Origin: Comamonadaceae bacterium | GTDB lineage: Bacteria > Pseudomonadota > Gammaproteobacteria > Burkholderiales > Burkholderiaceae_C | Direction: 5' to 3' | DNA length: 38,080 nucleotides | Assembly: GCA_947448885.1 (NCBI GenBank) | Contig: CANFPJ010000011.1 | Span: 1-38,080, forward strand | Shown: piece after piece, positions 1 to 38,080 of the stretch | How the letters are laid out: every line of letters starts with the position of its first letter | How positions within the stretch are numbered: the stretch's first letter is position 1 | The notes under the pieces: model-generated | Told to the model about the DNA's origin: nothing | Seen by the model: only the letters and a program-made list of their open reading frames with translations | The model's database searches: none | Made by a program: the position numbers and the translations under genes

Positions 1-171
1 ACCCCTTTGTTTCCTGTGGGGGGCATCAACCCGGACAACATGGCCGCCTATCGCAGCGCGGGTGCGAGTGGGTTTGGCATTGGCTCAGCACTGTTCAAGC
101 CCGGCATGGCCATGGCAGCAGTGCACCAACAAGCCCTGCGATTTCGCCAGGCCTGGGAAGATCTGCCATGA
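1..171 (+). CDS. dgoA: 2-dehydro-3-deoxy-6-phosphogalactonate aldolase, C-terminal part
   Basis: Only the last 56 codons are in the window; the gene begins upstream. The frame reads through PVGGINPDNMAAY and then GFGIGSALFKPG. This is the typical end of the KDPG/KDPGal aldolase family, where the glycine-rich strand closes the phosphate-binding side of the TIM barrel. KDPGal aldolases split 2-dehydro-3-deoxy-6-phosphogalactonate into pyruvate and glyceraldehyde-3-phosphate in the De Ley-Doudoroff galactonate pathway. The stop codon overlaps the next start (ATGA, 168-171), so it is probably translationally coupled to the crotonase gene. The choice of KDPGal over KDPG aldolase rests on this tail alone and is moderately sure. 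Confidence 0.75.
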   Translation, partial: TPLFPVGGINPDNMAAYRSAGASGFGIGSALFKPGMAMAAVHQQALRFRQAWEDLP

Positions 172-953
172 ACACCACCCCCTTGAATGACGTCCCCAGC
201 TTGCAGGTCGAGGCCGGCGTGGCCACCATCACCTTGCAGCGACCCGCATTGCGCAACAGTTTGAACAACCAAGACTTGCAGTGCTTGCTGGATCACTTTG
301 CCGCCATCAACCACAACCCCGAGGTCCGCGTGGTGGTTTTGCGCGCCCACACCCAAGACATGCCGCGCCCCGTGTTCAGTGCGGGCTACCACGTGGCCGG
401 ATTGGATGCCGATGCATCGGCGCCCAACTTTTTTCAAACCGTGCCAGATGCCCTGGCCCGCCTGCGGCCCATCACCATTTGTGCGCTCAATGGCAGCGTT
501 TACGGCGGCGCCACCGATGTAGTCCTGGCCTGTGACCTGGTGCTGGCGCAACAAGGCATGGAGTGGCGAATGCCCGCCTGCGCCATTGGCCTGCACTACT
601 ATCCCAGTGGCCTGCAGCGCTATGTTCAAAAAATGGGGCTCAACCTGAGCCAACGGGCTTTCTTGCTGGGCCTGGCCTTACCGTATGAACAGCTCCAAGC
701 TTGCGGCCTGTTCCAGGCACTGGTCGACGAATCCAGCTTTGATGCGCATTTGCATCAATTGGTCCAACAAGTGCTGGGTTTGGCCCCCCTGGCAGTGCAG
801 GCCACCAAACAATCTTTGATCGATGTGGCCTTCGACGCGGCGGATCCAGCCGTATTACAAGCGCGAGAGGCCATGAGCCAGCGCAGCGCCGATTTTGCGG
901 AAGGCCGTTTGGCCATGCAAGAACGGCGGCGCCCTCTGTTTCAAGGACGATGA
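168..953 (+). CDS. Crotonase-superfamily protein, methylmalonyl-CoA decarboxylase (YgfG/ScpB)-like
   Basis: A 261-residue protein of normal crotonase length. The two oxyanion-hole segments are visible: SAGYHVAGL (about 71-79) and NGSVYGGATDVVLACD (about 108-123). The two glutamates used by enoyl-CoA hydratases are not there: Asp occupies the first position (GGATD) and the usual PE is PA (136-137). The SVYGG stretch, the Tyr at 144 and the tail resemble E. coli YgfG, which decarboxylates methylmalonyl-CoA and uses a Tyr at the equivalent place. The YgfG active-site His is Tyr74 here, with His75 next to it. I therefore infer a decarboxylase-like or isomerase-like role on an acyl-CoA rather than hydration. 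It overlaps the aldolase by 4 bases; a thioesterase gene follows after 9 bases. Confidence 0.8.
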   Translation: MNTTPLNDVPSLQVEAGVATITLQRPALRNSLNNQDLQCLLDHFAAINHNPEVRVVVLRAHTQDMPRPVFSAGYHVAGLDADASAPNFFQTVPDALARLRPITICALNGSVYGGATDVVLACDLVLAQQGMEWRMPACAIGLHYYPSGLQRYVQKMGLNLSQRAFLLGLALPYEQLQACGLFQALVDESSFDAHLHQLVQQVLGLAPLAVQATKQSLIDVAFDAADPAVLQAREAMSQRSADFAEGRLAMQERRRPLFQGR

Positions 954-962
954 CCCAAACCC

Positions 963-1541
963 ATGAACACACACCTGAACCGAAACAAGCTAGACGCCCT
1001 CGCCGCCCAGGCGGTGTTGGAAGATTGGCTGAAACTGGAAGAAAAATCCAAACACCTCCAACAAGCCGCAGCGCTTCAAAGGGGTGGCCTTGATCGTGGC
1101 CAAACGGGCTTGGATGCCATCACGGGCCTTCTGGAGGGCCGCACTCCCCCCGCATCCATGGGAATCCACATGGATTTTTGCATCGTCCGTGTCGGTCTGG
1201 GGCAGGTGACCTTTCAGGGACGCCCCCAAAGCACCCATTTGAACCCCATGGGAACGGTCCATGGCGGCTGGTACGCCACCATTTTGGACTCGGCCCTGGG
1301 CTGTGCGGTGCACACCATGCTGCCCGCCGGTCGTGCTTACACGACCAGCCAGCTCAACCTTCAGCTGGTCAGGTCGATACCTTTAAAAGTTGAGCGGGTT
1401 CAGGCCGTGGCAGAGGTGGTGCACTGTGGTCGACAATTGGCCACCGCGCAAGGCCAGTTGTTGGGCCCCGACGGAAGCCTCTATGCCCACGCGACTTGCA
1501 CCTGTTTGATTTTTGACCTGCCGGAAAGCACACCCCAATGA
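963..1541 (+). CDS. PaaI-type hotdog thioesterase
   Basis: A 192-residue protein with the hotdog signature [20 protein letters not shown] around residues 94-113. It has the Asn-x-x-Gly-x-x-His-Gly-Gly loop and the Asp on the central helix that PaaI-type acyl-CoA thioesterases use to hydrolyse the thioester. An extra N-terminal region of about 70 residues, helical and charged, precedes the fold, making it longer than the usual 130-150 residues. It sits between a crotonase and glyoxalase I, and its stop overlaps the glyoxalase start (ATGA, 1538-1541). Expected role: release of free acid from small or aromatic acyl-CoAs in the cytoplasm. The substrate is not predictable. No strong Shine-Dalgarno is visible before the chosen ATG. 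Confidence 0.85.
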
Positions 1542-1921
1542 GACTGTTACACACCATGCTGCGCGTCACCGACCTGCAACGCGCCATCGACTTTTACACC
1601 CGGGTGCTTGGCATGACCCTGCTGCGCACCACTGAGCGGCCCGAACAAAAGTATTCATTGGCTTTTGTCGGCTATGGCCACAACCCTGAACACGCGGAAA
1701 TTGAGCTCACCTATAACCATGGCGTGCACCAATATGAGGTCGGCACCGCCTTTGGCCACCTCGCCTTGGGGGTCAGCGATGTCTACGCCACCTGCGAGCG
1801 CATCCGCGCTCAAGGTGGTCAGATCACCCGCGAGCCTGGACCCGTCGCCGGCGGTACGCGGGTGATTGCCTTCGTGGTCGATCCGGATGGTTACAAAATT
1901 GAGTTGGTTCAGCACCCCTGA
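1538..1921 (+). CDS. gloA: Lactoylglutathione lyase (glyoxalase I)
   Basis: 127 residues, the usual length of bacterial GloA. The start [20 protein letters not shown], followed by a GMTLLR segment, is the classic first half with the metal-binding His at position 5. The metal-binding Glu of the AEIELTYN strand (about 52), the GFGHLA-like FGHLALGV (second His about 70) and the terminal DPDGYKIEL with its Glu are all present. This is the complete 2His-2Glu set of a Ni-type glyoxalase I. The enzyme converts the hemithioacetal of methylglyoxal and glutathione to S-lactoylglutathione. It overlaps the thioesterase by 4 bases and is probably in the same transcript. Confidence 0.95.
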
Positions 1922-1934
1922 GCCATTGAACCGC

Positions 1935-2360
1935 ATGCGCCAACGCTTTTTCACCCATTCATGGCTGCTTTGCGCACTTTTGTTGGCTGCGCCTGCAAAA
2001 GCGGCATGGACCTTCATGGGCTTGCAGGATGGGGTCGGTTTTTTTGTGGACGCGGAGAACGTTGAAACCGTCAATGGCTTTCGCCGCGTCTGGGTGCAGC
2101 AAAACTATCCCTCTCCCAACGTGTACGGCGCCCAATCGATGATGATGCTCATCGAAATCGATTGCAAAGACGAAAAAGTCCGCTTGCTCAAACTGGTGGC
2201 TTATTCCGGACAATCTCAAAGTGGCGACGCCCAAACCCTGCGCAGCGATACCGGCGCTTGGGAAGCCACCAAAGTGGGCAGCATGTTTCGCAGCATTCAA
2301 TTTGCTGGTTGCCGCCAGCAAATGAAGCGCGGTTACAAAATTTACACGTCCAAGTATTAA
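1935..2360 (+). CDS. Exported surface-adhesin-E-like protein
   Basis: 141 residues starting MRQRFFTHSW. An N-terminal signal peptide is evident: basic RQR, a hydrophobic run, and cleavage near AKA (about residues 20-22). The mature part of about 120 residues (W-T-F ... GVGFFVDAENV ... RRVWVQQNY ... EIDCKDEKVRLL ... SIQFAGC) matches the layout of the surface-adhesin protein E-like family. These are small periplasmic or envelope proteins common in beta- and gamma-proteobacteria, with two conserved Cys that could form a disulfide. Longer in-frame starts exist upstream but run inside gloA and would bury the signal peptide, so the ATG at 1935 is preferred. The function is not established. Confidence 0.75.
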   Translation: MRQRFFTHSWLLCALLLAAPAKAAWTFMGLQDGVGFFVDAENVETVNGFRRVWVQQNYPSPNVYGAQSMMMLIEIDCKDEKVRLLKLVAYSGQSQSGDAQTLRSDTGAWEATKVGSMFRSIQFAGCRQQMKRGYKIYTSKY

Positions 2361-2384
2361 AACAACCAGGGATGCGCCAAGCTC

Positions 2385-3137
2385 TCAGCGCACACCACCT
2401 GATACGTTGACCATGCTGCCGGTCACATAAGAGGACGCCGGCGAGAGCAAAAAAGCTATCACCTCGGCCACTTCGAGCGCACTGCCCGCCCGCCCGACCG
2501 GCATCTTGGCACCGACCTTGTTCACCCGGTCGTCCATCCCCGCCGAAGCGTGGATATCGGTATCGATCAAGCCAGGTCGCACGCCATTGACCCGCACCCC
2601 ATAAGCAGCCAATTCGGTGGCCAAGCCCTGATTGAAAGTATCCATGGCACCCTTGGAGGCGGCGTAGTCCATGAAGGTGAAAGGCGACCCAGTGAGGGCC
2701 CCTATGGAAGACACATTGACGATCACGCCACCGGCACCCCCATGGCGGGTGGACATGCATTTGGCCGCTTCACGCGCGCACAACAAGGCGCCAATCACAT
2801 TGATGCGCATCACCTCGGTCATGGTGGCCACGTTCATGTCTTCGATGCGCCGCTTGCGCGGTCCCACGATTCCGGCATTGTTGACGAGGCCAGTCGGCGT
2901 ACCAAAGACACGCCGTGTTTCTTCAAACAAATGAATCACATCGGCTTCGGTTCCCACATCACCTTTGACCGCAATGGCTTTTCCGCCCAAACGCTCAACA
3001 TCGGCCACCACCGCCATGGCAGCAGCCTGTGATTGGCTGTAATTGACCACGACGCAAGTCCCTTTAGCGCCCAGCAATCGGGCCGTGGCTGCACCAATGC
3101 CACGGCTGGCACCGGTGACGATCACAATGTCAGACAT
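2385..3137 (-). CDS. SDR-family NAD(P)-dependent oxidoreductase
   Basis: 250 residues, classical short-chain dehydrogenase length. It has the cofactor motif TGASRGIG (8-15), the NNAG structural motif (LVNNAGIVG), the catalytic Ser (VNVSSIGAL) and the YAASK Tyr-Lys pair, and ends in the usual VTGSMVNVSGG. It resembles YgfF/glucose-dehydrogenase-type SDRs, which reduce carbonyls or oxidise secondary alcohols; the substrate is unknown. A Shine-Dalgarno (CAGGAGTTGAT, just upstream of 3137) supports the ATG. It lies downstream of the TTT receptor on the same strand, 17 bases away, so the two are likely co-transcribed. It converges on the adhesin-E-like gene with 24 bases between the stops. Confidence 0.9.
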   Translation of the reverse strand: MSDIVIVTGASRGIGAATARLLGAKGTCVVVNYSQSQAAAMAVVADVERLGGKAIAVKGDVGTEADVIHLFEETRRVFGTPTGLVNNAGIVGPRKRRIEDMNVATMTEVMRINVIGALLCAREAAKCMSTRHGGAGGVIVNVSSIGALTGSPFTFMDYAASKGAMDTFNQGLATELAAYGVRVNGVRPGLIDTDIHASAGMDDRVNKVGAKMPVGRAGSALEVAEVIAFLLSPASSYVTGSMVNVSGGVR

Positions 3138-3154
3138 ATCAACTCCTGGAAAGT

Positions 3155-4129
3155 TCAGTCAACGCGAATGTTGCCGGCTTTGATCACGGGCGCCCACACG
3201 CGCATTTCTTTTTGGATGAATTCCGCAAACTTGTCTGGCCCCAAGGTCAAAGGAAACAAGCCCAAGGCAGGCTCGGACAATCGCGCCTGCATATCTGGCG
3301 TGTTGAGAACAGCCAAAATTTCTTTTTCCAAGCGAGCCGTGATCGCTTTGGGGGTTTGGGCTGGGGCAGAAATTCCAACCCATGAAACCGCTTGAACGCC
3401 AGGCGCAATTTCTTCAAGGGTTGGGATTTCCGGATACATCGGCACGCGCTTTTCACTGGTGACCGCCAGCACCCGCACCTTGCCTGCCTTGACCAACTCC
3501 GTGGCACTGGCGGTCAACACCATGTCCAAGCGCCCACCCAAAAGATCGGTGATGGCTTGGGCGGGTCCCTTGTAGGGAATGTGGGTCATTTGCAGAGACA
3601 AGGTCTGCTTGAGCAATTCAGCCACCAAGAATCCAGACGTGCCCACGCCAGCGGAAGCGTAATTGACCGTGCCAGGCTTGGCTTTCACGGTGGCAAGAAA
3701 GTCTTGGATGGATTTGGCCGGGTGATCTGAGCGCACGATCAGGTATTGGGGGTAGACGCCAATCAGTGCGATGTGCTGAAAATCTTTGATCGGGTCGTAG
3801 GGAATCTTGGCATACATCAAGGGCCCGGGGGCAATCGATGAGTTGTAACTGGCCAGCAAGGTGTATCCATCGGGAGAAGCCTTGGCCACTGAATCGGCAC
3901 CCAAGGTAGACCCCGCACCGGGTCGATTTTCGATCAGCACGGTGGTTTTGAGGGCCGCGCTCAATCGTTCTGCCACGATGCGAAGGGCCACCTCGCTGGC
4001 CGCACCTGGGGCAAATGGTTGAATCAGTTTGATCGGTTGCACGGGGTAACTTTGGGCCACAGCCATGCCGCACCCAAAAGCCAAACAGACACCCACCCAT
4101 AAACATTTCAAGTTGCGCATAAGACCCAA
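3155..4129 (-). CDS. TTT-family (Bug) periplasmic solute receptor
   Basis: 324 residues. A signal peptide (hydrophobic segment ending in GMAVAQ) is followed by SYPVQPIKLIQPFAPGAASE, the hallmark Bug N-terminus. NRPGAG and ADGYT-type (SPDGYTLL) motifs, a G-x-x-PQ segment and MTHIPYKG complete the family pattern. Bug receptors bind small carboxylates or related anions in the periplasm, normally for a TctAB membrane pair. No TctA or TctB gene is nearby. It is the first gene of a - strand pair with the SDR and is divergent from the GDT1 transporter gene (98 bases between the starts). One of three Bug receptors in this window. The ligand is unknown. Confidence 0.95.
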   Translation of the reverse strand: MGLMRNLKCLWVGVCLAFGCGMAVAQSYPVQPIKLIQPFAPGAASEVALRIVAERLSAALKTTVLIENRPGAGSTLGADSVAKASPDGYTLLASYNSSIAPGPLMYAKIPYDPIKDFQHIALIGVYPQYLIVRSDHPAKSIQDFLATVKAKPGTVNYASAGVGTSGFLVAELLKQTLSLQMTHIPYKGPAQAITDLLGGRLDMVLTASATELVKAGKVRVLAVTSEKRVPMYPEIPTLEEIAPGVQAVSWVGISAPAQTPKAITARLEKEILAVLNTPDMQARLSEPALGLFPLTLGPDKFAEFIQKEMRVWAPVIKAGNIRVD

Positions 4130-4227
4130 TTCCCTGAGAAAAATCTGTCAAATCAGTTTAACCGCATTGCCGCAGACGCTTGCGGGACAATCAGGCCTTC
4201 ACACCTTCTTCAGACAGCTGTTCACGC

Positions 4228-4806
4228 ATGGAATCTTTTTGGGTATCGACCGGCGTTGTGGCATTGGCCGAAATGGGCGATAAAACCCAATTGCTGGCTT
4301 TTTTATTGGCCGCCCGATTCAAACGCCCTTTGCCCATCATCGCGGGCATCTTGTTGGCCACCATCATCAACCACGGATTGGCGGGTGCGCTGGGCGCGTG
4401 GATCACCAGCTCACTGAGCCCCCAAATCATGCGCTGGGTGCTGGGCATTTCATTTTTGGCCATGGCAGCCTGGACCTTGATCCCCGACAAAATGGAGGAC
4501 GATGACAGCATTGCCGCCCATCGCTTCGGGGTATTGGGGGCCACCTTCGTGACTTTTTTCCTGGCTGAAATGGGCGACAAAACACAGGTGGCGACCGTGG
4601 CCATGGCGGCGCATTACCTGGATGCCTGGAAGGTCGTTGCCGGCACGACCTTGGGCATGATGATCGCCGATGTGCCTGCGGTTTTTTTGGGCGACAAGCT
4701 GTCTGCCAAGCTCTCATTGAAATGGGTTCATGCGGCTGCCGCTTTGGTTTTTGCTGCCCTGGGCATTGCCACCTTGATGGGCGCAGGTGAGCGAATTGGG
4801 TTCTGA
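4228..4806 (+). CDS. GDT1/TMEM165 (UPF0016) family cation transporter
   Basis: 192 residues from ATG 4228. The two diagnostic repeats E-M-G-D-K-T are present (AEMGDKTQLLAF near residue 14 and AEMGDKTQVATV near 115), each opening a three-helix half, giving six membrane helices. The family carries Mn2+ and/or Ca2+ across the membrane; bacterial members such as MneA export manganese. A TTG at 4180 would add 16 residues, but family members begin M-E-x-F-x-x-S-T-G as here, so the ATG is preferred. Its 3' end lies 15 bases before the CPA2 antiporter, suggesting a two-gene ion-homeostasis transcript. I do not recognise a yybP-ykoY manganese riboswitch upstream. Confidence 0.9.
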   Translation: MESFWVSTGVVALAEMGDKTQLLAFLLAARFKRPLPIIAGILLATIINHGLAGALGAWITSSLSPQIMRWVLGISFLAMAAWTLIPDKMEDDDSIAAHRFGVLGATFVTFFLAEMGDKTQVATVAMAAHYLDAWKVVAGTTLGMMIADVPAVFLGDKLSAKLSLKWVHAAAALVFAALGIATLMGAGERIGF

Positions 4807-4821
4807 ATCGATGAGCCATAG

Positions 4822-6573
4822 ATGATGAATGCACTGGACATCACCTTGATTTATTTGCTGGCCGCCGTGACCAGTGTGGTGGTTTGCAGGTTGTTTCATT
4901 GGCCCGCCATGCTGGGTTATTTGATGGCCGGCATTCTCTTGGGTCACGCCTTCAATGACAACTTCACCGACGACAAGGGCGTGGTTCACTTGGCCGAGTT
5001 CGGGGTGGTTTTCTTGATGTTTGTGATTGGCTTGGAGTTCAATTTGCCCAAGCTGCTGGGCATGCGGAAACTGGTTTTTGGCTTTGGCATGGCCCAAGTC
5101 ATGTTGACCTTGCTTGGCGCTGTCGCCGGGCACACATTGCTGTGGTGGATGTTGCAATCCATGGGATTGCCGTGGGACTTGAGTTGGCAAGGGGCGCTGG
5201 CGCTGGGTGCCGCCTTTGCCATGTCCAGCACCGCCATCGTGGTCAAGATGATGGCTGACAGGGCCGAATTGGAAACGCCACATGGCCAGCGGGTGATGGG
5301 CGCTTTGCTGTTCCAAGACTTGGCCGTGGTGCCTTTGCTGGTGTTGATACCGGCATTGGGCAAAGTCAACGAAGGCAATTTGTGGAGCACCCTGGCCGTG
5401 GCCATGCTCAAGGCCACGGCTTTGGTGATGTTATTGCTGTGGGGTGGTCAAAAGCTGATGCGTTGGTGGTTGCACACCATTGATCAACGCAAAAGTGATG
5501 AACTCTTCATGCTCAATATTTTGCTCATGACCCTGGGCTTGGCTTGGCTCACGGAACATGCTGGCCTGTCCATGGCCATGGGTGCATTCATGGCGGGTAT
5601 GTTGATTGCAGAGACCGATTACAAGCACCGCGTTGAAAATGACATTCGCCCTTTCCATGACGTGCTGCTGGGCTTGTTCTTCATCACCATTGGCATGAAG
5701 CTCGATTGGGCGGTTTTGTACCAACAATGGGCTTGGGTGGGGGTGATGACCGTGGTACCCATTGCCATCAAAGCCGTGTTGGTGGCCGTTTTGGCCCATG
5801 GGTTTGGCGCACCCACCGGGGTGGCTGCGCGGACAGGTATTTATTTGGCCCAAGCGGGTGAGTTTGGATTTGTGCTGCTGACGCTGGGTTTGAGCAATGG
5901 GCTGATCGATCCACTGTGGTCCAACCCGGTGCTGGCGGCGATGGTGTTGTCGATGGTCGCCACACCCTTCTTGATCCAATACGCAGACCGAATCGTGTAT
6001 CGGTTTGCAGCAGAAGATTGGCTTTCACAATCTTTGAACATCACCGCCTTGGCGCAACACACCATCCACATCGATCACCATGTGATCATTTGCGGTTTTG
6101 GCCGCACTGGGAAAAGCCTCTGCAACTTGCTGGAAGCCGAAAAAATTGGCCATCTGGCTTTGGACTTGCACCCGGACGTCGTTCATGCGGCCATGCTCGC
6201 CGGTCACCGTGTGGAGTACGGTGACGCCACCCAATTGGCCAACTTGATGTCTGCGGGTCTGGCCCGTGCTTCCGCTGTGGTGGTCAGTTATGACGACACA
6301 CCTTCAGCCCTGAAGGTGCTGGAACTGGTTCAAGCCCATGCGCCTGAGGTGCCCGTGGTGGTGCGCACCCGTGACGACCATGACCTCAACCATTTGCGTG
6401 AAGCGGGTGCGCGGGATGTGGTTCCTGAAATTTTCGAAGCCAGTCTGACCTTGGCCAGCCAAACCTTGCACCACATTGGCATTCCACCGCGCCGCGTTCG
6501 CCGCTTGGTGCAGTCGCAACGCCAAACACGCTACGCGGGTCTGAAAGAGGACAGCAGCCATTCACCCCAATAA
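4822..6573 (+). CDS. CPA2-family monovalent cation:proton antiporter with RCK domain (KefB/KefC-like)
   Basis: 583 residues. About 380 N-terminal residues form 12-13 hydrophobic helices of the Na/H-exchanger domain, with the LGAAFAMSSTAIVVKMM and LLFQDLAVVPLL segments typical of Kef-type transporters (the QD pair in the ion path). From about 415 comes a cytoplasmic TrkA-N/RCK domain opening with the Rossmann motif IICGFGRTGKSL, which binds nucleotide or gates the channel. No TrkA-C domain follows. Known relatives (KefB, KefC, YbaL) exchange K+ or Na+ for H+ and some are gated by glutathione adducts. The proximity of gloA is compatible with electrophile stress but the genes are not adjacent. 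Start ATG-ATG at 4822; the second ATG is possible. Confidence 0.92.
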   Translation: MMNALDITLIYLLAAVTSVVVCRLFHWPAMLGYLMAGILLGHAFNDNFTDDKGVVHLAEFGVVFLMFVIGLEFNLPKLLGMRKLVFGFGMAQVMLTLLGAVAGHTLLWWMLQSMGLPWDLSWQGALALGAAFAMSSTAIVVKMMADRAELETPHGQRVMGALLFQDLAVVPLLVLIPALGKVNEGNLWSTLAVAMLKATALVMLLLWGGQKLMRWWLHTIDQRKSDELFMLNILLMTLGLAWLTEHAGLSMAMGAFMAGMLIAETDYKHRVENDIRPFHDVLLGLFFITIGMKLDWAVLYQQWAWVGVMTVVPIAIKAVLVAVLAHGFGAPTGVAARTGIYLAQAGEFGFVLLTLGLSNGLIDPLWSNPVLAAMVLSMVATPFLIQYADRIVYRFAAEDWLSQSLNITALAQHTIHIDHHVIICGFGRTGKSLCNLLEAEKIGHLALDLHPDVVHAAMLAGHRVEYGDATQLANLMSAGLARASAVVVSYDDTPSALKVLELVQAHAPEVPVVVRTRDDHDLNHLREAGARDVVPEIFEASLTLASQTLHHIGIPPRRVRRLVQSQRQTRYAGLKEDSSHSPQ

Positions 6574-6613
6574 AGCGCCCACCATCTGACGGGCCTCTCG
6601 CGGTTTGGCCGCA

Positions 6614-7663
6614 TCAGGGCCTGGCCGTCGGGCAGGCAATCTGCCATTTCTCTGCCCATGGTTGAAGCATGGGCATGATGCTCGGGTGCAACGCCAAACC
6701 CGCAGATACGGCGACAGCCTTGTGCCCCAAGCCGCGCTCACCGGGCAGGCGCACCGCTGTACCGGATGGGCTGGGTCGGGAGCCACGGCACTGGGCGCTG
6801 ACATGGTCCATTTGGCGCTGAAACGCAGTCAGTCCCCCAAACGCCTGTGGATCCAAAATTTGCAAGAACACCGTTGCCCCCCAACCTTCTGGGGGATCGG
6901 CACGACCCTGGCCTGCCAACCCGCCGGTCAGGGCCTCGACCATCAAACTCAAACCATAGCCTTTGTGGCCCGAGTCCAAGCCGCCCAAAGGCAAGATGGT
7001 GCCAGGGGGTTTTTGAAACAAGACCGCAGGGTCATCGCTGCTGTGACCATGACCGTCCATGACCCAAGCTGCGGGCAAACGCCCCCCGGCTTTGTGTATG
7101 CGGTTGGTCATGCCATTGGTGGTGGCTGACGTGGATACATCCACCAAGACAGGCAACCCCGAAGTGGGCCATCCCGCTGAAATCGGATTGGGGGTGAACA
7201 CCGGGTCAAGCCCGCCAAAAGGGGCCACACTGGCGGTATTCGCATCAGAAGAATGCAGCAGCATCACCAAGCCTTGCTCTGTGGCCCACGGGTGGTAGGC
7301 GGCCAGGCATGCGATGTGGTGGCTGCGCTTGATCACCACCGTGCAAGTGCCTTGGGTTTTTGCCCGCGACATGGCCACCACCATGGCTTTTCGCACCAAC
7401 CATGGACCCGGCAAGCGACATCCGTCCCATAGCAGTGCGCTGGGGTGGTCACTGACCACCAAGGGATCACCATTTTTTTCCATGGAGCCAGACTGGATCT
7501 CGCTCAAATACGGCGACAACAAGGCCAAGCCGTGGGTGGTGTGCCCCAGCAAATCGCCCGCCAACAAAACCTCGGCGACACACGCCGCCTTGTCAGGTGG
7601 CAAACCAGCCGCCATGAGCAAGGCGTGGGCAAACTGTTGGAGTTCAATGGGGTCATGTGTCAT
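6614..7663 (-). CDS. Ldh-family (malate/L-lactate dehydrogenase-like) NAD(P)-dependent oxidoreductase
   Basis: 349 residues from ATG 7663, which has GGAGAG about 7 bases upstream; the longer reading frame upstream is unlikely. Features of the type-2 malate/lactate dehydrogenase family are GHTTHGL (about 39-45), RSHHIACLAAY (the catalytic His region), TPNPISAGWP, VDVSTSAT, GGLDSGHKGYGLSLMVE and the end motif LPGE. The family reduces or oxidises 2-hydroxy or 2-keto acids and imines, for example sulfolactate, ureidoglycolate and delta-1-piperideine-2-carboxylate. It lies 34 bases downstream of a D-threonine-aldolase-like gene, so a joint role in hydroxy-amino-acid metabolism is plausible but unproven. 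Confidence 0.88.
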   Translation of the reverse strand: MTHDPIELQQFAHALLMAAGLPPDKAACVAEVLLAGDLLGHTTHGLALLSPYLSEIQSGSMEKNGDPLVVSDHPSALLWDGCRLPGPWLVRKAMVVAMSRAKTQGTCTVVIKRSHHIACLAAYHPWATEQGLVMLLHSSDANTASVAPFGGLDPVFTPNPISAGWPTSGLPVLVDVSTSATTNGMTNRIHKAGGRLPAAWVMDGHGHSSDDPAVLFQKPPGTILPLGGLDSGHKGYGLSLMVEALTGGLAGQGRADPPEGWGATVFLQILDPQAFGGLTAFQRQMDHVSAQCRGSRPSPSGTAVRLPGERGLGHKAVAVSAGLALHPSIMPMLQPWAEKWQIACPTARP

Positions 7664-7697
7664 CTGGGTCTCTCCTGATTGACCAAAGCAACCGCAG

Positions 7698-8813
7698 CTA
7701 TAGCAAGGCACCGCGCGCGCTGATGGGCCAGATAGACGCCACACGCCCCTGGCGAATGCCAATCAATTCATCATAAAGATTGACTGTCGGATCGCAGTGG
7801 CCCGGCACCAACCACAACACATCGCCCAATGACAACTGGGCTTGGGGTGTCAATGCCAATACACCATGCTCGTCCGAGGCCTTGATGTAGGTCAAATCAG
7901 GCCTTTGCCACACCACCGGCATGCCGCTGTCCACACTCGAGGCTTTGAGTCCCGCATCCACGATGGCCCTGCCTGACTTGGTTTGGCTCATCACCGTGGT
8001 CTGCACAAACAAAGCATGCTCGAACGCACAATCCCCTGCTGCCGACTGGTTGTCGCTGTAGTCGCGGTCCATGAAGATGTACGAGCCTGCTTGTATTTCA
8101 TTGAACACGCCCGAATCACGCTCGTGCCAAAACGTCCCAGTGCCTGCACCGGTGATGCGCTCACAAGCCACCCCTTTGGCGACGATGGCGTCTCTTGTCA
8201 TGCACGCCCATTCACTGGCTTGCGCGATGGCCGCTTGTCTTTGTGCGGGTTCCCGCATGTGCTGTGCCGCACCTTGATAACACTGCAATCCGGCAAAACG
8301 CAAGGGTTTCGATCGATCAACCTGCATGGCCAAGGCCACCGCTTCATCGCCTGGGGCCACCCCGCAGCGGCCAGAACCGACATCAACTTCGACATAGACA
8401 TCCAGGGAAACGTCCGCATCCGCGGCGGCCTGTTGCAACCACATCACCTGTTGGGCATCGTCCACCAACACACCCATGCGCGCCTTGTGGGCCAAGCTCG
8501 CCAAGCGACGGGCTTTGGCCAAAGAGGCGATTTGATTGGTCACCAACACATCCGCAATGCCCGCGTCCACAAACACCGCTGCCTCGCTGACTTTTTGGCA
8601 ACAAATGCCCACCGCACCCAAGGCCACTTGGCGACGCGCGATCTCTGGGCACTTATGGCTTTTAGCGTGTGCACGCAAGCGAATGTTGCAGCCACTCAAA
8701 GCTTCCTGCATGCGCTTCAAGTTGCGATCAAACGCATCCAGATCCAACACCAACGCTGGGGTTTCAATGTTCGCGAGGGTGTCACCCAACGCGGCGGCAG
8801 ACCATGGGCTCAC
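7698..8813 (-). CDS. DSD1-type PLP enzyme, D-threonine aldolase-like
   Basis: 371 residues. An N-terminal alanine-racemase-like barrel carries RAHAKSHK with the likely PLP lysine at 51. The C-terminal beta domain ends with PGHCDPTVN (His339, Asp341). D-threonine aldolases bind their divalent metal with His and Asp two residues apart, whereas D-serine and D-threo-3-hydroxyaspartate dehydratases of the same fold use His and Cys. The Asp here favours aldolase chemistry (D-threonine to glycine plus acetaldehyde). The only start available before an in-frame stop upstream is GTG 8813, with a weak AGG close by. It precedes the Ldh-family dehydrogenase on the same strand. The family is sure; the reaction is an inference. 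Confidence 0.88.
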   Translation of the reverse strand: MSPWSAAALGDTLANIETPALVLDLDAFDRNLKRMQEALSGCNIRLRAHAKSHKCPEIARRQVALGAVGICCQKVSEAAVFVDAGIADVLVTNQIASLAKARRLASLAHKARMGVLVDDAQQVMWLQQAAADADVSLDVYVEVDVGSGRCGVAPGDEAVALAMQVDRSKPLRFAGLQCYQGAAQHMREPAQRQAAIAQASEWACMTRDAIVAKGVACERITGAGTGTFWHERDSGVFNEIQAGSYIFMDRDYSDNQSAAGDCAFEHALFVQTTVMSQTKSGRAIVDAGLKASSVDSGMPVVWQRPDLTYIKASDEHGVLALTPQAQLSLGDVLWLVPGHCDPTVNLYDELIGIRQGRVASIWPISARGALL

Positions 8814-8857
8814 CGACCTGGCCCAGTCAAAGGGAAATCATCCATCGATTCGTCCTC

Positions 8858-8876
8858 AGCAGTTAGCAGTTAGCAG
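8858..8876. repeat. Short 7-bp tandem repeat
   Basis: AGCAGTT occurs twice, followed by a partial third copy (AGCAG). It lies in the 147-base gap between the D-threonine-aldolase-like gene and the metalloprotease. Nothing else is recognisable in that gap apart from a TTGATCAA palindrome at about 8889-8896. Probably slippage-derived; no function is inferred. Confidence 0.5.
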
Positions 8877-8960
8877 CATTGCACTCGCTTTGATCAACCG
8901 ACAAAGCAGACTGAGGAATTTTAAGGTGGCCAGCAGGCGTGCCGCATTGACCCCTTGGAA

Positions 8961-10781
8961 TCAAACGTGGGTCAGGGCATCGGTGGATTTATAAAAGGCA
9001 ATCGCCTCGATGTTGCTGAACTTGATGACTGCACCACCAGATTTGGCTGCCGCACTGCCCGCAACTCGATCAATGTCCCAATCTTTCGCGGTACCTTGCA
9101 AGTACAAGGTGTCCACGCCCAGACCGCCATTGACATCGGTGCTGTAAGTGCCGGCATAGAACTTATCTGCGGCTGTACCGCCCACCACCTTTTTGAACTG
9201 GCTGCCGTGACTCAAAGCCATGGTGTTTTTACCGTTGTACAACGTGGCATCCAACTTTTTTGCTTTCAGGGATGACATGACCGAGCTGGCCGCTGCCATG
9301 GCTTTCGACTCATTGAAGCCTTTGGACAGCAGCTGCGCTTTGAAATCCGCCAAATTCGATGCCTCTGTTCGCATCGATATGGAGCTGTAACCACCCGCCC
9401 GCATGTCAATCAAATTTGACCGCGTGGTGCTTGCCGCATCCAGATCAACGCCTTGCGGTGCCCAAACCGTTTGAAAGCCGCTGTAACTGTCCGTCAATGA
9501 CAGCGCCGTTGTTTGCGTGTTGGTATTGGCGCCATATAAATATTGCAAGGCTGCTATATCCAGCAATTGATAGGTGCTGGGAATGGCTGCCGACGTGCTG
9601 GTGCGCAAACTGTACGAGGTATCTGTCGACGTTCCAGACAAAGAGACGATGGTCGAGGCCGTCGTGTTGTTATAGGACATGATGGACATCGAACGGTTAT
9701 CGACGGGTTTGGGCAAATAAGGCCCTGGGGTTGTACCGCCCCCTGCGTTGTAAGCACCAGGATGCTTCAAGCCCATGGCATGGCCCAATTCATGTATCAA
9801 CGTTTGCCAGCCATAACTCCCCTGTTCAGCCAAATTGGCGCCTGCATTTTCAGTGTTGTTGCTGTTGTCCAACATCAAACTGGAGGGTCGGCTGGGATCC
9901 GTGGATGGATATGTGGCATAACCTGCACTGGAAGTTTGGTCATTGTTGCCAAACTTGATATCCGCACGCTGCGCATCCTGCACAAAAGTGACATTGACCA
10001 AACTGGAAAGGTAGCTGAAGGCGGACTCAATGGCGCCCTTTTGTGTTTGCGCAATGGGTGCAAATCCTTTTTTATCTGCCGCGGTCAAAAACGATTCAGC
10101 ACCCGACAGGTAATCGTAATAAATGGTGTTGCGCGCACCCTCGATTTGTTTGACATTCGGCGCAACGGTTGTGGTGCTGGGGGTGGCAATCGCACCGGCA
10201 TCGTGCCACCAACTTGATCCACCAGCCAACACGGCATCGATGTATTTATCGCCACTGCTGACCGGCAGTTTTGACAATGTCTGATTGGCATTGAGCTTGT
10301 AGTTGGTGAATTTTGCGGTGTATCCCTTGGCCGGTGTGATGGCCAATGTCACCGTGAAATCACCATCTGCAGTGGCAACATACGATAAAGAATTGCCCTT
10401 GCTGGAGCTGACCAATTTGCCCTGAGCATCAGTCACGGTGATGCTCACCACCGGCGTGGCCTTGCCGGTATAAGAATAAGAGTACGCCGCATTGAAAGTG
10501 TAAGCGCCTCCCTTTTTCAAGCGCAAAGTCATCGGCACTGAACTGGCATCACCGTTGACCAAACCCGTGGTCGCTGTCATTTCAGAACCAGGACGCCCAA
10601 CCACCCAATCCGTGAGACCTTGGGCCGCGATGCGTTGCGATTGGTTTGGATGGGCACTGGTGATGGTATTTTTAACCGGCGCGACTGAGCCCAATGGCCC
10701 GGGCAAACCCACAGACCCTGTGGATACAGGCTTATTTTTGCCAACGGTTGGCAGCATCAATGCAGGCGCGCTGATCTTCAT
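8961..10781 (-). CDS. Serralysin-like (M10) secreted zinc metalloprotease with C-terminal type I secretion region
   Basis: 606 residues. The zinc site HELGHAMGLKH is at 330-340 and the Met-turn SIMSYN at 366-371, exactly the metzincin M10 arrangement. Residues about 85-165 look like a beta-sandwich prepeptidase-type domain (GGAYTFNAAY ... DGDFTVTLAI), placed N-terminal to the protease. The last 90 residues hold one degenerate calcium-binding RTX-like repeat (GGTAADKFYAG, NGGLGVDTLYL) and a closing SNIEAIAFY strand as in many type I secretion substrates. No Sec signal peptide is seen, consistent with ABC (type I) export, but no exporter genes are in the window. It is alone on its strand, with 276 bases upstream. 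No strong Shine-Dalgarno precedes ATG 10781. Confidence 0.88.
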   Translation of the reverse strand: MKISAPALMLPTVGKNKPVSTGSVGLPGPLGSVAPVKNTITSAHPNQSQRIAAQGLTDWVVGRPGSEMTATTGLVNGDASSVPMTLRLKKGGAYTFNAAYSYSYTGKATPVVSITVTDAQGKLVSSSKGNSLSYVATADGDFTVTLAITPAKGYTAKFTNYKLNANQTLSKLPVSSGDKYIDAVLAGGSSWWHDAGAIATPSTTTVAPNVKQIEGARNTIYYDYLSGAESFLTAADKKGFAPIAQTQKGAIESAFSYLSSLVNVTFVQDAQRADIKFGNNDQTSSAGYATYPSTDPSRPSSLMLDNSNNTENAGANLAEQGSYGWQTLIHELGHAMGLKHPGAYNAGGGTTPGPYLPKPVDNRSMSIMSYNNTTASTIVSLSGTSTDTSYSLRTSTSAAIPSTYQLLDIAALQYLYGANTNTQTTALSLTDSYSGFQTVWAPQGVDLDAASTTRSNLIDMRAGGYSSISMRTEASNLADFKAQLLSKGFNESKAMAAASSVMSSLKAKKLDATLYNGKNTMALSHGSQFKKVVGGTAADKFYAGTYSTDVNGGLGVDTLYLQGTAKDWDIDRVAGSAAAKSGGAVIKFSNIEAIAFYKSTDALTHV

Positions 10782-10805
10782 TTGTATTCATCTGTTCGGT
10801 GACGC

Positions 10806-10829
10806 AAAGGACGACTTGATCAGTCCTTT
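10806..10829. repeat. Inverted repeat in the leader of the metalloprotease gene
   Basis: AAAGGAC (10806-10812) and GTCCTTT (10823-10829) form a perfect 7-base inverted repeat around a 10-base spacer that contains TTGATCA. It sits 25-48 bases before the protease ATG on the - strand, where it could be an operator or a leader hairpin. It has no T-run, so a terminator is unlikely. The rest of the 10,782-11,057 gap shows only a small GAATTC-TTTA-GAATTC inverted repeat at 10,900-10,915. Confidence 0.4.
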
Positions 10830-11057
10830 CAACATGCGCTCAGGCATGCACCGTGTACATCGGTCACAAAATGAAAATCTGTAGCCCGTAAAAATAAATG
10901 AATTCTTTAGAATTCAAAAAATAACGCCATTCCAGAGCAATTTGCTTTGGACAGACACCCGTCACGGCTCTTCCCACAACCCGCAGGTGGTCAAGATGAC
11001 GCCCCAGTTGCGTGACGGCACATGATGCTGGCCCCCCCAATTGGGCCATCGGTGGGT

Positions 11058-11483
11058 CTATTTGATCAAGGTCACCGGAACATGGGTGGCACTGAGCACC
11101 CTTTGGGCCACAGAACCGATCAGCAGGTCGGTCACCACGGATCGGCCCTTGGCACCCATCACAATCAAATCAAACTGGCCTGATTTGGCCACTTTGACAA
11201 TCTCGCCTGCCACATGACCTGTTTTGATGATGACTTCATGGTCCAGGCTGAACTTGTCCAGCTTGCTTTTAGATGACTTCAATTCTTTGACACTGATATC
11301 GTGCAAAAAATCCTCAATGGTTCCTTTGGGAAAATGTTTTTTGATGTGCTTGAGGCCTGTGTCATCATGCACTGACAGCAAAGAAATGCTGGCGTTATTG
11401 CCCAATAACTTCACCATGCCAATGGCGTAATCCAAGGCCCGCAAAGCGCAAACCGAACCATCCGTGGGTACCAGTATTTTCAT
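11058..11483 (-). CDS. Universal stress protein (UspA family)
   Basis: 141 residues from ATG 11483, preceded by AGGAG about 8 bases upstream. The start MKILVPTDGS, the VHDDTG segment and the nucleotide-binding signature G-x2-G-x9-GS (VMGAKGRSVVTDLLIGSVAQRV, near the end) are all present. This places it with ATP-binding Usp proteins, which act in the cytoplasm under starvation, oxidative or metabolic stress. A 22-residue upstream extension is possible but lacks a ribosome site. It lies 117 bases downstream of the MgtC/DUF4010 membrane protein on the same strand. Confidence 0.93.
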   Translation of the reverse strand: MKILVPTDGSVCALRALDYAIGMVKLLGNNASISLLSVHDDTGLKHIKKHFPKGTIEDFLHDISVKELKSSKSKLDKFSLDHEVIIKTGHVAGEIVKVAKSGQFDLIVMGAKGRSVVTDLLIGSVAQRVLSATHVPVTLIK

Positions 11484-11600
11484 GTGAAACTCCTGAGTTG
11501 AAGCCCGACCATATGGCCATTCCAAGGTTTGTGCATTGCGCTGGCGCAAACTCAGATCAAATCAGCCCTTGCTTTGAAACAAATGAATGAAGTGGCGACT

Positions 11601-12857
11601 TCAAACGGAGATGAACACCAATGTGGTCGCGATGCAGGTCATCACCAGGAATTGCCCCAGAATCACTTTGGCACAATATGCACGCGTACCTGCATGCCAA
11701 GCAACCCAAGATTTGGACAACATATTGCTCATCAACGCCGCCATGATGGGCCACTGGGCCTGATGACTCGAAATTTGGCCCGCTTGAACCATCGATCCCA
11801 TTGAGGCCACGATGGCATGTGCATCTGCCAAACCGGTGATGGCTGAAGTGACCCACAAACCTTCCTGGCCAAGCCAATGGTTCATGCCCGCGGACAAAAG
11901 CATGACTGCCACCACCAAACTCACCAAAGTCAAAGTAGATTTCCATTGAAACAAATGCGAAGCAATCAACGGCTCTTGCACCGGCCATACTGGCCCCGCC
12001 TTCAACCACATGACACCTGCATAAAAAATGGCGCAGATCACCCCTGATAGCAATGGCCAACTCGCCCACACCATCAACTCGGGCAGGATCAGGTTGATCA
12101 ATAGAAAAAGCTGAATGATGGTGGACACACTTGACAGCACAGACCCCATCACTGCGCCATGGGTTTGAGATGGCATATCACGAGAAAGCTTACCCATGGC
12201 ATAAACGGTAGCAGTGCTGGAAACAAAACCGCCGGCAAAACCCGTCAAAGCCAAACCATGGTGACCACCCCAAGTGCGCGTGCTGATGTGGCCCAACGCA
12301 CCAATCACCATGATCAACACCACAAATCGAACCAAGTGGTGTGGATTGATGGCATTCCATGGTCCCATGAAAATATCGGGGGTCAATGGGTAAAGGATCA
12401 ACACCACTGCGGTGAACAACACCAAGTCATTCCACTCAACGACGCTCATGATGTGTTGCGCAAACTCGTGCATCTGCTTTTTGGCGGCCAATAACACAGC
12501 CAATCCCAAACCGCTGAATGCGGCCAATGTGGGTTCCGTCACCGCCAAACCACCGATCAAACAGGTCAGGAACAAGGCCAACTCGGTGGTCACGCCAGGG
12601 TTGCTGATGCTGCTGCGCCAATGGCCAATGCCGATCAAAGTTATCAACATGGCCAAGGCCATTGACAAGATGCCCGCTCCACCCAACGATATGGCCACTG
12701 CACCGGCCAACGCGCTGATGGCAAACGTCCGGATACCAGCGATATGGCTGGGCATCGCCGAATTGCTGCGCTCACGTTCTGCACCAATCAACAACCCAAT
12801 GCCCAAAGCCAATCCGAAATTTTCAATGCTGGTTAGGCCTGGCAACAAATCACTCAT
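11601..12857 (-). CDS. MgtC/SapB - DUF4010 family membrane protein
   Basis: 418 residues, almost wholly hydrophobic, with about 12 predicted helices. The N-terminus carries GLALGIGLLIGAERER, the conserved MgtC/SapB motif (Gly-rich helix ending in Glu-Arg), then HIAGIRTFAIS and GALAG-type segments. The C-terminal half matches DUF4010 (GLADAHAIVASM, and a closing NMLSKSWVAW helix). The fused MgtC-DUF4010 architecture is widespread in proteobacteria; transport is assumed but the substrate is not known. The start MSDLLPGL at 12857 is the natural one. A universal stress protein gene follows on the same strand. Confidence 0.85.
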   Translation of the reverse strand: MSDLLPGLTSIENFGLALGIGLLIGAERERSNSAMPSHIAGIRTFAISALAGAVAISLGGAGILSMALAMLITLIGIGHWRSSISNPGVTTELALFLTCLIGGLAVTEPTLAAFSGLGLAVLLAAKKQMHEFAQHIMSVVEWNDLVLFTAVVLILYPLTPDIFMGPWNAINPHHLVRFVVLIMVIGALGHISTRTWGGHHGLALTGFAGGFVSSTATVYAMGKLSRDMPSQTHGAVMGSVLSSVSTIIQLFLLINLILPELMVWASWPLLSGVICAIFYAGVMWLKAGPVWPVQEPLIASHLFQWKSTLTLVSLVVAVMLLSAGMNHWLGQEGLWVTSAITGLADAHAIVASMGSMVQAGQISSHQAQWPIMAALMSNMLSKSWVAWHAGTRAYCAKVILGQFLVMTCIATTLVFISV

Positions 12858-12940
12858 GACAACCTAGGCTGAGCGCCATCACCCCCCCTCCACTTGGCAG
12901 ACAGCTTTCACCATCTTGCGCGAGCTCACACCTAAGCGCG

Positions 12941-13408
12941 TCATAAATTGCGCTGTTTCATCATGGCTTCACGCATCCCATTCAATCGCAAATCAAAGTC
13001 AAAGTCCTCTGCTTGTTCATACGCGAGGTAAGGATATGAACGGGGCACCAAATGTGACTTTTTTGAATGGTGTTTGATGGGGCAAAAATAAGCCTCCGTG
13101 GCACCGATGACCGCTGCCACAAAACCAACCAAACCCACTGCATAGGCACAATACGTGCAATGAAATTTAGAAATCCAATCCAGGTATTTCAACGCCTGTC
13201 GGTCAAACACGATGTAGTCTGACCGACGAAAGGGTTTCACTTTGTAGATGGGGAAGCATACAAATTGATACAGCGAAACGAATGCATCCAAGACCAACAA
13301 AGGAACAATGACGCTGTAGATGATGGGACCAGTGATCAGGTTGATGGGTCTGGATCTTTTGACCAAGGCCCACAAGCCCAATTGGTGATTGGTGACCTGG
13401 CTGCGCAT
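12941..13408 (-). CDS. Conserved hypothetical membrane protein with CxxC motif
   Basis: 155 residues from ATG 13408, preceded by AAGGAC. Two hydrophobic stretches (about 26-52, LITGPIIYSVIVPLLVLDAFV, and about 95-115) flank a loop with KVKPFRRSDYIVFDRQALKYLDW. Next comes FHCTYCAYAVGLVGF with a C-x-x-C pair and then EAYFCPIKHH. I recognise the pattern tyrosine-leucine-x-W-I ... C-x-Y-C ... E-x-Y-x-C-P-I-K-H as belonging to a widely distributed uncharacterised family. The three Cys plus His could bind a metal or undergo redox change. No operon partner is obvious: the gap to DUF4010 is 83 bases and to the next gene upstream 159 bases. Confidence 0.7.
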   Translation of the reverse strand: MRSQVTNHQLGLWALVKRSRPINLITGPIIYSVIVPLLVLDAFVSLYQFVCFPIYKVKPFRRSDYIVFDRQALKYLDWISKFHCTYCAYAVGLVGFVAAVIGATEAYFCPIKHHSKKSHLVPRSYPYLAYEQAEDFDFDLRLNGMREAMMKQRNL

Positions 13409-13567
13409 GTGAAATGTCCTTCGAAAGGGCCCGGTGAGCACACCGAAGAGATTTCAGCGGCCACCGATGACCCATCCTAGGTGCCAGGGAAACAAGCAAG
13501 TTGATGTGGATCAAGCATTGGCCAAAGCCAGGCGCTCACCGCGCTGGTCGTTGGCCATGGCGATGGA

Positions 13568-14560
13568 TCAGATTTTGAACGCGTCAAAAGTTTCCGGTGC
13601 AAATAACTCTTCTGGCGTGAGCAATCGACTGGATAAACCCTGCTGATGGTGATAGCGCAAGAACGTTTCCAATACATGGCGATTGCTTTGGAAGCCATAT
13701 GCCCACCAATCAGGGCCCAATTCTTTTTCAACTTGCTCCACATGGGCCGGTAACCAAGGCAACATGGTCTTTAAAGCAGCGACCTCACGCAAAGACTGAT
13801 AGGTGACCTTTTGAGACAGAACAAACGCTTTGAACAGCGATTGAGCCATCCATCGATTTTTTTCGTAGACGTCACGGCGAATCACCACCGTGTGCATGAT
13901 GGGTAAGATTTTTGTTTTTCTGTAGTAATCCACCTCTACTTCTGGGTAGTTTTCAAACAGCCTTTTGACTTTATGGGGTTGGCTGTAAAAAGTAGAGGGT
14001 GCACGAGCCGTGTGCATGGCATCAATGTCGCCGTTGGCGATCATTTCTGTCAGGGTCTGGGTGGGGCCAATCGGTGAAATTTTGACCGCAGGGGGCAAGT
14101 GCAACTTGATTTTTTCATCGCGTCCAGCTGTTTCAGCCCCACCGGTCAAATATTGAACACTGGTGTGGGGCACTTGGTAGTGCTCTTCCAAAATGCCACG
14201 AATCCAAACCGGTGCGGTCATTTGGTATTCGGGCGTACCAATTTTTTTACCCACCAAATCTGAAGGGTTCCGAATGCCACTGTCCACGTTCACGAATATA
14301 GAGTTATGCCGAAACATGCGTGATGGAAAAACCGGAATGGCAATGAAGTCCGGTTCGGCCTTCATCAAAGAGACGCAGTATGAGGACAGCGACATTTCAG
14401 CGCATTCAAACTCCTTATTGCGCAACATGCGAAAGAAAGTTTCTTCGACAGGCAATGACAAGTAATTGATGTCCAAGCCATCGGCCACCACAGTGCCATT
14501 GGCCAAAGCCGAAGTTCTGTCGTAGTCCCAGCATGCCAAGGTGATGCGCAATTTACCCAT
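13568..14560 (-). CDS. 4,5-dihydroxyphthalate decarboxylase (Pht5)-like protein
   Basis: 330 residues from ATG 14560, with GGAG 9 bases upstream. The opening LRITLACWDYDRTSAL, then VEETFFRML, CAEMSLSSY, the P-V-F-P-S-R-x-F-R-H segment and GKKIGTPEYQMTAPVWIRG match the 4,5-dihydroxyphthalate decarboxylase family. That family has the type 2 periplasmic-binding-protein fold (NMT1/SsuA-like) but acts in the cytoplasm; no signal peptide is present here either, supporting an enzyme. Family members remove a carboxylate from dihydroxyphthalate to give protocatechuate. Many relatives in catabolic clusters have unknown substrates. It is divergent from an FAD dehydrogenase across a 372-base gap. Confidence 0.82.
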   Translation of the reverse strand: MGKLRITLACWDYDRTSALANGTVVADGLDINYLSLPVEETFFRMLRNKEFECAEMSLSSYCVSLMKAEPDFIAIPVFPSRMFRHNSIFVNVDSGIRNPSDLVGKKIGTPEYQMTAPVWIRGILEEHYQVPHTSVQYLTGGAETAGRDEKIKLHLPPAVKISPIGPTQTLTEMIANGDIDAMHTARAPSTFYSQPHKVKRLFENYPEVEVDYYRKTKILPIMHTVVIRRDVYEKNRWMAQSLFKAFVLSQKVTYQSLREVAALKTMLPWLPAHVEQVEKELGPDWWAYGFQSNRHVLETFLRYHHQQGLSSRLLTPEELFAPETFDAFKI

Positions 14561-14692
14561 GTGTATTTCTCCATCCTTTGCGTTTGAATTGATGCCCGCA
14601 CCTGCGCAGGGCATTGGTGTCAACTCTGTTTTGAATATCGCTCAGTCGGCAATGATAGTGTGACATCCCGGCTGCTTTTATGAAGTGAAGCG

Positions 14693-14713
14693 CTTGACAC
14701 GCACAGGCCGTGA
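14693..14713 (+). repeat. Imperfect direct repeat, copy A
   Basis: This stretch reads CTTGAC-AC-GCACAGGCCGTGA. It matches copy B at 14888-14907 (CTTGACGCACAAGCCCGTGA) except for a 2-base insertion and a few changes in the middle. The two copies lie in the same orientation about 195 bases apart in a divergent promoter region, so they may be binding sites of one regulator. Confidence 0.4.
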
Positions 14714-14887
14714 ATTTCTTCTCTTGTGAACTCAACTTTTTCAAACGTCAGAGAAAACATGTCTTTTTGATATGCCTCAAAACATCACCTGAATCCACCG
14801 AAACCCACTTTCTGCGGTTCAGAATTCAAGAAACCGGGACGATACCGATTGACGTGAGAGGTCAGTTCTGAGAGAAATGAAATGGGT

Positions 14888-14907
14888 CTTGACGCACAAG
14901 CCCGTGA
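14888..14907 (+). repeat. Imperfect direct repeat, copy B
   Basis: Second copy of the motif described at 14693-14713. It ends 25 bases before the ATG of the FAD dehydrogenase, so a protein bound here would sit over or just after a promoter for that gene. Confidence 0.4.
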
Positions 14908-14932
14908 TTGAACTTCGCTTGAGAAAGAATTC

Positions 14933-16384
14933 ATGGAAAAACAAAAATTCGACCTGGTCATCATGGGGGGTGGTTTGGCAGGCCTGAGCGCTGGTGTCAG
15001 GGCCTGCGAACTGGGACTGTCGGTGGCCTTGGTCGAAAAAGGTGAAACCGATCAATACCCTTGCAATTCACGCTTTTCTGGGGGCGTATTGCACTTGGCA
15101 TTTCAAAACATCAAAGACCCGGCAAATCAATTGGCAAAAGCCATTTCAGAGGCAACAGACCACCATGCCGATCCCGAATTGGTCATGGCCCTCTCGATTG
15201 AATCGGAAAGATGTGTCAAATGGTTGCAGCAACAAGGCGCCCGCTTTATTCGGGCGGGACAAGTGATTTGGCAGCAATGGATCATGGCGCCTCCTCGGCC
15301 CATTTCACCTGGAATGGATTGGAAAGGCCGTGGGCCCGATGTCACGCTGAGGACATTGATGGAGACCTTTCGAAAAAAAGGGGGCCAGGTCTTTCTTGGC
15401 TGTGAAGTCACTGATTTTTTGAGGGATGGTGAAAGATGCATGGGCTTTCAAGCCACGCACCAAGGTCAAGAAAAACATTTCGAAGGCACGGCGACGTTGC
15501 TGGCAGATGGGGGTTTTCAAGCCAATTTGGCGTTGCTCAAAGCGCACATCGCACCTCAGCCCCATCAGGTGCTTCAGCGAGGGGCAGGCAATGCCATGGG
15601 CGATGGCATGCGTTTGGCGCAAAGCATGGGTGCTGCCACTTCCAGCTTGGATGCTTTTTACGGGCACGTGCTGTGCCAGCAAGCATTTTCCAATCCCAAA
15701 CTCTGGCCTTATCCACAATTGGACGAGCTGGCCACCTCTGGCGTGGTGGTGAATCCGAAAGCACAACGGGTCATCGACGAAGGCAGGGGTGGTGTCTATA
15801 TCGCCAATCAGTTGGCTCACCGTGAGAATCCCCTGGATTGCCACGTGATATTTGATCAGGCGATATGGGATGGCCCTGGCAAGACATCCCGTATTCCTGC
15901 CAACCCCCTGTTGCTCAGTGCGGGTGCCACTGTTTTGAAAGGCGATACCTTGGACGAGTTGGCCCAAAAAATGGGCTTACCCGCGCCAGCATTGACTCAA
16001 ACCATCGGACATTACAACCAAGCGGTTCAAAAACAGCAAACATCAGAGCTGAATCCGCCACGGAGCCACCACAAGCTCACACCCATGCCCCTGGTGAAAG
16101 CGCCTTTTTATGCTTTGCCCATCTGCGCAGGCATCACTTACACCACAGGCGGCTTGCTGATTGATTCGCATGCACGCGTCTTGCGCGAAAACAAAGTCCC
16201 CATTCAGGGCTTGTATGCCGCGGGATCGGTGGTCGGTGGGATAGAAGGCGGCCCCAACGCCAGCTATGTCGGTGGGCTGATGAAGGCATTGATCCTGGGG
16301 ATATTGGCGGCAGAAGATGTTGCCAAAACAAAGATCGAACCCACTTCAAAAACTTCCATGTCGTTCCATCATCACGAAGTTTGA
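14933..16384 (+). CDS. FAD-dependent dehydrogenase of the fumarate reductase/tricarballylate dehydrogenase family
   Basis: 483 residues. The N-terminal Rossmann motif is DLVIMGGGLAGLSAG (about 6-20), followed by the acidic end of strand 2 (LVEKGE). The C-terminal part has the FAD-binding closing motif GLYAAGSVVGGIEGGPNASYVGG. The FAD_binding_2 family oxidises or reduces C-C bonds next to a carbonyl or carboxylate (fumarate reductase, TcuA, 3-ketosteroid dehydrogenases). The ITYTTGG segment near 397 lies where fumarate reductases have their HTxGG substrate loop. No signal peptide, so it is cytoplasmic. A GAGAAAG ribosome site supports ATG 14933. It is divergent from the Pht5-like gene and converges on the - run. 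Similar in family to the flavoprotein at 19634-21097, but not a close copy. Confidence 0.88.
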   Translation: MEKQKFDLVIMGGGLAGLSAGVRACELGLSVALVEKGETDQYPCNSRFSGGVLHLAFQNIKDPANQLAKAISEATDHHADPELVMALSIESERCVKWLQQQGARFIRAGQVIWQQWIMAPPRPISPGMDWKGRGPDVTLRTLMETFRKKGGQVFLGCEVTDFLRDGERCMGFQATHQGQEKHFEGTATLLADGGFQANLALLKAHIAPQPHQVLQRGAGNAMGDGMRLAQSMGAATSSLDAFYGHVLCQQAFSNPKLWPYPQLDELATSGVVVNPKAQRVIDEGRGGVYIANQLAHRENPLDCHVIFDQAIWDGPGKTSRIPANPLLLSAGATVLKGDTLDELAQKMGLPAPALTQTIGHYNQAVQKQQTSELNPPRSHHKLTPMPLVKAPFYALPICAGITYTTGGLLIDSHARVLRENKVPIQGLYAAGSVVGGIEGGPNASYVGGLMKALILGILAAEDVAKTKIEPTSKTSMSFHHHEV

Positions 16385-16423
16385 CGCGGGTCGCTGCGCT
16401 CGCTCAGCTTCAGCGACGCGGTC
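16383..16423. repeat. Inverted repeat between convergent genes
   Basis: GTCGCTG (16390-16396) and CAGCGAC (16411-16417) are perfectly complementary around a 14-base loop. The arms extend imperfectly to 16383 and 16423 (GACGCGG / GCGGTC side). It lies just after the stop of the FAD dehydrogenase and before that of the small membrane protein, so a two-way transcription stop is possible, although no T-run follows on either strand. Confidence 0.45.
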
Positions 16424-16477
16424 GTTGCCATGAAGGCCATGAAATGTTGTGAAGTTTTAAAGCCGGTGATGCCCAAT

Positions 16478-16717
16478 TCAACGCGGAACCAAGGTGTCAA
16501 AAATAATCTCCACCATCTCGACATAGCTCAATAACAAGCCCCATGCGAGGGCGCCCATGATGGCGCCCAAGATCGCGCAAGGCCAAAATTGAAGGGCCCA
16601 TGCGCCACCTGCACCCAGCGCCAACAAACCAATGCCAACCAAGGCCGCCACACTTTTGCCATGGCGCCGCACCAAGCCCAAGACCGGGTAATGGGGCATG
16701 CCTTCTGAATCTGTCAT
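16478..16717 (-). CDS. Small two-helix membrane protein
   Basis: 79 residues from ATG 16717, with AAAGGA about 6 bases upstream. Two hydrophobic segments (about 22-43 and 46-64) follow a basic LVRRHGK stretch, giving an inside-start hairpin, and the protein ends in EMVEIIFDTLVPR. It is too short for TctB (about 150 residues, four helices). I believe similar short proteins with a terminal D-T-L-x-P-R occur near catabolic genes, but I cannot name the family. It is the last gene of the - run and follows a TTT receptor gene by 133 bases. The reading frame continues upstream without a ribosome site, so the short form is preferred. Function unknown. Confidence 0.7.
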   Translation of the reverse strand: MTDSEGMPHYPVLGLVRRHGKSVAALVGIGLLALGAGGAWALQFWPCAILGAIMGALAWGLLLSYVEMVEIIFDTLVPR

Positions 16718-16850
16718 AAAAATCCTTTGGAGGAATGATGAAGGTGTCGAATGATCATTTTCTTTTGAGCTGACACAGACATGAAATGCTGCTGGTTTGA
16801 ACGGAGCCCCATGAAAGATCATCACCCATGCGCCAAAGCAACCCCTCAAA

Positions 16851-17822
16851 TCAATCGACCTTGGCACCAGAACTGGTGACCAACTTTTCCCACATGGGTG
16901 CTTCTTTCAAGTTCATTTGCTGAAAATCAGCGGGCGACACATTGGGCGCCGGGTCCATGCCCTGCGTGGCCAACTTGTCGCGAATGTCGGTTCGCTTCAA
17001 GACCTTTGTGGCCGCGTCAAATAATTTGCGCACATCCTCAGACTTAACGCCAGTTGGCGCATACAAGCCAAACGAAAAACTGATGTTGTAATCGCTGAGG
17101 CCTGCCTCTTTCATTCCCACAATGCCAGGAATGGCGCCTGACCTTTCTTGCGTGGTGATGGACAAAGCTCGAATGCGATTGGCCCGGACTTGGGGCAGAA
17201 CCACTGGTGAGGTGCCAAAAATAACCTGGGTATCACCCGCCATCAAAGACTGCACCGCTGGGGCACCGCCCTTGAATGGAATGTGCAAGATATCCACGTC
17301 ATAAATACTGTTGAACAGCAAGCCCGCCAAATGCGGCGCTGACCCATTGCCACTGGAAGCAAAATTGAGTTTCCCCGGGTTCTTTTTGGCGTAAGCGATC
17401 AAGTCCTTGATGCTGTTGACAGGCAAGTTGTTGTTCACCGCAATGATCATGGGGCCATTGGCCAACAAAGTCACGGGCTGAAAATCTTTTTCAATGTCAT
17501 ACGGCAGCTTTTTGTACAGCGCTTTATTGATATAGGGGTTGCTGCCCACCAGCAAGGTGTAGCCATCTGCTGGTGCCTTCAACACCATTTCACTGGCCAA
17601 GTTTCCAGCTGCCCCGGGGCGGTTGTCAATGATGGCGGTTTGTCCCAATTCTGCAGCGATGGCTTCGCCGACCGTTCGGGTCACAAAATCGCCCGACCCA
17701 CCGGGCGGATACCCCACGACAAATCGCAAAGGCTTATGGGGGAAAGGCTGCGCACCCACAGCCCCTGCCATCAAAGCAGTCGTCAAGCAGATGCTGAATA
17801 ACCGGCAATGAAACCACGACAT
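16851..17822 (-). CDS. TTT-family (Bug) periplasmic solute receptor
   Basis: 323 residues from ATG 17822 (AAGGGG about 8 bases upstream); an ATG at 17837 would add five residues. The signal peptide ends near AGAVGAQ. Then come PLRFVVGYPPGGSGDFVTR, NRPGAAGNLASE, APADGYTLLVGSNPY, LPYDIEKDFQPV, LHIPFKGGAPAVQSL and a GLYAPTG segment, which is the complete Bug pattern. It captures an unidentified organic anion in the periplasm. Its gene follows the CoA-transferase by 78 bases, a pairing often seen in Burkholderiales where receptor and CoA-transferase serve the same carboxylate. No membrane subunits are encoded nearby. Confidence 0.94.
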   Translation of the reverse strand: MSWFHCRLFSICLTTALMAGAVGAQPFPHKPLRFVVGYPPGGSGDFVTRTVGEAIAAELGQTAIIDNRPGAAGNLASEMVLKAPADGYTLLVGSNPYINKALYKKLPYDIEKDFQPVTLLANGPMIIAVNNNLPVNSIKDLIAYAKKNPGKLNFASSGNGSAPHLAGLLFNSIYDVDILHIPFKGGAPAVQSLMAGDTQVIFGTSPVVLPQVRANRIRALSITTQERSGAIPGIVGMKEAGLSDYNISFSFGLYAPTGVKSEDVRKLFDAATKVLKRTDIRDKLATQGMDPAPNVSPADFQQMNLKEAPMWEKLVTSSGAKVD

Positions 17823-17900
17823 GGATCGCCCCTTCATGAATGTGCAGACCTTCAAAAACAATGACCAGGCTCAACCGTCTGAGCCTCATTGCCACTGCGG

Positions 17901-19094
17901 TTAAATCACTTTTCTTTCTCTCAACGCCGCCAATTCATCCGCGCTGAAACCCAATTTCAAATAAACATCGTCGTTGTGCTGGCCCAATTGGGTTTGACTT
18001 GACACCACGGCAGCGGGTGTTCGCGTGAGTTTGATGGGTTGCGCCACCACCCGAATCGGGCCTTTTTGGTCATGGTGAACGACCACTGCAGCGTCCAAAT
18101 GGGCCACTTGAGGGTCCGCAAACACCTGCTGCATGTCATAGATGGGCCCGCAAGGCACACCTGCATCGTTCAAGCATGTGACCCAATGTTGCGTCGTGTT
18201 CGAGGCGAACGACAAGTTGAGTTGCGCGTTGATGTATTCGCGATCTGTCAAACGGCCTGGGTTGCTTTGGTAACGCGGTTCGTCACGCAAGTCCAATCGT
18301 TTCAGCACCGTGCACAAACTGCGAAATTGGGTGGTGCCAGACGCACCAATGTTAAAAAATCCATCAGCGGATTTGAACGTGCCCATGGGTGTCGCAAAGG
18401 GGTGATCATTGCCAGCTTGACCAGGCACGGATCCATCGATCAAATACCTGGCCGCTTGGAAATCGCACATGGCTATCATCGATTGAAGCAAATTGGTCTG
18501 CACCCATTGACCACGCCCAGACTGCTCTCGCTCTAACAATGCCAACAACACGCCCATGGCGGCGTAATTGCCGGCGCTTGAATCAGCCACCGCAATGCCA
18601 GCACGAACAGGCCCTTGACCAGGCATGCCCGTCACGGACATCATGCCGCCCATGCCTTGTGCAATTTGGTCAAACCCCGGCCTGTCACGGTAAGGGCCAT
18701 CTTCACCAAACCCTGAAATACTGGCCAAGATGATGCGCGGATTGATGGTCGCCAGAGTTTCGTAATCCAAACCCAATCGAAACTTCACATCCGGCCTGAA
18801 GTTTTCAACCACCACATCGGCAGAGGCCACCAATCGATGAAAAATATCTTTGCCCTCTTGGGCTTTTAAATTCAATGTGATGCCACGCTTGTTGCGGTGC
18901 AAATTCAGCATGTCGTAGGTTTCCCGACCGCCAAGGGCGCCTTCATTGGGATCCAGCCCGGGTGGTGATTCAATTCGAATCACATCTGCACCAAAATCCG
19001 CCAACACCCGAACGCAGGTTGGGCCAGAACGGATCCGGGTCAAATCCAAAACCTGAAAACGTGCCAGCGCAGCACTGGCTTTGACCGTGGTCAT
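17901..19094 (-). CDS. Family III (CaiB/BaiF) CoA-transferase
   Basis: 397 residues, the usual length. N-terminal VLDLTRIRSGPTCVRVLADFGADVIRIE, then HRNKRGITLNLK and VVVENFRPDV form the first half. The catalytic Asp is at about 171 in VADSSAGNYAAMGVLLALLERE, and the C-terminal half ends with a typical LGFSADELAALRERKVI. Family III enzymes move CoA from one acyl-CoA to a free carboxylic acid without ATP. Here it would activate the acid captured by one of the adjacent TTT receptors, or recycle CoA from a product. No clear Shine-Dalgarno is visible at 19094. A lipocalin-like gene follows 54 bases upstream in the run. Confidence 0.94.
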   Translation of the reverse strand: MTTVKASAALARFQVLDLTRIRSGPTCVRVLADFGADVIRIESPPGLDPNEGALGGRETYDMLNLHRNKRGITLNLKAQEGKDIFHRLVASADVVVENFRPDVKFRLGLDYETLATINPRIILASISGFGEDGPYRDRPGFDQIAQGMGGMMSVTGMPGQGPVRAGIAVADSSAGNYAAMGVLLALLEREQSGRGQWVQTNLLQSMIAMCDFQAARYLIDGSVPGQAGNDHPFATPMGTFKSADGFFNIGASGTTQFRSLCTVLKRLDLRDEPRYQSNPGRLTDREYINAQLNLSFASNTTQHWVTCLNDAGVPCGPIYDMQQVFADPQVAHLDAAVVVHHDQKGPIRVVAQPIKLTRTPAAVVSSQTQLGQHNDDVYLKLGFSADELAALRERKVI

Positions 19095-19148
19095 TGGATC
19101 AAATTGACTGTGTGCGGCGACATGGCAACGGATGAACCTGAAGTTCGG

Positions 19149-19532
19149 TCAAGGCGCCCACACCTTGGTCCATAACAATTCCCGTTGCTGCATCAAATCG
19201 CCATACATTCGAGCGGGTGGTCTCAGCATCATTTGCTGGCCCACCATTTGAACTTGACGCACTTCATGGCCCCCGATTCGGTGAGCATCTGATGCAATGT
19301 CCACCAAACAATCCAGCACCTTGCCATCAAATTGGTAAACGCCACCATACGACATGTAATCGCGTTTGTTAACCACTGTGGGATCGCCGTTGCACAGCGA
19401 TGCCAGCATTCGATCGTTGGAAAAAGCAATTTGCCCGATGGGATTTTTTCCGTAGGGCGGCGGTAATTGATTGCCGTTGGTATCCCATGACCGCGCTTCA
19501 TCGAGTCGCCAAATACCTTGCAGATGATCCAT
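19149..19532 (-). CDS. Lipocalin-like domain protein
   Basis: 127 residues from ATG 19532, with GGAG 10 bases upstream; a further upstream start is possible in frame but lacks a ribosome site. The protein starts MDHLQGIWRLDEARSWDTNG and continues with PPYGKNPIGQIAFSNDRMLASL, a YMSYGGVYQFDGKVLDC strand pair and RPPARMYGD. This is the pattern of the small lipocalin-like family (one-domain beta barrel, G-x-W at the start). Members are frequent in catabolic clusters and may bind small hydrophobic compounds, but no activity is established. It lies between the CoA-transferase and a flavoprotein gene in the same run. Confidence 0.72.
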   Translation of the reverse strand: MDHLQGIWRLDEARSWDTNGNQLPPPYGKNPIGQIAFSNDRMLASLCNGDPTVVNKRDYMSYGGVYQFDGKVLDCLVDIASDAHRIGGHEVRQVQMVGQQMMLRPPARMYGDLMQQRELLWTKVWAP

Positions 19533-19633
19533 TTGCCCATGTCTCCTGTGGGTGTTGATTGATGAATTCAATATACCAGAATGGTGCCCATTCTTGATCC
19601 CTGAATGCCCTTGCATCACCGGGTTGGGCCACA

Positions 19634-21097
19634 TCATCTCTGGTGTTCTTTGGCCGCCATCTGGGCCGCCCGGCGGCCTGAAACAAATGCCCAGGCCAAA
19701 TGATGGCCATGGCCTTCGAGCAATAGCCCACCTTGACCTGCAGACCCTGCCGCATACAAGCCGGGTATGGGGGCTTGGTCCGGGCCCAACACTTGGTGCG
19801 ATGGATTGACGCGCAACCCACCATCTGTGAAAACCACATAGGCTTTCACCGGGCCCAAAGCGTAAAAAGGGCCATCTTCCGCAGGATATCGGCCACGCAT
19901 GTGCGCTTGAAGCCCCTCTGGATTCAAACCTGCCTTGCGTGCCAATTCACGCCAATCGCGCGCACCATGAAACAGGTCTTGGCGGTTCTTTTCATAATCA
20001 GCCATATAGGCATATGCAATGCCGGGGGCTGTCGAAATGAAGTAGGGCCATGCGGAGAAGCGCTGGTAAACCGTTGAATCAAAGATCAACCAAGCTTGCG
20101 CACCATCATGCTCGGCCACCGCATGGCCAATGGTTTTACCGGTCATCTGAACCAGCTCGCCCTTTTGATTCACCAAATGCGCCCCCTCCTTCAACAAAGT
20201 CGGAGAAGGCCCCAACGCTGTGGTCATGAACTTCATCATGAATGGTCGAATCCAGCTGGACGGCAAATGTTCAATCGCCCACGCCATGCTCCTCGCCGAC
20301 CAGCGCCAAGGCGGTAAGTTCTGGACCCAATGGGGCTTGGCTGGGGGTATGAAGCGCAGGATGGGGCCGCGCACAATGTCACCATTGACAACCTCGGCCC
20401 CCAAGGCATCAGCCATGCGATGGCCATCGCCCGTGGCAAATGGATTGACCGAATCCAGATGAATGGTTTGGGGATCGGCCCAACGCTGTTTCAGATCAGG
20501 CGCACCGCTGTAGTCACCGGTGGTGAGAATCACGGCCTTTTTTGCATGCACAGAAAAAGTCTGTCCCTGTTTCTGACCAAGCACCCCCACCACACGGCCG
20601 TTTGTGTCCGTCACCATTTTTTCGCAGGATGTGATCACGCATATCTTGACGCCCAATTTTCGACAGTGCTTGGTCAAGTGGTAAATCAAACTGCGTGAAT
20701 TCGGAATGGTGTTGTGCATGCGCGATACACGGTTGGGTGGGTCAGGCGCAGGGCCCATGAAAACAACGCCCAATTGACTTAACCAAGCCACGGCGTCGGC
20801 ACACTCATCCACCAAAATTCGACGCAACAGCAAGTTATCTCTGGGCGCCAAATCGCCTGCATGCAAAGCCAAGTCTTCAAAATGATGGTCGGCATGATCT
20901 TCAATGCCGGCACGCTTTTGCCATGCAGTGCCGTTGGCCGAAATGGCGCCAAGGGACCAAGCGGTAGAACCGCCAAGGTCTTGGTTCTTTTCCAACAGCA
21001 CAACGCGCAAGCCCAGACCTGCCGCTTCGGCTGCAGCGGCCAACCCTGCTCCACCCCCCCCCACGACGACGAGATCGCAATCGGTGTCCCACTGCAT
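19634..21097 (-). CDS. FAD-dependent dehydrogenase, 3-ketosteroid dehydrogenase/fumarate reductase-like
   Basis: 487 residues from ATG 21097. The Rossmann motif DLVVVGGGGAGLAAAAEA is followed by LLEKNQDLGGSTAWSLGAISA, the typical G-G-S-T-A-W-S loop of ketosteroid-dehydrogenase-like flavoproteins. The C-terminal FAD motif is GLYAAGSAGQGGLLLEGHGHHLAWAFVSGR. The segment GPVKAYVVFTDGGLRVN corresponds to the substrate-side T-x-GG loop. The family inserts a double bond alpha-beta to a ketone or reduces one. A cyclic ketone or acid is an attractive substrate given the monooxygenase and CoA genes nearby, but this is inference. It lies 41 bases downstream of the TTT receptor in the same run. Confidence 0.88.
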   Translation of the reverse strand: MQWDTDCDLVVVGGGGAGLAAAAEAAGLGLRVVLLEKNQDLGGSTAWSLGAISANGTAWQKRAGIEDHADHHFEDLALHAGDLAPRDNLLLRRILVDECADAVAWLSQLGVVFMGPAPDPPNRVSRMHNTIPNSRSLIYHLTKHCRKLGVKICVITSCEKMVTDTNGRVVGVLGQKQGQTFSVHAKKAVILTTGDYSGAPDLKQRWADPQTIHLDSVNPFATGDGHRMADALGAEVVNGDIVRGPILRFIPPAKPHWVQNLPPWRWSARSMAWAIEHLPSSWIRPFMMKFMTTALGPSPTLLKEGAHLVNQKGELVQMTGKTIGHAVAEHDGAQAWLIFDSTVYQRFSAWPYFISTAPGIAYAYMADYEKNRQDLFHGARDWRELARKAGLNPEGLQAHMRGRYPAEDGPFYALGPVKAYVVFTDGGLRVNPSHQVLGPDQAPIPGLYAAGSAGQGGLLLEGHGHHLAWAFVSGRRAAQMAAKEHQR

Positions 21098-21138
21098 GTT
21101 GAATTCCCCAAGATTGGCAGTGAACAAACCCACCCAGG

Positions 21139-22119
21139 TCAGGGATCCAATGTGATGTTGGCCGACTTGACCACCGCTGCCCAGCGGTCCATGTCATTTT
21201 TAATGAAGACCGCGAATTCTTCGGGTGTTCGGTAAGTGGGCTGCAAACCCTGCTTCAACAAATTGGCAACCACATCTGGTTGTTTCAAAAGGTCGGATGC
21301 CACAGCGTGCATGCGCTTTCGAAAATCCGGGCTGACCGCTGCGGGTGCCATCAAACCATACCAATACTCCATCACATAGCCAGACACACCAGACTCAATG
21401 AAAGTCGGCACCTCAGGCATGACCGACACCCGTTCTTTGGTGGAGATGGCCACCACACGCAACTTGCCAGAACGCGCCAATGGTGTGGCAGATGGGAGGG
21501 TGGTGAACAAAACCAAATCACGTTGGGACCCAATGATGTCCGAAATGGCTGCACCCACACCTTTGTAAGGGATGTGGGCCATTTTGGTTTGGGTTTCGTA
21601 CAGAAACAGTTCTGCGGCCAAATGGGCACCGCTGCCGATCCCTGCCGATGCAAAATTGACTTTCCCGGGGTTGGCCAAGGCCATGTTCACCAAATCTTTG
21701 GCCGATTTGATCGGGGACGATGGATGGACCACCAAAACCATTGGGGTAGAAGCCAAGGGTGTGACAGGCACAAAATCGCGGGCCACGTTGTAGGGCAATT
21801 TGGGGTAGAGGCTGGGATTGATCCCAATCTCCGAGGTAGACCCCACCATCAAGGTGCTGCCATCCGGCTCCGCACGGGCGGTGTACTGCGCTGCAATGGC
21901 GCCAGCGGCACCAGGCATGTTTTCGACCACAACACTCACACCCAATTTTTCGGTCAGCTTGGGGGCCATCATGCGCGCGATGATGTCGGTGCCGCCACCC
22001 GGAGTGAAAGGAACCATCAATTTGATGGGCTTGTCTGCCCTGGGCTGCGCCAGTGAGGGATTGTTCAAACAGCCCCATCCCAACAGACAGATCCATAGCG
22101 TTCGGATGAATTGATTCAT
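21139..22119 (-). CDS. TTT-family (Bug) periplasmic solute receptor
   Basis: 326 residues from ATG 22119; two other in-frame ATGs (22125, 22131) lie just upstream, and GGGA precedes 22119 at a suitable distance. The signal peptide ends near PSLAQ. KPIKLMVPFTPGGGTDIIARMM, the A-G-A-A-Q region, EPDGSTLMVGSTSEIGIN, LPYNVARDFVPVTPLAS and MAHIPYKGVGAA follow. The third Bug receptor of the window, and the one closest to the racemase-family and monooxygenase genes. Its gene starts within 41 bases of the racemase-family stop, so it is surely co-transcribed. The ligand is unknown. Confidence 0.94.
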   Translation of the reverse strand: MNQFIRTLWICLLGWGCLNNPSLAQPRADKPIKLMVPFTPGGGTDIIARMMAPKLTEKLGVSVVVENMPGAAGAIAAQYTARAEPDGSTLMVGSTSEIGINPSLYPKLPYNVARDFVPVTPLASTPMVLVVHPSSPIKSAKDLVNMALANPGKVNFASAGIGSGAHLAAELFLYETQTKMAHIPYKGVGAAISDIIGSQRDLVLFTTLPSATPLARSGKLRVVAISTKERVSVMPEVPTFIESGVSGYVMEYWYGLMAPAAVSPDFRKRMHAVASDLLKQPDVVANLLKQGLQPTYRTPEEFAVFIKNDMDRWAAVVKSANITLDP

Positions 22120-22159
22120 GTTCATTCCCATGCAAATAAAAAAAACCGTCAGTGTTGCT

Positions 22160-22912
22160 TCAAACCATCGCTGAGGCATGCTGGGTCAGTGGCGGCATCT
22201 CTGCCAGCAATCGGCCAAAGCCTGTGACTTTTTCTTCCACGCCCATCATTTTCAGACTGGCCCACAAAGCCACGTTATTGGTGGTGAGCACCGGTTTTTT
22301 GACCTTGGCTTCGAGATCGGCAACGATGGATGCTGTCCACCAATTGCCACAAGCCAAAAACACGGCATCCGCGTGCGGCAAATCTGTTTCCAGTCCCAGG
22401 TCGTATGCGGTTTGCGCTGGCATGCGACCGATGTCGTTGTTGCGTGTCACCTCCAAGGCCTTGTGCTGTAAAACTTCCACGCCATGGTCTTCCAAAAAGG
22501 CTTTCACCCAGACATTGGTGGCGGTGCTCCAAGGGGCCGCAATCACCACCTTTTTGATGTTGTAGGCCGCCATGGCGCTGAGCATGGCCGTGGCAGCCGT
22601 GGTGGCGGGCTTGCCACAGGCTTGCTGAATGCGCTCCACCAATTGAGCGTCATATCCTTTTCCCATGCGGGTGGATGGCGCTGTTGCCGCCAATAAAACC
22701 AAGTCCACATCCGCATCGGCCAATTTTTTAGCCTCCTTTTCAAGTTCAGCCACGATCTTGATGGTTGAATCAGGATCCACGTTGGACAAAGGCAGGCGTG
22801 CCACATGCAAAGAGACCGATGCAGGCAGCATGCGGATGAATTCTGGTTCCTGGGTGCTGTTCGATGATGGCACCAAGGTTCCCAGGCGGTGTTGGATAGG
22901 AGGCTGATTCAT
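22160..22912 (-). CDS. Asp/Glu racemase superfamily enzyme, arylmalonate decarboxylase/maleate isomerase-like
   Basis: 250 residues from ATG 22912; the long N-terminal extension of the open frame overlaps the monooxygenase gene and is rejected. GTLVPSSNSTQEPEF at the start is the maleate-isomerase-type loop (Asn18). The second catalytic Cys is present at 188 (AVFLACGNWW). The first Cys, expected in the strand at about 76, is Ala (LLAATAPS). Maleate isomerase needs the first Cys as nucleophile; arylmalonate decarboxylase has only the second one. The C-terminal GFGRLLAE also fits both. A cofactor-free decarboxylase or another one-Cys enzyme is therefore more likely than a racemase or isomerase. 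It lies between the monooxygenase and a TTT receptor gene. Confidence 0.85.
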   Translation of the reverse strand: MNQPPIQHRLGTLVPSSNSTQEPEFIRMLPASVSLHVARLPLSNVDPDSTIKIVAELEKEAKKLADADVDLVLLAATAPSTRMGKGYDAQLVERIQQACGKPATTAATAMLSAMAAYNIKKVVIAAPWSTATNVWVKAFLEDHGVEVLQHKALEVTRNNDIGRMPAQTAYDLGLETDLPHADAVFLACGNWWTASIVADLEAKVKKPVLTTNNVALWASLKMMGVEEKVTGFGRLLAEMPPLTQHASAMV

Positions 22913-22937
22913 GTGGGTCTTCAAAAAAATAATGTGT

Positions 22938-24698
22938 TCAGTGTTTGACCAAGCCCAATTCACAGGCCTGGATATGAAGCGCCAAATACTTGGAGTAAAT
23001 GCGGCATTGCGCAAAGCTACCGGCGTGAAACCACAGGCCTTGCTGAGGCGTGGGATTCCACATATTGCACATTTCTTGGGTCTGATCATCAACACCCCAA
23101 ATAGGTCCAACTTTTTCTGCCAAAGGCTTTCCAAAAAGTTTTTCAACCATCGCTGACTGACCCAAATAACCTTTGGCCGTGACCACCAAATCAGCCTCTA
23201 GCAAATCACCTGACTTGAGGCGCAATCCCTTGGCTTCGTAATGTTGAATGTCTTGCGCCTGAATCAAATCAATTCGCTTTTGGCTGATCAATTCCGAGCA
23301 ACCCACATTGAAGTAATAGCCACCGCCACGGGTCAAATACATCATCTGCCAGTTGTTGCCATCTTCACCCTTGTTGAGTCTAAAACCAGCTTGGCTCAAG
23401 CCGCCCAAGGTTTCTTTGTCCAGCTCAAGGGCCAGCTTCAAGTTGATGCGATTAGAGGCACGGTACAAAGCCATCGGCGTGCCCACGGTGATCAAGTCGC
23501 ACTCAGCCAAGTCAATGCCCTGCCCATAAAGGACGTATGGCAACTGCGCTGTGGGCTCGACGTTTTGCACCATGGTCGGACTTCTTTGCACCATCGTCAC
23601 ATGCGCACCGTGTTCACAAAGATCCTGTGATACATCGTGACCACTGGTGCCTGTGCCCAAGACCACGACCTTTTTACCCACCCACTGCTGCGCCGACTGG
23701 TAGTCTGCAGAATGCAAAACCATGCCTTTGAAGGCGTCCAATCCGACCACGGGGCTTCGATCGGGTATGGCGCTGACCCCTGTGGCCATGATGATGTGCC
23801 GGGGTTGCAGGTGACGTTCCACACCTTCACAAGACAAATGGGCATTCCATTGCCCTGATGTTTCGTCAAATTGGGCTGTGACAAATTCAGTGTTGCACCA
23901 AACATTCAGTTCCATGGCTTGAACATAGTATTCAAACCAACCAGCCACCATGTCTTTGGGCAAAAATTCGGGCCAAACATCTGGAAATGGAATGTATGGC
24001 AAATGATTGACCGTTCGTTGGTTGTGCAACACCAGGGCTTGATATCGTTTGCGCCAGTTGTCACCGACCCTGGGATTGCGCTCGATCACCAAACAATCGA
24101 TGTCCAACTGCCTCAATCTGGCCGCCACCGACAAACCGGCTTGTCCCGCACCAATGACCAATACCGTCGGCTGCCGGTCCTCATAGCGGGCTTCTTTTTC
24201 ACGCTTTTCCAGCCAGTTGGGCCCCAGAAAGCTGCGCCCAAAACCATCGCTCAATTTGGCTTTGCGCTTGAAGCGTTCTTCATGGCCTGAGATTTCAACC
24301 AAGGCGGTCATCAAGGTCCACGCTTTCAATGCGGGGCTTCCCGATTGGGTCGCCAATCTCACAATGCCTTCGCAGGGACCGACTGTGGTTTGAAAATCAA
24401 AAAAAACCTCAATGGTCTCAACATCGGTTCGCTTGACCCACTGCACCGGCATGCGTTGCTCGTTGATTTTGAAATTTTTCGGAGCATGGCGTGGTGCTGC
24501 CTTGCGCAACGACTGGCACACATTGGATGCGCCGGAATGCGTGATGATCTCCCAGTCCAATGCCAGCACATCCCGCCAATGACAGTCCGGGTTGAACAAA
24601 CCTTCCAATGCGGCAGGGGACGACTGCGAAATGGCCAACTCAAATTTTTGAAGCCAATCTTGCGCAACCGCGCGTGGTGACGATGTGTCTGGTTTCAT
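22938..24698 (-). CDS. Flavin-containing monooxygenase with N-terminal NTF2-like domain
   Basis: 586 residues. The first about 150 residues (FELAISQSSPAALEGLFNPDCHWRDVLALDW) form an NTF2/SnoaL-like domain. An FAD Rossmann motif follows at about 175-190 (VLVIGAGQAGLSVAARL), with a loop ending in RVGDNW. The FMO/BVMO-type linker FKGMVLHSADYQ comes next, then the NADPH motif KVVVLGTGTSGHDVSQDL. Class B monooxygenases with this layout oxidise ketones (Baeyer-Villiger), amines or sulfur compounds with NADPH and O2. GGAA precedes the ATG. It follows the EthD-like gene by 33 bases and precedes the racemase-family gene by 25 bases. Substrate unknown; a cyclic ketone would fit the lactonase and hydrolase genes elsewhere in the island. 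Confidence 0.9.
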   Translation of the reverse strand: MKPDTSSPRAVAQDWLQKFELAISQSSPAALEGLFNPDCHWRDVLALDWEIITHSGASNVCQSLRKAAPRHAPKNFKINEQRMPVQWVKRTDVETIEVFFDFQTTVGPCEGIVRLATQSGSPALKAWTLMTALVEISGHEERFKRKAKLSDGFGRSFLGPNWLEKREKEARYEDRQPTVLVIGAGQAGLSVAARLRQLDIDCLVIERNPRVGDNWRKRYQALVLHNQRTVNHLPYIPFPDVWPEFLPKDMVAGWFEYYVQAMELNVWCNTEFVTAQFDETSGQWNAHLSCEGVERHLQPRHIIMATGVSAIPDRSPVVGLDAFKGMVLHSADYQSAQQWVGKKVVVLGTGTSGHDVSQDLCEHGAHVTMVQRSPTMVQNVEPTAQLPYVLYGQGIDLAECDLITVGTPMALYRASNRINLKLALELDKETLGGLSQAGFRLNKGEDGNNWQMMYLTRGGGYYFNVGCSELISQKRIDLIQAQDIQHYEAKGLRLKSGDLLEADLVVTAKGYLGQSAMVEKLFGKPLAEKVGPIWGVDDQTQEMCNMWNPTPQQGLWFHAGSFAQCRIYSKYLALHIQACELGLVKH

Positions 24699-24731
24699 GC
24701 AGTGTTTCCAAATTGACTGGCGTGAGGATCG

Positions 24732-25412
24732 CTACGGGTTTGCGTTGGATTGAACCATGACATACAACAGCCTGTAAAGATCACAGATGACAGCTTCACC
24801 CAATTGAAGGTTTTGCCATGCACGGGATTGGCCCATGGCTTTCCAAGCGTGTCGAACATCTTGCGCCTGGCCCGCCTCCATCAGGACCACCCAATCCGTG
24901 TGGCCATCTTGATGACCGGTCACACGTACTTGATCCATGCGCTGGCGAATGTCGGGATCATTGCACAAGACTGAAACGCTTCCAATACTGGAAAACGCGC
25001 CCAACAGGGGCAGAACATCCTGGGTCAAACACGTTTGAATATCACTTTGACTTGCTTTGGCGCCGCGTATTCGAACCACGCCCAAAACACCACCCGTGCC
25101 ATTGCCCCGCGCCGCCAAAACCCGACAGGTCGCGCGCACGGTTTGGCTGTACCAAGCACGGCGCTGCCGATCGCTGTCTGAGACTTGCTTGAGCAGTGCC
25201 ACATACGATGGCGCGAGCAAATCTTCTGCTGTGGGGGTTTCAAACAACACCATGTGGCTGGCAGATGCATCTATGGCTTCATAACATCGACCCGCAGAAA
25301 AAACCGTGCCCACCCGACTGGGCATGTGGTCACTGAGGTACCAATCCAGCCACTGCTGTCTGACCTCCGGGGCGATGTCGAACCAGTAACCCAGTGCACC
25401 CTTTTCACTCAT
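24732..25412 (-). CDS. Hypothetical dimeric alpha/beta-barrel (EthD/DUF-like) protein
   Basis: 226 residues. The opening YWFDIAPEVRQQWLDWYLSDHMPSRVG has the W-Y-x-x-x-H-x-P motif of ferredoxin-like dimeric alpha/beta-barrel proteins such as EthD. The second half (about 110-220: VLGVVRIRG ... TDWVVLMEA) looks like a second copy of the same fold, so the protein may be an internal pseudo-dimer. I do not recognise a characterised relative. It is the first gene of the long - run, with an AAGGG ribosome site 8 bases before ATG 25412, and is divergent from an SDR gene. Its place at the head of a catabolic run suggests a metabolic or binding role, which is inference. Confidence 0.7.
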   Translation of the reverse strand: MSEKGALGYWFDIAPEVRQQWLDWYLSDHMPSRVGTVFSAGRCYEAIDASASHMVLFETPTAEDLLAPSYVALLKQVSDSDRQRRAWYSQTVRATCRVLAARGNGTGGVLGVVRIRGAKASQSDIQTCLTQDVLPLLGAFSSIGSVSVLCNDPDIRQRMDQVRVTGHQDGHTDWVVLMEAGQAQDVRHAWKAMGQSRAWQNLQLGEAVICDLYRLLYVMVQSNANP

Positions 25413-25494
25413 AGTAAAAACCCTTGATCAAAGTTGCGATCTCACCCAAATCTCACTTGATGGATGGCGCGTGGACACTGAATGCAGCAAAGCG

Positions 25495-25506
25495 GTTGAT
25501 ATCAAC
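25495..25506. promoter_or_regulatory. Perfect 12-base palindrome in divergent promoter region
   Basis: GTTGATATCAAC is a perfect palindrome 83 bases upstream of the - run and 193 bases upstream of the SDR start. A related 8-base palindrome TTGATCAA lies at 25424-25431, next to the - gene's ribosome site. Two dyads sharing TTGAT half-sites in a divergent region suggest operators of a dimeric regulator; none is encoded in the window. The remainder of the 25,413-25,698 gap shows nothing else I can name. Confidence 0.4.
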
Positions 25507-25698
25507 TTCAGCTGATGCGAACAAATCGGCAACCCACCTGACGTGCCATTTTGCGCTGATCTTCCAAGCGCTTTCGAGGGATTGCGTCATGGATAACCAT
25601 TAATCCCCGCTCCGAAACCAGTGCTCCAATCTGTTGTCAAAGCCATGGTGAATCACATCGCTTTAACATGGTGCATGACCGATATGGAAGGATTGAAC

Positions 25699-26433
25699 AT
25701 GATGGCCCCAACCGGACACCCCATCGCTGGAAAAAAAATACTGATCTCTGGTGCATCCGCTGGAATTGGCAGGGAAACAGCTTTGCTTTTAGCCGCCCAA
25801 GGCATGCAGGTGCTGGCTTTGGGAAGGAATGAATCAGCGTTGCAGTCTTTGCAGGCGTTGGCCCCCAAGGGCAGCCTGCGCTGGCTGGCTGGGGATCTGA
25901 ATGAGGCGGCGCATTTGGATGCCATCGAACCTGAATTGGCCGATGTGGACGTGTTTCTCAACAATGCCGGGGTCTTGCGTTATGCCCCCATCATGGATTT
26001 GACTGCTGAGGATTTTTCTTGGATGTTCCAAACCAATGTGTTGGCATCCATACAGCTCACGCAAAGGGTTGCGCGCCACATGGTGACCCGACGCAAAGGC
26101 CATTTGGTATTCATGACTTCGATCGCAGCCAGAGAGGTCTACCGAACCGCCTCTGCCTACTGCGCAACCAAACACGCGCTGTCGGCCATGGCGCGTTCCT
26201 TTCGCTTGGAGTTGCAAGAGTTCGGCATCAAAGTCAGTGAAATAGCCCCCGGGATGGTGGACACCGATATCCGCGCCAGCAGTGACCACCCCGTGGTGGT
26301 TGCAGCGATTCAGAATCGAAAGTTTTCGCCCTTGAGCCCCGCAGAAGTGGCATCAGCCGTTATGTTTGCTCTTCAATCCCCACCCAACCTGTGCCCTGAC
26401 CTGATTGAGTTAAGGCCACAAGGTTCCCTCTGA
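25699..26433 (+). CDS. SDR-family oxidoreductase
   Basis: 244 residues from ATG 25699, which has AAGG 8 bases upstream; a GTG 78 bases earlier opens the same frame but has no ribosome site. The cofactor motif ISGASAGIGRETA, NNAGVLRYAP, catalytic Ser (FMTSIAA) and YCATKHALSAMARSFRLEL (Tyr-x-x-x-Lys) are all present. The PGMVDTDI segment places it with classical YdfG/serine-dehydrogenase-like SDRs, which act on hydroxy acids and small alcohols. It is co-directional with the cupin gene 24 bases downstream and divergent from the long - run. Substrate unknown. Confidence 0.9.
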   Translation: MMAPTGHPIAGKKILISGASAGIGRETALLLAAQGMQVLALGRNESALQSLQALAPKGSLRWLAGDLNEAAHLDAIEPELADVDVFLNNAGVLRYAPIMDLTAEDFSWMFQTNVLASIQLTQRVARHMVTRRKGHLVFMTSIAAREVYRTASAYCATKHALSAMARSFRLELQEFGIKVSEIAPGMVDTDIRASSDHPVVVAAIQNRKFSPLSPAEVASAVMFALQSPPNLCPDLIELRPQGSL

Positions 26434-26457
26434 TCACCAGCCCCAAAGGAGTTCACC

Positions 26458-27048
26458 ATGGCACGCCCATCTGCATCTCAATCCAAATCCGCCTCACGCA
26501 AATCTGTGACACCCGTGGCGGTGAAATTCAAAGCCAAGTCTGTGCCAGCCAAAGCAGCCAAGGCCGTCCAGACCCCAGTTAAAAAAGCTGTGGCCCAACC
26601 CAACAAAGGCCGCACTTCGAAAAGCAAACCCACCGACATCAGGCCACTGAAAATACCCAAAACCACGCGCTGGACACCGCAAGAATTCATGGTTCAGCAC
26701 CTGAAAAGTGGCAAATTCAAAACCGGACTTCGCAGCTACGCCGCTTACCGCGATTTAGGGGTTCACAACGCCACCGACGGCGCCGTGCAGGCCCATGTGA
26801 TTCGCCTGCTGGGCGCCTGCGACCCCGAAGTGGTCTCCATTCGACACCTGCACGGCGTTCAATTTCAGTTTCTTTACATGCTCAAAGGCTGGATGATCGG
26901 CGAATACAACGGACGCCGCGTCAAAATGGAAGAGGGATCATGCTGGATACAACCCAACTCCATACCGCATACGGTGTTGGACTACTCCGAAAATTGCGAA
27001 ATGATCGAGTTGATTTTGCCCGGCGCGTTTAAAACCGTTGAACTTTGA
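26458..27048 (+). CDS. Cupin-domain protein with a basic, histone-H1-like N-terminal tail
   Basis: 196 residues; AAAGGAG 7 bases before the ATG firmly sets the start. Residues 1 to about 70 are rich in Lys, Ala, Pro and Ser (14 Lys, 4 Arg and only one acidic residue), in the style of bacterial histone-H1-like proteins. A single cupin domain follows: VSIRHLHGVQFQFLYMLKG (His130, His132, Gln at the usual Glu place), EEGSCWIQPNSIPHTV (His171), IELILPGAF. Cupins of this size often sense or oxidise small acids. The tail is unusual and could bind nucleic acid or phosphate-rich surfaces. It follows the SDR by 24 bases and converges on another SDR. Confidence 0.85.
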   Translation: MARPSASQSKSASRKSVTPVAVKFKAKSVPAKAAKAVQTPVKKAVAQPNKGRTSKSKPTDIRPLKIPKTTRWTPQEFMVQHLKSGKFKTGLRSYAAYRDLGVHNATDGAVQAHVIRLLGACDPEVVSIRHLHGVQFQFLYMLKGWMIGEYNGRRVKMEEGSCWIQPNSIPHTVLDYSENCEMIELILPGAFKTVEL

Positions 27049-27068
27049 TTCTTGGGCGCCGACGGGTG

Positions 27069-27875
27069 TCAATGCCCGTGGGCGATGGTTTCACCGCCAT
27101 CCACCACCAGGGTCACGCCCGTGATGAAACTGGCTTCATCTGAATGCAAAAACAAAGCGGCGTTGGCCACGTCCCATCCCGTGCCCTGCTTGCCTTTGAG
27201 TGGAATGCGCCGATCACGATCGGCCACCACGTCTTCGCGCTTATGCCCTTTGGCCACTCTGTTTTCAATGGCCATGGGTGTGTTCATCAACCCAGGCAAT
27301 ATGGCGTTGACACGTATCCCGTACTTGGCATTGGCTGCGGCCAAGTTTTCCGTCATCGCATTGAGCGCCGCTTTCATGGTTTTGTAACCCAACAACGGAT
27401 AGGCCTGAATAGAGGCCACCGAGGAAATGCTCACAATGGAACCATGACCTTGCTCCCGCATGAAAGGCAGCGCATGTTTGGCAGCAAACCAAGCGCTTTT
27501 CACATTGACCGCAAAACTGGCATCAAAAGAAGACTCGGTCAACACATCAGCGGTTGCGTCCCCCACAGACAAGCTCGCACCAATGTTGTTGTGCACGATG
27601 TCCAGCCGATGGTGTTCGCGGTGCACCGCTGCCAAAAGCGACTGAACTTCAGTTTCATGGGTTTGGTCCACTTGCATTGCTTGGGCCGACCCACCTGCCG
27701 CCTTGATCATGTCCACTGTTTCTTGTGCAGAATTCAAATCACGGTCAACGACCACCACATGCGCACCCTCACGGGCCAGCACGACGCTGGTGGCACGCCC
27801 ATTGCCAACCGTCAAACCAGGCGTTTGTCCGCCGCCAAAAACCACAGCCACTTTGTTGGCCAGACGATTGCCCAT
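27069..27875 (-). CDS. SDR-family dehydrogenase, likely cis-dihydrodiol dehydrogenase partner of the Rieske oxygenase
   Basis: 268 residues, with GGAG 6 bases before ATG 27875. The N-terminal glycine motif is modified (VVFGGGQTPGLTVGNGRATS, a longer loop than TGxxxGIG). A VHNNIGAS motif replaces NNAG, the catalytic Ser is in VSISSVAS and the active-site pair is YKTMK. VTLVVDGGETIAHGH closes the protein. It is the last gene of the run 3-HIBDH-lactonase-Rieske alpha-Rieske beta-SDR and starts 19 bases after the beta subunit. In such positions SDRs often rearomatise the cis-diol formed by the dioxygenase. That role is inference; the fold is sure. Confidence 0.88.
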   Translation of the reverse strand: MGNRLANKVAVVFGGGQTPGLTVGNGRATSVVLAREGAHVVVVDRDLNSAQETVDMIKAAGGSAQAMQVDQTHETEVQSLLAAVHREHHRLDIVHNNIGASLSVGDATADVLTESSFDASFAVNVKSAWFAAKHALPFMREQGHGSIVSISSVASIQAYPLLGYKTMKAALNAMTENLAAANAKYGIRVNAILPGLMNTPMAIENRVAKGHKREDVVADRDRRIPLKGKQGTGWDVANAALFLHSDEASFITGVTLVVDGGETIAHGH

Positions 27876-27894
27876 GATGTCTCCTGATGTTTGG

Positions 27895-28365
27895 TTAAAT
27901 GGGTGCTGCCAGCAGCGTTTTCACAAGCCCCGTGTCTGCAATCACCCAAGCCCTTTTCAGGCGCAGTTCGTCTGAATGGCGGTGGCAAACAAAGTCGTAA
28001 CGCCCCACGCTGAAGGTTCGGGTTTCACCTTCCAAATTGGTTTGAAACAAGCTGTAGCCCGCTTGAAAATGCAAAGACTCTGGCTCGGCATGCAATATTT
28101 GTGGCATTCCAATGATGTGCCGCGCCCAATGAAAGTTATGCTCATTGACATTGCGGTACGACTGAACGCGATCACTGAGCATGGCACGGTTATCACACCA
28201 CATCAACGGGGCGGGCAGACCCAACTGCTCATTTTCACGAGAGTAGACTTTGTACTCCGCTTGGGGATCAAACAACTGGACCCAATCCTCCAATCGGTCT
28301 TGGTCCAACAGCATGCCATATTGAGACAGGAACGACATCGCCTCCCAGGTGAATTGGGGCGTCAT
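27895..28365 (-). CDS. Aromatic-ring-hydroxylating dioxygenase beta subunit
   Basis: 156 residues of the SnoaL/NTF2-like beta-subunit fold: LLDQDRLEDWVQLFDPQAEYKVY (the acidic helix-strand start of the family), WCDNRAMLSDRVQSYRN and FSVGRYDFVCHRHSDELRLKRAWVIADTGLVKTLL. Beta subunits form the lower trimer of alpha3beta3 Rieske oxygenases and are structural. GAGGGAGGAATCCG lies directly before ATG 28365, which overlaps the alpha stop by 4 bases (28362-28365), so translation is coupled. Length and context agree with salicylate, anthranilate and benzoate type systems. Confidence 0.93.
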   Translation of the reverse strand: MTPQFTWEAMSFLSQYGMLLDQDRLEDWVQLFDPQAEYKVYSRENEQLGLPAPLMWCDNRAMLSDRVQSYRNVNEHNFHWARHIIGMPQILHAEPESLHFQAGYSLFQTNLEGETRTFSVGRYDFVCHRHSDELRLKRAWVIADTGLVKTLLAAPI

Positions 28366-29615
28366 CGGATTCCTCCCTCGGGCTCCATGCCCATCAACTC
28401 AGACCAGTAAGACCAAAAGCCGCGGATGGGCGTTTCGGTAACCCTGTGCTCCAGGTTTTGGATGGGGCCCAAGCCGCCCATCTCCACCAAACTGTGGCTG
28501 GCTGTTTCACGGCGTGTGGCTTTCTGCACAATTTCAATCGCCTCTCCGTCCTCCATGCTGACCAAGCCAGCGGGCCCAACCAGATTGGCGCTGATCAAAC
28601 GGTGGCGCGTCATTTCCTCTGTGTCATCTTCATAGCCAAACAAGGTCTGGAAAATTTCATGTGCGTTCACGCCTTTGGGCCTGATTTGACGGCTGCTCAA
28701 ACTGTTGTTGATCTGAATGATGATCGCATTCGGGAAAAACGTGGGTGTGGCCAGGTTCAAACCATCTGCAAATTCGGGCCGATAGGCCAATATTTTTTGA
28801 TCGGATAAACGCATGCGGTCCAACTCAACGCCGCTGATACCCGCATATGCCTGTTCCGCTTGGGATTGTGTGTCCGAATTGCTGAACGCATAGTTCATGT
28901 TGTGGCGATGCCGCTCATCCATGCGCACCCCGCCCTTTTGGGTGGCGCGGTCCACACCATATGTGACAAAAAACTCATGCAGCAAGCTGGCGTGATAGGT
29001 GTCACGCAAGTTTTCAGCATAGAGCTTCCAATTGCCCTCGATCAACTGACGCGTGTAGCCCAAAATCTTGATGGGTTTGTGCATGAATCGCTTGATCATG
29101 CCCGTGCCAAACTCTCCCAAATAAGTCTCAATGGGCTCTGCTGCATCAGAAAAGGTGCCGAACAAGACCCCATGGTAATTGGCCAATCGCAAAGCTTTGG
29201 GATGATGGGCCTGCATGTCAAAGTCCGCAGGCATACCGCCTTGCCCTTGCAAGCCTCGCCGAAAGGGCACGCCTATCAACTCGCCCTTTTTGGAATAGCA
29301 CCAGCGGTGATAGATACAGACATGATCCGTTTTGCAGTGACCCGACACCTCGCGAACAATTTGCGCACCCCGGTGGCTGCAACGGTTGACAAACGCGTGC
29401 AACTGCCCATCATCACTGCGTGACACCACCACCGGCGTGTCACCCACCCAGGTTGTGCGGAAATCACCGGGATTGGGCACCTCGGCTTCGAATGCCAAGT
29501 AACTCCAGCAGTTGCCACGAAACACCCGCTCCATTTCCAGTGTGTACAACTCAGGGTCGTGGTAAACCGAAAAAGGCACTCGGGAGTAATCGTTGCGCGG
29601 CCAGTCGACGGTCAT
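28362..29615 (-). CDS. Aromatic-ring-hydroxylating dioxygenase alpha subunit (Rieske oxygenase)
   Basis: 417 residues from ATG 29615 (GGAG 6 bases upstream; an ATG at 29630 that overlaps the previous stop is less likely). The Rieske [2Fe-2S] ligands are Cys79-x-His81 and Cys100-x-x-His103 in NRCSHRG and CIYHRW. The mononuclear iron site is ENLRDTYHASLLH (bridging Asp205, His208, His213) with Asp356 in SMEDGE. All are intact, so it should be active. Sequence style recalls the salicylate 5-hydroxylase, anthranilate and terephthalate dioxygenase group, so a carboxylated ring is likely. It needs an electron-transfer ferredoxin and/or reductase, which are not in the window. The beta subunit gene is directly downstream. 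Confidence 0.94.
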   Translation of the reverse strand: MTVDWPRNDYSRVPFSVYHDPELYTLEMERVFRGNCWSYLAFEAEVPNPGDFRTTWVGDTPVVVSRSDDGQLHAFVNRCSHRGAQIVREVSGHCKTDHVCIYHRWCYSKKGELIGVPFRRGLQGQGGMPADFDMQAHHPKALRLANYHGVLFGTFSDAAEPIETYLGEFGTGMIKRFMHKPIKILGYTRQLIEGNWKLYAENLRDTYHASLLHEFFVTYGVDRATQKGGVRMDERHRHNMNYAFSNSDTQSQAEQAYAGISGVELDRMRLSDQKILAYRPEFADGLNLATPTFFPNAIIIQINNSLSSRQIRPKGVNAHEIFQTLFGYEDDTEEMTRHRLISANLVGPAGLVSMEDGEAIEIVQKATRRETASHSLVEMGGLGPIQNLEHRVTETPIRGFWSYWSELMGMEPEGGIR

Positions 29616-29626
29616 GTGGCTCTCCA

Positions 29627-30499
29627 TCAAAAAGCGCAGCGTGGCTCTGGCAAACCTTTGACACCCGGCTCAAAGCACAACACATGCCCTGCCCAGGGCT
29701 GATTTTGCAATTGCGCTGGACTCAAATGCATGCGTGCCGTGGTGATGAACAAAGTGCCCAAATCATGGCCACCAAACATCACCGATGTAGGCTGCTGGAC
29801 CGGCAAATTCATGACATGGATGGGGAGCCCACTGGGAGCGATGTGATGCAACTCAGCGCGATTGAACATGGCACACCACACGCCACCTTCAGCATCCACC
29901 GTCAAGCCATCGGGACCACCCTCACCTGATTTGAATTGGGCAAAAATCCGTCGACGGGATATTTCTCCTCGCTCCAAATCATGGTCGTAGGCGTAAATGC
30001 AAGCCGCTGGGGTATCGGCGAAATACATGGTGCGGTTGTCAGGGCTCCAAGCGATGCCATTGGCAATCGTCACCCCACTGGCGTCCATCTGGCGGATGCG
30101 CTGCAAACCATCCATTCGGTAAAGCGATCCAATGGCGCGCTCGGTGCGGCGGTCCATGGTGCCACTCCAAAAGCGCCCCAAGCGATCGCATTTGCCGTCA
30201 TTGAAACGCGTTTCGCCCAAAGCCAGCCCCGGCACATCCAACCATTGAACCGTTCCATCGAGGGGCTGAAAAATCGCGGGACCGTGGCGAAACATCAGCA
30301 GCAAGCTGCCGTCGTTTCGCAAAGCCATAGAGCCTGGGTACTTGGGCAACTTCCATTGATGGAGCAAGTGGCCTTGACCATTGGCACAAAACAAATGGGG
30401 GTCGTCCACATCGAACCACCACAACGATTGGCTGCTGGGGCACCACAATGGCCCTTCGCCCAAGCCGTTGCCGCAATCGATCCAACTTCGCAGGTTCAT
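29627..30499 (-). CDS. SMP-30/gluconolactonase/LRE-family lactonase
   Basis: 290 residues from MNLRSWIDCGNGLGEGPLW, the usual beta-propeller start with the metal-binding Glu of GEGPLW. RFNDGKCDRLGRFWSGTM carries the Asn/Asp of the second metal motif. Then ANGIAWSPDNRTMYFADT and GGPDGLTVDAEGGVWCAMF supply the remaining Asn and Asp ligands. Such enzymes hydrolyse sugar or other lactones with Ca2+, Zn2+ or Mn2+. A longer open frame upstream overlaps the dehydrogenase and is rejected. It lies 16 bases after the 3-HIBDH-like gene, 11 before the Rieske gene. A lactone arising from a Baeyer-Villiger step is a conceivable substrate. Confidence 0.9.
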   Translation of the reverse strand: MNLRSWIDCGNGLGEGPLWCPSSQSLWWFDVDDPHLFCANGQGHLLHQWKLPKYPGSMALRNDGSLLLMFRHGPAIFQPLDGTVQWLDVPGLALGETRFNDGKCDRLGRFWSGTMDRRTERAIGSLYRMDGLQRIRQMDASGVTIANGIAWSPDNRTMYFADTPAACIYAYDHDLERGEISRRRIFAQFKSGEGGPDGLTVDAEGGVWCAMFNRAELHHIAPSGLPIHVMNLPVQQPTSVMFGGHDLGTLFITTARMHLSPAQLQNQPWAGHVLCFEPGVKGLPEPRCAF

Positions 30500-30515
30500 C
30501 CCGGGCAGTCCATCT

Positions 30516-31412
30516 TCAAGTTTTGGCTTTGACTTCCACACCCATGGATTGCTCGATGACACGGATGACATTGGTGAAGTCTTTGTCACCGCCAAAATCG
30601 TCGTTGGTGCGCTTCCAAATGTCGCGCACCGCTGTCGCCACCGGCATGGACACACCCAAAGCTTGGCTTTCTTCCAGGCACAAACGCACGTCTTTGTACA
30701 TCAGGGCCGTGGTGAAACCATAATCAAATTTGCGCGGCAAGATGGCGCGGGGAAACTTGTCGCGGCTGGCCGTGCTCATGCCACTGCCGGCGTTGATCAC
30801 ATCAATCATGATGCTGGGGTCCAAGCCGGCTTTCACCCCCATGCCCACGGCTTCTGAGGTGATGGCCATGGCCGCTGCTGACAATAAATTATTGGCCAGC
30901 TTCATGGTTTGAGCCATGCCTGGTTTGTCGCCAATGAAAAACATCTTGCCAATGTTTTTGAGCACCGGGGTCAAACGTTCATAGGTCGCATGTTGACCCG
31001 AAACCATCACGGCCAAGGTGCCTGCGATGGCGCCACCACGACCACCCGAGACAGGCGAATCGACAAACTCGATGCCTTTGGCAGCCAATGCCGCATGCAC
31101 CCATTGGGCCATGCCAGCGCCGGTGGTGGAGAGGTCCACCACGGTCTTGACTTTAGAGCCGTGGATCAAGCCTTTATCGCCCGTGGTGACATCTTTCACG
31201 ATGTCTGGCGTGGGCAGTGAAATCAACACGGTGTCTACCGCATCCGCCACCGCTTGCACAGACGCCACCACCTGTGCACCCTTTTGTGCCAAGGCCTGCG
31301 CCACCGTTGGATTGACGTCAAATACCGTGAGGGTGTAGCCATCTTTCAACAAGCGTTCGGCCATCGGCGTTCCCATGGCGCCCAACCCAATGAAACCCAC
31401 ATGTTTGCTCAT
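30516..31412 (-). CDS. 3-hydroxyisobutyrate/2-hydroxy-3-oxopropionate dehydrogenase family
   Basis: 298 residues. The first of two in-frame ATGs (31415) is only 4 bases from AAGGAG, so the second (31412, MSKHVGF) is preferred. The cofactor motif VGFIGLGAMGTPMA is at residue 5. DSPVSGGRGGAIAGTLAVMVSG is the substrate loop, and GMAQTMKLANNLL carries the catalytic Lys. Beta-hydroxyacid dehydrogenases of this type convert 3-hydroxy acids to semialdehydes with NAD(P). It starts the - run of lactonase, Rieske oxygenase and SDR, and is divergent from the CoA ligase operon across 244 bases. Confidence 0.92.
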   Translation of the reverse strand: MSKHVGFIGLGAMGTPMAERLLKDGYTLTVFDVNPTVAQALAQKGAQVVASVQAVADAVDTVLISLPTPDIVKDVTTGDKGLIHGSKVKTVVDLSTTGAGMAQWVHAALAAKGIEFVDSPVSGGRGGAIAGTLAVMVSGQHATYERLTPVLKNIGKMFFIGDKPGMAQTMKLANNLLSAAAMAITSEAVGMGVKAGLDPSIMIDVINAGSGMSTASRDKFPRAILPRKFDYGFTTALMYKDVRLCLEESQALGVSMPVATAVRDIWKRTNDDFGGDKDFTNVIRVIEQSMGVEVKAKT

Positions 31413-31618
31413 CATTCATCTCCTTCAATTGAATCTGGTGTTGGATCAAAAAATCTTGCAAGACCCAGTGGTCGCAGATATTAGCGGCATGTGGGTGGAT
31501 GCCGTGGGCAGCCGTACAAAAAGCACGCCGATACCCATCAAGCTGGGAACTGAAAGCCATCACAGCGCGGGTTATCCCTAGGAAAGCCCATGCCCTCGTC
31601 CGCTTTGCACCTTCAAGA

Positions 31619-31647
31619 CAGACAAACACCTGCTCACTGAATATACT
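31619..31647 (+). promoter_or_regulatory. Candidate sigma70 promoter of the CoA ligase operon
   Basis: TATACT at 31642-31647 (five of six consensus bases) lies 17 bases after CAGACA at 31619-31624 (four of six of TTGACA). Transcription would begin around 31654, only a few bases before the ligase ATG at 31657, which has no visible Shine-Dalgarno. If the promoter is real, the transcript would be almost leaderless. The rest of the 31,413-31,618 gap shows nothing else I can name. Confidence 0.35.
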
Positions 31648-31656
31648 TCTTTCAAA

Positions 31657-33300
31657 ATGTCTCACCGTCCTGTTGTGTCACCCAAATCACTCTCGCCCAC
31701 TGCACCGAGCAGTCGCACCATTCCAGACTTGATCGCCGAGATGGCGCTTCGATATCCAGACCGCGAAGCATTGGTCGGTGGTCATCAACGACTGAGCTAT
31801 GCGCAATTGGCCACAGCGGTCGATGCCATGGCGGCGAGTTTGCTCAGACACGGCATCGCCAAGGGCGACAAGGTGGCCATCCTCATGGGCAACCGGGTGG
31901 AATGGATCGTCGCCGACTTTGCCATTTGCTCGATGGGCGCCATCATGGTGGGCGTCAACACTTGGGTCACAGCCCGAGAGCTGGCTTATGTGCTCAGCCA
32001 CAGCGAAGCGCGCTTGCTCATCACCACCGGTCAATTCCTCAAACAAGATTACCGACAGATGTTGGCCGACATCAGAAGTGCTGGAGACCCTTTGCCCGCA
32101 TTGAGGGGCCTGCTGCTGGTGGACCAAACAGCCGGAACCAACGAATGGGCTTGGAGCGATTGGCTTCAGGTGCCCAACAGCAGCGAGATCGTCGCGTTGG
32201 CTGAGGCCAAGCGGCATGTTGCCCCCAGCGATGACGCTTATATTTTGTACACATCGGGGTCCACGGCCAATCCCAAAGGCGTGGTGCTGCAACATTACGC
32301 ATTGATTGAAAACATGTGGCAAATTGGTCAGCGCCAACATGTCACCGAGCAAGACAAACTGTGGCTGGCCGTGTCCTTGTTTTGGGGCTTGGGCTGCGAA
32401 AACGCGCTGTTCAATTTATTCACCCACGGTGGCTGCATCGTTTTGCAAGAACACTTTGATCCGATCCAGGCCTTTCACTTGATTGAGTCTGAGCGCTGCA
32501 CCTTGTTTTACGGCACGCCCAACATGGCCGAGGCCTTGCTCAACCACCCCCAGTTTCATGCCGACCGCTTTCAATCTTTGCGAGGGGGCGCCACCATTGG
32601 AACACCCTTGCAAATTCAACGCTTGGTCGACGTGGGCTTGCGCGACATTTGCAATATTTACGGCCTGACCGAAACCTATGGCAATTGCGCCGTGACCGAT
32701 GCCGATGATCCCTTGGAATTGCGCTTGAACAGCGTAGGGCAACCCCTGCAAGGCGTGCAAGCGCGCATTGTGGATCCCGCCACCGAGTCCGAATGCCCCG
32801 TGGGTGAAGTCGGTGAAATTCGGGTCAAGGGCTATGTGATGCGCGAATACCTGAAAGACCCCGAGCGCACCCGAGAAGCTTTTGATGCCCACGGCTTCTT
32901 CAAAACGGGCGACTTGGGCTTGGTCAACCCAACCGGGCACATTTTCTTTCGCGGACGCATCAAGGAAATGATCAAGTCAGGGGGCATGAACGTGTCGCCC
33001 GTCGAAGTGGAAGAAGCCTTGATGCGACGCCCCGAGGTCCTGGCGGCTTACTGTGTGCCTTTGAAGACCGATGACTTTGATGAGGTGTTTGGGGCCGTTT
33101 TGGTTCCCAGAGGAGACATGCACATCAACTTGGATGTCATACGCACCCACTGCCAAAGCGAGCTGTCCCGCTACAAACGACCCCAGTCTTTTTTGGTGGT
33201 CCATGAGAAAGACCTGCCCTTGACCAACACAGGCAAAGTCAAGAAAAACGAAATGCAAGCTTTGTTTATCAGCGACCAGTTGTTGAAGTCCATCCATTGA
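31657..33300 (+). CDS. AMP-forming acyl-/aryl-CoA ligase
   Basis: 547 residues of the ANL superfamily. The ATP-binding P-loop is YTSGSTANPKGV (about 195-207), followed by IYGLTETYGNC, the TGDLG motif with the adenylation-domain Asp, and the hinge GRIKEMIKSGGMNVSP. The catalytic Lys of the C-terminal domain is at NTGKVKKNEM. All key residues are intact. It activates a carboxylic acid to the CoA thioester via the acyl-AMP, in the cytoplasm. The substrate pocket cannot be assigned. First gene of a four-gene + operon; the MBL-fold gene starts 10 bases after its stop. The next in-frame ATG (31741) is inside the domain, so 31657 is kept. Confidence 0.94.
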   Translation: MSHRPVVSPKSLSPTAPSSRTIPDLIAEMALRYPDREALVGGHQRLSYAQLATAVDAMAASLLRHGIAKGDKVAILMGNRVEWIVADFAICSMGAIMVGVNTWVTARELAYVLSHSEARLLITTGQFLKQDYRQMLADIRSAGDPLPALRGLLLVDQTAGTNEWAWSDWLQVPNSSEIVALAEAKRHVAPSDDAYILYTSGSTANPKGVVLQHYALIENMWQIGQRQHVTEQDKLWLAVSLFWGLGCENALFNLFTHGGCIVLQEHFDPIQAFHLIESERCTLFYGTPNMAEALLNHPQFHADRFQSLRGGATIGTPLQIQRLVDVGLRDICNIYGLTETYGNCAVTDADDPLELRLNSVGQPLQGVQARIVDPATESECPVGEVGEIRVKGYVMREYLKDPERTREAFDAHGFFKTGDLGLVNPTGHIFFRGRIKEMIKSGGMNVSPVEVEEALMRRPEVLAAYCVPLKTDDFDEVFGAVLVPRGDMHINLDVIRTHCQSELSRYKRPQSFLVVHEKDLPLTNTGKVKKNEMQALFISDQLLKSIH

Positions 33301-33310
33301 AGGAGATGCC

Positions 33311-34114
33311 GTGAGCCACCTACCCGACTACGAAATTTATGCCATCAAATACGCCCACCACATGCGCCAGTCGCCCGATAATTTTTTGGGCGGTGACAGC
33401 CACGATGTTCCCATGCCACTCGACTATTTTGTCTGGGTGATTCGCAACAGCCAAAAGGTCTGGGTGGTCGACACCGGTTTTTCCAAAGAGATGGCCCAAC
33501 AACGCGGAAGAGACTTTCTGCGTTGCCCCTCAGAGGGCTTGAAAATGCTCAACATTGATCCGACCGCTGTAGAAGATGTAATCATCACCCACATGCACTA
33601 TGACCATGCGGGCAACAATCACCTGTTTCAACGTGCACGCTACCACCTGCAAGACAAAGAAATGATTTATGCCACCGGTCGCTGCATGTGCCACAAGGTG
33701 ATGCGCTTTCCCTTTGATGTGCAAGATGTCACTGCCATGGTTCAGCGGGTCTACGAAGACCGCACCTGCTTTCACGATGGGGACGAAGAAATTGCCCCGG
33801 GCCTGAGCCTGCACCATGTGGGGGGGCACACCATGGGCCTGCAAGTGGTTCGGGTGCACACCCAACGCGGCTGGGTGGTGTTGGCCTCCGACGCGAGCCA
33901 CTTCTACGCCAACATGGAGCAAGAACGCCCTTTTCCTTTGGTTTACAACGTGGGCGACATGATGCAAGGCTATCAGCGCGCCTACGCGCTGGCCAGCTCT
34001 GCCGAGCACGTGATTCCTGGCCACGACCCCTTGGTCCTGCACCGCTACCCCAGCCCCAACGATGCCCTGAAAGGCATCGTGGCCAGACTGGATGTGGCGC
34101 CCGTTCAACCCTGA
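33311..34114 (+). CDS. Metallo-beta-lactamase-fold hydrolase (AHL-lactonase-like)
   Basis: 267 residues from a GTG start with AAGGAG 5 bases upstream. The metal site HMHYDHAGN (His94, His96, Asp98, His99) is followed by GGHTMGLQ, ASDASHFY and PGHDPLVL, so both metal sites are complete. VDTGFSKEM near residue 54 is the loop before the site. The sequence is in the N-acyl-homoserine-lactonase/AttM-type branch, which opens lactone rings, but many members hydrolyse other lactones or thioesters. In an operon with a CoA ligase, an SCP2-like protein and an alpha/beta hydrolase, a ring-opening or thioester-cleaving role in catabolism is more likely than quorum quenching. Confidence 0.9.
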   Translation: MSHLPDYEIYAIKYAHHMRQSPDNFLGGDSHDVPMPLDYFVWVIRNSQKVWVVDTGFSKEMAQQRGRDFLRCPSEGLKMLNIDPTAVEDVIITHMHYDHAGNNHLFQRARYHLQDKEMIYATGRCMCHKVMRFPFDVQDVTAMVQRVYEDRTCFHDGDEEIAPGLSLHHVGGHTMGLQVVRVHTQRGWVVLASDASHFYANMEQERPFPLVYNVGDMMQGYQRAYALASSAEHVIPGHDPLVLHRYPSPNDALKGIVARLDVAPVQP

Positions 34115-34152
34115 TCCACTGCAACGATATTCATCTTTTAAGGAAGCTACAC

Positions 34153-34542
34153 ATGGCTGCATTTCCAGACGAGGCTTGGTTCAAAGACTACCAGGCCCGG
34201 GTCAACCAGGACAAAGAACTGTCTGTCATCGGGAATTGGTTTTCCACCCGCTTCTCCATCACGGTGGACCAAGCTCGCCGGGTGATCGTGGTCGACCAGG
34301 GGCAAATCACCCAAGTGATCATGGCCCCTAAATTCGACAGCCGGCCCGCATTTGGCTTTCAAGCGCCCTCGTCGATTTGGGCCAAATTTTTAACCCCCAA
34401 TCCACCCCCGCTGTACAACGACTTTTTTGCCATGCTCATGCGTGTGCCCGAGTTTGTGCTGGAAGGCGATGGCCTGGTGGCCATGCAAAATGCCCGCGCC
34501 CTGCAGCGCTTGATGAACCTGATGAGAAAGGAAGCCGCATGA
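34153..34542 (+). CDS. SCP2-like small protein
   Basis: 129 residues with an AAGGAAG ribosome site. The sequence FPDEAWFKDYQARVNQDKEL, then FSITVDQARRVIVVDQGQI, APSSIWAKFLTPNPPPLYNDFFAML and GDGLVAMQNARALQRLMNLM resembles small sterol-carrier-protein-2-type proteins, which have a hydrophobic cavity. No enzyme residues are obvious. It lies in the operon between the MBL-fold gene and the alpha/beta hydrolase, with its stop overlapping the hydrolase start (ATGA, 34539-34542). A binding or carrier role for the pathway substrate is a plausible inference. The SCP2 link is based on pattern only. Confidence 0.7.
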   Translation: MAAFPDEAWFKDYQARVNQDKELSVIGNWFSTRFSITVDQARRVIVVDQGQITQVIMAPKFDSRPAFGFQAPSSIWAKFLTPNPPPLYNDFFAMLMRVPEFVLEGDGLVAMQNARALQRLMNLMRKEAA

Positions 34543-35378
34543 GCCGCATCGAACCGATCACTGGCCGTTATGTCAATGTGAATGTGAATGGCGAGGCACA
34601 CCGTATTTTTTATGAAGAGGCAGGTCACGGCACCCCGCTGATTTGCCTGCACACCGCCGGTGCCGATTCGCGCCAATGGCGCCATTTGCTCAACGACCCC
34701 GAAGTCACCAACCGGTTTCGCGTGCTGGCCTTTGACCTGCCCTACCACGGACGATCCACACCGCCCGACCAATGGTGGCTGCGCAAGTACCAATTGACCG
34801 CCCAGGGTTATGCCGACGTGATCCGCGCCTTTTGGCAAGCGCTGGACTTGGTCAAACCCGTGGTCATGGGTTGCTCCATGGGCGGCGCCATCGTGCTCAA
34901 AGTTGCCGTGGATTACCAAAAAGAGCTGACAGGCATTGTGGGCTTGGAATCCGCCGCTTTTGCACCCGGTCGATACAACGAGTTTTTGCACCACCCGGCC
35001 ATCCACGGCGGCGAGCTGTGCGCCAGCTACACCATGGGGCTGTGTGCCCCCACGACACCCGAATCCAACAAGCGGGAAAACTGGTGGTACTACGCGCAAG
35101 GCGGCCCTGGCGTCTATGCCGGCGATGTGTACTTTTACAGCTTTGACTGGGATGGGCGTGCGTCCATCAAAACCATTGACACGAAACAATGCAAGGTGTC
35201 ATTGCTGACCGGCGAATACGACTACTCGGCCACACCCGCCATGTCAGAGGAAGTGGCGGCATCGATTGCGGGTTCGCGCTACACCTTGATGAAAGGCATG
35301 GGCCACTTTCCCATGGTCGAGGACTACCCTGGCCTCAAGCGCTACCTGATGCCAGAACTCCAACTCATGTTGACCTAA
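34539..35378 (+). CDS. Alpha/beta-hydrolase fold protein
   Basis: 279 residues from the ATG at 34539 that overlaps the preceding stop. LICLHTAGADSRQW is the oxyanion loop, GCSMGG holds the nucleophile Ser113, TGEYDYS the acid Asp228, and GMGHFPMVED the His256, giving a complete catalytic triad. The size and style recall meta-cleavage-product hydrolases and carboxyl esterases. It is the last gene of the four-gene operon, and its TAA stop interlocks with the stop of the convergent quinone oxidoreductase (35375-35378). Substrate unknown; a C-C hydrolase, enol-lactonase or ester hydrolase would all fit. Confidence 0.9.
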   Translation: MSRIEPITGRYVNVNVNGEAHRIFYEEAGHGTPLICLHTAGADSRQWRHLLNDPEVTNRFRVLAFDLPYHGRSTPPDQWWLRKYQLTAQGYADVIRAFWQALDLVKPVVMGCSMGGAIVLKVAVDYQKELTGIVGLESAAFAPGRYNEFLHHPAIHGGELCASYTMGLCAPTTPESNKRENWWYYAQGGPGVYAGDVYFYSFDWDGRASIKTIDTKQCKVSLLTGEYDYSATPAMSEEVAASIAGSRYTLMKGMGHFPMVEDYPGLKRYLMPELQLMLT

Positions 35379-36361
35379 GACAACTTCAAACCCACAGCCC
35401 CGAGCGTCTGGCGACTGGCCAAGGCGTCTTGGGCCAGTGCGGCCTGCTGGAAGTCAAAGTAATCGGGCTCTGGCAAACGGACCACACCGCGCTGCAATTG
35501 ATCGAAAAAGTCGGCGCTGCGCAAGCGCAATTGCTCAGTGGTTTTGTTGTAAGTGAACACCGATGGGCTGGTCAGGTGCAAAGAGCCCATGCGGTTCAGC
35601 CTGAAAATATCGAAGGGTGGTATTTCCCCTGCTGGGGTGCCAAAGCTCACCAAGGTGCCCGATGGCGCCAAACACAGCAAGGACTTTTCAAACATGTCTC
35701 CGCCGATGCCATCGTAAACCGCGTTGACGCCCTGTCCTTGTGTGAGCTTGCGCACTTGCTCGACCATGTCGGCATCGGTACTGAGAACCACGTCTGAGCA
35801 ACCCACTTGTTTGGCGGTGGCGATCTTATTGGCGGATCCCACGGTGCCAATCACGCGGGCACCCAAATGCACGGCCCATTGGGTCAGGATTTGACCCACA
35901 CCACCCGCTGCGGCATGAACCAACACCGTGCAACCTGGTTGCACCTTGTAGGAGTCGTGTACCAAATATTGGGCGGTCAAACCACGATTGAGGTTGATGC
36001 CCACCAAAGGCAAAGACAAGCCATCGGGCACCGCGACCAATCGCGCCACAGGCATCACCCGATACTGCGTGTAAGCCCCAGGTGCATGCAGGTAAGCCAC
36101 CCGATCGCCGGCCTTGAAATCGTGCACACCCGGCCCCACACGAACCACCACGCCGGAGGCCTCAATGCCCAAACCAGCCGGGAGCTGGGCCACTGGATAG
36201 CGGCCACTGCGATGCTGGATATCGATGTAATTGACGCCAATGCCCACGTGTTGGATCAGCGCCTCATATTCATTCGGCTCTGGGCAGTCTTGCGATTGGT
36301 AGGTCAGCACCTCGGTGCCACCGGCTTGGTGAAACAGTACCGTCAGGGTTGATTGGGCCAT
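35375..36361 (-). CDS. Zinc-independent quinone oxidoreductase-type MDR protein
   Basis: 328 residues from ATG 36361, with GGAG 7 bases upstream. The sequence NYIDIQHRSGRYPVAQLPAGLGIEASGVV is the typical NADPH:quinone reductase (QorA) start, without the structural-zinc Cys set of alcohol dehydrogenases. The NADPH-binding motif is VHAAAGGVGQILTQWA. Members reduce quinones or other activated alkenes with NADPH. The gene is monocistronic between convergent and co-directional neighbours and has the Liv terminator immediately upstream. Its 3' end overlaps the end of the alpha/beta hydrolase by 4 bases. A role in pathway electron disposal is possible but not shown. Confidence 0.92.
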   Translation of the reverse strand: MAQSTLTVLFHQAGGTEVLTYQSQDCPEPNEYEALIQHVGIGVNYIDIQHRSGRYPVAQLPAGLGIEASGVVVRVGPGVHDFKAGDRVAYLHAPGAYTQYRVMPVARLVAVPDGLSLPLVGINLNRGLTAQYLVHDSYKVQPGCTVLVHAAAGGVGQILTQWAVHLGARVIGTVGSANKIATAKQVGCSDVVLSTDADMVEQVRKLTQGQGVNAVYDGIGGDMFEKSLLCLAPSGTLVSFGTPAGEIPPFDIFRLNRMGSLHLTSPSVFTYNKTTEQLRLRSADFFDQLQRGVVRLPEPDYFDFQQAALAQDALASRQTLGAVGLKLS

Positions 36362-36408
36362 GAGAAAACTCCAAATGCGTTGATCCGTTGAATGCAAAAA
36401 AGGCAAAA

Positions 36409-36434
36409 AAACACCCGGCAAAAGCCGGGTGTTT
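36409..36434 (-). terminator. Intrinsic terminator of the Liv-type binding-protein gene
   Basis: An 11-base perfect stem (AAACACCCGGC, 36409-36419, and GCCGGGTGTTT, 36424-36434) encloses a four-base loop. On the - strand the stem is followed by a T-run and TTTTTTGCC. It begins 18 bases after the stop of the 36452-37690 gene, so it ends that transcript before the quinone oxidoreductase gene. Confidence 0.9.
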
Positions 36435-36451
36435 GTGGGTGCGTTACCGCA

Positions 36452-37690
36452 TCACTGCTTGGGCCAGATGGCTGGCGCCAAAGCCAACTCAGGTGGAAAC
36501 ACCACCACAGGTTGGCCGTTTTGCCATTGGGTGATGGTCAACTTGGTGCCAACGCGACGACCGTTCTCATCAAATTTCACGCGGCCACCGGGATAGTATT
36601 TCGCCGGGCCATCGGTCATGTCCATGCGGCGAATGGCAGCTGCCACGGCTTTGCGATCAGCGGACTTGGCCATTTCCATGGCTTCCTTGAAAATCCACAT
36701 GTCGCCATACGAAGACATGGGGTCTTGGGGAATCCAGGGCTCGCCCTTGCGGCGCTTGAAGTCGGCAATGATTTGCTCGTGCCCTTTGCCAGCCGAATTG
36801 GCCGTGATGTTGAGCACGCCCTCCAGCGTGTCCTTGCCCATCAAAGTCAGCAGCTCAGGGGCGTCAATGGCGCCACTGTTGGCCACAATGGGCAAACGCC
36901 CTTTGCCCAAGCCCACTTCGTTGATTTTCTCGAGTGTCAACTTGAAGTCTGGCAAGGCCGTGGCCAAGTCCAGCAGCAAATCAGGCCGGGTGGACCGCAC
37001 TTTTTGGATCATGGAGCTGGCATCCGACAAAGGCGGGGTGAAGATTTCATCCACCACCAACTTCAGACCCAACTTCTCCAAACCACCTTCACGCATGGGC
37101 TTGGCAAAAGCCGTGGGGGACGCCGTGTTGTCACTGACGATGCCCACGTTTTTGATGGGTTTTCCCGCCAATTTGGACAGCTCGATCAAAGCAGGCACCG
37201 CCGCGTTGGACATTTGACCGGCGGTGATCGAGGTTTGAAAGATGTACTTAAAGCCACGTGAGGTGATGCTGTCCGCAAAAGACAAGGTCAACATGGGCAA
37301 TTCGGCGCGCTCAGTCACCTCGGTGATGGCCAAGGTGAACGAGGACAACCAAGCGCCGGTGGCGCCAGACAGGTCGGGCTCTTGCGACAACATGCGTTGT
37401 GCCGCATTTTTGGCTTTTTCCACAGAGTCGCCGGCATCGATGGTGATCAAGCGCATGCGGGCCCCGCCCAAGGCTTTGATACCCCCCGCATTGTTGATGT
37501 CTTCCACCGCCATTTCAGCGCCTTTGCGCATCATGTCGCCATTGCGCGCCCAAGGGCCAGACAAAGGCGCAATCAACGCCACCTTGACCTCCTTGGTTTG
37601 CGCCATGGCCGGTACCACTGCGCCCATGCCCATGACTGCGGCGGCAGCTGCAGCCACAGCGACCCATTTACGCTTAGAAAGATGAACCAT
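36452..37690 (-). CDS. Branched-chain amino acid-type ABC transporter substrate-binding protein
   Basis: 412 residues from ATG 37690, with GAGGAG upstream. The signal peptide (KRKW then a long Ala/Val run ending MAQ) is followed by VKVALIAPLSGPWARNGDMMRKGAEMAVEDINNAGGI, the Peripla_BP_6 start of Liv/Urt/aromatic-acid receptors. IDAGDSVEKAKNAAQRML and the GIVSDNTASPTAFAKP segment are typical. Relatives import branched-chain amino acids, amides, urea or benzoate-type acids. A partial LivF-like ATPase gene lies 32 bases upstream on the same strand, so this is the end of an ABC import operon. The ligand is not predictable; the location next to the catabolic island hints at an organic acid. Confidence 0.93.
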   Translation of the reverse strand: MVHLSKRKWVAVAAAAAAVMGMGAVVPAMAQTKEVKVALIAPLSGPWARNGDMMRKGAEMAVEDINNAGGIKALGGARMRLITIDAGDSVEKAKNAAQRMLSQEPDLSGATGAWLSSFTLAITEVTERAELPMLTLSFADSITSRGFKYIFQTSITAGQMSNAAVPALIELSKLAGKPIKNVGIVSDNTASPTAFAKPMREGGLEKLGLKLVVDEIFTPPLSDASSMIQKVRSTRPDLLLDLATALPDFKLTLEKINEVGLGKGRLPIVANSGAIDAPELLTLMGKDTLEGVLNITANSAGKGHEQIIADFKRRKGEPWIPQDPMSSYGDMWIFKEAMEMAKSADRKAVAAAIRRMDMTDGPAKYYPGGRVKFDENGRRVGTKLTITQWQNGQPVVVFPPELALAPAIWPKQ

Positions 37691-37722
37691 ACTGACACTC
37701 CTCTTGGTTGTGAACACTGACA

Positions 37723-38080
37723 TTACATACCCAAATAAATTTCTTTGACATGCGGGTCTTCCATCAAGACGCTGGGGGCACCTTCCAGCGCAATGCGCCC
37801 GGTTTGCAGCACATACCCGTGATCGCAAGAGCTCAAAGCCTCGGCCACCCGCTGCTCCACCAACAAAATGGCGACATCGGTGTTGGCGTGAATGTCTTCG
37901 ATGCGCTCAAAAATCATGTCGGTGATTTTGGGTGCCAAACCCATGGAGGGCTCATCGAGCATGATCAGCTTGGGCGAAGACATCATGCCGCGGGCGATCG
38001 CCACCATTTGTTGCTCGCCACCGGACAAGGTGCCAGCGAGTTGATTCTTTCGTGTCGACAAAATCGGAAACAAGCTGTAC
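37723..38080 (-). CDS. livF: ABC transporter ATP-binding protein, LivF-like (partial, 5' end outside window)
   Basis: 119 codons of the C-terminal half; the frame is open to the window edge, so the N-terminal Walker A part lies beyond 38080. Visible are the signature LSGGEQQM, Walker B LIMLDEPSMGLAP, the H-loop region (ILLVEQRVAEAL) and the typical tail GRIALEGAP ... KEIYLGM. The end G-x-A-x-x-L and VKEIYLG are the LivF pattern rather than LivG. It supplies ATP-driven uptake for the binding protein encoded downstream. Confidence 0.9.
   Translation of the reverse strand, partial: YSLFPILSTRKNQLAGTLSGGEQQMVAIARGMMSSPKLIMLDEPSMGLAPKITDMIFERIEDIHANTDVAILLVEQRVAEALSSCDHGYVLQTGRIALEGAPSVLMEDPHVKEIYLGM

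Follow-up and report, generated by a model that had tools for sequence, protein, structure and literature searches.

We analyzed a window of 38,080 nucleotides, positions 1 to 38,080 on the forward strand of contig CANFPJ010000011.1 (GCA_947448885.1, Comamonadaceae bacterium). A preliminary description had placed a composite set of degradation genes at positions 13568-35378. Family searches of the open reading frames (ORFs) recovered all enzyme classes listed there and confirmed the composite character. In addition, these borders enclose a 3-hydroxyisobutyrate-dehydrogenase-type enzyme (HIBDH), a second SDR, a cupin, a Lipocalin_5 protein and small proteins to which no Pfam family could be assigned; past 35378 follow genes for a Zn-type quinone oxidoreductase and LivK. 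The genes are given below, with protein identities to counterparts in G457, a Polaromonas-labelled MAG, or in a second MAG, G458.

13568..14563, minus: Pht5-type 4,5-dihydroxyphthalate decarboxylase homologue (phmmer to PDB 9jp7, E=9e-82)
14933..16384, plus: TcuA-like FAD flavoprotein (Pfam FAD_binding_2; 47% in Azospirillum)
16478..16867, minus: small protein without Pfam family
16851..17822, minus: TctC receptor 1 (Pfam TctC)
17901..19094, minus: family III CoA-transferase (Pfam; 57% to Azospirillum proteins)
19149..19637, minus: Lipocalin_5 protein, member of the conserved unit (Pfam; 77-79% in G457/G458)
19634..21133, minus: KsdD-like FAD dehydrogenase/reductase (Pfam FAD_binding_2)
21139..22179, minus: TctC receptor 2 (Pfam TctC)
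22160..22939, minus: AMDase/maleate-isomerase superfamily protein, one-Cys type (Pfam Amdase)
22938..24698, minus: type II flavin monooxygenase (FMO) with SnoaL/NTF2-like N-terminal domain (8acs match; 73% to G457)
24732..25412, minus: small protein, EthD-like by eye, without Pfam family
25621..26433, plus: second SDR (Pfam)
26458..27048, plus: cupin-domain protein (Pfam Cupin_2)
27069..27875, minus: SDR, putative cis-diol dehydrogenase (Pfam; 85% to G457, adjoining the Rieske pair there too)
27895..28365, minus: Rieske oxygenase beta (Pfam Ring_hydroxyl_B; 76% to G457)
28362..29630, minus: Rieske oxygenase alpha, RieA (D227, N246, T295, R314, R396; 90% to G457)
29627..30490, minus: SMP-30/gluconolactonase family hydrolase (Pfam SGL; 70% to G457)
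30516..31415, minus: HIBDH (Pfam NAD_binding_2/11; 88% to G457)
31657..33300, plus: acyl-CoA ligase (Pfam AMP-binding; 78% to G457)
33311..34114, plus: metallo-beta-lactamase-fold (MBL) hydrolase, lactonase-like (Pfam Lactamase_B; 91% to G457)
34153..34542, plus: small conserved protein, SCP2-like by eye only, without Pfam family (84% to G457; fold model with pLDDT 44, not usable)
34539..35378, plus: alpha/beta hydrolase (Pfam Abhydrolase_1; 91% to G457; start MSRIEP)
35375..36421, minus: Zn-type quinone/enoyl oxidoreductase (Pfam ADH_N/ADH_zinc_N; 77% to G457)
36452..37723, minus: LivK-type solute-binding protein (Pfam Peripla_BP_6; 83% to G457; start chosen at MSVFTTKRS, the ORF listing giving 37828)
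37723..38079, minus: livF, C-terminal part with open frame, the rest on contig C5 (93% to G457 LivF)

The proposed borders had to be revised, as the part conserved in relatives runs to the contig end (38080) and then onto another contig, C5. The window ends in 41 bases that are identical to the first 41 of C5, and the livF frame is continuous across this overlap. C5 supplies the remaining Liv transporter genes, an Ltp2-like thiolase-fold protein, its DUF35 partner, an ADH, an SDR and a CMD protein.

In G457, 25 genes occupy a 25.6-kb insert flanked by mnmA and a NUDIX gene. Counterparts of 24 of them, in rearranged order, are present in the window's genome, which excludes chance as an explanation for the right part. 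Identities for the 23 genes compared in full were 46-91% (median 83%); livF was left out because it is split over the contig join, and the ALDH of the insert had no close counterpart in the window's genome (best 39%). Within the window, which carries most of it, the conserved unit includes the genes for the FMO, SMP-30 hydrolase, HIBDH, CoA ligase, MBL hydrolase, alpha/beta hydrolase, LivK, and the Rieske pair with its SDR. At the corresponding place of the window's genome, 31 bases separate the ends of the matches to the mnmA and NUDIX genes, which leaves an empty site. G458 shows the gene order of G457 on two contigs, as far as these reach; as MnmA is 94% identical between the two genomes, they are close relatives and hardly amount to more than a single independent observation. 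We infer, rather than observe, co-transcription and which arrangement is older.

The right-part genes thus form one conserved unit, not obviously two converging routes as had been suggested, since the monooxygenase, the hydrolases and the Rieske oxygenase share this unit with the putative retro-aldolase/DUF35 pair and the ABC transporter. Of the left genes, those for the KsdD-like, AMDase-type, CoA-transferase, TcuA-like and Pht5 proteins had no match in the unit-carrying stretches of G457 and G458. Joint conservation in relatives, whose lack would have refuted the preliminary description, was found for the right run and not for the left run as a whole. One could argue that unrelated small pathways, having no common substrate, came to adjoin by gathering in a degradation-rich genome, which has 28 Rieske-domain matches in 3.35 Mb; the arrangement unlike that of G457 and G458 and the location of Pht5 outside any conserved block seen agree with this. 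However, the counterparts of the G457 genes are retained despite the rearrangement and form, in G457, one insert with definite edges, and we regard this explanation as unlikely.

Instead of one composite island, the locus consists of the conserved unit and an accessory left part, in which other degradation genes are spliced into the conserved set. The genes for AMDase, TctC2 and KsdD fill exactly the interval between those for the FMO and the Lipocalin_5 protein, and in G457 and G458 the latter directly follows the former. Parts of the left run recur elsewhere. In genome G078, relatives of KsdD, AMDase and TctC follow one another directly; that this is the same cassette is a reading, because the order is KsdD-AMDase-TctC there versus AMDase-TctC-KsdD in the window and the TctC proteins are only 32% identical. 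In Azospirillum, Neorhizobium and genome G140, KsdD-like genes lie close to TcuA-like ones, and a 31% match of the small protein 16478..16867 sits between the two in Neorhizobium. The cupin was not found in the G457 and G458 stretches, and tblastn of the fetched loci matched it only in its own genome. For the second SDR, those stretches contained no close relative, and its best-scoring match outside its own genome was 31%. The EthD-like protein, whose fold model was unusable, had a 29% partial match one gene from another FMO in genome G439.

The Pht5 homologue, matched to a 4,5-dihydroxyphthalate decarboxylase of known structure (9jp7), is 61% identical to the annotated enzyme on pCAR3 and 64% to Sphingobium proteins. 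It lacks the pCAR3-like context (Gfo/Idh dehydrogenase adjoining, Rieske oxygenase close); it is directly flanked by the TcuA-like gene and by a 166-aa ORF to which no Pfam family was assigned. In arylmalonate decarboxylase, a single catalytic Cys corresponds to the second of the racemase pair. Cys197 of the AMDase-type protein (43% to its G078 relative, 48% in Ancylobacter pA) aligns to this AMDase Cys, which we take to be catalytic, and the first Cys position of two-Cys racemases is not Cys; the curated NCBIfam cut-off for arylmalonate decarboxylase was missed (116 of 225 bits). The KsdD-like protein is 54% identical to the G078 relative. Neither flavoprotein reached any cut-off among the 25 best-listed NCBIfam families: the 3-ketosteroid dehydrogenase (KstD) models gave at most 128 of 789 bits, ChcC1 (4-oxocyclohexanecarboxylate 2-dehydrogenase) scored 85 and 80 versus 1000 bits and ChcC2 at most 78 of 900, and the best family of the TcuA-like protein, TcuA, gave 208 bits (cut-off 369).

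These flavoproteins bear on a possible alicyclic-ketone route, in which KsdD-like dehydrogenation, Baeyer-Villiger oxidation and lactone hydrolysis would open the ring and converge with an aromatic-acid branch. In its favor, the genes for FMO, AMDase, TctC2, KsdD, Lipocalin_5, CoA-transferase and TctC1 follow one another closely on the same strand (gaps of -20 to 78 bases for the chosen starts), and KsdD-like and TcuA-like genes lie close together in the three genomes named above. The cut-offs missed by both flavoproteins argue against it, as does the lack of matches to KsdD, AMDase and TcuA in those stretches of G457 and G458 that carry the FMO, so that we assign this route a low probability.

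The FMO, a class B monooxygenase, matched JsFMO (PDB 8acs) over residues 14-582 (E=2e-107), covering both the SnoaL/NTF2-like N-terminal and the monooxygenase domains. JsFMO is a type II FMO that, according to PMC10028610, oxidises linear and cyclic ketones. Of its catalytic residues, His216 and Tyr458 are kept and Asp217 is replaced by Asn, a placement that depends on an assumed offset of 16 residues, by which the chain numbering would be ahead of that in the paper. The fingerprint FKGMVLHSADYQ has the pattern FxGxxxHxxxYQ. Compared to the type IIb consensus FxGxxxHxxx(H/y/f)P (PMC7570161), Tyr is permitted but the following Pro is missing, the final Gln being neither this Pro nor the K/R of the FMO consensus. 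Assignment as a type I BVMO was rejected, as Tyr replaces the Trp of FxGxxxHxxxW. Judged from its sequence, the FMO belongs to a class that can perform Baeyer-Villiger oxidation. This, the lactonase-type hydrolases and a Rieske oxygenase of the aromatic-acid type agree with the preliminary description.

RieA matched terephthalate 1,2-dioxygenase TphA2 over nearly its full length (phmmer E=7e-111). Both carboxylate arginines are kept, R314 and R396 aligning to TphA2 R309 and R390, and all 37 aligned rows have Arg in the R314 column. According to PMC9060491, Arg at TphA2 309 is conserved across the TphA2/AndAc/NagG clade of aryl-carboxylate Rieske oxygenases, to which RieA is accordingly assigned by alignment. 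RieAB shares the alpha/beta composition of TphA2A3, but N224, S243 and I290 of the enzyme described there are Asp, Asn and Thr in RieA. It does not qualify as a terephthalate 1,2-dioxygenase, as only one of three positions of the N224-S243-R390 motif is kept (D227, N246, R396), nor as a salicylate 5-hydroxylase, since it has D/N/T/R versus Trp/Met/Met/Met of the NagG-like rows (judged such from a NagG alignment) at the TphA2 224/243/290/390 sites. Anthranilate 1,2-dioxygenase AndAc/AndAd was rejected by NCBIfam scores of 445 of 750 bits (alpha) and 127 of 230 (beta). An SDR adjoins RieAB, whereas a related Variovorax Rieske pair is followed by a PdxA-type gene and a reductase; no Rieske reductase or ferredoxin was recognised in the conserved unit. 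The presence of R314, the arginine of the clade, points to a free ring carboxylate on the substrate, which fits poorly with a Rieske enzyme acting on a CoA ester.

The predicted thiolase-fold protein at C5:4798-5976 has a YDNF motif and a second Tyr aligned to Ltp2 Y294 and Y344; Ltp2 His296 (YDHF motif) is Asn, and Gly occupies the nucleophilic-Cys column of two HDCF-type thiolase rows. The adjacent gene, C5:4347-4808, encodes a DUF35/ChsH2 partner matching OB_ChsH2_C and zf-ChsH2. Both tyrosines and the partner mark the pair as a putative Ltp2-like/DUF35 retro-aldolase, as in the Ltp2/ChsH2 and Sal/Shy systems, but with YDNF instead of YDHF or YDCY; unlike in those systems (PMC12329534), no MaoC hydratase domain was recognised beside the gene. 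The acyl-CoA ligase reached the cut-off of none of its 25 best NCBIfam families. The MBL hydrolase carries HMHYDH (HxHxDH motif); among the proteins to which it is 62-64% identical, some have the annotation 'N-acyl homoserine lactonase family'.

In the ipfABDEF cluster of Rhizorhabdus wittichii MPO218, ipfA/B encode a Rieske oxygenase and ipfF a CoA ligase. These genes are clustered with a thiolase-type acyl-removing pair, and thiolase-type deacylation yields propionyl-CoA and 4-isobutylcatechol (PMC9195938). By analogy, the ligase could make an arylalkanoyl-CoA, the Rieske enzyme dihydroxylate the ring where the side chain is attached, and the Ltp2-like/DUF35 pair strip the acyl-CoA to leave a catechol, with FMO and hydrolases serving another branch. 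The part list is similar, and ipso hydroxylation itself yields the beta-hydroxyacyl-CoA, which would explain the lack of a dehydrogenase and a hydratase noted below. However, the likeness is one of gene roles, and RieA falls, with its invariant R314, into the TphA2/AndAc clade, whose substrates are free aryl carboxylates. In addition, the unit here has the FMO, three hydrolases, HIBDH and the Liv transporter, and a catechol dioxygenase was not recognised in the conserved unit. An ibuprofen-type route is thus improbable in our view.

We tentatively favor, at somewhat less than even probability, that the conserved unit serves the import and breakdown of an aromatic carboxylic acid that carries an acyl side chain and a further acidic or polar group. 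We infer the substrate, each reaction and the reaction order as follows. After uptake by LivKHMGF, the ligase would attach CoA to the side chain, and the Ltp2-like/DUF35 pair would cleave a beta-hydroxyacyl-CoA by a retro-aldol reaction, which releases a short acyl-CoA and leaves a ketone or aldehyde. The ketone would undergo Baeyer-Villiger oxidation by the FMO, and the alpha/beta, MBL and SMP-30 hydrolases would hydrolyse the resulting ester or lactone. ADH, HIBDH and SDRs may oxidise the fragments, while RieAB would hydroxylate the ring carboxylate and the adjacent SDR rearomatise the product. In the conserved unit, we recognised neither an acyl-CoA dehydrogenase and enoyl-CoA hydratase for making the beta-hydroxyacyl-CoA nor a ring-cleavage dioxygenase. 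Outside the unit, an enoyl-CoA hydratase is encoded at 168-953 of the window and a VOC/dioxygenase-superfamily protein at C5:17020-18261.

A topical search of the open-licence literature found no such cluster, in line with the preliminary description, which had not recognised the set as any described pathway. The 4-sulfoacetophenone route of Comamonas testosteroni KF-1, as given in PMC3746432, likewise shortens a side chain to a ketone and continues with Baeyer-Villiger oxidation and ester hydrolysis in a Comamonadaceae host; the FMO here differs in matching the type II class, the comparison being by description, not gene sequences.

More speculatively, and with some doubt, the locus may represent an undescribed aerobic pathway for one natural aryl (di)carboxylate, present in some genomes as a discrete island at the mnmA-NUDIX junction. 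It would join side-chain removal by a steroid-type retro-aldol reaction, a type II FMO in the role of Baeyer-Villiger oxygenase, and a terephthalate-dioxygenase-clade member of new specificity. The KsdD-TctC-AMDase group, within the FMO gene run and with the other TctC, CoA-transferase, TcuA and Pht5 genes beside it, would extend the pathway to a second substrate class in the window's genome. The gene set is uncharacterised and matters as a testable new pathway, not as a new kind of system. The pair of occupied and empty mnmA-NUDIX sites offers a study of how degradation genes assemble and move, and the pathway, if true, would place a type II FMO, and a branch of the terephthalate-dioxygenase clade that is as yet uncharacterised, in a physiological context.

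Two other metagenome-assembled genomes, the Polaromonas-labelled G457 and the Comamonadaceae genome G458, carry close relatives of the window's genes for FMO, the SMP-30 protein, HIBDH, CoA ligase, MBL hydrolase, a small protein, the alpha/beta hydrolase, the quinone oxidoreductase and LivK. A single scan of genome contigs with FMO patterns yielded both, with 15 pattern-matching stretches and three loci. The Rieske pair and its adjoining SDR are additionally present in G457. In this genome (contig C16, 1871-27496), the Rieske/FMO unit lies at the junction of mnmA and a NUDIX gene, named here from reading the sequences rather than from a family scan, and its genes occupy 25,626 bases from the mnmA ORF to the NUDIX gene ORF. 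For 23 of the 25 genes listed in this insert, comparison with the counterpart from the window's genome gave 46-91% identity (median 83%), the lowest value belonging to the second quinone oxidoreductase. This comparison rules out a chance co-location of the right part of the window. The ALDH of the G457 insert is without a close counterpart in the window's genome (best 39%). A 589-base gap in the insert holds a putative small cupin, judged by eye only.

Between Lipocalin_5 and the Rieske-associated SDR, the G457 locus contains genes for ALDH, ADH, a DUF35/OB protein, a thiolase-like protein, another SDR and a CMD-family protein, and every one of these six was matched at the G458 locus. There, mnmA adjoins livH as in G457, and the same order was followed over two contigs up to part of the SDR. 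Because their MnmA proteins are 94% identical, we regard G457 and G458 as close relatives that count almost as a single observation. MnmA of the window's genome and of G457 share 79% identity, which, for this one protein, resembles the cluster median, and recent horizontal transfer is therefore unsupported by identity alone.

The window spans all 38,080 bases of contig C11, and the unit extends past the end of this contig. The last 41 bases of C11 are the first 41 bases of contig C5 of the same genome, and livF is split over this join with its reading frame uninterrupted. The gene content of C5 is as follows:

Contig C5, from its start: N-terminal part of LivF, LivMG, LivH, ADH, DUF35, thiolase-like protein, SDR, CMD
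Contig C5, after CMD: hydantoinase B and A genes, second quinone oxidoreductase, two SDRs

The copy of the thiolase-like protein close to the C5 start is 88% identical. The hydantoinase A/B genes (C5, 7291-11209), which separate the CMD gene from the second quinone oxidoreductase, had no match within the G457 stretches.

In the window, the unit is interspersed with other genes. The features concerned are:

13568-14563, Pht5 homologue
19149-19637, Lipocalin_5 protein
19634-21133, KsdD, a KsdD-like FAD dehydrogenase/reductase
21139-22179, TctC2
22160-22939, AMDase
22938-24698, minus strand, FMO, type II flavin monooxygenase
28362-29630, minus strand, RieA, Rieske oxygenase alpha subunit

AMDase, TctC2 and KsdD are placed exactly between FMO and Lipocalin_5, which are adjacent in G458 and 45 bases apart in G457. 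Genome G078 carries consecutive relatives of all three genes (KsdD 54%, AMDase 43%, TctC only 32%), in the order KsdD-AMDase-TctC, unlike in the window, and a relative of the G457 ALDH (66%) follows a few genes beyond them. Because FMO and Lipocalin_5 are neighbours in both MAGs and the three relatives are consecutive in G078, we interpret AMDase, TctC2 and KsdD as a group that interrupts the FMO gene run. On an Ancylobacter plasmid, about 12 kb separate relatives of KsdD and AMDase. SMP-30 and FMO, separated by 71 bases in G457, enclose the Rieske trio in the window, along with a cupin, another SDR and an EthD-like protein. Further left, the CoA-transferase, TctC1, TcuA and Pht5 went unmatched in the stretches of G457 and G458; these tblastn searches of fetched loci disregarded hits that covered less than 30-35% of the query or overlapped a better one. 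KsdD-like genes occur near TcuA-like genes in Azospirillum, Neorhizobium and genome G140.

The preliminary description had proposed a composite catabolic island for an unnamed cyclic acid at 13568-35378. The enzyme classes that it listed are all encoded in the window, as judged from the ORF list and Pfam/NCBIfam scans, and a conserved unit does exist, most of which is present; inserted genes are mixed in, and the edges differ from those proposed. A cluster of such composition was not met in topical literature searches limited to open-licence papers. The far-left neighbours in the window include an enoyl-CoA hydratase/thioesterase pair (168-1541) and a further TctC receptor (3155-4129). A large protein at 8961-10781 shows, by eye, the zinc-protease motif HELGHAMGLKH. 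The predicted structures of two small proteins of the window had pLDDT values of 44 and 39.5. The window's genome comprises 3.35 Mb in 215 contigs (88% complete) and gave 28 Rieske-domain matches. Judged by its relatives among named MAGs, it probably belongs to the Comamonadaceae.

RieA aligned with TphA2 and NagG along its length. At the TphA2 sites given in PMC9060491, R309 and R390 are kept as R314 and R396, and N224, S243 and I290 are replaced by Asp, Asn and Thr. In an alignment of 37 rows (hits of ≤ 300 residues excluded, the same gene entering as L009 and L083), an Arg at position 309 was present in all, RieA included, and at position 390 in eight, two rows ending before this site. The combination D-N-T-R-R was confined to RieA and its G457 orthologue. 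By these residues, RieA is a member of the aryl-carboxylate clade with a specificity residue set of its own. A terephthalate dioxygenase, and the terephthalate pathway proper, were rejected: the recognition motif differs and RieA lacks a PdxA-type gene or reductase alongside, whereas a Variovorax locus has both beside its RieA relative. Distant relatives from genome G018 (contig C108; L013/L139, 54%) and Thioclava sp. GXIMD2076 plasmid p3 (L073, 52%) keep R390 and differ at the other sites. The Thioclava gene is located with FAH, RraA, RidA and ferredoxin genes.

RieA matched in 26 of 61 genomes at E ≤ 1e-60, its own included (best other 54%). With three or four candidates scored per genome, RieA at E ≤ 1e-128 matched in 4 of 399 family genomes (others 49%) and 3 of 369 class genomes (others 51%), FMO at E ≤ 1e-90 in 52 of 399 (best others 55, 48, and 43%), and KsdD at E ≤ 1e-70 in 7 of 399, own genome always included. 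The best plasmid matches were 52% for RieA and 46% for FMO. In these genome samples, RieA above 54% and FMO above 55% were confined to the window's own genome; G457 and G458 came from the separate pattern scan. The third locus of the pattern scan lies in the Rhodospirillaceae MAG G459: the 11.9 kb fetched contain an FMO of 44%, and no other member of the unit exceeds 30% there. MBL (54-55%), HIBDH-like and CMD-like genes occur on two further stretches of that genome. Plasmid neighbourhoods of RieA, MBL, KsdD, CoA-transferase, FMO, Pht5 and thiolase relatives showed recurring sets, none matching a characterised pathway. Smaller part-sharing sets (loci L104, 18-23 kb; L110, 12-19 kb; L043; L108) comprised MBL, SDR, MmgE/PrpD, HIBDH and CMD, recurrent in Variovorax SRS16 and Paraburkholderia; FMO, HIBDH and CMD in genome G184; and FMO, SDR and CMD in Cupriavidus NH9.

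Over residues 14-582, FMO aligned with JsFMO, a type II FMO with demonstrated oxidising activity on linear and cyclic ketones. Assuming that the chain numbering is 16 ahead of the one published for JsFMO, FMO retains His216 and Tyr458 and has Asn in place of Asp217; the fingerprint is FxGxxxHxxxYQ. When aligned to Ltp2 (PDB 6ok1), the thiolase-like protein kept both catalytic tyrosines (YDNF vs. YDHF; Y344), as did its Rhodococcus (54%) and Chelativorans (53%) relatives, and a Variovorax SRS16 relative (41%) has Phe for the second. In the multiple alignment, in which hits of ≤ 300 residues were excluded and several of the 23 rows were the same gene under two loci, it has Gly at the nucleophilic-Cys column of two HDCF-type thiolase rows. 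The Pht5 homologue shares 61% identity with the annotated pCAR3 enzyme; on pCAR3, a Gfo/Idh dehydrogenase adjoins Pht5 and a Rieske oxygenase follows two genes further, neither of which stands beside the window's Pht5. A reading as ChcC1/ChcC2 aromatising desaturases was rejected, the scores lying far below the cut-offs.

From these enzymes we infer every reaction of the following pathway. A CoA-activated side chain would be shortened to a ketone by the retro-aldolase/DUF35 pair, the ketone-oxidising FMO would insert oxygen, and the resulting ester would be hydrolysed, three hydrolases and dehydrogenases being in the set. The Rieske pair and SDR may process a ring carboxylate. Alternatively, in a route of the ibuprofen type, the Rieske enzyme itself would generate the beta-hydroxyacyl-CoA, which accounts better for the lack of a recognised dehydrogenase and hydratase in the unit but suits the carboxylate-binding arginine of RieA worse. 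The auxin (iad) pathway, raised by the Rieske/SDR/Liv pattern, was considered and set aside rather than refuted. The proposed order of side chain to ketone, oxygen insertion and ester hydrolysis follows the logic of the route from 4-sulfoacetophenone in C. testosteroni KF-1 (PMC3746432).

In the window's genome, 31 bases separate the ends of the mnmA and NUDIX matches on contig C66; the site is therefore unoccupied, the unit being located elsewhere. The unit is also beside mnmA in G458. In G140 mnmA adjoins NUDIX, and in G184 it lies about 0.8 kb from it; NUDIX had no match in the stretches taken from genomes G439 and G018. A KsdD/TcuA cluster is located less than 10 kb from mnmA in G140 (L123); in genome G062 (L120), about 6 kb lie between NUDIX and a KsdD cluster. 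Degradation genes seem to have settled repeatedly at the mnmA-NUDIX junction.
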